A stretch of DNA of 64,000 nt from Planoprotostelium fungivorum (Eukaryota; Evosea; Variosea; Cavosteliida; Cavosteliaceae): contig MDYQ01000038.1 in assembly GCA_003024175.1 (NCBI GenBank), forward strand, positions 62,001 to 126,000, given 5' to 3'. Below the pieces are notes generated by a model. The model saw nothing but the letters and a program-made list of their open reading frames with translations. It had not been told where the DNA came from and did no database searches. Position numbers and translations under genes: made by a program. Numbering within the stretch: position 1 is the stretch's first letter; the number at the start of each line of letters is the position of its first letter. Shown here in pieces: positions 1 to 64,000 of the stretch.

Positions 1-911
1 GGTGGGTAAGTTGCCAAAGACTGTCGGATCACCTGTGGACGATATGTGAGTCCACGATCTATCGATTGATGTTGTCATCAATTGTGATGGGTTACACACC
101 GATGGACAATGATATGAGTGGCTTCGGTGGGTTTGCGGGTACTTTCAACTGATCCACGATGTCTCTGAGGGGGTTCGTGATTCTCATGGCTGCCTTGGCG
201 GCTCTAATCTTTCTCGGTCTAACTGCAGGCACCGTCTCAGAATCCAACATGGTAGATGTGCTGGTCTTCAGAGGCATGATGCTGTTGTCTGTTGTGTGTG
301 CCGAGCGGTTGTGTGTTCCACACAGAGGAAAACTTGGGGAAAGAAGAGCCAGTTTTACTTTGTAAATGGAGTTCTCAAGGTTTGTAATCAATGAAAACTG
401 CCGGTTTGTGAAAAGAGTAGGAACGTCTTCAACTTGAAATGCGACGCCGGAGGCATCATCCGTGTGTTCGAGAGGGTGAGATGGATGAGGGGGATATTCG
501 ATGAGAGGTTGTCGTGGTGGTTCCGGTTGCGAGTATGAAGGAGATTACCTGACAGCCAGAGGACACAAAAGAGTGTCCGTTAGTATAAGCGTGATGATTG
601 AGAAGATACCACATCACAGATCAGCCATATGTAGGTAATCCAAACATCGGATGGTGGGTCATGTACTTCTATTCTCGGATGATATAAATAAACGCGTAAC
701 ACACTTGTAAGGTCAGGTTGCTCCTGAAGTTGCTGAGTGCACTCATCGTGTGCTGCTCGTGTTCCATTTTTGTGAAACACAAATGGTCCCACTGGTTAAG
801 CTCTGACAGAAGTCTATCCCTGCCCGTTGCTTACCGTGACGTTCTCGCGACAAAGCCAGCTGCTATTTTGAGAGGACGATATTATCGCATCATTGAACAC
901 ACACCGTCGAG
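1..911. other. left-edge stretch without a confident gene
   Basis: No reading frame here can be assigned with confidence. On the plus strand, 159-365 encodes a 68-residue frame with a hydrophobic segment rich in Leu and Ala, which could be the last exon of a membrane protein cut by the window edge; the bases before it hold plausible GTGAG donors. The opposite strand is also open over 92-391, but it is rich in Ser/Thr and shows no domain. Positions 400-911 show nothing beyond being upstream of the next gene. Confidence 0.3.
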
Positions 912-1568
912 ATGGCATGTCAGGAGGCTTGTGGGGACACCTGTGGCATCTTAGCCTGTTGCTGTGACTTGTGCTGCATCCCTCTATGTCTGGAGATCGA
1001 GTTCTGCATCTGCTTCTGCGCTCTCTTTGGCATCCGAAAGAAGCACGTTGTCCATCCTGCCCCGCACCACAGCAGCAGTAGCAGCAGTAGCAGCAGCTCA
1101 GACGATGAACACGGACACAAGAAGAAGAACAAGAACAAGAAGAACAAACGTGAGCCGTTTTACGATGTCGTTCGCGGACTTTCTGTCTTGATGCTCATCC
1201 ACGCATCAGATGCACAACAGACGGTGGTGATCGCGTCTCATCCTCCCGGGGCTCCTCAGACTTACCCGCCCGGACAACAGGGCCACGCACCGGGGGCGGT
1301 TTATCCGCCACCTCCTCACCAGGGTTATCCTCCTCAGGGATATCCTCCCCAGGGATATCCTCCACAGAGTTATCCTCCACAGCAAGGGTACCCACCTCAG
1401 GGATATCCTCCACAGCAAGGGTATCCTCCACAGGGTTATCCTCCACAGCAAGGATATCCACCTCAGCAAGGATATCCTCAGCAGCAGCAGACGGCTCCTC
1501 CTCCGCACTCTCAGGCACCGCAAGCTCAGACCATGCAGCAGGGACCGCCGGGATCGGTCCATCAATAA
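912..1568 (+). CDS. Cys-rich / XYPPX-repeat protein
   Basis: A protein of about 200 residues with three parts. Residues 1-42 are extremely Cys-rich and hydrophobic, like Cys-rich membrane-associated tails. A Ser-then-Lys/Asn-rich spacer follows (about 50-80). The C-terminal half is built of tandem [11 protein letters not shown] repeats. Such XYPPX repeats occur in rhodopsin tails, annexins and membrane-associated amoebozoan proteins, where they are thought to be flexible and self-associating. A 60-base in-frame intron (about 1150-1209, starting GTGAGCC) is possible between spacer and repeats; removing it keeps the frame and deletes residues unlike their surroundings. The start is the first ATG before the Cys run. 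Function is unknown; membrane association is inferred from composition. Confidence 0.75.
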
Positions 1569-1571
1569 TGT

Positions 1572-1577
1572 AATAAA
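1572..1577 (+). terminator. poly(A) signal AATAAA
   Basis: AATAAA lies a few bases after the stop codon of the Cys-rich/XYPPX gene. Its position fits a cleavage and polyadenylation signal. The following 1600-1720 is CATCA-rich simple sequence. Confidence 0.45.
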
Positions 1578-1726
1578 TTACAGACATCATCGTCCCATCA
1601 TCGTGACGGTGCGCAGCGTCTCGCGCATGCTGTCGAAACATCATCACATCGACATCAACACAACATCGTCACGTCACCACATCAACACCATCACATCATC
1701 ATCATCATACATCTATCATCCCTTCT

Positions 1727-2742
1727 TTATCCTTCCACCGCTTGTTCCTGCCCCTGCCCTCCATTTCCCCTCTCCTTCCTCAACAGAAACACCACCGGAT
1801 AGCAGAAGAGTAGTATGAAGATCTGCACCGTGATGAAAATGAGATTCCAACTGTAAGTCCTCGGGCTCTGACACTGGTCGGCAGAGCCCAGAGACAGACA
1901 CAGGAAGATCCTCAAGAAGATCATAGATAAGAGGTAAGTCGTGAAGAGACAGACGACACAGCCGGCCGAACGGCTCTGACCGTTGAATCGGATGACCGAT
2001 GTGATCATCACGATGAGAGCCGAAACGTCCGATATCCACCACGGAATGATGACTGAATAAAAGTTCAATCTACAACGTTGTAGACGGACGAGATAAAAAT
2101 AAAATAAAATTCACCGGAACAGAAGGAGATGGAGGTCACGCTGGACAGCCACAGGGTCAGTTGGACGAGAGAGACGTTGATGCAGAGGAGTAAGAGGATC
2201 CAACCTACGTTCGAGAAGCTCTTCAATTGTCTATAGACGATCATTCACCGAACGATATATCGTCTCACTTGATGGTATCTACAAAGTGGTAGGCGTTGGC
2301 CGTGACGGTGGCGATAAGAACTGGCACTACAACGAGCCAGTTCGGCCCGGTCCATTTTCCTGCCAATCTCGACCACAAGAGGAGAGAAAAGAGGACGAAG
2401 AGGAGAGAGAAGGTAGACATCCACAGGCTACCGAATCGACCGTCTACAACGGGAAAGGTGTTGTAGATGGCCGAGCGGAGGGGGGAGTCTTTAGACGTGC
2501 GGTGGTAGGTGATGATGGTGATGATGATGATGACGAGGAAGGCATCGATGAGCCAGATCTGAAGGGGTGAGTGGTCGTTGTAGATGGATGAAGTGTACCG
2601 GGGTGAAGACTACGCTCCAGGGGATGGATAAATAGTTGTCGATTTTAGAACCAAGCAGCCAGAAGAAGATGGAGAAGAGGAAGAGTGGCACTCTCAACAA
2701 CATCGTCGTGCGAAAGAAGCTGAAGTTGAAATTCAATTTCAC
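1727..2742 (-). CDS. TMEM185-like multipass membrane protein
   Basis: At least four exons encode a protein of roughly 280 residues with several transmembrane segments. The first exon gives a helix followed by a K-I-D...PWSVVFTP motif that continues after an intron as IWLIDAFLVII. This matches the repeated 'LRLD...W.VVF.PIW' pattern of the TMEM185/TMEM60 (Fragile-X-F) family. A later exon repeats it as VIIPWWISDVSALIVMIT. The protein ends in a short Lys/Glu/Gly-rich tail. The family is conserved but poorly understood; localisation to internal membranes is inferred. The intron near 2055-2111 contains a perfect TCTACAACGTTGTAGA palindrome, and another intron carries a half-site at 2578. The start could also be the internal ATG about 13 codons downstream. 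Confidence 0.7.
2069..2084. repeat. intronic palindrome TCTACAACGTTGTAGA
   Basis: Perfect 16-base palindrome inside an intron of the TMEM185-like gene. It is the full form of a motif family found across the window, mostly as half-sites in introns. Function unknown. Confidence 0.9.
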
Positions 2743-2875
2743 TTTCGAGAAAATTTAAATATATTATTTCGTGTTTTTCGAAATATACTTTTACGTCGAA
2801 ATATTGAAAGGGGGAGATTGAAAGAAATATTTCTATGAAAAGAAGTATGAAAAGAAATAATATCTCGATGGAAAC

Positions 2876-5837
2876 TCACGCGAGAGTTCGATGGAATTTG
2901 ATCTGACGCCATCTACTGCGGAACGATTGTAGACGGTCGATGTACGTGGATTTGAACGAAAATTCCGATAAATCTCCCGCGCTCACTCCTCCCTGGGTGT
3001 GGATGGTGGGGTAGCTGCTCATGGACATGATTGGACTGATGACAGGCGACACGGCCGCACTCGGAGGTGGCACGGTGGTATCTTCTTCCTCAACGTGTAT
3101 CTACAACGAGTCAATTCGATTTCCTGCGGTAGAGGTCACCTGAACCGTGTGGGGCTGCGTCTCTTCCGTCTCTTTCTGAGAAATTTCAGGGAGGGTTCGG
3201 AGAATATGATGAGAATTTACCTGGAAATTTGCCGCGTAGAGTTGCCTCCACAAGACGTGATCATCAGATAGAGTGTAGAACCTCGAGCACACCCTGGCCA
3301 CTCTCCCCATTTCGAGTCCACTCAGATTCTGAAAAATGTGCAATATGAGCTCATCTACAACGTTGTAGTGTCAGCGATCGCAGAGATCAAATATCGCATG
3401 TCACCCGACAGGAGGTCGAAATTTCCATTCGAAGAAGTTTTCACCCGCCTCCGGCCGATCTTCGGACTGGAAGCTGCGATTCGCACCTGCCCACGTAAAT
3501 CGAAATCTCATCCGATTCTCACTCACTTTCACGTCTGTGATCTGCGACGTGATCTTCCTCTTGGGAAGTTTTCCTTTTCCATCACCAAAGACTTGTCTGT
3601 CCGGCACATCCAGATTCTTCATGGAGAGTTCCCGGGCTTTCTTCATTTTCCTGGGAATATACTTGGCCAGGGTGACCACAAACACGGCACACCATACGCC
3701 CAACAGAACGAAGAGCATGTACCCTGATTTTCGTCGGTCGATCTACAACGTGCCGTGGCGTCACCTGCGTAGCTGCTCGTGTTATCAGCGGGCGGTGTGT
3801 TGAAGGTCTGGTGAGGCCACAACCAGATGTCGTTGAAATCTCGGTACGAGTCGTCTCGGCCTCCAAAGAGGAAGACCTGGGAAATCGTGAGAAATATCGT
3901 GGAGAATTGGTGTTACGTACTCCGGTGGTGGAGGATACCATGGCGCTCCGGGTGCGGGCGGGAGGACCGAGCGTTGTAGATTGCCAATTGATGACCAAAA
4001 AATCGAAATAAAAACTGTCTTTCGTGGTGGTCCCCCCGGTATATCCTCCCACCATCAACAGACCTGCAGATGTGAATAAAATCATTTTAATCCATTTTAA
4101 TGTTCTTCACCTGATGATGTGGCGGCGGCAGATTGTAGAGTGCGGGGGCTGGGCTGAGAGGGTGCCCACCTGTCATTGATGGTGTCCCATGGGCCCCTAC
4201 CATCCAGCATGATACTCCAACTTTCTGTATTCCCATCATAGCTCCATACGTCCTGTCAGATGAGTTGATATCCAGCTGCAGAGAAAAGATGGAGTGAAGA
4301 GATAGAGCGAAGGGTAGAAGTGAAGAGACACAAGAGAAGAGACAGAAGTGAAGAGACAGAAGAGAAGAGAGTAAAAGGACAAGATAGTAGAAAGTATGGA
4401 AGAGAAAATGTTTCGCGTGTGGCTCACATTCACAACGGAAGGACGAGTGCAACCTGATGGGGCCACGTCATCACCATCTCCCGAAGTCATGAGGATCTTC
4501 GTCTCATCGTGATACAGAGTCACCATGCTGTGTCCCTCTCTACCACTCGGACCTGGAGTGGATCAATCGTTTGTGACGGCAGGTTGTAGATGGACGTACC
4601 AGATGACGTGAGATTCCAAGTGTAATCGGAGGAGAGGAGCCAGACATCTTCCGAGAAAATTCCCACCGAGTCGATCCCCCCGAAGAATAAAACCTATTTC
4701 ATCGAATTTAATCTATTTGTTCATCTACAATCGTGTAGATGTCTCACCTTCTCACCGTTCGGCGTCAAGATTCGACTGGCGGCACCGTTCCTCCTTCCCG
4801 TGGGCCCTCTATCGGTTCCATCACTCAATAGCCTCCATTGGTACGTGATGGTGGAGAAGGCCCACGTCTCTGAGGAGATGTCCATTTGGGTCTGCCCTCC
4901 AAAGAGGATGATGTCGTCGTTCAATATGGATGTCACGTGACCGTAACGGGGGCTGGGTGAATCGAATGAACCGTTATTGAGTTGTGACCAGATCGATGTT
5001 GCTGAATTTTCGGTTGGATTTCGGTTCGACAAAGAATGAATGGATTGGGATTGTACATCGTCACGTGGGAAGAGGGGCGATGATGAGATGATAGACGATG
5101 ATGACAACTCACTCGTGTCGAGAGACCACATGTCGTTGAAGATGGCAGTGATGGATACGCTGCTGTTCGTGTTCAAAGAGATAGTCCTCCCTCCAAACAT
5201 GAAGATGGTGTGGTTCACGACAGACATGCTGTGACTGTTTCGAGAGTGTGGCGTTGTGCCAACGAATGATCTGTCCAGCCAATCAACACACATTTCAGCT
5301 GTATCGTGTGATCCCCACTCTGAAGTGTTAGAACCTCTCGGGATGATTTCGTGCCATTGTAAAGTCGTGTATTGGTCTGTGGGGTGTCAGTGATATGACC
5401 CATTTGATTTGAATGATACCAGTTGGGTCGATGGTGTAATAGTTGGAAAGGCTGAAACCCCCGCACTGTGAATTGTTGTCGCCCGGACAAGGATAATTGC
5501 AGTTGCTGTTACTGCTGCTCTATGGAGGATCAATCGCACTTCGATGAGCAATACTTCACCTGTGTATAAGGCTTCGAGTCTGTACAATAACAGTAATAGG
5601 GATTAGGAGAGCCCACAGCTGCATATGGTAATCTCAATCCTTCACAGTGCCGAATGCATAACCAAGGAGTCATCGATGGGTCCGTTATGAATGGAACTAA
5701 ACCTGAAGGTGGTGGCAGACATCCAGAAGAAGAGTACACATTAAAGACGTCAGCTCGACATCACCTCTCAATCTTATTTCACCTGTTGCCATCACGTGCA
5801 GGAAACATTGTGAAAAGAAGAACAAGAGGAGGCTCAT
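2876..5837 (-). CDS. WSC-kelch-transmembrane-F-box protein
   Basis: Multi-exon gene with an unusual order. Exon 1 encodes a signal peptide beginning MSLLLFFFSQCFLH. Next come a WSC-type Cys-rich domain over two exons (YYCYC, then a CPGDNNSQCGG end) and a run of kelch blades with FMFGG, ILFGG, LMVGGYTG and VFLFGG motifs. A single membrane helix (YMLFVLLGVWCAVFVVTL) is followed by a basic stop-transfer stretch. The cytoplasmic end is an F-box (NFDLLS joined across an intron to DELILHIFQNLSG, then VCSRF...LWRQLYAANF) plus a short tail. The frame through the TM-to-F-box exons is consistent when a 46-base intron (GTGAAAGTG...GGGCAG) is removed. Predicted type I membrane protein with an extracellular carbohydrate-binding and propeller part and an intracellular SCF adaptor. 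The joining of the parts rests on splice prediction. Several introns carry the TCTACAAC motif. Confidence 0.72.
4280..4385. repeat. purine-rich imperfect repeat in an intron
   Basis: Imperfect copies of GAAGAGACAGAAGTGAAGAG fill the largest intron of the WSC-kelch-F-box gene. It is a simple-sequence expansion with no coding frame joined to the kelch exons on either side. Confidence 0.6.
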
Positions 5838-6054
5838 GGAGGGTCTTATATACAGATACGAATATTACAGGTGGCCCGATGAATGAACCCCGAGGGTTGT
5901 GTCGGTGACGTTGCCTAGCGACCTCAGATGTGAATTGTATGGAGTGTTGTAGAGTGTCAATTTCCTCGAATTCAGGCGGCAGATCATCCGACCAGATTTG
6001 AAATCAGCACACTTGAACCAAGCCAAATACACAACAGTTGATAGTATAGATACC

Positions 6055-7141
6055 ATGTCAGACGACGATTCACAACTTACGAATAACAATGGAGGATCTG
6101 CATCCGGTGCAGGCAGTGTTGGAAATCACACGACGCAGAACAGTGGGAAAGGAGACGAAGAACAACAACAGTTTCAGTTTGTATGCAAGATCGATAACGC
6201 CCGTATCTTGCATAACATTCTCAGCGCCCTCGCTTACAAAAAGGATGGGCAGGTGATGATCTCTTCCCTCACCTTCTATTCGCAGATCTAATATCTCTTC
6301 AGATGGCCACTCTTTCCATCTCAGCTAACGGTCTCAAATTCACCGTAGAGGAATCGAACAGTTTTCAAGGCAATGCCTTCCTTCAACAAGAGCTCTTCCA
6401 AGAGTACCACTTTTCCAGCAAACATGAACAGTTCAAGATCAACTTTTCACTACTGTTGGACTGTCTCAACATCTATGGCAGCGGAGCCAGTTTCGTCTCT
6501 CTTCAGATCGGCTATAGAGGTTATGGACATCCTCTTCTCCTGCTGTGAGTTCCATTCGATGTTCAGAAACTCCATCATTATGGCTGACATGACTTGATCA
6601 GTTTGGAACAAGGTGGTGCCACAACTCATTGCGGACTCTCGACCCTCGATTCCGAACAATTGAACAACTTCAACTTTAGAGGTCACAACATCGTCAACAA
6701 GGTCATCATGGAGGCCCCCTTCTTGAAAGAGGCCTTCGATGAGCTGGATTGGTCAAGCACGAACGCCACCATCACATTGTCTCCCAACGACTTCCGTCTA
6801 TCCACGGCAGGTGCTTCCGGTAGTTGTCAAGTCGATTATCCACACGTGAGACATCATCGCACGAGATGCTTCGAACACCAGCAGCACCGACTCATCTTCT
6901 ATAGGACTCCGAGGTGTTCGAATCCTTCGAATGTAAATCTCACCAGACGAACACATACAAGTTGGCCCTCTTGTCTCCCGCCATCAAGGCCCTGTCGATA
7001 GCACAGAAGACACAGATGAGACTCAACGAGATCGGGCTGCTGTCGTTTCAACACATGATCGAGAACGAAGACAAGAACATCAGCTTCGTTGACTTCTTCG
7101 TGGCGCCTCTGGAAGAAGACATGAACGATAATGAAGATTGA
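6055..7141 (+). CDS. rad1: RAD1 checkpoint clamp subunit (9-1-1 complex)
   Basis: Four exons give a protein of about 310 residues. After an acidic/Asn-Ser-rich N-terminus the sequence follows RAD1: FVCKIDNARILHNILSAL, then NGLKFTVEESNSFQGNAFL, LLLDCLNIYGSG, YRGYGHPLLLLLEQGG, a DFRLSTAGASG loop and LSPAIKALSIAQKTQ. It ends NISFVDFFVAPLEED. RAD1 is the PCNA-like clamp subunit that joins RAD9 and HUS1 and is loaded at damaged DNA to activate checkpoint kinase. Introns lie near 6254-6302, 6548-6600 and 6847-6904 and are clean GT-AG. The start is placed at MSDDDSQ; an upstream in-frame ATG at 5998 would add 19 residues. The gene shares a 217-base divergent intergenic region with the gene to its left. 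Confidence 0.92.
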
Positions 7142-7290
7142 TGTAATGTGTCTTTTAAGAACCAGACGTACACTACTTCAACATGAGACGAAGATGAGAA
7201 AGAGGTGTTCCTCTGAATTGATTTCGTGTTTCGCTATGACACGTGGACAAGATGAGAAGAATGATTACACATGATCTCCACGTCCATCAT

Positions 7291-7992
7291 TTAACAGAAG
7301 GCAGGGAGGACAAACTTCTCTGGCTTGGGCGTCTCGTTCTTCCAATCGTCAAAGATGTAGAGGTACTCGGCGCGGATGAAGCCTCCATCTTCTACGCTGT
7401 TCAACCAATATGGCTTGACTCCCTTCTCGTCGGTGCACAATGTGATGTTGCCCACGACAAAGTCCTATAGACATCATCAGATGGATCGATTCGGAGGTGG
7501 ATGGCTCACGTTCTTTGTCCAGGTGATGCCAGCCTTTCCCTTCTTAAATTCTTTCTTGCATGGCGTCTCCGTGAGTTGAGCGCCGGACATCTTTGTAAAT
7601 CCAGTGAAGTGCATCTCCGTATTCTTTCTGCACTTCTCCTCGTTGCCATCGACCTTAAATGATCGCGTCAGACACCGTGCGACGAACATGGAAGTATAAT
7701 GATGCACCTCGTATTGTGTGTTGTTGCTGTAGAAGTACCAGGTGCTGATCTTCGTGTCGCCTTCAGGTAGAGGCAACTTATATATGCTTCTGAAAACACC
7801 ATCGGTCGAGTAGATATCACCAGACCCCTGATGAATTCAACTGACGTCACACAATCGAACGATCCTCACCTTCATGTTCTTTCCATTTGACAGTGAAACT
7901 GCAAGCTTGAAATCGGCTGAATAGTGTGTGGGAATCGACAACTCCAAAGCTGCGACACTTGATAAGAGGAAGAGGAGGGCAATGGTGGCCAT
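7291..7992 (-). CDS. small secreted protein, ependymin/LVN1.2-like candidate
   Basis: Three exons encode a protein of about 200 residues starting with a clear signal peptide (MATIALLFLLSSVAA). The mature part has alternating beta-type sequence with Asn-linked glycosylation sites (NNT, NIT, NET) and a few Cys residues (ARCLTRSFK, EEKCRK, TPCKKEF, TLCTDEKG, final PAFC). Size, Cys spacing and aromatic pattern recall small secreted ependymin-related/LVN1.2-type proteins, but I cannot confirm a family. A role in the lysosome or outside the cell is inferred from the signal peptide. The introns are near 7828-7869 and 7466-7510. Confidence 0.6.
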
Positions 7993-8169
7993 GTTGGTTG
8001 ATCGGATCTCGCTTGTCTGTCAAGTTTCTCACAGACCAAATATTTGGGCTTACCCACCATGAAGACACGATCACCACAAAAGTCACCTCTTCACGTCTGA
8101 AGTTATACAAGTGACCTTTAGATGAAAATAATACAAAGAAGACGTTGTCCGTGTTCAAAATTTATGAGT

Positions 8170-9414
<1,245 letters not shown>

Positions 9415-11568
9415 GTGATGGTGATCCTCACGGAACAGAAAGTGAGATCCAAGGCCAAATTGAACAGCGGTGGAATCACCCAAGTGACCAGCCTATCACT
9501 CACCGGCCTCAAATCAGATGAGAGGGAGAAGATCACCTCTTTAGGAAGAGCTCTCAGAGGGTTTCTCAGTCTAAAGAATCTAGACCTGTCGAGAAATAAG
9601 ATCGAAACGTTGGAAGGATTGGAATCATTATCCAAATTGACACAACTGAGCCTGTATTTCAACTGCGTCTCTTCTCTCGACGAGATATCGCGGTTGCGAC
9701 ATAATCGCAAACTGAGGGATCTGGATCTGAGATTGAATCCAGTGACAAAGACAGAACCGAATTACAGATCCTTCGTCATCCACCACCTACCGTGGATAAA
9801 GGTTCTAGGTGAGACAATTTATGTAGAATATTGAGGAGCTGACGTCGATGTCGTCAGACGATCAAGAGATCACGGAATCCGATCGATATCACGCGGAGTC
9901 ACAATATACTAGTGGGCGAAAGAAGACGCAACAGTTTCCAGAAGATGACGATGATTTCGATCGTGAGCTTCAACAGTGAGATCATGTCAGGTTCTATTGT
10001 CATCCACTGAAGACGCACAGAGTCGTTGAGTTCAGGAAGAAGTTACGATCCATCGCTTCGCCCCAGAGAAATGCAGAAGAGAACAGGTCGGTCTACTCTT
10101 ACCATCATCCACGAACATGTTCACCTCCATCATGTGTCGCTGACGTCCAAAGATCCATCCGTCTGCTGGATCAAATTTTCCCATCCGAAGAGAAGAAGAT
10201 GAAGAAGTCACCTCATGATGAATTTGAATCCAGAAAGAACTTGCGTTCTTCGACCCCCTCCGAAGTGGTCTATCATCGACCACCAGCTAACGAACCTTCT
10301 CCCATTCGGGCGAGCCACAAAAACAGAAAGAGTCACGATGAGAGGTGAGATCACTTCAGACGTGCCATGATGCTGATCGTGAAGAAGTTTCGATCGTTTT
10401 GCAGAGGAGGCCCATCTATCGGGTGCTCTGAATCAAAGATTTGGTTCAGACAGTAGAAGAGACGAGAATCTAGCATCGAGTCTATTGTCTGTAGTTGCAT
10501 TGCAAGACCCTCACAAATCAGAAGGGGTGAGCTGTTCATGCCATCATCTCGGTGATGATCTAAACGCAACACATAGACAGAAAAGAGTAAGGGGAGGAAC
10601 AGAGACAACCAGAGAGAAGTGAGAGACGAGCGTGTCCAATCGAAGAGGGAGCACTATGCACCTGTGGAAGAGAGCTATGCAAAGATGGCGCCTTCTAATT
10701 TGGATGGAGAACGTGATCGCCAGCTGATGGACGAACCGAGAAGCAGGAGATCGCACGATGAGTCACCGCCTAAGGCAAGACAGTCCATTCTAAAGAAGGT
10801 GGACAAGTCGGAAGTTCGCTTCGAACTGGTGAGTTAGACTACTGCCTGTGACGGTGAAGATGACTCATGTGGATCAGGGGGATCAATCATCTGATTCGGA
10901 ATCTTTGGATGTGTTAGACGAAGTCATGGATCTCATCGCATCGTTCTTAGAGGAGAAGAGTCACAAACAACTGAGCCGTGATTCGCGATTTAAGAGTGAG
11001 ACGCCATCATGTCCACGATGGTGTCTGATGTGATCTCTCACAGAAAAGTTGAAGGGACATTTCGATCGTTACACGCAGATGGAATTAGATCGACAGTACC
11101 CTCCAGAGAAGATGACCGAGATCTCTTCCTTCATGGGCGAGGTAGGTGACAAAGTCAAGAAATTAGAAGCCGAAAAGGTGAGACGTCAGCCGTCATGGTG
11201 TTCGCATCTGTTTTAACGGAGGCATAGGAGAGGTATCTGTCGGAGATCCAGCGGTTGGAGGAGGAGGTCAGTTCGCTACGAATCCAAGAAGCAAGAAACG
11301 ACAGGGAGCCCGATCGATCACGCCTGATCTCGACGATCGAAGAAAGTCACAGGTGATCCATCTTCATCACGAGCATTAAACACTCTCGCCGTTTCGATCA
11401 TCAACACAACCGTCATCAGGACAACACCTTATCATCCTCAATCATCCCATCATCGAGATCGATCGTGTCATCCACCACCATGATCTGATGTCTTCCCTCA
11501 GGTCTCTCTCCTCCATCAACGATCGACTGTTCGAACAATTAAACGAACTCAAAGGAAGGAGTAGATAA
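9415..11568 (+). CDS. CEP72-like leucine-rich-repeat centrosomal protein
   Basis: Multi-exon gene. The first exon (about 130 residues) has leucine-rich repeats and an LRR cap closely resembling vertebrate CEP72/LRRC36: EKITSLGRAL, LKNLDLSRNKIETLEGLE, QLSLYFNCVSSLDEISRL, DLDLRLNPVTKTEPNYRSFV and HHLPW. The rest is charged and low-complexity (Ser/Arg/Asp-rich), then ends in coiled coil (VGDKVKKLEAEK, ERYLSEIQRLEEEVSSLRIQEAR). In animals CEP72 acts at pericentriolar satellites and recruits gamma-tubulin complexes. The role here is by homology of the LRR half plus similar overall architecture. Exon boundaries in the middle are tentative. The stop lies 18 bases from the stop of the opposing VPS41 gene. 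Confidence 0.78.
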
Positions 11569-11586
11569 ATCTCTTCGTGTAATTCT

Positions 11587-14500
11587 TTATGTCGCAACGT
11601 TCGGCCCGATCTTTCTGGCCACTTGAATGTAACTGGATGTCTTTCCTCTCTTGCTCTGCGTCTGACACAAGACACACCTCACGACCTCAGACGAGGACCT
11701 CTTTCCTTCTTCACCTACACGTAGACAACCTGTGAAGAGGTCATCAGGATGATGAAGTTCGGATGAGCGAGTGATGTTGTGATGATCACAAGATGGACGT
11801 GATGTTCGATGGACGATGAGGATGATGATTGTGAGGGCTTACTCTGATGGTAGATGTGACGACATCCAAATATGATGACATCCTTCTGTGTCAAGATGTT
11901 GTCATCACAGATGGGACAGCGATGATCTTGAGCCACACGGACACCCCTCCGATTGCTGCGGTGCAATCTCTGAATGAGATCGACACAATCAGCCTTCAAA
12001 ATCTCGTTACAACCTGTAAGTCGTGAGAAATAAAGAAAAGAAGAAAAGTATGAAAAGTATGCAATTTTGTGTAGCATCGAGATAGGAGTGATGAAAATAT
12101 AAAATTTCTGTATTGATTCGAGTAAGAGGATGACACAGATGACTTTGAATCATGTCTAAAGACAATTGCACTTGTCGTTCGATGAGCGCTCACCTTCTCG
12201 TAGGGACATCTGAAGATGATAATCTGAAATGATCTTCACGATTCTGTCTCTCAGGTTTTTGACCTGAGATCGTGAGACGGAGATTTCATCGATTTTTCTC
12301 ACCTCCATTCCCATGGGAATACGTTTGATCAATCGAACGGGATCGATGTACGCTCCTGTACGTACGTAAGTTTCCATGGTAACGTCCATCTACAACGCAC
12401 CGATGTGTTCCAGCAGCCCCGATACGAATTTTGGATTTTTCATGGAATAATCGATGAGATCCTCCCACAATTCATCATCATTTTGTGTATCGATAAATTC
12501 GATGGCCTACAACATTCAATTCGAAATAAAATAGAATAAAAGCCGAATGGAAAGAAATTTTGGAGAAGAGGAGAGTGAATGTGGAGATGAAGAATATCTC
12601 ACCGTCTTCACGTCTCCAATTCTCTCGATCAACAGTTGTAGAGCCTGCTTCACTCTTCCCATCCTTCCCAATATGTACACCATCTCTGGATAATAATTTC
12701 TCTCTTCACAGATCTATCACCACCATCAATTCACCGCTCTCCACGTTGAACACTCTTCAATGTCTCACCTGATAAGCGTTTTCTAAACCGAGAGCCCAGT
12801 GGTCACTCTGCTTGAGGAAAGTCATGAGATAAGAGTAATCGTATTGAGCGTAGAGCCCGACTTGCAGCTCGTGATAGGTGGAGCCCACTTGTGGGTCTTT
12901 GAGAAAGAGGGCGTGGAGGTAAGAGTGGAGCATCAGTGGGTATGGTCTCAGTTGCTCCACGACTTCGGGAACCTGGGAAAGTCAACGGAGAGTCAATGGA
13001 GACGAGGGAAAGTCAACGGAGAGTCAACGGAGGGAAAACTCACGGGGATCTGATCGATGTGGGTGACCAACATCTTGACTGCCTTCTTCGAATCGTAATC
13101 CATCAGTAATAACACCTATCTACAATGAGCCCTCTTTCCCCACTGATAATTCCACGAGATTTCTCACCTTCGATCGTACAGCTTCGAATAGCTCGTAGTT
13201 TTCAATGTATTGCAACGCGTTGGGTCTCTTTCTCTTCAACAGGATGTTCATCGTCTTATCGAACCGCTTCACGTAAGTGTACCTGTCCGATGATGAGTTC
13301 ACACTCGATCATCGTGTGTCGTCATGACGATGAGACTTTCTCATCTGGGTCATGAGATCACGTGACACTCACAGTTTGGCTTGGACGTCCAGTAGTGTAT
13401 CTGATAGAGGCTCCATCAATTCTAAATGATATAAAATCTTGTTTGGATCGTACACGGTGGCGGGCCACTCCTCTACAACAGACAGAAGCTTCCCGTGGTC
13501 CGCTGGAGTTTCCAAGAATTTTACGAGAATATTCTCGTACACGGCAGAATCCAAGGTGGGTTTACCTGTTTCCTTCAGCCTCCCAGTCACAATAAATTAC
13601 AATAAATCCATTTTCCATATCTCCTATGAAAAGAAAGATCGATTTCGATATTTTTCTACAGAGAAAAGATGAAAGATAAAAAAGAATTTTTTTCTCACCG
13701 ACAGGAATAAAGTCAACGACGGCCTTGAGATAACCCTCTCGAATAAAGACATCGATCCACTTATTCCACAACAGCGGATCCTTCTGCAATATCTTCGAAC
13801 ACAACTCTGCCGCCTTCTCCGGTTGTTTCTCAGTGATGAGCTCTTGTATGTATTTTCCAGCGATGTCGACCAACTTGTGAACGTTCAAAAGGGCTTCGCT
13901 CTGTCTGGCCACACGCAGCGCGGCCTCGTATCTACAACGCGTCACGGAAAATTGCGGAAGATTATTTCTCACTTTTTTCTCTCCATGAGCCAGGCCACGT
14001 GATCGTCCAAGTCTCTAGGTCTGGCTACGACGATATCTCTGGGTGATACGACGTAATACATCGACTCTTCAGACATGCTGCCCAGACTGTACTGCTGTGA
14101 TTTGTACTGCTCGTAGCCGTGAACGGTCAATGCATCAGAAGATATCTCCTTGTTGTTCCTCGAAATGATCCGAAATTCCGGTCTCAAGCCACGCTGGTGG
14201 TGGTGAGTTGTAGATGGAACTTTCCTTGAAGATTCCTCACGGTCAGCTTTGGGTTGTCTTCGTCTTCTAGGTAAGCGAGAGTGATGATGTATTCACCGAA
14301 CGGTGCGATTCCACAGATGTAATAGTCCGTCTGAAACCTGCGAATGCGATGAGCGTACGGTTTTGGCGGGAAAAAGACTCGCATGGATGTGATCTGGATG
14401 TAGCGATCGGGAAATTTCTTGGAATCATCCGTGTCGTTGGTCCTCTCTATGACTTGTGCAATTTTGACGGAGTCTGCCCAGCCGATCAAGAGCCTCGTTG

Positions 14501-15620
14501 TAGATTCCCAACACAATTGACATTTGTACAGATCTGGCCGTGGTGATTCCTGAGGCATTCGATCAGATGAGAATGTGTGAAGCGATTGAAATGATTTTTC
14601 GGTCGTGTGTGATGATGGGATGATGGGATGAGAAGATGTCGTGATGAATGGAAAATAATAAAATAGATTTAAATGACATACCTTGGGTCGATCGATGAAA
14701 CTGATCCTCTGCTCCGTATCACAGTCGTAGACTTTGACTCCCGCATCATTACACCATGCGATCAGACTTCCCGCCCATTTTATGTTATAGATGGCTCCCT
14801 CACCCGAGTGGATGATGTTATCACGCCTCCCAAACCATCCTGTCTAAATTGAGCGCACGAGATGATGTGATGATGATTCACTCTGGCTGTTGATGATCAG
14901 CTCTCCCCTCTTTCCTCCCACTGCAAAACTCTTGTTGCTCTTCTTCGAAAATTCTGGATCGAGAGCTATGGCAAAGAGACTCTTCGGACTGGAATATTCG
15001 ATGACTTCATCGGTGTAGAGACTGTTGATGACGACCCTCCCTGTTGATGATGAATGGGAGACGTGATGGTGTAGACGTCACCATCATCGGTGCAGCTGGC
15101 GATGTATTCACCGGCCACGTCGACCGACAGATCGTTGATTGGGAGATTGTGAGAATTAAATCTCTTGACTTCGTTGCCGTGGAGGTCTAAGATGTGAATG
15201 GCTCCTGAGTGAGTGCCCATAGCCTGAATTGAGTGAGATGATGGGTGGGGAAGATGTGAATACCAGAAACTTCTGGTGGACAACGGTGCAGCGAGCTAAA
15301 TCCTTTCTGAGGATGTCGCTGACGTGTGAGCCTAATCTTTGATATTTTAATTTTGGCTCATCCTGCTCCTGAACAAAGTCACATCGAAATTCGAATGATT
15401 GCATCATACATCATCTTCTGAAGAGTCCTCTGTTGAATGTCAGAAAGAAACGTACTTGAGAGATGCATTCACCTTCGTCACTCGTGTTGCCTATATCGTC
15501 GATTCCATCAGATGAGATGTCTTCCGTCAGGTCCTCTTCATCTTGCGACTCTGTGTCTTTCTAAAGACTTGTATCAGAAGTCGATAGAGGGGACATCGTG
15601 AGACTCACCCGATCTTGCAT
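11587..15620 (-). CDS. vps41: VPS41, HOPS complex subunit
   Basis: About fifteen exons encode a VPS41 orthologue. N-terminal acidic residues lead into EPKLKYQRLG and WD40 blades (MGTHSGAIHILDLHGNEVKRF). A propeller continues through LIGWADSVKIAQV and YICGIAPFGEYI to RPEFRIISRNNKEISSDAL and YYVVSPRDIVVARPRDLDDH. The clathrin-heavy-chain-like solenoid follows (YEAALRVARQSEAL, FEAVRSK spliced to VLLLMDYDSKKAV). The gene ends in a RING (CPICDDNI...FGCRHIYH, final CVLC). VPS41 is the Rab7-binding end of HOPS, tethering late endosomes, lysosomes and vacuoles before fusion. The start at MQDR is the nearest ATG before the acidic exon; an upstream in-frame alternative exists at 15765. Introns near 12389, 13931, 14207 and 14497 hold the TCTACAAC motif. 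Confidence 0.92.
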
Positions 15621-15828
15621 CTTTGCGAATGACACGCGGATGACACACCCTTCCATCTACAAAGCTTTTTCGTGTTGATTTGTTTTCATCAAATATCGAC
15701 GTCTGAACTAGCACTTCTCGTTTCCATCTGATGACTTCACGGACGGTGTCAGTCATCTCATCCATGTATTGTACTCCAACACGACTTCGTTTAAAACAAA
15801 CACATGGTTTATTGATGTTACAGTGTCA

Positions 15829-18459
15829 TCAGTAGTCGATGGAACCAGACCACATGTTGAAGTTGTAGTAGTTACCAGAGCTCTGGATGTCAGGTCCTCC
15901 GGAACCAGTGCTGATAGCACCGTTGAGGTTGACGATGACTTTGACGGCACCGGTGGCTCCGTTGAAGGGCACACACCAACTATCGAGAGTGTTGCTGATG
16001 GTGTGGGAAGAGGACACGGAGTTTCCGATCTGAACGGTAACGGTGGCGCCCGTCTTAAGGGTGATCGCGTGGATGCCAACACAGTCGTTGGGCTGATGAC
16101 AATGTCAGTGTCCGTCATTCATCGTTGTTTCCTCACAGTCCAGTAGAAGTGAGGAGATCCGTAGGCGTCGTTGGATCTGGATTGACCCACGCTGTGGATG
16201 CGGTAGTGCCAGTAGAGAGTGTTCTTCGTGGGTGTACCGTTACCAGTCTTGAAGTAGTTGGCATAGAAGGCTGTCATACCGTAGAAGCCACCGTGGTTCA
16301 TGGCGATGGGGTTGTTGACGTAGCTGGGAACAGAAGAGGCGTCGTTCTGGTTGGGAATCTGATCGTCAAGTCAGGTGATGTTTGTGAGAAGAGGTACTGC
16401 ACCTGTTCGAGGGGGCCGATGTAAGAAGACTCTGAGAAGTCGTTCCAGGTAATCACTTCCACGAACTGAGAGCCAGACTGTGAAGGGGTGAGTCTCGTTG
16501 TAGTGTGATGAGAGATCTCACAGCGATGACTTGCTGCCATCTGGTGGCGTAGATGTTCTCGTCTCCCAAGGTGGTTCCATCCATGTACATCCTATGTCAC
16601 GTCAGTTGGAATTTCCACGAGATGTCACTCGAATCCGCACCAGTTCTTGCCGGCGTTCCACTTGACGTAGAACCAAGGAGCGACACCAGCCATGTACTTT
16701 TTGCCCATGCTGTTACCAGAGGAGATCGCTCTCTGGTCTTGGGAGTTGGAAGAAGTGGCTCCCCAGGCATCCCAGCTGAAAGCACAGTCGATGAAAGAGT
16801 ACCTGGAGATGTCAGACGGTGATGGTAGGCGTACAGTACGTACGTGGTGAAAGCCTGAGATATGTCTCCAAGGAAAGCTGGGCAGAAGTAAACGTTGTTC
16901 TGTCGTGGTGTCAGATCGTCCGTCTACAACAGTGTGGATCACCTGAGCTTTCCATGAACTCCACCAGGTTTGGTCACCACCTGCGAAAGTGGATACGAAC
17001 GGCTTTCCGTTGTACCTGTGCAACATTGATATCAAATAAGATGTTTTCACGAGCGTTACTTGTAGTAGGCAGGATGGCTTCCGAACTGGTTCATCATCGA
17101 TGTGAGGTAATCTTGTGTCATACCACCGATTGTCATGTCGAAAGAGAAAGCTGCATACATGCCGGCAGACTGAGCTGCCTGCAGCATGTAACCCATCTTG
17201 GTGGTAGTCCAAGAGTCTACACCAACTATCCGATGTCATCATCGTCACGATCGTGATGATGCACTCACTGTTGGCGATGAATACATCGATTCCGACTGCC
17301 TTGGCCAGAGTGCACTGTCTGTTGAAGTAGGTCTGGTCGGCAGTATTATCCGCAGCATATCCCATCATGTAGTGAGACATGACGACTCTACCGTTCCATG
17401 TCTGAGCCGCTTGAGTGGTTGCAGGTGTCTGAGTCGAGCTAGTGGAAGCCTTGGTGGTCGAGCTAGTGGAAGCCTTGGTGGTCGAGCTGGTGGTAGGAGC
17501 AGCGGTGGTGGGGTTGGCGCCGGTAGAGTAGATGGAGTTCCTGTAAGAACCACCGCAGCGAGTCTCTCCGTTGGTGCAGTTCATGTTGCAATCGGTCTCG
17601 GCGGCAATTCCGTACGTACCGTACGTGTTACCGCAGAAACACTGGGTGGAGTACTGCACGGCGAAGTACTTGTAGCCCTGGCAGAGACTGTAGCACTGAG
17701 ATACGCTGCTGACGCTGGTGGACTGAGAGACAGAGAGGTCACGGGTGCCGCTGTCTACGTAACAGCCGACGTATTGATAAGCGCTGGTGGTCGAGGCGGC
17801 CACCGTGCTGGCCTTCGTTGTAGATGTGGTGAATGTACTGGCCTTTGTTGTAGACGTGGTGGAAGTACTAGCCTTTGTTGTAGACGTGGTGTAAGTGCTG
17901 GCCTTCGTTGTAGATGCGGCGACGGTGCTCGATTTGGTCACTGCAGGGGCGGCCTGAGTGGTCAGGGGGTATGAGTTCGCGGCGACGATCTTGAACAGGA
18001 TGGAGCCGGTAGAATCAGCAGTGAAAGCGCAGTTGGGTCCGCCTCTACCGACGCAGCCCCAGTTGACATCCATGGTGCCTCCGATGGACACCTGCGTGGA
18101 AGGTGAGTTGGGATCCAATCAGATGGACATCGGATGATGTGTGACGTCACCTTCCAGTTGTATGACTTTCCGGCGACGAGGTTACGGACGGTAACGGCGT
18201 ATTCACAGTCTTGATTATGAGTGGGCTGCATGACACCGAGAGGCTCGGCAGCATTCCATGCTGCGGATGAACCACCCGAAGCATCGGTGGGCCAGTCACC
18301 GGTAGCACGATAAGTCTACATCGTCCGTCAGAACATCAGATGAAGATGATCCTTTCGAATCACCTGGTCTCCCCATCCACAAGAAGAATTGTTGGGGTAG
18401 GCCACCTGAGCGTGAGCTAAGAGTACAGCGAGAGAGAGGACGAGTACGTGGTACCTCAT
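15829..18459 (-). CDS. secreted GH71-family alpha-1,3-glucanase with one WSC domain
   Basis: A multi-exon secreted enzyme. It has a signal peptide (MRYHVLVLSLAVLLAHA), a beta-rich N-terminal module (GGTMDVNWGCVGRGG), a Ser/Thr linker of TTKAST repeats and one WSC carbohydrate-binding domain (YVGCYVDSGTRDLS...CFCGN...CNMNC...RCGGSYRNS). The catalytic GH71 domain follows, with SHYMMGYAA, AKAVGIDVFIANS, FSFDM, PFVSTFAGG and VITWNDFSESSYIGP. A C-terminal beta domain ends NFNMWSGSIDY. GH71 enzymes cut alpha-1,3-glucan, a fungal cell-wall polymer; WSC domains bind such walls. The enzyme would act outside the cell or in the phagosome. A paralogue lies 5 kb downstream on the same strand with conserved 5' and 3' flanks, showing a tandem duplication. 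The propeptide-like N-domain family is unknown to me. Confidence 0.85.
17811..17930. repeat. 30-base coding tandem repeat in the Ser/Thr linker
   Basis: Four 30-base units encode TTKASTxTTS decapeptides in the mucin-like linker before the WSC domain. Each unit contains GTTGTAGA (17817, 17847, 17877, 17907), read on the coding strand as Ser-Thr-Thr. It probably arose by replication slippage. Confidence 0.75.
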
Positions 18460-19171
18460 GTCTCTGTCGTGAAGAATGTTTCATCCTCATACCAGACCCG
18501 CTCGCGTCAGGATGCGAACGTTTCGGAGCTGGTACTGTGACAGACAACTTCAACTCCCGAGAAGCTCTGACGTGGAACTGACTCAACTTCTCGAACCCGA
18601 CCTTGAAGACATTTCAGGTGCACCTTTAGTTCTGTGTCTTATGTGTTGGGCGTGGCGGGCAGTCGTCGACAGCATGTGTCGGCATATTTAGAAATGAGCT
18701 AGGAAGCCTGTTCGATAAACGATGAGAGGTGGTGACAGTGAGCTTTCACTCTCACGAGTTAAAGTGACCTCAGGTGTGGACAACCGAAGATACAAAGTGA
18801 CTGGAACGGAAGGGTTCCAAATACCTATATGCAAGCGGTGTCATCGTCGGACCCGACAACCGCTGGATAGAAATGGTCTTCCTCTACGTTTCACCATCAA
18901 ACATCGGCAGTCCTCTTTATGACGATCTCACTTGATGAAATACGATTAATCCACAAAAGCGACGAGAAGGTATCGTCAGAGTTCACGATGAAGAACAGAT
19001 TAAGGGATGGAGGATAGATGGTGAAAGATGAAGGGTTGTGTTTTTAACCGATGGTACAGGGGTGGTTGATGCGATTGTTGAATGACTGATAGAAAACATT
19101 ACTTGTAGTCTTCTTTCTCGGTTTAATATCGAGATGCGATGTGATGCGATCTGTTGAAATTCAGTGGCGGC
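18460..19171. other. intergenic region upstream of the first GH71 gene
   Basis: Between divergent genes. It includes the upstream module described at 18665-18758. The remainder (18759-19171) shows no supported gene, repeat or RNA. Confidence 0.6.
18665..18758 (-). promoter_or_regulatory. conserved 94-base upstream module of GH71 gene, copy 1
   Basis: This block is nearly identical in sequence and identical in length to 23858-23951 upstream of the second GH71 gene. It contains the inverted repeat CGACA-GCATG-TGTCG at 18667-18681, an adjacent GGCATATTT (TATA-like) and GTGAGCTTTCACTCTCAC, itself a partial inverted repeat. It lies about 200 bases before the start codon. Conservation exceeds that of the surrounding intergenic sequence, so a shared transcription-control role is likely. 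Confidence 0.55.
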
Positions 19172-20715
19172 ATGCAACACATTCCTGACGATCTGTGGAC
19201 AGACATCCTTTCTTTTGTCCCCACGTTCGATCTCTGCGCGCCTTGTTTCACTTGTAATGCACTCCGTGAGGCAGCCTGTCGTCTCATCAGCTCCCGCATA
19301 CCACACAGCGACTATTGGTGGCGCCAATATAAATGCCTACCCGTCCACAACATTGATATCGTCCAATGGTGGTCTTCGTCTCACATCAGAGAGCCCATGA
19401 GACAAGAAGTTTTAGAGGCGGTTCGAAGAGACGATGTGCAGATCATCAATCACCTGGGCTGGGATGTCAATCAACAATCGCTCCGTCACCAATTACTCGT
19501 CGAACCTTGGGATCCGATCGACATACTGATTCAAGCTTGAGCGATTGGAAGCAAGAAGATCATCTCGATCTGCCACGAGAGAGAACATCTGAGTACCTAC
19601 TTAAAATCAGAGACCACGTTTTCGCCAGGATATTCTCTCATCAAATTGCTCGGTAGAGAGGGAAATCTTGAGATGATCCGATGGATATTCAACGACTGTA
19701 GCGTGAAAGGTTTACCCTCTATAAAATGGCCGCAAGATATCCATGGATACAATGGCCTCGAAAAGGTGGCCTATTCGTCTGGTAAGAGAGGACACAGATA
19801 TCATCATGTGGATGAAGCAACGAGGCGTGATCGATGATGACATGAGCTCTCGCATGTGAATCAGCAACGTGATCGACACTGTGCTGAACGAGGCCAGATA
19901 CGAAGGATCCGGGCAAAGTGGACGTATCGATACGATCGCATGGCTGGTAAATTGCAGAGAAGAGCGACAACTGACGTGGAGACACAGGAAGTGAACGAAA
20001 TCCATTGCAAAAAAAGACATGCTTATGATTTCGCTGCTTCTATCCATACTTTCAAATGGGCCCTTCAGGAGATCCATCAGTAAAATGGTGACAAACTCAC
20101 TCGTGAAGCGTGGCTATTCCAGTGAAACGAATGGTATCGGTCCATACACTACGGCGTTCAATGCTGGTTGTAGAGAGGTAAGCTCATCGCGATTTTTCAT
20201 CGTCTAAAAGGTGGTCAGGTGATGGAGTATTGCTTTGAAAACAAAATAGGGCTCCCTAGTCTAGAGGATCCACTCTTCTCGAATTCAAACATCTAAACAT
20301 TGAGGTGGACCCTCAAATTTCGATTCCGTTGGCTCAACATGTGACAAACAGGAATGACTGTGTATAGGTCATACAGATGGCCATCGATCACAACTATCTG
20401 ACGAAAGAGACTCCATTCGACAGTGTTATCTTGAAAGGTAGCGAGCCGTTGATCAAGCACATGCACGAAAGAGGAGTCCTCCACGTGGAGAATTTGTCAG
20501 TACACTGACAATATGTCAAATTTGGATCACCTTGGAAAAAGAGCGAAGAAGAGATACAGGCATGGTTTCAGAGAAGGAAGGAGGATATCACGGAGCAACG
20601 GCTGAGACATCTATGGAAGTACGGAACGGGAGAGATACTCAGCGAAGAATTTGAATCAGATCAACCAAGAACAAAGCGAAGAAAATCGCAGGAAAATGAA
20701 AGATCTCCGTTTTGA
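19172..20715 (+). pseudogene. decayed F-box / ankyrin-like gene
   Basis: The frame starts MQHIPDDLWTDILSFVP, an F-box-like beginning with VWWRQYK-type ending, then an ankyrin-like stretch (LEAVRRDDVQIINHLGWDV, then LLGREGNLEMIRWIF, DIIMWMKQRGVIDDD). The coding pattern continues to a charged tail (TEQRLRHLWKYGTGE...TKRRKSQENE) but is broken by in-frame stops at 19538, 19857, 19992 and 20506 (all TGA), a TAG near 20373 and at least one frame change near 19780 and 20280. Short introns could explain the frame changes but not all stops. Four of five nonsense codons are TGA, as expected if CGA codons mutated. It lies between the two GH71 genes. F-box proteins choose targets for ubiquitination; this copy is probably dead. 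Confidence 0.65.
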
Positions 20716-20821
20716 TTGTCTTTGGTGAATCATCGCCCGCACAGATACCACATAAAACAACGTGAGACAGATATCTTTTTGTCTTAAAACAAACACAGGG
20801 TTTATTGATGTTACAATGTCA

Positions 20822-23652
20822 TCAGTAGTCAACAGCGCCGGACCACATGTTGAAGTTGTAGTAGTTACCAGAGCTCTGAATGTCAGGTCCTCCAGAACCA
20901 ATCTTGGTGGCACCATTGAGGTTGATGTTGACTTTGACTGCACCGGTGGCTCCGTTGAAAGGCTCACACCAATTGTACAGCGTGCTGCCGATCGTGCGAA
21001 CGGGTGACACGTAGTTTCCGATCTGAACGGTGAACGTGGCACCAGTGCGAAGGGAGATGGCGTGGATACCGACGCAGTCGTTGGGCTGATGATGACGTCA
21101 TTACACGTCACATCACATCCTGCACTCACGGTCCAGTAGAAAGTGGGCTTTCCGTAGCTATCGCCCGATCGAGTTTGGTCTCTGTTGTGAATGCGGTAAT
21201 GCCAGTAGAGAGTGTTCTTCGTGGGTGTACCGTTACCGGTCTTGAAGTAGTTGGCATAGAAGGCTGTCATACCGTAGAAGCCACCGTGGTTCATGGTGAT
21301 GGGGTTGTTGACGTAGCTGGGAACGGAAGACCAATCTGCAGCGTTGGGGCCCTGTCTGGGAACCTAGATATGGTGTCAGATGACATCGTGTGAGGAGATA
21401 TTACCTCTCTCAAGGGGCCGATGTAAGAAGACTCGGAGAAGTCGTTCCAGGTGATCACCTCTACGAACTGAGCGCCAGACTGTGAAGGAGTGAGTCTCAT
21501 TGTAGTGTGATGAAAGTTCTCACTGCAATGACTTGCTGCCATCTGGTGGCGTAGATGTTCTCGTCTCCTTGAGGCGTACCATCCATCCACATCCTATGGC
21601 CATCAGTCGAAATACAAAGAGATTCTGCACCAGTTCTTGCCACCGTCCCACTTGACGTAAAACCAAGGAGCGACACCAGCCATGTACTTCTTGCCCGAGG
21701 AACGAGAAATGGCTAGCTTGTCTCTATCGTTGGAGGTAGAGGGTCCCCAGGCATCCCAACTGAAAGCACAGTCGATGAAGGAGAAACTGAGTCAGATGTC
21801 AGATGACGCGATAGGCGTACAGTACGTACTCAGAATAGACGGTGGTGATGTCTCCTAGGAAAGCTGGGCAGAAGTAGACGTTCTTCTATCCTGGTGTCAG
21901 ATCGTTCATCTACAACAGTGTAATTCACCTCCGTCTTCCAGGAGCTCCACCAGGTTTGCTCGCGGCCTCCGAAAGTGGAAACAAAAGGTCTACCGTTATA
22001 CCTGCGAGGAGATTAAAATAAATAAACCGAATTTCAATATATCACCTGTAATAAGCGGCATGGTCAACGAACTGATTCGTATACTCTCTGACTTTGTCTT
22101 GTCCCATAGATTGAGCATACATGTCGAAAGAGAAAGCAGCTTTGATACCGACAGCCTGGGCTGCCTGCAACATGTATCCCATCTTCGTGGCAGTCCACGA
22201 GTCAGCTCCGACTGTTCGATGTCATCGTCGACGTCATCATCACCACCATCAACTCACCGTTGACGATGAAGACATCGATTCCGACAGCCTTGGCCAGAGT
22301 GCACTGATCGAAGAAGTAATTGTAATCGGCACCACTACCAGCGGCATAGCCCATCATGAAGTGAGCCATGACAACTTTACCATTCGGAGTCTGTGCAACT
22401 TGCGTCGTCGCAGGCGTCTGAGTCGAGCTAGTAGAAGCCTTCGTGGTGGGATTGGCGCCCGTAGAGTAGATGGAGTTCCTGTAAGAACCACCGCAGCGAG
22501 TCTCTCCGCTCTGACAGTTCATGTTGCAGTCGGTCTCTGGCATGGCGCCGTACGTACCGTATGTGTTACCGCAGTAGCATTCGGTGGAGTACTGTACGCC
22601 AAAGTACTTGTAGCCCTGGCAGGAAGTGTAGCACTGATTCAAGCTGCTGACACCGGGTTTAGCGACGGAGAGGTCACGTGTGTTGTCATCTCTGTAGCAT
22701 CCCACATACTGAAACGGGCTCGTTGTAGTGGCGGGGACGGTACTGGCCTTCGTTGTAGACGAGGTGATTGCCTTTGTAGTGGAGGCAGCGGTGGGGGTAG
22801 CACCGATCGAATAGACAGAGTTTCTCCAGCCGGCACCACATTTCGTGTCTCCGTTGGTACAGTTCATGTTACAATCGGTCTCTGGCATGACACCGTACGT
22901 ACCGTACGTGTTACCACAGTAACACTGGGTGGAGTACTGCACGGCGAAGTACTTGTAACCCTGGCAGGCAGTGTAGCACTGGGCCAAGCTGCTGACGCTG
23001 GATTGAGCTCCAGATAGGTCACGTGTGTTGTCATCTCTGTAGCAGCCGAGGTACTGGTAGCCAGTTGTGGTGGTTGTAGAAGCAGCCACCGTGCTGGCCT
23101 TCGTTGTAGATGCGGCGACGGTGCTCGATTTCGTGGCGGCGGGGGCAGCCTGAGAGGACAAGGTGTAGGAGTAAGATGCGACGATCTTGAGGACGATGGA
23201 GCCGGTAGAATCAGCAGTGAAAGCGCAGTTGGGTCCGCCTCTACCGACGCAGCCCCAGTTGACGTCCATGGTACCTCCGATGGAGACCTGCATGGAAGAT
23301 GAGATGAGATCCAATCAGATGGACATCGGATGATGTGTGACGTCACCTTCCAGCTGTATGACTTTCCAGCGACGAGGTTACGGACGGTAACGGCGTATTC
23401 ACAGGCTTGAGCATATGTGGGCTGCATGACACCGCGAGGCTCGGCGGCATTCCAGTTTCCAGATGTCTGACCCGATGCATCGGCGACCCAGTCACCGATG
23501 GCACGATAAGTCTACGTCGTCCGTCAGAACATCCGACGAAGATGACCTCTTCGAATCACCTGGTCTCCCCATCCACACTCGGGATTGTTGGGGTAGGCCA
23601 CCTGAGCACAGGCTAAGAGTACAGTGAGAGAGAGGAAGAGGAGGTACCTCAT
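20822..23652 (-). CDS. secreted GH71-family alpha-1,3-glucanase with two WSC domains
   Basis: Paralogue of the gene at 15829-18459. It shares a signal peptide (MRYLLFLSLTVLLACA), N-terminal module, Ser/Thr linkers, GH71 domain (AHFMMGYAA, AKAVGIDVFIVNGE, VITWNDFSESSYIGP) and the C-terminal beta domain ending NFNMWSGAVDY. It differs by having two WSC domains in tandem (first with LGCYRDDNTRDLS, second with VGCYRDDNTRDLS), so one WSC plus linker was duplicated here or lost in the sister gene. The 3' flanks of both genes share a run including AAACAAACACA and TTTATTGATGTTACA. Introns interrupt at matching places. The likely role is extracellular or phagosomal hydrolysis of alpha-1,3-glucan. Confidence 0.85.
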
Positions 23653-24166
23653 GTCTCTGTCGTGAAGAATATTTCATCCCTCTGCGAAAACGCTGTCGCT
23701 TCACGATGCGAACGCTTCGGAGCTGGTTGTGACGGGTCACTTCAAATCGAGAGAAGTTCTGGCGTTGGACGACTGAACTTCTCGAACTTGACCTTGAAGA
23801 CATCTTAAGGTGCTCCTGTGGCTCCGACGTTTATGGGTCTATACGCAGCCAGTGGTAGTCGACAGCATGTGTCGGCATATTTTGAATTGAGCTCGGAAGC
23901 CTGTTCGATAAACGACATAGAGTGGTGACAGTGAGCTTTCACTCTCACGAGCTGCAGTTGTCACCGCAGATACAAAGTGAAGGTCTGGTTTCTGTTGAAA
24001 TTTCCATCGAGGATGGAATAGACCTCGGGCCCGATCAGCGCACGCGATGTCATTCATCATCATCATCATCTCTCGTGCGTATTTTATCAAGGTAAACTTC
24101 TCTCGGGCCACATGAATTGGGCGTTGGGGTCTTCGGTAGGTTGGTAGCCTTCGAGGCGACAAAACT
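23653..24166. other. intergenic region upstream of the second GH71 gene
   Basis: Contains the second copy of the conserved upstream module (23858-23951) and a short CATCATC run near 24055-24070. Nothing else is supported. Confidence 0.6.
23858..23951 (-). promoter_or_regulatory. conserved 94-base upstream module of GH71 gene, copy 2
   Basis: Second copy of the block at 18665-18758. The inverted repeat CGACA-GCATG-TGTCG is at 23860-23874, followed by GGCATATTTT and GTGAGCTTTCACTCTCAC. It lies about 200 bases upstream of the start codon, as in the first copy. Confidence 0.55.
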
Positions 24167-25505
24167 TTAACGTTTTCGTGTACCAACCGCGAGAGAGAGC
24201 GGGGAAGATGAAATGCCACCGGACCACGAGTAAGTTACGATCGGCCATGGCGAAGGTCGCTCGACCCCATCGAGGATTCTAGACATCAGATCAGCGACGG
24301 CATGATGGTAGGATGGTGCCGTCGTGTGATGATGATGATGAGAAGGGTGATAGTCTGTGTGAGATGGAGATGTGGATGAGATGAGGTTGATCACCAGATA
24401 GCCGATGTCGGCGAGATGTTGAGCGCCTCTTCCGTGTATTTGGTCCTTGAGAAGTCTGATACTGAAAGTAGGTTTACCAGCCGGCACGTTGCGATCACCT
24501 GTCCGATGAGTTCATCATCGACATCATCATCGGATGATCTTGTTCACCTATGATCTTGACACCATCGAGGTTGAAACCATTGTGATTGATGTAGACGATC
24601 TGCACGCATGAGACGATGGATGTACGCTGATGCCCACCTCATCTCCATGAATGCCGTAATTGGCCGAATAGTATCCGCTGAGAGAGATGAGATACGGTAG
24701 AAAAGAGAAATAAAAGGATTGATTCGTCTGATTTGGGACTCACCTGACGTCGATGGTTCCCGCCTTTTCTCTGTCAATGCAGGTTTTGTATAGCACGAGC
24801 CACCTGCAATCATTTCAATTCTGTTTTCGTTCTCTTACGTCGCTCACTTGATGTACTGTTGAGTCGTCGCGTTCTCTGGCTCATCCTCTTCTTCTGTCGA
24901 TTGAGCTGCATCATCTCTCAGATCGTGTAAAGACATCCTTGGCTCACCTTTGAGATCCATATCGAAGAGGGCGAGGTCATCTTGCCGATCGAAGTTTGGA
25001 TCGGTGAGTATGTCTTGATCCACCGGCATAGTCAAGCAGATCCGCTCCATCACTTTGAATCTGATGAGAAACTTTAGATCGTGAAGATCAATTGGATCGA
25101 AAAATTTGGACTCGATACGACATGGTGGGCGAATCCATAAGATCGGCAGACGATTACTCACTTTTTAGGATATGAGGGGTCTGTATCTGTCTTTTCGTAG
25201 TCGTAATTTAAGACATCTTTGAACCCCACAGGGTTCGTGGTGACATAGTTTGGAAAGTCTCGAATACATCTGATGATATGTATCAGACAAGACCTTCAGT
25301 GTCTCCTCACAAGTCTCTCATGAAGTGATGGTCTGTTATCACATCCTTCCACAATCGACAGACGAGGATGCAGGAAGAGTACAATGTTCTGATGTCCGTC
25401 ACAGACAGAATTCCAATCAAGAGCTAAGCGATTGGTAAGAACACCGACACATTTTTAACACACCTCTAAAGGTAATTGAGGATCTTGATCTCTGTCTCGT
25501 CGCAT
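24167..25505 (-). CDS. F-box protein
   Basis: The start MRRDRDQDPQLPLE is spliced across a short intron to LLIGILSVTDIRTLYSSC, VCRLWKDVITDHHFMRDL, forming a complete F-box at residues 10-60. Downstream exons give a region without clear repeats: FPNYVTTNPVGFKDVLNYDY, MERICLTMPVDQDILTDP, an acidic STEEEDEPE loop, WLVLYKTCIDREKAGTIDVR, IVYINHNGFNLDGVKI and HLADIGYLVINLI. The pattern could be a beta-sandwich F-box-associated domain, but I cannot place it. As an F-box protein it should join SKP1-cullin ligases as a substrate receptor. The last exon boundaries, through a GATGATG-rich intron, are tentative. Confidence 0.65.
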
Positions 25506-25681
25506 TATGTTTGGAGTCGAAGAGGTCCGAGAGACCTTCACGCTTCTATCCAAGCTATCTTCCTTTTCGTCCATTCTTATTTGAGTATGCGTGGGATGAG
25601 GTTGTTTTCGGGGTGTGAGAGGAGTTATAATTTTCCATTTTCTTCTTTTATCATCATCTAGATCGTCTCCATCGATAGGGC

Positions 25682-26691
25682 TCAGTCTTCTTGATCAGCG
25701 GCCATACCCCCAACTCTTTTTCCTCTTCCTTTAAAGTTCTTCTCCTCGATGCCAGAGGGGATGTTGTCTCGGCTGATCCTTCCTCCTCTGTTGCTGTTCT
25801 TCTCTCTTGCCTGTATCGTATTAGGTGATGCAAGATGGATGAGATGATTCATGATGTTGCTATCGAAATGAGACTCACGGCAGAAGCGAGCGAGAGCTCC
25901 ATGCCATTTTGTCCGTTCATCTTTTCGATGGCCTCATCAGCTTCATCGACGGTGGAGAAAGTGATCATGGCAGAACCTGTGTAATCGTTTGAGCATATCA
26001 TATGGCAATCATCCATCACCTTCAGAACGGCCGGCTCTGTCGTAATGCAACTTGACGTTAACGACGTTACCAACGGAAGAGAACAACTCCTACGATGATG
26101 AATCAGGACATCACAAATCATCTTCTCACCTTGATCTCCTTCTCCAACAGATCGAAGCTCAAGTTTTCGGCGCGAATACGCGTGCTTCCCTCGGTAGTTG
26201 GGGTCTGCTCTGCCTTTCTGTTGTTCTGTCTGCGAGCTGGTTTGCCATCGTCCACGTAGAGATCGTGCTTCCACTCCGTGTCTTCATCGAGAGATCCAGG
26301 ACGGGTGCGCTCAATATCAGACTGCTGCTGGATCGAATCAGATCAATCTCCAACATCCACGGCCGGAGGCTCCAAATGGCGATAGAGGAAGAGTTCGCTC
26401 GTAAGAATGGGTCACCCTGTTGTTGTTGCCCTTTCCGTATGGGCTAAAACGGCCTCCTCCTCTGGAAGATCTTGGATTGGGTACGGTAATGAGGAAGTTT
26501 GTGGGTCCTGATCCACCACGTCGGCCACCGGAACGAGAGGGACCGTAGGAATCTTGATCGCGACCTCTGTGCTCTCTGTTGTCTCTTCCTCCACGAGATC
26601 CTCCCCTACCACCTCTTCCACCTCTTCCCTCTCTTCCACCCTTGTTTGAGCTGATGATATCATCCAGAGCTAGGTCCATCTTGTCCGTCAT
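25682..26691 (-). CDS. ALYREF/THOC4-type mRNA export factor
   Basis: The N-terminus MTDKMDLALDDIISSNK is the conserved UAP56-binding motif of ALY/REF proteins, followed by an Arg-Gly-rich region (GGREGRGGRGGRGG). After introns, WKHDLYVDDGKPARR leads into an RRM (TRIRAENLSFDLLEKEIKEL, LFSSVGNVVNVKLHYDRAGR, SAMITFSTVDEADEAIEKM). The C-terminus is basic with RGGRISRDNIPSG and ends GGMAADQED. ALYREF joins the TREX complex, couples splicing to export and hands mRNA to the NXF1 receptor in the nucleus. The short acidic C-terminal UBM is reduced compared with the human protein. Confidence 0.9.
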
Positions 26692-26841
26692 GCAGTTCGC
26701 GTTTTAGGATGATCAACGTCCATTTTTTCGTTGTAGAAGGCGACGTCATAAGTCAAACAATATATATCGAACGATTTATGTCACACATCATCTCTCCGCA
26801 CCGATTACCATTGACCATGAGAAGAACACAGAGAACAATAT

Positions 26842-29440
26842 TTAATCTTCTATGACCTCTTCCACGATCATCTTGTTCTCGACTCTGATCTTCGTAAAGA
26901 TGTCGTGGCCATGAGGACACAGCCAACCACCGACAGCCATGTTCCTCTCCTTCTGCATGCTCTGCAACAATGTCTTCGCATCAGATGGACTGTAGATGGG
27001 TGTCTTGTTCGGGTCCTTCTCTAATATGAAACTGATGACAGACGACAGGTAGCTGCTCTTCTTCAGAGTCAAACTGCACGAGTCAACCTCTTGTCGTGAT
27101 GATCGATGAGATGACGTCAAAGTGTCCTCACATTCTGACCAGCTCTCTCGCATCTTCCGCGTTGAGATGTAAGTCACTCGTCACCGCTCTCAATTGTAAC
27201 CCTCCATGGACCAATTCTACCACCATCCCATTCTTCTTCGCTTCCTACGTCCCAAATTAATATGAATCAATACAAATAAATGTGATCGATCACGAATGAC
27301 ATGTGAAATTTCGACGGAATCTCACCCGAACAATGACAGACGACACACTGTCGTCCATCTTGCAGATCACTTTGAGAGGCATCGGTAGAGGTTCAAAGTT
27401 TTGAAACGGATGATGATGAGGCAGGAGCTGATGGAAGGTGATGGCCTCCACCGCTTTGTTCGAATCGAAGAGAAAGACATTGGATAGCCCGGGTGGTCCG
27501 AACCGTACGACGAAATGTCCCGTTTGTTTGAGTTTACCGATCATGACGCAACTGATGACCGTGAGACATGTGGACACGTGATCGATGATGATGATGATCG
27601 TGGGCGATGATGGATGAAGTGAGATGATCGAGATGATGATCTCACTCGTCGATGTCATTCGGTCCGATCGATTCGATGACCCTGTCTCCTCTCTTGTGTG
27701 GTGGTGCGAGAGCCCTCATCTTGATGTCTGCCATGTCGATCAGAGCCGTCATCACTTTCGCCCTCTTTGCGGGAGGTCCTTCTTCTCTCTTCTTCTCCTC
27801 CGTCTTCTCTTCTTCTCCTGCACTCTCTACTACTTCACGATTCGCATCTGGAAGTGGTTCTTCTTCTTTACCCTCCAACGTCTCCTCCGCGGGAAAATTT
27901 TGGCGGGAACCGACCTCCGTGGGGGTTGGAGTGAGGGGAGGTAACGGTGTAGGGTAGAATTCTTCCAGCATCTCCTCGAACTTCTTGACGAGCGCCACTT
28001 CCTGATGAAATTTGATCGTCCTCTTATTGGGTGAAATGTTCACTGCAACGTCTCAGACTCTCCTTCTGCTTCTACAACTCACCATCATAACTGTGTGTGT
28101 CGATCTGTATGTGAACGAAAACGAAGGGGTAGCTCTTCGATGTCAAACGAAAGTGAGCTCTGAATTTGGCGTTGATGACTTTTGTCAGCTTGAGGAGATC
28201 GATGGGTCGGTGGTTGACGTATATGTACATCCTCTCGTTCGTGGACTTTGATATTTCGGATGCGTCGGCGGTACGTTTCGGTAGGAAGCAGTGGACGTGC
28301 ATGGTGGTCGTCTCGTTGTTTTCTGTGATGTCTTGAGTGAATTTGGTCTCGTGGAGTTGGAGACATTCTTCTGGGAAGATGGATTGTAAGACACTCTGTG
28401 TGGGTTCAGATGGTGGACGATGAGATGGTGATGTTGTGATGATGTTGTGACAGTGGTCATTTGATGATGAGATGAGGTGACGATGATCATGATCATCTAC
28501 TCTAAATGAGGTACGATTGTAGGTTACGTGTGATCGATAGAATCACCTTCGTATCAGGAAGAGATTTCTTGATGATGTTCGGTTTCGGTGGTTCTTCATA
28601 GATGATCTTGACGTGGGGAGCGATGAGAGAGTACTCGTGAATCATATTGTGTATCCTCCTCGTTGCATTCTTGATCTTCTTCTCCACCGTCTACAACTCG
28701 CCTCAGCCAATGATAACGGATGAGAAGAGAACGTCTGATGACTTCATCTCGTCACCTGACGTCTGACGGGTAAGTCCATGAAGATCCCTTTCACTTGGAT
28801 CTTCGTCCCGTGCTCTTTGATCTTTGTTCCCTGCGGGTCTCCCACATCTGATGTCGTCTTGCTGTCCTCGTCAGAAGATGAGACGAATGTGGGTGCACCT
28901 TGTCACTTGGCCCTTCTTGTCCAATTGTAAGAGGGTGATATTGTCGTCATTGATGGTCTTCGTCCATACTTTTACCTTCGAGAATGAGCTGAAGGTAGTA
29001 GAGATGGATGATTACCTCTTTTGAAAGATCGCACAGGGATGAGAAACCTTCTCCTCTGAATCCATAAGTGAGAACTGTGTCTAATTCTGAAAAGTTGGCC
29101 AGTTTGGATGTGTGATGTGGTTGACCGAATGAATAGAAATCTCCTCGGGCAATGCCTGAACCATTGTCTTCGACGGTAATCGTATCTAAACCTTGTTTCG
29201 AAAGGTGAATGCGTACCGTAGTTGCACCAGCATCGAGACTGTTTCTACAAAGTTGAATCAGTTTGGACATGAAAAGGGTGAACATTATCAAGAAACACAC
29301 TCTAAGAGTTCTTTGACTGCGGCATCGACATCAGTCACGACTTGTTCGGCTTTGATTCTTCTGACTGTATCTGCTGGTAATTTCTTGATCTTCGTTTCTT
29401 GAGGACCTAGCTTTATGTCTTGCAGTTCTTCGTCGTCCAT
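26842..29440 (-). CDS. PMS1/PMS2-type MutL mismatch-repair protein
   Basis: Multi-exon MutL homologue. The GHKL ATPase has KKLPADTVRRIKAEQVV, VKELLE spliced to NSLDAGATTV, VEDNGSGI, YGFRGEGFSSLCDLS and LPVRRQ. The second domain has MYIYVNHRPID and VNISPNKRTIKFHQE. An acidic Pro/Glu linker follows, then a C-terminal dimerisation region. The last exon keeps CPHG (CPHGHD instead of CPHGRP), but the site aligned with the DQHA(X)2E(X)4E endonuclease motif reads FDSNKAVEAITF, so the latent nuclease seems lost. The partner would be MLH1. Whether it is PMS1 or a diverged PMS2 is unresolved. Introns carry GTTGTAGA near both splice sites (28071, 28691). Confidence 0.85.
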
Positions 29441-29838
29441 CGCGGTTTGGAATCGAATGAGGTGATGATGTTTTGTGCGATCAAAATTCGAGGAAAAGGC
29501 TCAATGATTGCGGACTCTCTACAACATATCCTTTATCCTTCTATTTCTTATATTTGCTACAAACTTTTACAGAGCCATTTGATTCATACTGTCTCCTCTC
29601 AAATCGAGCCCCAAATTTTCGCGTGAATTCGTTGACGGACGATTACTTATAGTCGACGTCTTCTAATGCATTCTGATTGATCGACCGTGTCGGAAGCCAT
29701 AGGGCATCCAAATGATGCGTCACTCGGTGTGTCCTCTCTCTGATGGTGTATCCGATGACGTTATCGATAACCGAGCTGACACTTTCTATCGCGACATCGA
29801 CATTTTTCTTCCGTCCAATCACCACATTCTCGACAGCG
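29441..29838. other. divergent intergenic region, PMS-type / FSH1-like
   Basis: A gene-free stretch of 398 bases between divergent genes. It contains one TCTACAAC octamer (29518). A weak open frame on each strand shows no coding pattern. It probably holds both promoters. Confidence 0.5.
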
Positions 29839-30591
29839 ATGTCCAAGTTGCAAGTCTTAGTCATCCACGGATACGTTCAGACCGCCTCGACCGTCTTCAA
29901 CAACACGAAACCTCTGAGAGATGCTCTATCCGATGTTGCCGATCTGATTTATGCGGAGGGACCTGCAGTGGAGGGAAACGAGAGAGGAAGTCGTCCGTGG
30001 TGGACTTTGGAATTCATTGGTGGTGGAACGTGGAAGGGAAAAGAAACGGATCGATGGAACGATACGGTGATCCCAATCAACTTCTCTCTGATGGCTCACC
30101 TTCCGCAGGTGAAGTGGTGGCACGACCACTTGTCGGCTCACAGTTACGATGGTATCATCGGCTTATCTCAGGGAGCGAGTATGACCGCCCTTCTCTTGTC
30201 CATGGTGAGCCCGTCTGACGTTCTGACGCTGACGGCAACAGATCAAGAATCCAGAGAAGATCCCCGGCTTTGGACCCATACGCCACCAGCCCCTTCGATT
30301 TGCCATCTTGTGCTCTGGTTTTATCTCGGACCATCCTTCTCATTTCATCGATCTACCAGAGACACTTCCTACCCTTCACAGTGAGACGTCTCTTCGCATC
30401 ACCTCCAAATCAACCGTCTTGCAGCTGTCGATCATCAAGATGGCGTCGTGAACGAGAGACACACCGTCCGACTATACGAAAAGTTTAAGAGGGCAGAATT
30501 GAAAGAACACGATGAAGGTCATAGCATCCCCATCCGAGGACAATGGCCCTCTCAAATGAGAGACTTCATCATCTCCTCGACGAAACAATAA
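29839..30591 (+). CDS. FSH1/OVCA2-family serine hydrolase
   Basis: Three exons encode about 220 residues. MSKLQVLVIHGYVQTAS begins the alpha/beta hydrolase fold; the nucleophile elbow is IIGLSQGASMTALLL with catalytic Ser in G-L-S-Q-G. After two introns come FAILCSGFISDHP, the acid in HQDGVVN and the His in HDEGHSIP. Family members are small cytosolic esterases of uncertain substrate. Introns at about 30205-30240 and 30381-30424 have GTGAG donors. The start MSKLQV matches the family's usual N-terminus, so the upstream ATG at 29743 is not used. The 3' end meets the opposing rhomboid gene with 38 bases between. Confidence 0.85.
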
Positions 30592-30629
30592 AAGAGAACA
30601 AGATGAGTCTCATCCTTCTCCTTCGTGTA

Positions 30630-32407
30630 TTAAAAGGCCAACTCTTGCACGGAGTAGAGGGCGGTAGTCGTCCAAAGTATGATGGCTTCTCTCGAAATGT
30701 CCCTCATGTTGAACGTCTTTGTCTGTGTCGTTGATAGACCAGAGATCTTCACTTCGATTGTATTGGCTGTAAACTTTTTCAGCAGGACGGGCATGATGTC
30801 TTGGACTTGGATGATGTCATCTGATGGGAGAGTTCGGTTCTCATCTATCACGATGAGAAGGCGGTGGATAGGTCTCGTCGTCTCTGTGTACAACTTGAGA
30901 TTACCGATCATGAACTGTCCACATCATCAGCGTGTGATGAGCTCATCGGACTCACGGTGGAGGTAGCCTTCACGACATTCTTGTCTCCTTCCACCGCCGA
31001 TCGAAGAGCTTCTTCTTCTTCTGTAGACTGCAAAGTGTGCTGTCTCGTGGGCCCCTGCGATGGTCTGCCGCGATTATCTCTAGCTTGAGCTCTGGCTTCT
31101 GCCCTGCGTGCGGCCTTCTTCCTGTCTTCTTCAGAGACAGTCGGTGTGTCTTCTTCTTTTCCATTCGAGGTGGATACCTCCACTGTCGTTGTAGATGGAG
31201 TCTGTTTTCCATCAACCATCTGATGACGATGAGATCGTGATCATCATCACCTCGATCAGGTTCGTCTTCGGTTTGACTCTCAATCTCATCCTCAATTTTG
31301 ATTCTTCATCCTTCGCCTCGAACTTGGCCAGTCTCCGTTTTGCCACGTCATCATCTCTCGAGAAAGATCGGGTGGGAAGTTCCTCACTCGCAACCTCCTC
31401 TCCCCTCTCTTCCCTCTCTTCTCTCTCTTCTGTCGCCGCGTTCGTGTTCCAGACCCATGAGAAGAGGAATTGACCCAGGGAGCTGACTAATTCGTAGATA
31501 CGTAAACCGAGGGGAATGAAGGGTGAAGCTCTGTGGACTTCGACGCGATCGGTGCGAGTGTGATCGCGAAAGACGGAGCTCCTGATGATGTTGATGGGGA
31601 GCATGTCTTCGATGCGTTTGACGGTTCTGTCGGATAATAGAAGACCGTCCAACCATCGTGTCGTGACTGCATGATGTGAGTGGCGGAGGTGGTGGATGAT
31701 TATGACAGACATGCTGTTCCCACTAAGATTCCAGACAGGTGAGCCAAGAAAGAAGATGAGGGGTATAAGATCTGCATCCACAAGAGGAGAACCCACGGGT
31801 AGACATCTCCCCTGGCCTCGAAGAACCCAAAGTCACGAGCCTGTCGAAAGTGAGATGTCACCTCCTCCCGGAGGGTTGTCTTCTCACCACCCAGGGCTGA
31901 TCGCTTGCCTCTAGAACGATGAGTCCGAATAAGATCGTGCTGAATCCGATCACTGCAGTATTACTCTGACCGGGCCACACGTTGGCCAAAATCACAAAGA
32001 GGACACCGGTGAGAACGTTGAAGAGTACGAGGAGGTGAGCAAATCGAATGGTTCCGTACTTTCTCTCTAGAAGGGCGGCGGGGCCGATGAAGGCGATCAA
32101 ATTGCCTGCGAAATGCCACGGTTCGACATGAATCCATGCAGAAGTCACGATGGTGTAGACTGAAGATGGTCAGTTTCACGTGGGAGGAACAATTGACACC
32201 TTTCGATGGTGAGATGTTTCCTGACAATGCATAAGACCAAGGACTGATGCGATTGAACTGGGCGGCAATGTAACTGATACAGAGGATGGCTAGGGTCAGT
32301 CGTGAAGTGTAGTAGACATAGACGTTCTTCAAGTCGATGTTGGAGAACAGGGAGTACCGAGACACACGATGGTGGTAATTGTGATTTAGATTTGGAAACG
32401 TGTCCAT
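30630..32407 (-). CDS. RHBDD1-like rhomboid protease with long C-terminal extension
   Basis: Exons 1-3 encode a rhomboid: an N-terminal helix (LTLAILCISYIAA), WIHVEPWHFAGNLIAF, LLERKYGTIRFAHLL, the catalytic Ser in VIGFSTILFG and the catalytic His in FLAHLSGILVGTA. This order and the ERKYG motif match RHBDD1-type rhomboids of the ER/Golgi, which cleave or help extract membrane proteins. The frame then continues through introns into more than 250 further residues: TVKRIEDMLPINIIRSS, ASPFIPLGLRIYELVSSL, charged coiled-coil-like stretches, and IDENRTLPSDDIIQVQDIM ending VQELAF. I do not recognise the extension. It could instead be a separate gene, but no intergenic gap or clear start is seen. 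Confidence 0.7.
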
Positions 32408-32639
32408 GGATGGTCTCTGATGAATGTCGGTGTCCTTGTCAGCTGTTCGTGTCCCTCAGCGAACACCAATTTCAGGAAATATTTTTGGCGCCTAAATTCT
32501 AGGAACGAGTTTTTGATCATTTACAGTTCAATATCAACTTTACAATTCCAATGAAGAATGATTCGAGCGTGAGAAGATGCAATCTTCTACATCATCGAGT
32601 GATGATGATGGTTGATGGAGATCTATTCACAACCTCCAT

Positions 32640-33496
32640 TTAGCTCTTCTCTACAGTCCACTTCTCCCAATCACCGACGTTGGCAGCAGTTCTAATCTTT
32701 CCGTTCTCTTCTGCCTTCAAGTAGGTGTTGTGGGCAGTTCTGAACGCATACTTGTTCTCTCCAACAGGGACGACGTACCATTCTTCATGCTCTTTCTGAT
32801 GCTCGGCCAGAGTCACATGTCCGTGAGGATCGGCTGAGAGGAAGTGTCCGTGCGTGTTCCTACATGCGATTTAGAGGATGTGGGTGTGATCGGACTCACT
32901 TGAGGAAGAATTTTCCGTTACCAGAAGGTAAGGCGGTCCACTTCTGTTGATCCTCTTTCTTCTTGTCCTTCTATCAAGGTCTCAGTATCATCCAGGGTCA
33001 ACATGATGTCACCTGCTTGACCTCTTTGCCTGCCTTGCCGGTGAGGTACTTTCCATGGTGAGAGCGGAGGAAAGATGGATGTCCTTCGAACTCAGAGATG
33101 ATGGTCCACTGTTCCCAGTCTCCAATGCTGCCGGAGGTGTTGACCTTTCCATCTTGTCCGGCTCTCAAATGAGTGTTGTGAGCAGACTTGATGGAAAACT
33201 TTCCGTTTCCAATGGAATGAAGAGTCCATTGCTCCCAAGCTTCGTGGTTGCCCACCTGATGGTGTGTGACGAAAATGAATGAAGCATTGAAAGATTGAGA
33301 TAGGTACCTGAGTGATCGATCCGTTCTCTCTCGCAGAGAGATACTTGTTGTGAGCTGATTTCAGGAGGTACTTTCCTTCACCAATGGGGACCAAAGTCCA
33401 TCTTTCCCAATCTTGCTGGTTAGACGATTGAGAAACGGATCCGTCTTCTCTTCCCGAGAGGTAGTGGTTGTGTGCGGACTTGAAGAGGGAGGTCAT
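32640..33496 (-). CDS. fascin-like beta-trefoil protein
   Basis: About 230 residues made of repeated trefoil strands: SLFKSAHNHYLSGREDGSV, KYLLKSAHNKYLSARENGSI, KFSIKSAHNTHLRAGQDGKV, SFLRSHHGKYLTGKAGKEV, KFFLKNTHGHFLSADPHGHV and YAFRTAHNTYLKAEENGKI, each followed by W-E-x-W-T-type strands. This is the fascin/hisactophilin beta-trefoil pattern, with enough repeats for two trefoils. There is no signal peptide, so it is cytosolic. Relatives bind actin or sugars; actin association is plausible but unproven here. Four exons with GTGAG donors. Confidence 0.8.
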
Positions 33497-33877
33497 TTGT
33501 GTGTTTGGTGTCGATGACGAAATGGTTCTTCCTCCTTGACACCTTTCTTGTCAGAAAATTCGTCTGTCACAGGAATAAATTCCCCCATTTTACATTTTGA
33601 ACGTTGATCTGAACCCCTCTTCCACCATCGTGGTTCTCTTGTGATTCAGACTTGACACATTCTCAAATCAATTCGAACAACCTGATCACCAGTTTTATCC
33701 CCTTCATGAAAGGACGTGAGGACTAATTCTTTGTGCCAGTATTCCAGGAAGGGACCAATTGAGTGATCCACCATTTTTTGCGGCATGGATCAACATAATC
33801 CACGAACACGAACACGAACACGAGTACCTGACTGAACTCTAAAAAATCACTCGAAGGATCAAAGGGATCAAGTCAGA
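33497..33877. other. divergent intergenic region, fascin-like / AAA
   Basis: A stretch of 381 bases with promoter position for both neighbours. It contains a short GAACAC repeat near 33800. No gene is supported. Confidence 0.5.
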
Positions 33878-36868
33878 ATGGACCCCATGGACACAACTCA
33901 AGTCGGGTTCGCACAGCTGTTCGAAAACACTCTACAAAAGCTAGAACTCAAAGAACTCGTGGAGTACCTACAATGCAACCATCAGGATTACCATTTCACC
34001 GACAAATCAGAAGCCGTCGCCGAGATCATCCGATTCCAACACCGCTCCAGTGCTCAACTCCTCCTATCGACCATCGGATCACCACATCTGCTCGTCGCAG
34101 GGACTTCCATCCGAGCCAATGATAAGGTTATCATCAGCTACACCGAGAAGAATGGCCTGCGTTCGTTGGTAGGACAACTTAAAACGGAGGTGACATGAAT
34201 TCACCCCCGTTGCATTATTGATTCTTTAGAACTTGAGGACTCTCTGTCAGACAGCTGGTTGTCTTCCCTCTGCCGTCCATCTAGAGCTCACATTCTCGCG
34301 ATCGTACGTCCTACTGTCCGTGATGTTCTCTCTGACACCCGACAGGGCCTTCGCAGAAGCGTTCGATCCTCTTTCCATCGACTTACAGAGATCATTAAGC
34401 ATCGCAGCCGGCGGTGGTGCCTCGGGTGGGCCTGAGGACTTTTTAGACATCCTCTCAGAGGTGAAACGTAGACATGGATCGTCCATCCCCCTCACCATCT
34501 CATCCAGATCTTCTTTTGGGAGGAGAGAGCTCAAGTGATCGACACGAGCAATCTGCATCTGGATGATGTAGTTCTAGATGGTTTCGCCATCGTCAAGAGG
34601 AGTTCAGAAGGTCGACCCGAATCGATTCAATTCCTGGGGAAAGCTCACAAGCTCAATCGATTGTGCAATGTGAACACAAGACCCATCGACATCCACTCAT
34701 GTCATTCAGCTCATATCCGCGGAGACATCTCACGATGAATACGAAGAAGACTGTGACGAAGAAGATTCAGAAGAGGAATACTATCACGCGACACACGGAG
34801 ACGAATTCGCACACTTCAACGGGCAACCTCAAGTAGAGGCCGACAACGACTCTCTCTTGTCCTCCCACCCCTTCCGTGACATCCTTCTCTGCCTTCCAAT
34901 GCTCCTCACTTTTACAAAAGACGAGAAGAATTGTACCGAGGAAGAAGATGACTTGGATTGGTACAGACGTAAGGCTAAGACGGTGACGGAGACCGTGAAG
35001 AACAAGAGAATCAAATCTCACGCGATGTACCGCGATACGCCCGGTTTACAACAGCTCGTCGATTGGGCAGAGCGAGTGAGAGAGAAACCACAAGCCACGT
35101 GAGACGAATCAATCACGCTCGCGGCTGAGTCTTCTGACAGAGACAGTGTTAAAGTGGAGGACTTGGCTGCGATGTATCGACCGTTCGATATCGTACAGCG
35201 TGACAATGACTGTGAGATGGTTCTGTTTGGATGGTACACGAAAGTCACCGGGGGACTAGTCCTCTTTCATTACCAGACGATACAGGTTCAAGTGTCTTCA
35301 GAAGGACGCTACGCGAGATATGTGGTGGGATAGACCGATGAAAACTCGTGGAGAACTCATCGAAAATCAGAAACACAATTCCATATCGCGAGATAACCTG
35401 GGTTACCTTCCTGTACTGGTGGGCCCCGAGGAACATACAAAGTTCATAGCTAGGGGTCAGACGTACTGTACGCTCTCCCAGGGAAACCATTTTGTTTCCC
35501 ACAGGCAAGGGGCATTGATCGGTGTTGCCTCTTCGAAGGTGGGCAGGATCATGTTGGAGCAGAGGGACAATGCGAACGCGTGTTACGAGGATGAATACTC
35601 GTATTTCGAAGAGAATATACCATCTGATGACGGGTCGCTGATTAAACGAGAAGAGTGAGGACATCATTTTCACATCGTTCATCATCCCATCGATCGTCAT
35701 CCCATCGTTCATCATCCCATCGATCATCATCACATCATCGTGACATCCATCACAGAATGAACGACATCGATCATCTTCTCTGCGTCTCCACTCTGCAAGC
35801 CTTCAGCTTCACTCACAAGTGTTGGACGAGGGTTCGGGTCGAAGACGTCGAAGCCATTCGATTCAACGAGAAAGCATTCGATCAACTCGTGCTGGAACCA
35901 GACAGAAAGACACTCGTGTACGGTGCAGTCATGAGAAACAGAGATATCTCAGACGATATCATACCCGGAAAAGGGGGTAGCACGGTGGTGAGTTCGAGCG
36001 TCTACAACGAGACGGGATTTAATTTTTGAAGTTTCTCTTGCACGGACCGCCGGGTACGGGGAAGACGTTGACAGCGGAGGCTGTTGCGGAGACACTGAAG
36101 AGACCTCTTTATTACGTATCCATGGGGGAGCTGGGTACGGATCCTGTGACACTGGAGACGAATCTTCTCAACATATTGAGTGAGAATACTCCTCATCGGA
36201 CATGATCATCGCACCATCACCTCCTCGTCATCTTGTACCTCATCCTCATCGATGACATCATCGACATCATCAACACATGAACAATTCCATGATTGCACGT
36301 TCATCTGCTGACACACCATCATCAGATCTCGCCAGCCGATGGGAAGCCATCGTCCTCATGGACGAAGCCGACATCTTCCTCGAGCAGAGAGACTACCGAG
36401 ACGTCAAGCGAAACGCCATGGTCGGTGTCATGATGCGACTGCTCGAATACTACCACGGCATCTTCTTCCTCACATCCAATCGAGTGCAGACCTTCGATCG
36501 TGCCTTCTACTCTCGCATCACGCTTGCCCTGCGCTACGATAGTTTAGACCGAGAGACTCGGTGCTCGGTGTGGAAAGTGAGGGCGTACGGTGGGATTTAG
36601 GGTTTACGAGGGACAGATGCTGCTGGGAGTGAAGGGGTTGGGACACTTGGACGCGAACGTGTTGTGTGACGTACAGATGAACGGGAGGCAGATCAAGAAC
36701 TGCATCAGCCTCGCAAAGAGCGTGGCCTCTTCGGAGGGGAGAGAAGTCACATACAAGGATTTGGTGGCGTCGAGTGACATCTGCAAAGACTTTGTGCATG
36801 AGATGAAGGCGATGAGGGATCTCGAAGCTTCTCCGCCTCCTTCAAAGAGATTCAAAACCAGAGAGTGA
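33878..36868 (+). CDS. AAA+ ATPase of the fungal-expanded type
   Basis: A long multi-exon gene. The N-terminal half (about 500 residues) has unassigned and acidic segments: FAQLFENTLQKLELKEL, TSHDEYEEDCDEEDSEEEYY, LDWYRRKAKTVTETVKN, MYRPFDIVQRDNDCEMVLFG and RGELIENQKHNS. A linker (FSFTHKCWTRVRVEDVEAI, FNEKAFDQLVLEPDRKTLV) leads to the AAA core: Walker A GPPGTGKTLTAEAVAE (about 36042-36066), Walker B IVLMDEADIF, sensor-1 FFLTSNR and an arginine-containing SRITLALRYD. The ending is a lid helix and basic tail. The layout matches large AAA ATPases that are greatly expanded in filamentous fungi. Function in that group is unclear. Exon joins between 34240 and 34560 are uncertain. One intron carries TCTACAAC at 36001. 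Confidence 0.78.
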
Positions 36869-36917
36869 CGACATTTGTTACGATAAAGGAAGAAAAATGG
36901 GATTTTATTTCATTTCG

Positions 36918-38017
36918 TCACTCGACGAGCTCCATGGTGATGACGAAGAAGACAGTCGAGTTGTCTCTTGTCTTTAAGACGTATTTGAGGGCCTTGAAGG
37001 TTCGTTTAGAAGGGTGTTGGTGTCGATGATGGAAGATGAGAGTGATGTCTTTTCACCTGGTTGTTGTAGTACTTCATCACGTCCACTTTGAAACCTATGG
37101 CTGGAAGTGTTACGGTGAAGCCTTGAAAATCGATGTAAGGATTGTAGAAATCCATGTTCCAGACCTTCAGCATCATCAGTATCACACTCGTGCAATGCCA
37201 CATTCGATCACCTGATCTGGTGATATGGTGAGATCCTTTCTATGCTCTAATTGTGTGAAAAAACTCTTTCTCTCTGCGTCTGTAAAATGGAGTCCCTCGA
37301 TGAGGGCATCTGTGTCTTCTGTGATGGGTTTTCCATCTGGGTTCGGCCATGCCGGTAATGGTGATGACTCTCCGATGATCTTCACGTTGATCTGTCTCAA
37401 GTTTAGAGAGTGCTTTAGAATGTGACAGAGATGATGCAATGCACCTTGTTCATGGAGACGATGAATGGTGAAAAGGCCCACGGACGGGCAGCGCTTGTGT
37501 CGACTTCTAAAGTGGGATCGATAGTCTTCTGTGCAATCTGCGCAATGTCAATGTGACGACCCCACTCGAAAGTGTTTCACCTTGATGGCCATCGATGAAC
37601 CCCAGGGAAGGTTGAGAGGCTTCTCAAATTGATTGCCCCACACAATTTCGTCGGCTTTGTATGTACCCTTATCCACACGTCAATGGTGAAAATTGGAAAC
37701 CCCGCACCTTGAATCGTCCCTGTATCTGTATGGAATTGAGAGCTGGATTGTTGTCGAAATAAGGAGAAGTCTCTATCGGTCTCTCTCCGTTGTGTGCTAC
37801 TCCCTTAAATCCTAATCATCCAATCAGGATCAATCGATGATTTTGCATGAGACGATGCCAAACAATACTGACCAACAATTCGAAGCGCTACTCTTCCTTC
37901 AAAATGTTCTGATTTGATCTCGAATTGATCCAATCCTTCATGATTCACAGTCAAGACTGACAGCTGTTCCTCGTTGGGTCCAGCCTTGACCAGTAATCTC
38001 ATCTTCTTGTCGCTCAT
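36918..38017 (-). CDS. DUF1769-family protein
   Basis: Six or so exons encode about 260 residues. MRLLVKAGPNEEQLSVLTVN, FEGRVALRIVGQ, ETSPYFDNNPALNSIQIQG, IVWGNQFEKPLNLPWGSSMA, KTIDPTLEVDTSAARPWAFS and the ending FTVTLPAIGFKVDVMKYYNN, LKYVLKTRDNSTVFFVITM follow the fungal DUF1769 pattern (ligand-like beta fold; 'GNDFD.PI', 'DPGL..D...KPY.YSP', 'VDVMKYY'). The family is widespread in fungi and some protists; function is unknown. There is no signal peptide. It ends 49 bases from the stop of the opposing AAA gene. Confidence 0.75.
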
Positions 38018-38223
38018 CGTATCGTGTTGTGTATGTGTCGCTCACGTTCTCTATTCCTGGCTTTTTGGAGGAATCCTCGGCTTCCTACTACAACGCTCTT
38101 CCCATCAAAAACCCTTGACTTGTCATCCGAATCCCAAACCAGCACGCAGAGAACATGATGGTTTGAAGACATTGCATTCACGCATACATTACATAGGACA
38201 TCTACTCTCAACTCTCTTTTATC

Positions 38224-40299
38224 TTACATCATCGCGAGGACGGCAGACATCACCAACATGATGGAGGCGAGGACTTGCATTCCGTTCGATGAGCCGTCGG
38301 TGGTGCCGCCTATCACCACAGAACGGGTGACATTGTTCGTAGTGTCGAGTATTACCGTGGAGTGAGTGACGGGGGCGTTGCTGACTGTATCGGGGTTCAC
38401 GGTGGAGGAAGTGACGCCGCTGTTGACCTGACCACTGCTGGTACCCGTTGAACCTCCGATGGTCGGCTGACTCCACGAACTGGTGAGGAAGTTGTAATTG
38501 TACTGAGCTCCGCTGTAGTTACCGTTGGGCTCTATGCGAAGGGGGCTCACTGATCGTGATGTCAGGATCGCGAATGAGATGGATGTGATGGATGTGATGG
38601 ATGTGATGGATGTGATGGATGTGATGGATGTGATGGATGTGATGGATGTGATGGATGTGATGGATGTGATGGATGTGATGACTGACCTGTGTTGAATAGA
38701 ACGGATTGGTTCTTAGCCAACAAGATGGTCACAGTGACAGAGCCTCCGTTGGAGGAGAATGGTATCGCGAAAGATGGCTTGGACTGCGAGGGATACTGAA
38801 CGCACGTCAGAAACAATAAAATATGTAAATCATTTTCGTCTACCTGGACCGTGGTGGAACCATTTACAGTGACGGAGACGCTGTAGAGGGAAGGATCTTT
38901 TGTGATGGTGTGAAAGTAGATCGAGTCATCAGGCGTGTTGCTGAAATTTGGAACTGTGAATGTGTCGTTTCTGTATTGAGCCTTTGGGTGAGGTCTGAAC
39001 CTACCGAACGTCAACGAATCGTCTTAGAGGTGCGCGTTCGGGCTCACCACCAGTAGAACTGATCTTGTGTGATGACTGGTTGCGATCCAGTCTTGTACCA
39101 TTGAGCGTAATAGCTGGTAATGTTACCGAAGGCGGTGTGATCGTATGTGACGGGGGAGTTGTATGGTGTCGCTGCACCGTAGATGTACTGCGAGCAGAAG
39201 CCGGGGACCTGCAGAGAGATCAGATGAGGACGAAGATGATGTGGATGCACCTCCGTCTGTTCTGGATTGATGATGTAGTGAGATTCACTGTAGTCGTTCC
39301 ACGTCGCAATTTCGACCTGATGGAAGGGTCAGATGGAGCGATGAATGGGTAATCACCATGTCAGGGTTGAGCTGGATGAGTTGACTCCATCTCTGGGGAT
39401 AGAGTCTCTCACTACCCCACACCCAGTTCTTGCTGTACTGTTGGATGTGAACGAAAAAGTTGGGAGAGGCACCGGCCATCCATTGCTTTCCATTCTTCTG
39501 TGCATCAGTCTGGTAATAGGCGTCTTCCGTGGTGGTTCGGTCTCCTCCAGATTGTGCCCTGTCGGTGAATTGAGAATATGATGGTGAGGTATGATAACAA
39601 CACACCACATGTCCCATGCAAAATGACAGTCCATCACGGGGAATCGCTCGTAAATATTGTAAGAGGGACCAGCTGCAGTGAAAGATGGACAGAAGTAGAT
39701 GGAAGTGTTCAATGATGCCTTCCACTGCGCCCATCCCGCATTGACCTGGGTGCTGTTGTATCCTGGGTTTCCAGCATAGATAAAATAGCCGTGCAGATCG
39801 GTTTGCTCTCCTGAGAAGGTGGACACGAATGGCTTACCCTGGTAACTGGAGCAGATGAACATCATATGATTCGTGATTGTGGACTCACTGATGGTAAGAG
39901 GGGCGTTGGTAATAAGTCTCGACCAATCCCTTTAGAGTACTGGCACTGTTGGCACCGAAAGAGGACATGTCAAACGACAAGAACAGTTTGAAGTTAGGAA
40001 ATCCGTCGGCAGCCGTAAAGAATTCGTCCAGAATGGCTGGCTGATGGGCATCGCTTCCTATCGGATGATGAGAAAATGTGTGTCCGTGTTTGAATGTATG
40101 TGTCTGTCGTCTCACCCATATTCAGAGCGAATCCGTCTATATTCCAAGCAATTGCAGCACTGATCTGTCTCTGATAGAAGGCGACGGGGTTGTTTGTGTT
40201 GGCATACCCAATCATGTAATGCGCGAAGACATACTTCTGATCAGCACAGACTCCAGCCAAGAAGATGCTGAAGATCACAGCCGAGATGATGGACCTCAT
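38224..40299 (-). CDS. GPI-anchored GH71 alpha-1,3-glucanase
   Basis: A third GH71 enzyme, divergent from the tandem pair. It has a signal peptide (MRSIISAVIFSIFLAGVCA), then KYVFAHYMIGYANTNN, WNIDGFALNMG, FKLFLSFDMSSFG, KPFVSTFSGEQ, IYFCPSFTAAGP, FPVMDCHFAWDMW and the hallmark VEIATWNDYSESHYI. A C-terminal beta region with SITV-type strands follows, then a Ser/Thr/Asn-rich stalk and a hydrophobic end (SSNGMQVLASIMLVMSAVLAMM split as a small omega site plus helix) typical of GPI attachment. No WSC domain is seen. It should be tethered at the cell surface, whereas the paralogues are secreted. One intron contains a 9-base minisatellite. Confidence 0.85.
38578..38676. repeat. 9-base minisatellite GATGGATGT, 11 copies
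   Basis: Eleven perfect copies of GATGGATGT in an intron of the GPI-anchored GH71 gene. The perfect identity suggests recent expansion and probably length polymorphism. Confidence 0.9.
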
Positions 40300-40933
40300 C
40301 TCTTTGCCTGCTGGACGTTGAATGAATGATAGACCCGACTCGCCGTTCCACTGTCGACAAATGATCCGGAATGCCCCAGCTGACAACTCATCCGCCGCAC
40401 GCTGGCATCCGACCTCAAGAATCATCCTTTTAGAGTACCCATACGAACCTCTAGCGTCATATCCATCGCCGCAGATGAATGCAGGTAGCCCAGTCAGAGC
40501 TTGTCGTCAAGCCAGCAGGTGCCCCGGATGAGATAGTTTGACAGCCCTCAGACGCTGTTTGACGGCCCACCGTCGTTGACTGTCTCGGCAGACGGGCTCA
40601 AATTGCGCCGTCGCAACCGCACGCGAACAGGAACGTCCATCAACAAACACGCGCGAAGCTTCTTTGAATAAGAGTGACTTCCTGTGGGTGATCGCCTGTG
40701 ACGCTGTGGTGATGGGCGGTGGCCTTCGGGCCGATATCATTGCATTTCAGAATTACTATTAATATCACGATCTCAATGTGAATGAAGAAGTCATAGTAAA
40801 TTACATAGTAAATTACTATGAAAATGCCATAAAAGATTGAACATTATAAATTTGATTCGTTGTAAACTGAGAATCCGATTTCCCGCCACACTGCGATAAC
40901 GGCAGTTGAGGCTATTTGAATCCCTTCGCCACA
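40300..40933. other. divergent intergenic region, GH71 / LRRC45-like
   Basis: A 634-base gene-free stretch. The left part (40430-40740) is GC-rich with no tRNA-like fold that I could find; the right part (40740-40880) is AT-rich with repeated TAGTAAATTAC. It probably holds the two promoters. No coding pattern is supported. Confidence 0.5.
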
Positions 40934-43900
40934 GATGAGCACAGAGAGTGCACGTAGGTCGATGAGTGGCAGCTATAAGAGCCTCTTAAACTCAAAAAGG
41001 TGAGCATCTTTGCATCACAATCGGCGGTTGTATGATTGGAATCAGCCCCCCGCCACAGAAGAGCTTAGACAACAAATTGAAATCCAGAGAAACTACAGAT
41101 CGCCGTAAATCCAGAGACGGACAGAGAGCATCTCCCTTGTTGCAACCCAGGTCTACACGAGTGGGCAATACAGATGTGCAGGTGAGAACAGCCTTCTTTT
41201 TATCGTCACAAAGATGTAACCCACCAAGTTCAATGAGGAGACGACACGCTACATTCAAGCATGCGCCTCTGCCGGTATCGATCCCATCTTAGATTTCGTG
41301 GTGGCACTGTCAGAACCAACTCTTCCGAGGTGCACGATGGCCAATCTGACGAAGCCTCTAGTGAGTCATTCCCTACATTTAACTTGATCTGACACCGAAA
41401 AGGGGGAGAAACAACTCAGCATCATCGCACATTCTCTGAGAGAGACCCGAAGCATTCAAGAGTTGGACATGAGCGGAAACAACATCAATTATCAGGGAGC
41501 TCACGAGATCGCCGTAGCTCTACAAGGAAATCAGTCCATACGATTAGCCCTTCTAGGAGAGAACACCTTCGGTTCAGAGGGAGTCAAATTCATCGCCAGC
41601 GTCTTGAAAGAGAACACCACCGTCACCGAACTAGACCTCCATTCGAATGATATTGGCAACCACGGAGCAGCGTCTCTGGGTGATGCGTTGACCGAGAATC
41701 AGACTCTGGTCAAATTGGACCTTCATCAGAACATCATCAAACCGCAAGGCATGTTAGCCATCTCATCCGCGTTGAAAGTGAATCGGTGAGGGGCGATGAT
41801 GGAGATCGAGTCTGACGATGGTGTAGATCACTGCAGACGTTGAACATCCGTTTCAATGAGATTGGAAACAACGGGGCCATCGCCCTTGGTACGGCCTTAG
41901 AATTGAATCAGACTCTCACCGAATTAGACTTTGGTGGAAACATGTGAGTCATGATCCACGAAGGGCCTAGAAAAATTCAGTTGACTTGGATGTAGGATCG
42001 AAGCTCTTGGAGGGAAAGCCTTGGCACAAGGCATGATGCGAAACTCTTCAGTCAAAAAGTTGAATCTGAGGTCGAATCAGATCGGTGACGAGGGTGCCAT
42101 CGAGTTCGCCATCCTTCTGAGGGAGTGAGTGCAACATGTCATCCATCGTGCCACCATCAACACATCGTCTCATCGCTTTAGGAACAATATTTTAGAGGAA
42201 TTATATCTCGGTCTCAACAACATCTCCACGCAAGGTGCTGTGTCTATCGGAGAGGCCCTGTCTGTCAACAACACACTCGTCAAGCTCGATCTCCAAGCCG
42301 TGCAATTGGGCCACGCGGGTGTTCTTGCGATGTCAGATGCCTTCAGAACGAATGCTACCGTCACGGACATCATTCTGGACATCGATCGGCTACCCAAAGA
42401 AGATGTGAGTCGAAACTCTGGTAGAATTGAATGGCTGATTCACGCTGTAGAGTGCCAAGATTGCGGCAGCTGTGAAGACGAACACGACTTTGACTGAATT
42501 TCACATGGGGAACCCCGATCGAGTGGATCCAGATGCTCTGTACAATATCCTCACCACCCTCCGTCTCAACAAATTTCTCAAAGGCTTACTGCAGAAGACT
42601 GGATTTGAAGAACACGTGAGGGAAAGCACGAAATGAAACTCCCTCTGACTCGACACAGTTTGGGAAGAGTCAGCAATCCCTGAGGACAATGTTCTTCGAT
42701 GGAGTATCGAAGAAGAGTCTGGAAGGAAACGAACTGGTGACCTACATCAGCGAGCGTCTGAAACTTATGGAGGATCAACTGTCGCGGGGGGACGTCGATC
42801 TCACACCGGAAGATATCATGAAGATGATCCTGCCGGAGGCAGAGTACACTCACGCCTTTGGTTCGACGAAAAATTCGACCACGTTCAAGAGCCCACAGGT
42901 CATCCAATCTCCTCCCACAGAAACCAATACGACACCACACCGTGTCAAGCAGCAAGAGAGACAGAATCCAAACATAGCCCTCGACTTTGAAGACTACCAA
43001 GGAGATCATTCAAAGAATCAGCCCGCCTTCTTTACCAAGAACAGAAGCTCTCCAGCTTATCAAGAGTCACGACTTGATCACTCGATGTCATCTAGGTCCA
43101 CCTTCTTTCCACATCGAGTGAGTGGAGGGAACGTGAAGATGGAAGAGCTGATTGTGAACAGGAGGACGAGACTGTCTTAGATGATATGTCCAGGGTAGTC
43201 AAATCGACCATCGCGGCGAGGGAGGGAGTCATCAAGGAAGACATGAACACATTGTTCCGGGCGGAGATGGACAAGAGAGACGAGAAGACGGCACAAGAGT
43301 GGAAGGGGTTACGTCAACAGCTGGAAGAAGAAGCTCAGACGCGGGCGAAGGAACAGAGTCAGACTTTAGAGGGAGCCGTACAGAAGATAGAAGTTTTCGA
43401 ACACTCTCTGGGACAATATCTCAAAGACACGGAAGAGAAAATGAGGCAGATGGAGGACAGAATGAACCGAACTGCCGCCGAGAGGGAGTCACAGCTTCAA
43501 GATCAGATCGAGAGCCTCAAGAGAGAAAACGAGACGCTGCGTGAATCAGAAAGGAAATTCAGAGAAGAGGAGCTGCCGCTATTCCTTCAGCGACAGATCG
43601 AGACGAGCCCCATCTTCCGCTCGATGATGGAGGAATCGACAGCCTTGAGATCACAACTGGAGGAAACGCGAGATGACTACACCAAGAGATTAGAATCCCA
43701 AGCTGCGTCCATTCAGAGGCTTCAGAACGAAGCGGAGGACTTGAAGCAGGAAGTGAAGGAGATCCTTGTCCCATCCATCACGAGGATGGACGAGAAGGTG
43801 AAGAAGCTAGAGAAGACATTGGTCTCGGATGTACAAGACAAGATCGGGGAGATGGTTCGTCAACTGGAAGAGTCAGAAGACCGCAACGCCCATCGCTGCA

Positions 43901-44580
43901 AACAATTGGAGACCACAATTCACGCCAGCCAGAGTGAACTGGCCGCTCAGAAGAAGGTGGTGGCCGAGCTGACGAAACAACTGGAGGAAGTCAGCCGCAA
44001 GACGGAAGAAGGATTAGAAGCCTTGGAGGAGAAGGACAAGGCCAACCAGAAGACCTTTGAGTCTTTGAAGAAGAACGTTCAAGCCATCGTCGAGACGAAA
44101 GCACACGTGGAACGTCTGTCTGAAGAGATGGAAGACAGTAGAGCCCAGCTGCAGAGGCACAGCCGAGAGATCGTCCAGGCGAAGGACAGCCAGAACGAGA
44201 TAGAGGCAGCCATACAAGATAGGATCTTGGAGATGAAGACAGAGCTGCAGCAGCAGTTGACCTCTTCCCTCCTCTCGGTGCAGAAGGACTTGGAGGAGAA
44301 CAAGGAAGTGACGCAGCGGCAAGTGGCCGATCTGAAGGATGAGACGGCACAAGCGAATCAAGTCATCGCGAGAGAGCTGCAAGAGATGAAGACAGACGTC
44401 GAGCAGACGACACGAGCGAGAAACGATCTGGAGTCATCGTCTCAACGATGGGAGGCCGCCGTGGACAATTTGGGAAGGAAAGTTGGAGAGGTGGTGCATC
44501 GCCTGCGCATCATCGAAGAGAATCTACGCGCCGATCAAGAGACATCCATGAACGCCCTCCAAGCTTTATTATCCGACTAA
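40934..44580 (+). CDS. LRRC45-like LRR plus coiled-coil protein
   Basis: A multi-exon gene of about 1050 residues. After a basic N-terminus, ETTRYIQACASAGIDPILDF leads to RNH1-type leucine-rich repeats (IQELDMSGNNINYQGAHEIA, VTELDLHSNDIGNHGAASLG, LNIRFNEIGNNGAIALGTAL, KKLNLRSNQIGDEGAIEFA, EELYLGLNNISTQGAVSIGE). A Ser/Pro/Asn-rich linker follows, then a single large exon of about 460 residues of unbroken coiled coil. The N-terminal helix, NLR-style LRRs and long coiled coil follow the LRRC45 plan; LRRC45 is a centriole linker protein at the proximal ends of centrioles. Homology is by architecture and LRR type, so this is moderate. The intron at about 43122-43165 joins FFPHR to EDETVLDDMSRV cleanly. 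Confidence 0.72.
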
Positions 44581-44631
44581 ATAGAAATAAACCCGGTATT
44601 TTACGTCCCCTTTCTTCACCACAAAGAAAAA

Positions 44632-44745
44632 GAATTTCAGAAGAGATGAGGAAGAAAAGAAGAGAAAGAAAAGAAGAGAAAGAAAGAAAAGAAGAGAAAG
44701 AAAAGAAGAGAAAGAAAAGAAAGAGAAAAAGAAAGAATGTTTCGT
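44632..44745. repeat. AAGAGAAAG purine tract between convergent genes
   Basis: Imperfect AGAAGAGAAAGAAA copies between two convergent stop codons. An all-purine strand over about 110 bases can form triplex DNA or stall polymerase and may help separate the two transcription units. Confidence 0.7.
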
Positions 44746-44757
44746 CTATTGAAAAGA

Positions 44758-48688
<3,931 letters not shown>

Positions 48689-49439
48689 GCCAAAGACAGG
48701 GCCGCTACTATATTACAGACACCAAACACCTAACCTCTACAAGATTCTCTCAGCCACCTCCACGCCCGATGCAAATAATGCAAAGACTCACCCTTGTGAA
48801 GGTATCGGTCGTTATAAAAGGATGTTCCTCTATACCAGATGAACAAAGAAGACAGAGCCGCTACCTCCTGCTCTCGTGCCGCGATGAGCCTCCCGTCAAT
48901 TGTAAATTATTTTAAACCCTTTTTTTTTGTGAAATCTCCCGTCGGACGGAACGCAAAGCCGAGACAACTCTCCCGCTGTGCAATTTAGAGGACGAGAGAG
49001 ACACAGACACTTGTATGTCTATAACCATTCACGTGAAGGGTTGTGGGGCGGATCATTTCGGAAGGGCTTCACAGAACGTGGTAGTATACAGGAGGAACCG
49101 GGGTTGGTTTATGCCGAGGTGTTGCCGTTGTTACCGTGTGGGAATTATAAATTTCGGCTTGCTTCTTGAGGACCAGAGTCACAGGATCACCCCAATATTA
49201 TATAGATAGATCAGAGTGTCTTTGATGAGTGCTGTATCTTCGTGCTCTGGCTGATGAGTTACCAGACCTCATCGACTTGCAAAGCATTCGAATTCAGTCG
49301 TATTCATTCTTTCAGTAGGAGACCCACGCCCGCTACATCGAGCTGAAGCGTGCACGTCTGCGCTTGTGTTTGCCTTTGTAGACGCAGACTTCGCGCGCGA
49401 AATTCGAATTTCCAAAGGAGGAACCCGACGCACATCGTC
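48689..49439. other. divergent intergenic region, SLK-like / basic protein
   Basis: A 751-base stretch, the longest gene-free run in the window. It has a T-run near 48921-48930 and AT-rich patches (AATTATAAATTTCGG near 49142, ATATTATATAGATAGA near 49195). Short frames on the plus strand are basic and show no domain. No RNA gene was recognised. Confidence 0.5.
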
Positions 49440-50862
49440 ATGAGTACCACCTCTAAGGGCTCACGCCCAACTAAAACCTCTAACTCTCAGAAGGAGACGA
49501 AACCAAATCATGCAGTAAAAAAGAAAGTGGATGCAAAGTCCACTGAGGAGCATGCTCTTTGGGTGACCAAAAACCAAGCCATGTTCAATCTCATCGATGA
49601 GTTTGACGTAGAGGAGGAACTGGCTCCCAAGTGAGACCGAATGATTGAATAGAATGCATTCTAATTGTGTCAGAGAGAACCACGTGAACCGTCAACCCCT
49701 CATCCGCAACCCCAGCCGTCCTGCGCCGAAGATCAAGAGCGGATGCATTGTTCTGAAGAAGACTCCACCAAAGAAGTTAGACGACATCTTTGCTGAGGAG
49801 AAGAAGCCCCAACAGAAATCAGCTGACGGCAATGCAAAGATCGTACACAAATCGGCTGCTCCAATCAAAATTGCCAAGGTCAACAAACCCTTAAAGGCAG
49901 TCAAGAAGAAGTCACTACCTCTGTCACCCATCGTGGAGCTCAAACGACCACGCCGACAGGCCAATGACTCGGGCATCGATTTAGAGAAGATCTTTGCATC
50001 AATCCACGTGAGTAGTCAGCCATTCCATTCTCTGTGATCTGATCGAGATCAGAACAATTCACCTTGCAAAGAGGATGCATCATCGAAAGCATACCCCGCG
50101 AGGAAGAAGAGGAAGAATATGGAGACGGACGATATAGACATCAATATGGACGTGTCCGAGAGACAAGAGGCCATGAAGAGGAAGATAGACGCGCCCAACC
50201 AACAAAAGTCAACAATGACTCCCATGAAAGAATCAGACTCTGACATCTCCATCGGTGATACGGTGATCCACCATCTCCATCTCATTTCATCTCATTTCGC
50301 GCAGTCACCGACCGATGCCCCATCCCAAGATCTCACCTCTGAGAACTCCCTCGACGACACACCCGATGGATTCGATGAGCTCAACGACTCCGTCTTGAAC
50401 GTCATCTGGCAAGAAGAAATCAACCAACTGAACCACTCTGTTCCTCCCAGCCCCTCCACCTTCCACGAGGTATGTTCCATCTACAACGATCCAAAGCTGA
50501 TATTCATTTTCGTAGATTTTGAATCCACTTGTGGCAACGAGACCGACATCAGAGCCTCATACGATGAGGGCTCACTTTGTGGAGTGCGAGGACCTGTGCA
50601 TACCACCTCTCATACTGCCACCGATAGAGGATCGAGACGATCCAAAGGTCTACGATCCATCACAGAAGTCAAAAGGAGAGAAGCTGAAGGTCTCTAAGCC
50701 AACCATAAGGTGATGACGATCATGATGATGATGTCTGAAGAGTGCAGTGTGACGAAGGCAGAAAAGAAGATAACGACGAAGAAGACAACAGAAGAAGAGA
50801 CGAGAGAAGAATATGAGAGATACAAAGCAGGTGATGATCCCTCATCCTCCTCACAGGTCTGA
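49440..50862 (+). CDS. basic, probably nuclear, protein of unknown function
   Basis: Five exons give about 390 residues with no family that I recognise. The N-terminus is Ser/Thr/Lys-rich (MSTTSKGSRPTKTSN); then come HALWVTKNQAMFNLIDEFDV, a basic region with likely nuclear-localisation clusters (KKTPPKK, KAVKKK, KRPRRQ, RKKRK), an acidic/Ser central part (ETDDIDINMDVSERQ, MKESDSDISIGDT, FDELNDSVLNVIWQEEINQL), LCIPPLILPPIEDRDDPKVY and a KKITTKKTTEEETREEYERY end. The composition suggests a chromatin or mitotic regulator with short linear motifs. One intron carries TCTACAAC at 50480. The stop assumes no intron after YKAG; a 26-base intron there would move the end to 50909. Confidence 0.6.
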
Positions 50863-51385
50863 CCATCGACAGCTCTACCGGAAGGGTTCTCTCCTCTTCC
50901 CCTGCGTGACTTTGTATCGAGTTATCAATAAAGGTTGTACAGAATGTCTCTTTCATGTCGATCGTGCGAGCTCAACAGATCCTTCTAAAGGCGCTGTGAC
51001 CCCGTCAGAGATTCTAACATCGAAGAAAATCCCGCGTCGACGCCGGAACGCCACGGAGAAGGGGTGAGCACGGAGATCACGTGAGCTGTGCAGATATTTC
51101 ACAACAAATTGGACAGAAGTCGGGGGAGGTGGAGCTCCCAGGTTTGAATGTCGCCCGAAGACAGTTGAATACAGGAGATTCGTGTTGAATACCCGCCCGA
51201 GATGAGAGTGGATTGGTAGAGTAGGGTGAGTAAATGAGATCTAAGCTTCTCGGAATGTTCCTGTGTCGTTGTTGTGGATAAGCCTTTTTTCGGACCAAAT
51301 TGATTGTTTGTAGATTAAAGTGAAATCTATCTGCTGACACACGCATCATCACCATTGTCGAGACGACCACATCACATTCATCACG
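50863..51385. other. intergenic region with AATAAA near 50927
   Basis: Contains AATAAA at about 50926-50931, a likely poly(A) signal for the preceding gene. Open frames on both strands are not supported by any motif; a minus-strand frame (51077-51370) has FCPICC but nothing else zinc-finger-like. Confidence 0.5.
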
Positions 51386-52827
51386 ATGACGAACGTGATA
51401 CGATTGTATCTAAGTGCTAGACCACCCACCCTACTTCACCGCGAGGAACATCTCATCCCCAGGCCTATGAAGAAGGTAATCGCTATACGAGGCGCGCATT
51501 CAATTATAAATAGATAAAATTGTATCATGAGGAGAGTGCAGCAACGGTGGAGCCCGACATAGATGTGTTCCTCCCTTTGGAGGTAACCGTACATCACCCG
51601 TCTTCCGCTGATCTGTGCCGCAGGTGATCGAAGTGATTATGAGCAACATCAATGACTATGAGACGTTATACCTGGCATCCATATGTTGTCGAAGTTGGAT
51701 GGAGTTATCTTACAAGCATTGGAGACGTCTGTTCCTCGAAAAGCTACTCACAGATTACACGAACAAAGACATAACCGCCGTGTGAGTCTTCCCCCTCCAT
51801 CACCTCCTCCTGATTGACGTCCAGTTCGATCCCGACGAACCCAAAGATCGAAGAGTGGAGGTCGCTCTACCTCTCTATGTTCGTCACGCAGCCTGCTCCC
51901 TCTCCCGAATACAATGAAGTCCTGCACAGAAGACAGGGTGAGATGCAATGCCGCATGCACGGTCGAACAAACACAAACCGAACTGAACCGACACGAAGGT
52001 GATCCCACACCCGATTGGGAGATCGAAAGTCGCTTGGACACGACTTGTCTGAGTGCATTCGACACACGTCCCATCACAGATTATCCTAATGATGGAGTCC
52101 ATCCCTTCAGAGAGAGAATCTGCGTCAACTTGTACGATGACATGTGGTGCTTTCTATCTGGTGTGCATCATCATCTTCGTCTTCAGACTATAATTCTGAC
52201 GATGAAAGAATTTCGAGTGAAGGATTATGAGAACTTGGGCGTTTACAATCGATTCGGCACGGCTTGCATGTCTTTTTGCAACATGAAGATCATCCACAAG
52301 GTGATGCATCACCATCATCATTGTCAGACTCACGACTGATGACGTCCAACAGATCGTGACAGTGTATATTTTAGAAGAGCACGAAATCCCTTGTGACCTC
52401 GACTTTGAGAATAATCGATTCATCATCGAGTTTCACATGAAGAACCTCAAAGAGGTGATGTTGCACATCATGTCGATCAAGAGACTGAATCGACACAGAA
52501 GAGTGCACCGAAGGTCATCAGGACATCTTTCAAGGGGAGAGAAGGTGAAGAAGAGTAGACGACTATATAGGTTGAAGGTGAACAGGTATCTGTGCCTTCC
52601 GTCAAGGAGGATTTCCCATCATGTATGTCAGTCCTTGCATCTCAGAGATCGGCTCATATGACCTCCACACCAAACAATTCCTCATCGTCTCCAAGTTTTT
52701 AGAGGTATCCGACTTCTGCCAGGTATCTCATCCATCTCATTTGCATTTCATCTCACAGGATCATCAGATGTTAGACTTGGCGGTGAAGAGGATACTGGCT
52801 CCACGTCTGGCCAAGAGAGTCCACTAA
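51386..52827 (+). CDS. F-box protein
   Basis: The first exon MTNVIRLYLSARPPT is spliced to a segment giving DIDVFLPLE, then VIEVIMSNINDYETLYLASI, CCRSWMELSYKHWRRLFLEKLL: a complete F-box. Later exons encode IEEWRSLYLSMFVTQPAPSP, CVNLYDDMWCFLSG, LTMKEFRVKDYENLGVYNRF, VTVYILEEHEIPCDLDFENN, MYVSPCISEIGSYDLHTKQF and a basic C-terminus ending LAPRLAKRVH. The region after the F-box has no repeat that I recognise. It is a probable SCF substrate receptor. Introns include 51478-51532 (GTAATC...ATGAG) and a shorter one before the F-box core. Confidence 0.65.
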
Positions 52828-53006
52828 TATGTTGTAACAATATAGACTTCACCATTGCTTCTATGTATTTATTGTCATGTTTAAGCGTGATGTCATCCAT
52901 GAGCCGAAAGAAAAGTTCGCCGAACGGGGCTTGAATATTTTTCTCCTGTGGTGGCAAAGATGATGAGAGGGCAAGACACAAAATTGTTACACAAGACGAT
53001 AAGAAG

Positions 53007-56000
53007 ATGTCGATTCACTTTGGAGCTGCGGAGATCTTCATCGGCCCCTCCGAAACGGAGGTGTATCTGGATGGTGTGATGTCTTTGAGGATCATCTTCT
53101 GACGATGGGAACAGATGAGGAAGCCAACAAGAGCTTTTTGGCAGAGTGGTCAGATGGTCCAGCCGGTGTTGCCATGATTGATTTGTTAGGTAACACGTAC
53201 GGCCTCTCCCAGATCGCTAATGTGAATTCATGTAGATACTGCTGGACAGGAAGAGTACAGCTGCATGAGAGAACAGTATTATGTGAGCCATTTCTGGATC
53301 TCTACGCCACATCTAACAAAACACAGAGAGGGGCCAACGGATTCCTCCTCGTGTATGATGTCACCAGCCGCTCATCCTTCGATGAGGTTTGTTCTACGAC
53401 ACAACCCATTCTCATCTATGACAGGTGAACTCCATCAGAGAGACGATCACCCGCTGCAGAGACCGAAAAGATCTTCCATTTGTACTGTGTGGCAACAAAG
53501 TCGACCTAGAGCGTGACAGGTATCTCCTTCTCATCTGTGTCTGATCTAATCTCTTTCAAGAGAGGTTTCGAAAGAGGAAGCCCTCCGATGGTGCAACAAT
53601 TACAAGATCCCATACTTTGAGACGTCGGCCAAGGCCCGAATCAACATCGAAGAATGCATGATCCGGTTGGTACAGCAGTGCGATCATCACGAAGGAAATA
53701 ATTACAAGATCGTCGTCGTTGGTTCAGGAGGTAATGGACATCTCACGTCTCCCTTCTCATCTTTTCAGGCGTGGGAAAATCAGCCATCTGCATCCAATTC
53801 ATTCAGAACCACTTCATCTGTGAGTCATCTCCTCTCAAGCTGACATCGTCCATCCTCCACATCTCGATGACACGATGATGCAGGTGAATACGACCCCACC
53901 ATAGAGGATTCCTACAGAAAGCAGATCATGATTCCCGGCTTGGCCGCTGCCAGGAACAAAGTGAGAGGTGCACCTGCTCTGGAGAAGAAGTCATCCTTCT
54001 TCAACCGGCTGCTGGGAAGATCTGACGACAAAGTCAAGCCGGCCAACAAGGACAAGAAACCCAAGTGAAATTTCGCGTAGATTTCGTGTGTCTGACGAGA
54101 GGTAGGGAGGGTAGTGAGACGGTGGAGCTGATGGACGGTAACGTCCTCTGCCTCGAATTGGGTGATCTCAAAAATGCGAAAGAGCTAGCTACTGGAGACC
54201 CCATCCTCTGCGACAAATGCGAATCCGCTCTGTCATCCAACACCCCCTACAAGAATGGAACGTGGAACTGCGGTGAAATTCCAACGACTTTTCATCATCT
54301 CACGCCGCTCAGAATTCTGCAACCACAAGAACGAAGTCACATTGTCAGACGAAGAGTTACCCTGGGGTAACACACAAGAGTACATGATTGAGCCGCCCAG
54401 GGCAAACGATGATGATGGAGGAAGAGGCTCCGGACTCCTCATCTTCTGCGTGGATGTGTCGGGCTCCATGTGTGTCACTTCAGAGGTACCGGCTGGTTTC
54501 GCGCTGCTGCAGGTGAGTCCCAAATGTTTGGGACGGGGGAGTGAGGGAGTACAGGTGAAGGGGTTGAACGTTCCGAAGAACGTGGGGGGAGAACCGGTGG
54601 GACCGCAGTTTCTACCTCGTCAGAAATCAGACGTAACGTACGTCTCTCGCATGCAGTGTGTGCAAGCGGCCATGCAGGTGACCTGAATGATCCATTTCAA
54701 ATCATCCATTCAATCTACATCACATCCGTTTCAAATCATCCATTCAATCTACATCACATCCATTTCAAATCATCCATTCAATCTACATCACATCCATCCC
54801 ATCTTCACCATCACAAATGATGCATCGAATACGTATGAAATACTTGTGAATCGTATCCATCAAAAGTTGAAATAAAAAGGTTCAATTGGAGGACATCTTA
54901 AAGGCACATCCAGGAAAGAGAATCTGCCTCATCACATTTGCCTCCGACGTACAAGTCATCGGTGACGGTACCTCTGACGTACAAGTCGTGGCGGGCGACA
55001 AACTGTCAGACTACAACGCTCTCCTCTCCCTCGGCTCCAGCCTCTCTGCGAATGATTTCCACAGCATCAGAGATTCAAAGGACGAGCTTTCGAAGAAGAT
55101 CTTCGATTTAAGTGAGGACGGACAGACTGCTTTGGGACCTGCTCTCGCCGTCGCCGTCGGTCTCGCTTCCAAGTTCAACAAGTCGGAGGTCATCGTCGCC
55201 ACGGACGGTCAATCGAACATTGGTATAGGTCCCACGGATAACGGTGAGATATTTATCATCACACTGTCATCTCATCCTCTTCCATCATCACATCACCATC
55301 ATGTGAACGGTCGACGATGATGAACGACTTCTTTTCATAGAGTGAGATGGAGATGAAGGAGAGACTCACACGTGCACAGGCAAAGTGAAGGGAGAAGACA
55401 TCTACGAGACGATGGGACACGTGGCCAAGAAGAACGGAACCATCATCTCTGTCATTGGAATCGAAGGCTCCGACTGCTCCATGGTCTCTCTCGGTAAATG
55501 TGCCGCCATCACTTCGGGTGCCGTCAACATCGTCAAGCCTTTAGAACTGCAGAGGAAGATGAGAGCACTGGTAGACAACCCCGTATTGGGCACTGACGTC
55601 AGCGTGAAGGTCTTCACACACCCCTCTTTAGAGGTGATGAGTTTGACGATCGAGGTGATGGTGTCTGATGGGAGTAGATTCGATTCGATGGAAAGAGAGA
55701 GAGCGAGATCGGCAACGTCACGCAGGAGACCAACGTCACGTGGCATTTCTCTTCCAAGAAGAACGTCGGTTCCGTTCGTTGCGTACCCTTCCAGGTGACT
55801 CTCACCGTCATCATCTTCTCATCTTCTTCTCATCTTCTCATCAGGTGCACGTGGACTATCGAAAGCCAGACGGAGGCAGATACCTCCGCGTCATCACCGA
55901 GAAGAGACCCCTCAGTGACTCCCGAAAGACCTCCGAAAAGTCCATCGACGTCTCCGTCGTCGCCCTGGGCTCCGTCCAATTGGCCTCCCGCCTCGCCCTC

Positions 56001-56279
56001 GATGGAGACATGGACAGGGCAAAGAAGGTCATCTGGTCTGTGGGGCAGCTCTTTAAGAGGGCGGCCAAGAGCGACAACCAGCTGGAAGAGTATGCAGAGT
56101 GGAAGGCGAGGACGAGGGATCTATACGATTCGGTGTGTTCTGCGTTGAAGAGCGATGGAGTGAAGGACGGGGATGTCAAAGTGTTTTACAACATGAAATC
56201 GGCCTTCCGCGTGACTTTCTTGGCGGGGGATCGAAAGAAGGAGGCATGCTCGACGAGAAAGTTGCATCTGATCAAGTAA
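53007..56279 (+). CDS. cpras1: circularly permuted Ras GTPase fused to a vWA domain (CPRas)
   Basis: The G motifs run in the order G3-G4-G5-G1-G2. MIDLL is spliced to DTAGQEEYSCMREQYY (G3, about 53235). Next come GFLLVYDVTSRSSFDE, GNKVDLERD (G4, 53494), EALRWCNNYKIPYFETSAKA (G5, 53619), then NYKIVVVGSGG across an intron to VGKSAICIQFIQNHF (G1, about 53715-53820) and EYDPTIEDSYRKQ (G2, 53884). A basic linker follows, then a Cys-rich CDKC...CNH element, a vWA domain with MIDAS CVDVSGSMCVT and VATDGQSNIG, and a helical end. Dictyostelium cpras1 has the same permutation and vWA part. The fold can still bind GTP because native ends are close. Signalling output is unknown. The stop-like TGA after KKPK falls in a predicted intron. 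Confidence 0.88.
54692..54793. repeat. 34-base tandem repeat, three copies
   Basis: Three consecutive 34-base units (54692-54725, 54726-54759, 54760-54793) that differ at a single base lie in the longest intron of the permuted Ras gene. Each contains TCAATCTACATCACAT. Confidence 0.9.
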
Positions 56280-56352
56280 ATGTGTAAAGATTATCTTCTC
56301 TTTATCTCTCTATTCAATTGTCTTTGGGGAATAACCTCTTTCTTATGACTGT

Positions 56353-59300
56353 CTATTCGATGGGATAGTAGAAGAGCCATTCTCCTATGGCACTCTGTGT
56401 CTGAGGTCTCACTCTCATCCTCTTGATGTATTCACTCTTCCACAACCTCCCTATCTCATCTCAGTCACACAGAAGAGAGAAGAACATCCCACCCTTCTTC
56501 AATGCCTTCTCTATACCACTAGAGACAAGGTTCGTCTGTACCTCACGATGAAAGTGGTTGAAACAGATGAAGAGGGTGTAGACGTTGTAGTAGCGGGGTG
56601 GGCTGTTGTAGATGCGTGAGGTAGAGCACCAGAGGTTCGTGATGCATTCGCATTGACCGAGGGCGCGACGGAGATTGCCCCAGACTCGATCTACAACGAG
56701 ACGATCCACGCCGATCTCCCACACACCTGAAGGGTATCACTACGAGTCGAAATTTCGACGAGAACTCACCGAACGGTTCTCCATGCTCGTGTTGCCTGTT
56801 GTAATCCACACGCAACCAGCTGACGTCCTCCACCTCCGTCGGCTGTCCTCGTCAGTTTCGAGTCGAAATTTCACGGGTTCGGATGAATCCTCACGAGAAG
56901 CCGACGGCGAGAGAAGGTATCGGGGATGTCCCTGACGTAAGCCATGGGGTCCTCTCCTCCATAGAGGATGCCTCTGACCATCTCATCTACATCTTCCCCT
57001 GCATGCATGGGAGATAAGAAGAGACGGAGGCTGTCCCTACAGATGCCCTCGTGCATCTTCACGGCTACGTCGTGATTCTATGTGATGGTGAACGTCTACA
57101 CTCGTGATCTCATCACCTGTCTCATGTTGTGGGTGATGTCGATGTCTTCGGAGAACATCATGGAGTCGTCTAAACTGAAAGGAGGACATCCTGATCTCAG
57201 ATAGAAGGCGAGAGACAGCTGATAGCCCAACACTGTCTCCGTGTCATTGTAGATGAGGAGAGAGGATCTCACTCTTCCTCACGCTCGCGTGTTCGTTCTT
57301 CAAACCCGATTGAACGGTGTAGAGGATGTAAGTGGCGAGATAAGGAGGGGGATGATCCATACTATCCAATACATCGCTGGCCAGCAATCGAAAGAAGGTG
57401 GTGGTGATGAGATCGGCAGAGGGAGGACACAGGCGGCCCGTCACCTTCATGTAGACGTAGCCGTACATCTGTCACAGCTTCAGTGGATGGAGGTGGAATA
57501 TCTCACCGTGAAGAAGAAGGATAGAATGGATGGGTAGGAGACATGTTTCTGTTCGAGAAAGTGTTGGATGACGTTCATGATATCCTTCGAAGCATCTTTC
57601 GGCTTGGGGAAATTTCTGTTGAGAATTCAGTGTGGAATGATAATGTGCTCGTTGTAGATGGAAGAGGGACTACCTCCACACTCTGGGAGGACCTCCGATA
57701 CGATCGGAAGAGAAGAAGGGAACGGAGGCCAATCGAACGGAGACACTCAAATCAGACAGCCAACGATAAGAATGGTGGCTCAGAGCTGACTGGTACTCGG
57801 GACCTGTCGATGGATCAATAGAATTCGAGAGAGGTGGTGACGTCACACCGGATAGTTCGATGACGTGTACAGCACGAGCGTCGGGGTGTAGTACGGGGCC
57901 GAACCACAGGTGAGGGTAATCCGTAACGTATCGCAGACGCATCTTCTGTGAGGTGGCTTGATAGTGTGCCATCTGTGCCGCGTATCCCGCTTCATAATGG
58001 ATCTGTCTGTATCCCACTCCACCTGTCACATCATCATCATCACCATCATCATCATCACTCGTGTGGATTCGGCTTCACCTCTCTCTTCCACGATGTCTTT
58101 TAGATTGCAGACACAGACGAGAAGGATAGGTGGTGCCATGTTGACGATGTCGGGAAACGGATCAGATCCAAAGGAGGGTAAGAAGTAGAGGAACACGTTC
58201 GATTCCGCACAGGGAAGTGAAATGTGTCGAAACGGTTGGCCGCCGTCGCGAGGGATTCCGAGGACGGAAGAGGTGATGCGACGCAGCTCATCTTCATCGA
58301 CTGATCGGGGAAGGACGATGTAGAGGCCCGGGGCCAGTTGACTCTTCTCGGTGGCTCGGAGGACGTAGACTAATCGACCAGTGACGATCTGGTGGAGCCA
58401 CAGGGGTGAGATCTGGTGAAATAACTGCTCCATGACGCCGATCAACTGTTGGAGGTGGACATTGGCTCGATGTAGATGATGCATACCTGCTCGTTGGAGA
58501 CCAAGTATTGGGAGGTGAAGGGCTCCGTCACAACGTGGTCTCTTATCTGTGGATGGCATTCAATATGTATCGATAGAAGAGATTCCTACCTCCTTAACTG
58601 CTGGCCAACGGAGAGCGTCTCCCTGTGGAGCCAATGGAATCAGTGAGGCGAACTTCTTCTCCTGTGTGATATCAACCAAAGATGATCCTTCTCGTTGTAG
58701 ATGGACAAATCGACGCACCGTCATGGTCTCTCGTTGGATGGGTGGAATCTGCGGGCCTTCTCGGCTCACGATCGAGGGCCACACCATCTCCACCTTCTCC
58801 AGCATCTGATAGATTCTCTCTCCCTGTACATCGGTCATCCATCTCATCCATGACAGAAGTACACCCACCAATTGAAAGTCCGTTCTCTGTGCGTTGACGG
58901 CAACGATGAAGAGAGGGTCGATGAACTTTCCACCGTTCTTCTCGTCACTCCTCCTCTCGATCAACGAGTTGAGCCTGGAATTTTCGATCTCCAGTGGGGT
59001 GACCCTCCATCCAAAATTCATCGCCTTGATATTGACGGTGCAGAGAACGTGACCGGCGTCCAATAGAGAGTACCTGTACCTCTTCCTCTTCTGTTCGGGA
59101 TCTACGTGGAGGAGATCACAGAACCACAGGCCGAAACCTTGTTCTCCCAGGCCAGACTGTGAGAAGTAAGTCGGAGGAGAAGAGATGAAGGCACCTCCTC
59201 CCATTCATCGTTGGAGATGGAACCTGCGTTGGAGAATTGTTGGGTGGTCGGTTGATAATGGAAGAGAGTGGGTTTCGAGATGCATTCTGCACGATTGAGT

Positions 59301-59833
59301 GGAAGATGATGTGTCGAGGGGTCTCACTGAAGAGGACGAAAAAAGTCAGATTGGTCTCCTCTCTGTCGTGTGGAAATCTGTGCGGGTGAGTGAAGAAGAT
59401 GGGTTTCATGTTACCTCAGAGTCGAGGGTCCATCCTGTGGATGGGGCAAGATGGAATCGATAAACTTTTTGATATTGACGAAGAGAACCTGGAATGTGTA
59501 AGCCTTGGGCGTGATAAGCCGTAAAATTCAACTTACGGGTTCCGGGATGGTTGTCATCTGATTGGCCAAACCTCCCCACTTGAATGTCATCGCCTTCTCT
59601 TGCACCATCTTCTTCTTTCGTTGTCTTTGAAATGGATCGAATCTAACGTTGTCTGCATCGTGGAATCTGGCTGTGATGTCAGATGGATGGTCGATGGACT
59701 TCGATGACTCGACTGTAGGATCCTCTGAGAGAGGTGTAGTTGTTCGTGGGTGTCCATCTCTTCTTCTGTTCGTGCTTACGTGTTCGTGTCGCTCGAACTG
59801 CTCAACTGAAAACTGACACCTCGATTGTCGCAA
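56353..59833 (-). CDS. large multi-exon protein, family not recognised
   Basis: About 900-1000 residues in ten or more exons. Identifiable segments in order: MTFKWGGLANQMTTIPEP, VLFVNIKKFIDSILPHPQDG, FVLFSETPRHIIFHSIVQN, GLGEQGFGLWFCDLLHVDPE, HVLCTVNIKAMNFGWRVTPL, FIVAVNAQRTDFQLVGVLLS, QQLIGVMEQLFHQISPLWL, LYIVLPRSVDEDELRRITS, APPILLVCVCNLKDIVEE, GYRQIHYEAGYAAQMAHYQ, HNMRQ, CRDSLRLFLSPMHAGEDVDE, VWEIGVDRLVVDRVWGNLRR, and the end IGRLWKSEYIKRMRVRPQTQ ... FYYPIE. The composition is globular, with no signal peptide or membrane helix. A large cytosolic scaffold or longin-type subunit is possible, but no family is claimed. The final exon requires splicing out about 90 bases before IGRLWKSE. Confidence 0.6.
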
Positions 59834-59885
59834 AACTTTGTGCCCGTTTACAGATGTTCAATTTGAAAAGAGACACCCTTTTCTT

Positions 59886-62647
59886 CTATTTCACATCTAC
59901 AGAGTTGGGCAGCTTGGCAATGTGTCTCCTCAATAGAGCTAACATCTCAGAGGCTTGAATGCCTGTGCTGTTGGGCTGGGCCGTCAACTCTTGCAGGTAC
60001 TTTCTCAAGTCGTTCAATTGCCTTGCCGACAGAGGCACAATGCTTCTCTCCAACGAATACTGAAGCCAGGGGAAGACGTTATCTACAACGCGTCAATTTG
60101 AATTTCGAGATTTTCATCGTTTTCGGCTCACCCAAGAATCGGTTTCCCTTCACAAAGGAGACGAAGCGTAAGAACAACTCGGTCGCAGTCGATATGTCTA
60201 AATTATCGATGACAGTACCTATCTGTCTTCAGTGAGGATTGTGAGGCGATGACTCACCGGTGTAGTCCATGAGACGTAAGAGGAGGAGGGTGTCACCGTC
60301 CTCTAAGACAGTCCGATAAGCACCGTCCACGTTACCAATGTTGACGTTGTCTAATGCCGTGTTCCACGTTACGTCTTCCTGCATCTCTCTCAGCTGCTGT
60401 TTGAAATTTCACGGAAAGTCACTTGTTCCTGGATCTCGGGGTCGGACTCGGGATCGGGATTGATGTACTCCGTCACGGGTCGATCGGAGACGTTGGGTGA
60501 TCGGATCATTTCACGAACAAATGGATCTCTCTTGGGGGATCCGGGTGCCACTTTCGGTGATGAAGCTCTGTTGTCATCAGATCCAGCCACATCAGATGAT
60601 GAGATGATGAAGATGGATATGGAAGATGAGAAAATGATGATGATGATGAGATCAAGATGAGAGAAGATGAAGATGTGATGATGAAGATGAGATCTCACAA
60701 GGTATCTATGGAAGGTCTACCGGTGCGAGTGACGCTCATGACGTGCTGAGTGGTCATGTTCTGTATCGCTGGGTGGATGAGATGGGTGTGGAATGATGTC
60801 TCCCACCTTGACGGCTCTCGAGTTGTTCTAATCTCTGTCGGAGGAAGCGAACGTTCTCGTTACTCTCTTCCACGTGCTTTGCAAAGGAATTGGCCAATTG
60901 TTCGTATCTCTGTGTCATCATCAGAACATCATCAGATCATCAACAGATCATCGTTATCATCATGAAGGAATAGACTCACCAGATTCATCTGTGACATCTC
61001 TTCTCTGAGTTGAGATATCGTCTGTGACATACCCTGATGGTCCTCCCTCGGCTTATACAGCACCTCCTGATCCACCAATCTCCTGTTCTCCGTGCGAAAG
61101 TTTTCCTTGTTCGATTGTACGTCGTTGCCCACGGGAACGAAGAAGGGCTGATTGACACTCTTCCTCGTGGAGACAGATGACACGTCATCTTCTAACAGAT
61201 CTTCCTCCTCTAAATCAGGCACCTCGATCATTCTCCTCTCCTTCTCTACGACTTTTCAATGAAATTTCATCGATGTGTACGTACCAGGTAAGGTGGGGGC
61301 ATCGAAGAAGGAAGTTCCGTTGAAGGTGTCTTTTCTCTGGCTCGTTGTAGATCGAGTCGCGGAGAAATCCGGATGAATGGGATTCGATTGGGTGGACCTT
61401 CTGCTGGATACGGATCCGGCGCGGCTGGCGGGACGGCTGGTACGTCCCAAAGGGATATCCGCCTCCACTTGTCCTAAATCCGTCAGATCACGTGACGTCG
61501 TCCTCCATTCACCTTCGTTTGAGGACGGAAGGCTCTGCACTACGACGAGAGCGGAATTGATGGCATCACGTGCTGGCTTCATCTACATTGAGGATCAGAT
61601 GAAGATGATCATGATGATGATGTCTTCACCTTGTCGAATCTTGCCTTCTCTAATAGATCGATGAGAGAAGACTTGTAAGGGGAGAGGGCCGTTCGGAAGA
61701 TCTGAGCCAAGAGACGAACTGCTTCGGCTGCGGCCTTGCGATCCGTCCATTCTGTACAAGCGAAACCATCAGAGACGGAGGACAGAATAGAAGGAATGCA
61801 CTTGATACTCTGCTCGATGCATTTCTGTCCTCATGGATCAGATGTGACGATGAGATGGATGCGGATGATCACCTGAGAGATAGTGGTGAGGATGTGATAG
61901 ACACCACCCTTACAAAGGGTGCTGTTAGAGACGAGTAGCTTCTGAAAGCGAGTGATGAGATCGTGACAGCTCTCTGCGATCTGGGATTGGGGACTGTTGG
62001 CTAAGACGGCGGCAATGCACAGAGCTGCGCCCTGCTGTTGTGGACGACTCTGTGAGATGTGAATCGGTGCAAATGTGGATCATGGATGTTCACCTGCTCT
62101 GTGAAATGGGTGAGGAGAGGTTTCAGATAAGTATCGAGTGGTTCATATCTCTCTTCCGTTGATAAATTCGTGGCGATCACTCCAAATGCTGTCGCACACT
62201 CCTGATGGACCGCTACATCCTTGTCCTGAGGAAGATTGAGTGACGAGAAATATCCGTTAACTCCTACCTTTAAGTATTTTGTGAAGTTCTGGAGTATTTT
62301 GGGGAGAAATGGATGAAGGTGATGTTGGAAGACACCCGCTGCAGTAGAGACGAGCTTGGTGACGTCTTTTCTGTAAAAGGATGTCTCCCCTTCGTTGCTG
62401 CTCAACAGACAGTCCTTACCATATCAGTCAAAGAAGGAAAAATCACGCTCACCATGAAGATCGGCAGAGATTCCTCATTCGGATTCAACTGATCAAGGAT
62501 GAACAAGAGCTCATTCGTACCCTTCTGCAGCGTATCTCTCTTATTGAGCTTGTTGACAGAGGAGAGAACACGAGCACGGAATTCGCCCAGTGTGAGTTCC
62601 TCTCTCTGGGGACGAAGTGTGGCTGAGCGTCTATCTGCTTGCGGCAT
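59886..62647 (-). CDS. TORTIFOLIA1/SPIRAL2-like TOG microtubule-associated protein
   Basis: The N-terminal TOG/HEAT array starts LGEFRARVLSSVNKLNKRDT, with FILDQLNPNEESLPIFM, HQECATAFGVIATNLS, QQGAALCIAAVLANSPQ, SVSDGFACTEWTDRKAAAEA, SLIDLLEKARFDKVKPARDA. A Ser/Arg-rich basic linker (RTSRPASRAGSVSSRRSTQS) and coiled coil (SQTISQLREEMSQMNL) follow. The C-terminal domain has WNTALDNVNIGNVDGAYRTV, LEDGDTLLLLRLMDYTGTVI and FPWLQYSLER. This is the full order of plant TORTIFOLIA1/SPIRAL2, including its C-terminal domain, which stabilises microtubule minus ends in plants. The stop lies only 52 bases upstream of the next gene's start codon on the same strand. Introns carry GTTGTAG at a 3' splice site (60082). 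Confidence 0.82.
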
Positions 62648-63230
62648 CCCGATGTGGTGATCTGTTTTTTAAACGGACGAAAAAAAAGGCGGGAAATGAA
62701 ACTTGACCCAGAAAAGATGAGACGCGGCAGCATGCAGCGCGTGATACAACAGCAGGAGATGCTCTTATAAGATGACATTATCGATTTTTAACCTGATCCA
62801 GTTGGAACAGAGAGCTTGTGCCACCACGCACACTGTCAGCCAAGAAATCTCGCTCGTGGCGTGGAGGTCGTCACTCGTGAGGCGTTCTCCGCTGACTCGC
62901 GGTGATGTACGTTGCGTAGACACGTCTGTACGATCCACCTATCCGTATGGTCATCTTCTGCCAAGCTGAGCTCGTTTATCACTTCAGAAGAGTCTTCTCC
63001 ACTATCAATATATCCCAGACGCGTAGGTGAACAGGAGTTGTGGAATTATAAATTCAAGCGACAAGACTTCTCCTGAAGCGGAGTATGGGCGCACAGATTG
63101 CCTAGACTCCCAAGGATAAGGTCAGGATAAGGCATTTCTGACGAATGGAGGAACCGAAAATTCTCCGGAAAGGCTGGAGAGGCCAACCCACACAGAGAAC
63201 ATCGAACATCGCCCAGCACCATCGAGGAGC
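62648..63230. other. divergent intergenic region, TORTIFOLIA1-like / MORN
   Basis: 583 bases without a supported gene. A poly-A/T patch (TTTTTTAAACG...AAAAAAAGG) lies just upstream of the TORTIFOLIA1-like start (62665-62690). It probably contains both promoters. Confidence 0.5.
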
Positions 63231-64000
63231 ATGTCTGTATTTTCATCTATCAGGAATCTGCTCATCACGGAGAACAAGTGTTTGCCAGACACGGGCCTCA
63301 CCCACGAGGTGGCGGCACTCTCTTGGGGTAACATCAGTGGTAGAGGGATCCTCACCATCGACGATATAGAATATGAAGGATCGTGGACAGATGGTGAGGT
63401 CGATCGAAAATAGATCACTCAGATGCGCAGGACAACTTCACGGAAAAGGCACCATGAGATGGCCCGACGGCAGTGTGTGAGCCGACAGACATTGCTCTGA
63501 AGAGACGTAACTGATCATTTCAGATATGACGGAGATTGGGAGAACGGGAAGAGACACGGAAAAGGAAAGATGGACTGGCCAGACGGAAGAAGGTGCATCA
63601 TCCATTCACCACCTATCTCATCTCCCCACCAGTTACATGGGCGATTGGAAGAATGACAAGAGAGAAGGAAAGGGTCTCATGCACTGGCCCTTGGTCGACC
63701 CATACACCGCCGGTCCCACCGATCTCAGCGCCCAAGGTACCTCCATCACGTGACGTCACTCCACTCACTTCTCTTAGACATCACCACCACCAACGTCCTC
63801 ACCTTCGCCTCCGCCGGAGTCGGAGAAGATCCAGAGGCGAAGAGAAGGTTCAGCACCATCTCTGTCATCGCCGAACTGGCACCCATCGACAATCAAAATG
63901 TAGAGGGTGCAAGATACTTTGGCGATTGGAAGGAAGGAGTCCGCTGCGGCAGCGGCATGATGGTGTGGGCCAACAAGGAGACTTACAACGGCGAATGGAA
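63231..64000 (+). CDS. MORN-repeat protein, 5' part (cut by the window edge)
   Basis: The start MSVFSSIRNLLITENKC leads to repeated MORN units over several exons: IEYEGSWTDG, GKGTMRWPDGSV, YDGDWENGKRHGKGKMDWPD, YMGDWKNDKREGKGLMHWP, then after a longer insert YFGDWKEGVRCGSGMMVW and YNGEW at the edge. MORN repeats (Y.G.W..G..HG.G) bind membranes or scaffold proteins and occur in junctophilins, plant PIP5 kinases, radial-spoke and centrosomal proteins. The C-terminal part that would tell which is outside the window. Introns near 63394-63430, 63478-63522 and 63737-63778. Confidence 0.8.

Follow-up and report, generated by a model that had tools for sequence, protein, structure and literature searches.

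A strict octamer concentrated in introns of 64 kb of Planoprotostelium fungivorum DNA: a possible site for a sequence-specific DNA-binding factor

The 64,000-nucleotide stretch of Planoprotostelium fungivorum DNA analyzed here (contig MDYQ01000038.1; referred to as the window) raises the question why one short word recurs in so many of its introns. The original prediction offered three readings: the terminal-repeat remnant of an intron-generating element, a splicing enhancer, or a protein-binding site. For the word TCTACAAC/GTTGTAGA 48 exact sites were found in the 64 kb, 20 of them reading TCTACAAC and 28 reading GTTGTAGA on the forward strand, while dinucleotide shuffles averaged 1.46 sites and reached a maximum of 4. 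The earlier hand count of about 45 copies against about two expected is thereby borne out and a chance origin of the octamer is ruled out; the expectation of an order-2 Markov model likewise falls far short of the observed count. Although the octamer had been called palindromic, TCTACAAC alone is not, and only the joined 16-mer is. The three full 16-base palindromes and the copy with one mismatch that had been reported were all found (against 0.01 expected with up to two mismatches allowed), and all four are intronic. The 24 one-letter variants of the octamer amount to 114 in the whole window versus 50 expected, a 2.3-fold excess which is partly coding.

Gene models were built de novo for the window with a gene finder comprising an intron penalty and a branch-point term, and consist of 28 genes with 211 introns. 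The trained branch-point model of this gene finder, TCT(G/C)A(C/T), is a different word from the octamer, and a second, motif-blind set of gene models served as control for the placement of sites. By the predicted models 26 of the 48 sites are intronic, located in 23 of the 211 introns, 18 are exonic and four intergenic (Table 1); with the motif-blind models 22 of 48 are intronic and four intron sites switch class. The earlier figure of about 24 intronic sites is close to this; the sites at 14497 and 50480, then listed as intronic, are modelled as exon (the latter possibly in a missed intron). When neighboring sites were collapsed, 23 of 38 places were intronic, with introns making up 18% of the sequence (p = 1e-8; motif-blind 19 of 38, p = 9e-6). 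Compared with intergenic DNA of near-equal length, introns held 23 versus 4 places (p = 1e-4), or 19 versus 5 with the motif-blind models (p = 0.002). The extended 13-mer, allowing up to two flank mismatches, occurs at 28 sites, of which 20 are in introns, seven in exons and one in intergenic DNA (16, 10 and two, respectively, with the motif-blind models). The enrichment in introns over other DNA, which had been proposed as a check, is therefore present within the 64-kb window irrespective of the model set. No concentration in promoters was found, as four of the 38 places and one of the 28 strong sites are intergenic. The 23 motif introns are clustered in eight genes versus 13.6 in permutations (p = 0.001). 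As a separate observation, introns of one gene share words only weakly (0.079 of shared-word pairs within genes versus 0.062 permuted, sd 0.009, with most motif words removed), and part of this sharing is due to CATCTACA, a motif word that escaped the filter. One predicted gene in the window matches Rad1.

Table 1. Octamer sites in predicted introns, and sites in predicted coding sequence, by position in the window.
Position	Strand	Gene	Location	Site
2069-2084		g2, kelch/Tmemb_185A-like (- strand)	intron 10 (2053-2114)	full palindrome TCTACAACGTTGTAGA
2443-2467		g2	predicted coding sequence, codons GTT GTA GAC / ATC TAC AAC	two facing half-sites, 9 nt apart
2577-2584	-	g2	intron 8	sense half-site, exact TCCATCTACAACG
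3100-3107	+	g2	3' splice site of intron 6 (3101-3139), GTTGTAG/A	antisense half-site
3354-3369		g2	intron 4 (159 nt, unusually long call)	near-perfect palindrome, 1 mismatch
3742-3749	+	g2	intron 3	antisense half-site
4583-4590	-	g3, kelch segment, probably same gene as g2	intron; non-intronic in motif-blind model	sense half-site
12389-12396	+	g8, Vps41	intron 16; exon in motif-blind model	antisense half-site, exact 13-mer
13931-13938	+	g8	3' splice site of intron 9	antisense half-site
14207-14214	-	g8	intron 8; exon in motif-blind model	sense half-site
16923-16930	+	g9, WSC/GH71	intron 5 (16900-16942), conserved in paralog g10	antisense half-site
17817-17914	-	g9	tandem Ser-Thr-Thr coding repeat	four octamers, set aside
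21909-21916	+	g10, WSC/GH71 paralog	intron 5 (21886-21928)	antisense half-site
28071-28078	+	g13, MutL-type	intron 6	antisense half-site
28690-28697	+	g13	3' splice site of intron 4	antisense half-site
36001-36008	+	g17, AAA ATPase	intron 8	sense half-site
46490-46505		g21, protein kinase (- strand)	intron 15 (46468-46510)	full palindrome
46660-46667	+	g21	intron 14	antisense half-site, exact 13-mer
46991-47006		g21	intron 12 (46973-47021), between donor and CTGAC branch-point-like word	full palindrome
47151-47158	-	g21	intron 11	sense half-site
47593-47600	-	g21	intron 8	sense half-site, exact 13-mer
47724-47731	-	g21	intron 7	sense half-site, exact 13-mer
50480-50487	+		modelled exon, inside well-formed candidate intron 50470-50515 (GTATGT...CGTAG); ambiguous	exact 13-mer
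56690-56697	+	g26, TORTIFOLIA1-like domains	predicted exon, GTT GTA GAT = Val-Val-Asp	antisense site
57651-57658	-	g26	intron 26	sense half-site, exact 13-mer
58694-58701	-	g26	intron 21; exon in motif-blind model	sense half-site, exact 13-mer
60082-60089	+	g26	3' splice site of intron 14	antisense half-site
61344-61351	-	g26	predicted exon, within Ser-Thr-Thr	sense site

Seven of the 48 sites are accounted for by Ser-Thr-Thr linker codons of two WSC/GH71 genes (17817, 17847, 17877, 17907, 22752, 23073, and 23103), and six of the seven belong to tandem arrays. These were treated as coding repeats and set aside, which leaves 41 sites in 64 kb or about 0.6 per kb. Eleven other sites lie in predicted exons (2443, 2460, 3973, 12635, 13472, 14497, 31188, 50480, 56605, 56690, and 61344). 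In 25 of the 28 genes, three antisense coding sites were counted versus 0.13 expected and seven sense coding sites versus 2.45; three antisense sites were reached in none and seven sense sites in five of 2000 synonymous shuffles, and the total of coding sites in none of 2000. CATC-type words are very common in the window, and together with the linker codons this abundance is what speaks for a compositional or coding coincidence, in which a preference for certain codons (Ile-Tyr-Asn, Ser-Thr-Thr, Val-Val-Asp) and CATC-rich introns would make up the word. Since dinucleotide shuffles, the order-2 Markov model and synonymous-codon shuffles all remain far too low, coincidence is hardly credible as the general explanation; it is refuted for the intron sites and accepted for the seven linker sites.

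Two further dyad words, TGACGTCA and GAAATTTC, are likewise concentrated in introns. Palindromic 8-mers number 58 in introns versus 43.8 expected (sd 7.3), and longer palindromes are in excess both in introns (10-mers 22 versus 11.2; 12-mers 14 versus 3.1) and in intergenic DNA (23 versus 10.7 and 12 versus 3.1, respectively), with no excess in exons. A general palindrome surplus specific for introns was rejected, because introns and intergenic DNA are enriched alike. A scan of the window for known RNA families and tRNAs found none.

Within introns, the whole octamer occurs 22 times versus 0.2 expected and its 24 one-letter variants together 16 times versus 6.5, and the flanks around the core TCTACAAC, TCCA- and -G, are soft. 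Nineteen of the intron 13-mers have no more than one mismatch in the flanks and no more than two in the core; the core was intact in 15 of these, carried one mismatch in none and two in four. In the twelve intron 13-mer matches with one or two mismatches, 17 of 17 mismatches fall in the flanks. An excess was likewise seen for intron 13-mers that differ at three positions (16 versus 3.7 simulated); of the 48 mismatches they carry, 14 lie in the core.

Occurrence in many introns, both orientations and palindromic junctions would be explained if the octamer were left over from the terminal repeats of an introner, an element that generates introns. Such a remnant should leave similarity beyond the octamer. 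The octamer was therefore masked in 21 of the 23 motif introns (up to 75 nt, one paralog omitted), which were compared by pairwise alignment with 200 draws of other introns. The controls were masked equally, since masking shortens the motif introns and can lower their scores. The masked motif introns averaged 4.89 versus 4.76 (sd 0.19) in the controls, and their best pair, at 8.5, was equalled or exceeded in 174 of 200 control draws, the reverse strand behaving alike; no similarity beyond the octamer was thus detected among these 21 introns above the matched controls, which makes decayed terminal repeats unlikely. Terminal inverted repeats at intron ends were not observed either: the octamer is internal save at four acceptors, and the introns concerned have no copy at the donor end. 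According to Gozashti et al. (2022, PMC9860276), some introner families carry terminal inverted repeats and target-site duplications, and sequence is common to many introns. The latter is a likeness to the octamer introns, which, however, share just about 8–13 bp at a variable internal position, in both orientations and with no further similarity. An intact core with varying flanks, a position in the intron that is neither terminal nor fixed, and coding-exon sites beyond codon expectation also argue against introner remnants. The paralogs g9 and g10 have ten introns each with matching order and phase, which therefore predate the duplication. Altogether an origin from introners appears highly improbable.

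Intron 5 of this paralog pair is identical at 36 of 43 positions with the core whole, whereas introns 4 and 6 do not exceed the identity of shuffled controls, and in exons 4–6 the paralogs agree at 10 of 25 four-fold sites. Introns 1, 2 and 8 are also conserved, yet without a TCTACAAC site.

The claim that the octamer appears in both orientations holds for the intron sites, with 12 in sense and 14 in antisense. Its start lies 4–58 nt from the donor, and its distance to the acceptor ranges from -1 to 108 nt, which together with both orientations supports the earlier view that it is not simply a branch point. At all four sites for which acceptor formation had been proposed (3100, 13931, 28690, and 60082), GTTGTAG ends at the modelled 3' splice site, the one at 28690 being preceded by A instead of C. 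Because an antisense site brings an AG with it, it is expected either to precede the branch point or to serve as the acceptor itself. For all 14 antisense intron sites the AG either is the acceptor (four) or precedes it by 17 nt or more (10), and a pattern search showed a branch-point-like word for nine of the 14. On these gene models acceptor formation is a mundane matter, in that an antisense site located past the branch point would supply the first AG.

Intronic splicing enhancers act on RNA in one orientation. The octamer resembles them in being short and in lying between the donor and the branch point, and differs by its balanced orientation; this balance, and a splice score (p = 0.75) and length (p = 0.89) alike in motif and other introns, disfavour a classical RNA splicing enhancer. 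By the splice scores, the octamer is not associated with weak splice sites. Position in the gene and intron phase (p = 0.76) are alike as well. A broader RNA-level element could be, for example, a splicing or retention signal in the pre-mRNA that is read through base pairing, either with a guide RNA carrying the palindrome or, inside one transcript, between introns that hold the word in opposite orientations. The preference for introns over intergenic DNA and the exactness of the core, which resembles seed pairing, would fit such an element. TCCA precedes the core (positions -4 to -1) at eight of the 12 sense sites in introns versus two of the 14 in antisense (Fisher p = 0.014; seven of nine versus two of six without palindromes and acceptor sites, p = 0.14), an orientation dependence that hints at a contribution at the RNA level. 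A 6–7-bp hairpin forms in the fold of each of the three introns with an exact palindrome, but fold energies of the six out of 23 motif introns that were folded were not unusual (z -1.4 to +0.9), and stable RNA structure was rejected as cause on this set. Considering also the orientation balance, the ordinary character of the motif introns and the coding-exon sites in excess of codon expectation, we regard an RNA-level element as rather unlikely.

HIP1 of cyanobacteria and the DNA uptake sequences of Neisseria/Haemophilus are exact short words which occur about once per kb on both strands, in coding DNA too and sometimes as inverted pairs. The octamer is likewise exact and short and present on both strands, in coding DNA and as inverted pairs; those words, however, are bacterial and not linked to introns, whereas the octamer favours introns over intergenic DNA. 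A word of sequence drive or genome maintenance, whose exact copies are favoured by recombination, repair or modification and accumulate wherever tolerated, would account for the near-exact core with soft flanks, the orientations and inverted pairs, the coding sites beyond codon expectation and the density. Against it stand the clustering of sites by gene and the paucity of sites in intergenic DNA, which is equally permissive, so that we consider it improbable, more so than an RNA-level element.

Given the predicted gene models, the octamer is over-represented, concentrated in introns and clustered by gene, in both orientations, with an intact core, variable flanks and no wider shared sequence. 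We tentatively favour the reading that TCTACAAC is strictly recognized by a single sequence-specific factor. This factor would most likely be a DNA-binding protein, with a monomer occupying one half-site and a dimer the 16-bp palindrome. Of the three readings proposed originally, the protein-binding site hence fits best, while intron-generating element and RNA splicing enhancer are disfavoured. The sites lie in gene bodies, chiefly in the short free stretch that separates the donor from the branch point in minimal introns of about 43 nt, and their clustering in a subset of genes would fit an intragenic cis-regulatory element; that a protein acts on the DNA, dimerizes and has a regulatory role is what we infer. 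A conserved core, softer flanks, orientation independence and dyad form, as in transcription factor sites, were all found. Sites of ordinary factors permit variation in the core and are located in promoters. The DNA-factor reading is accordingly weakened by the nearly all-or-none core in introns and by intergenic DNA that is poor in strong sites, and further by the orientation-dependent TCCA flank, the excess of variants and of three-mismatch 13-mers, and the conserved paralog introns that carry no site. In Theileria, iterated motifs were mined upstream of genes, two of them near transcription starts, and were proposed as factor-binding sites (PMC2612703). A compact genome, short introns and short over-represented words are common to both cases; the motifs of Theileria are upstream, while the octamer is intronic and scarce between genes.

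In viral contigs the extended palindrome and the palindrome plus half-site gave no matches, an intron-like pattern matched 19 loci (each with one to three octamers including the matched one) and the bare palindrome 13 loci (each with two to five octamers including the matched pair). The one locus returned by a scan of prokaryote genomes comes from a record that is rich in AT and titled Pelagibacteraceae. As these collections comprise viruses and prokaryotes, they have no bearing on relatives. In the literature searched (the word, introners, Protostelium/Planoprotostelium, and intronic, over-represented or orientation-independent motifs; subscription papers mostly outside the scope) no report of the octamer was found, judged by titles among the matches listed.

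These findings bear on the question of what maintains so many near-minimal introns in compact genomes. A strict, orientation-independent word, which takes up a large part of the spare room in such introns and is seemingly kept in one paralog pair whose surrounding sequence has diverged, offers a directly testable reason, namely that introns carry sites which something reads. The tests of orientation, core decay and sequence class also keep apart introner remnants, splicing enhancers and DNA-binding sites, three ideas that tend to be conflated. It is conceivable, though rather doubtful at present, that minimal spliceosomal introns of about 41–45 nt are a main store of regulatory DNA in this organism, holding the dyad sites TCTACAACGTTGTAGA, TGACGTCA and GAAATTTC, and that intron retention is partly due to selection on such sites. 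If this were true, gene regulation would depend on sequences within genes no less than on promoters.

The DNA of the window is eukaryotic. Gene models were established with a generalised HMM gene finder, written by us and trained on the window itself, which at convergence gave 28 genes and 211 introns, 148 of them shorter than 52 nt. The modelled splice signals are the donor consensus AG/GTGAG, the branch-point word T-C-T-(G/C)-A-(C/T) and the acceptor CAG. Eight of the 28 proteins were searched against Pfam, and matches support the models of all eight, as listed in the table; the g26 model may be a fusion of more than one gene. Since TATAAA splits 8:1:1 over intergenic, exon and intron DNA, the intergenic calling was judged sane; exons were probably overlooked in part of the intergenic DNA, such as 18460-20821.

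Genes of the window and sites of two further palindromic words
Feature	Position (nt)	Evidence or location
Vps41 (g8)		Pfam, two domains, E 2e-102 and 3e-82
Protein kinase (g21)		Pfam, E 6e-68
MutL-type mismatch repair protein (g13)		Pfam, E 4e-20
Kelch + Tmemb_185A protein (g2)		Pfam; kelch match below Pfam's cut-off
TORTIFOLIA1-like domains (g26)		Pfam; 32 introns, 1490 aa
Rad1		Pfam match
AAA ATPase (g17)		Pfam match
WSC + glycosyl hydrolase 71 (GH71) paralogs (g9, g10), neighbouring	15829-18459; 20822-23652	Pfam, run on g9 only
Polyubiquitin gene	8170-9087	Recognisable by eye; intronless, four 228-nt repeats
TGACGTCA	7842, 18142, 21093, 23338, 27112, 46876, 57838, 63751	Introns
TGACGTCA	55594	Exon
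GAAATTTC	3180, 27305, 54067, 56749, 56865, 57609, 60403, 61261	Introns
GAAATTTC	3418, 14411	Exons
GAAATTTC	23997	Intergenic

The two strands together carry 48 copies of the octamer TCTACAAC (20 + 28), against a mean of 1.46 and a maximum of 4 in dinucleotide shuffles of the window, which bears out the original prediction of about 45 copies with about two by chance. The predicted 16-bp palindromes of two inverted copies, three exact and one with a single mismatch, were all recovered (0.01 expected). Among all octamers with at least 12 occurrences the highest order-2 z-scores belong to CGTTGTAG (39 vs. 1.1) and GTTGTAGA (48 vs. 1.9). The commonest octamers are CATC/GATG-type simple words (CATCATCA 70 times, GATGATGA 64 times, both strands), which are frequent in introns and occur throughout the window, e.g., at 38574-38680, 45029-45140 and 60595-60692. 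Of 13 viral contigs with the bare palindrome, one from IMG/VR (L024, 4120 bases) carries three more octamers besides it, five copies in total vs. 0.16 expected.

Seven TCTACAAC sites encode Ser-Thr-Thr in the linkers of the two WSC/GH71 genes, six of them within tandem arrays; these were excluded from the tests that follow, leaving 41 sites at 38 places (palindromes counted once). With the full models 23 places are intronic, 11 exonic and four intergenic, while introns make up 18.4% and intergenic DNA 18.9% of the window (binomial p = 1e-8; introns vs. intergenic p = 1.2e-4). Because the motif might itself draw intron calls, the models were retrained without the content score at motif positions. 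Four sites (4583, 12389, 14207, 58694) thereby left the intron class, 12389 through a split of the Vps41 gene against which the Pfam evidence argues. The motif-blind distribution is 19 intronic, 14 exonic and five intergenic places (p = 9e-6; introns vs. intergenic p = 0.0023), so that the predicted scatter through introns, put at about 24 sites, holds under both sets of models. A whole core with no more than two flank mismatches is found at 20 intronic, seven exonic and one intergenic site with the full models and at 16, 10 and two with the motif-blind ones. At 50470-50515 an exact 13-mer (TCCA-TCTACAAC-G) lies in a well-formed candidate intron (GTATGT, CTGAT, CGTAG) through which the coding frame is also open, possibly a retained intron.

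Antisense sites contain an AG, which sense sites lack. In four of the 14 antisense intron sites this AG is exactly the modelled acceptor, as had been predicted, and in 10 it precedes the acceptor by at least 17 nt. As splicing normally takes the first AG past the branch point, an antisense site behind a branch point becomes the acceptor without any special mechanism; searched with a simple pattern, nine of the 14 introns showed a branch-point-like word, so that this account is not proved site by site.

Intron sites occur in both expected orientations relative to their own gene, with 12 in sense and 14 in antisense. The coding exons of 25 genes (all 28 but g9, g10 and g22) hold seven sense and three antisense sites vs. 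2.45 and 0.13 in 2000 synonymous-codon shuffles, of which five reached the sense count and none the antisense count or the total. Among 18 hand-picked control octamers (100 shuffles) the highest ratio was four-fold, for ATCTACAT (4 vs. 0.99), which itself resembles the motif. Such orientation counts in introns and coding exons would not arise from a single-stranded RNA signal. The flank cuts the other way: within introns TCCA stands before eight of the 12 sense sites but only two of the 14 antisense ones (Fisher p = 0.014), or, in small counts with palindromes and acceptor-forming sites excluded, seven of nine vs. two of six (p = 0.14). Action at the RNA level, including a guide RNA whose palindrome could pair with either orientation, is the main rival to a DNA-binding factor, and we consider it improbable.

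The intron logo reproduces the predicted extended half-site, TCCA-TCTACAAC-G, with information declining to either side of a core fixed by site selection. Scanning introns with the 13-mer gave eight exact, seven one-mismatch and five two-mismatch sites (0, 0 and 0.5 simulated), and all 17 mismatches fall on the five flank positions. Three-mismatch sites number 16 vs. 3.7 simulated, the core taking 14 of their 48 mismatches. When up to one flank and two core mismatches are allowed, introns yield 19 copies of the 13-mer; the core is whole in 15, has one mismatch in none and two in four. The whole octamer occurs 22 times in introns vs. 0.2 expected, its 24 one-letter variants together 16 times vs. 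6.5. In decaying repeats, core and flanks would erode at the same rate. Counted across the entire window, the variants number 114 vs. 50 expected, a 2.3-fold excess like that of other frequent octamers; this counts against a strict core and is partly coding, with ACTACAAC in polyubiquitin and others. A drive-like iterated word ranks after RNA-level action and appears still less probable.

The intron-generating element originally proposed is unlikely, since motif introns show no excess likeness once masked and the ten introns each of g9 and g10 match in order and phase. With the octamer masked, 21 of the 23 motif introns (at most 75 nt, one paralog excluded) had a mean pairwise alignment of 4.89 vs. 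4.76 (sd 0.19) for equally masked other introns, attained in 41 of 200 draws; their best pair (8.5) was equalled or exceeded in 174, and the reverse strand behaved alike, so that no likeness beyond the octamer was found above these controls. Only one pair scores high (14.5), namely intron 5 of the paralogs g9 and g10. The literature consulted covers introners (PMC9860276), minor introns (PMC10639083), PMC2612703 and PMC5006619. A search by letters or motif type, judged mostly by titles, found no published account of the motif.

Intron conservation between these paralogs is very uneven, introns 1, 2, 5 and 8 being 84-93% identical and the others much less. Intron 5, with a site in both copies, is identical at 36 of 43 positions; introns 4 and 6 lie within the shuffled range and intron 7 slightly above, and four-fold degenerate sites agree at 4/12, 3/8 and 3/5 in exons 4, 5 and 6. 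This sequence comparison points to probable constraint on intron 5. Intron 5 is not alone in this, since three other introns, 1 (44/49), 2 (55/59) and 8 (40/44), are conserved without a TCTACAAC site; the g9 copy of intron 8 carries ACTACAAC and the g10 copy ACTACAAT. Four-fold sites of exons 1-2 are likewise well conserved.

Two further palindromes favour introns: TGACGTCA, which we take to be of CREB/ATF type (eight of nine sites, none intergenic; z 7.7), and GAAATTTC (eight of 11, five of these in g26; z 12.6), both exceeding the number expected in introns. The case for a wider pattern is weaker, since some of the TGACGTCA sites overlap a donor (GTGAC) or a branch point and intergenic copies would in any event be few. 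Long palindromes as a class are over-represented in intergenic DNA as well as in introns; therefore these words, not palindromes per se, favour introns.

Motif introns are concentrated in eight genes vs. 13.6 permuted (p = 0.001; sum of squares p = 0.004), the kinase gene and the kelch gene (g2 together with g3) contributing six each, and other words common to the introns of one gene are only slightly above permutation. What the analysis establishes is the statistics, from which we infer mechanism. Our leading reading, held tentatively, is a sequence-specific DNA-binding factor that would recognise TCTACAAC as a half-site, pair on the 16-bp palindrome and act within genes. The clustering by gene and the dyad form suggest a putative regulatory site.
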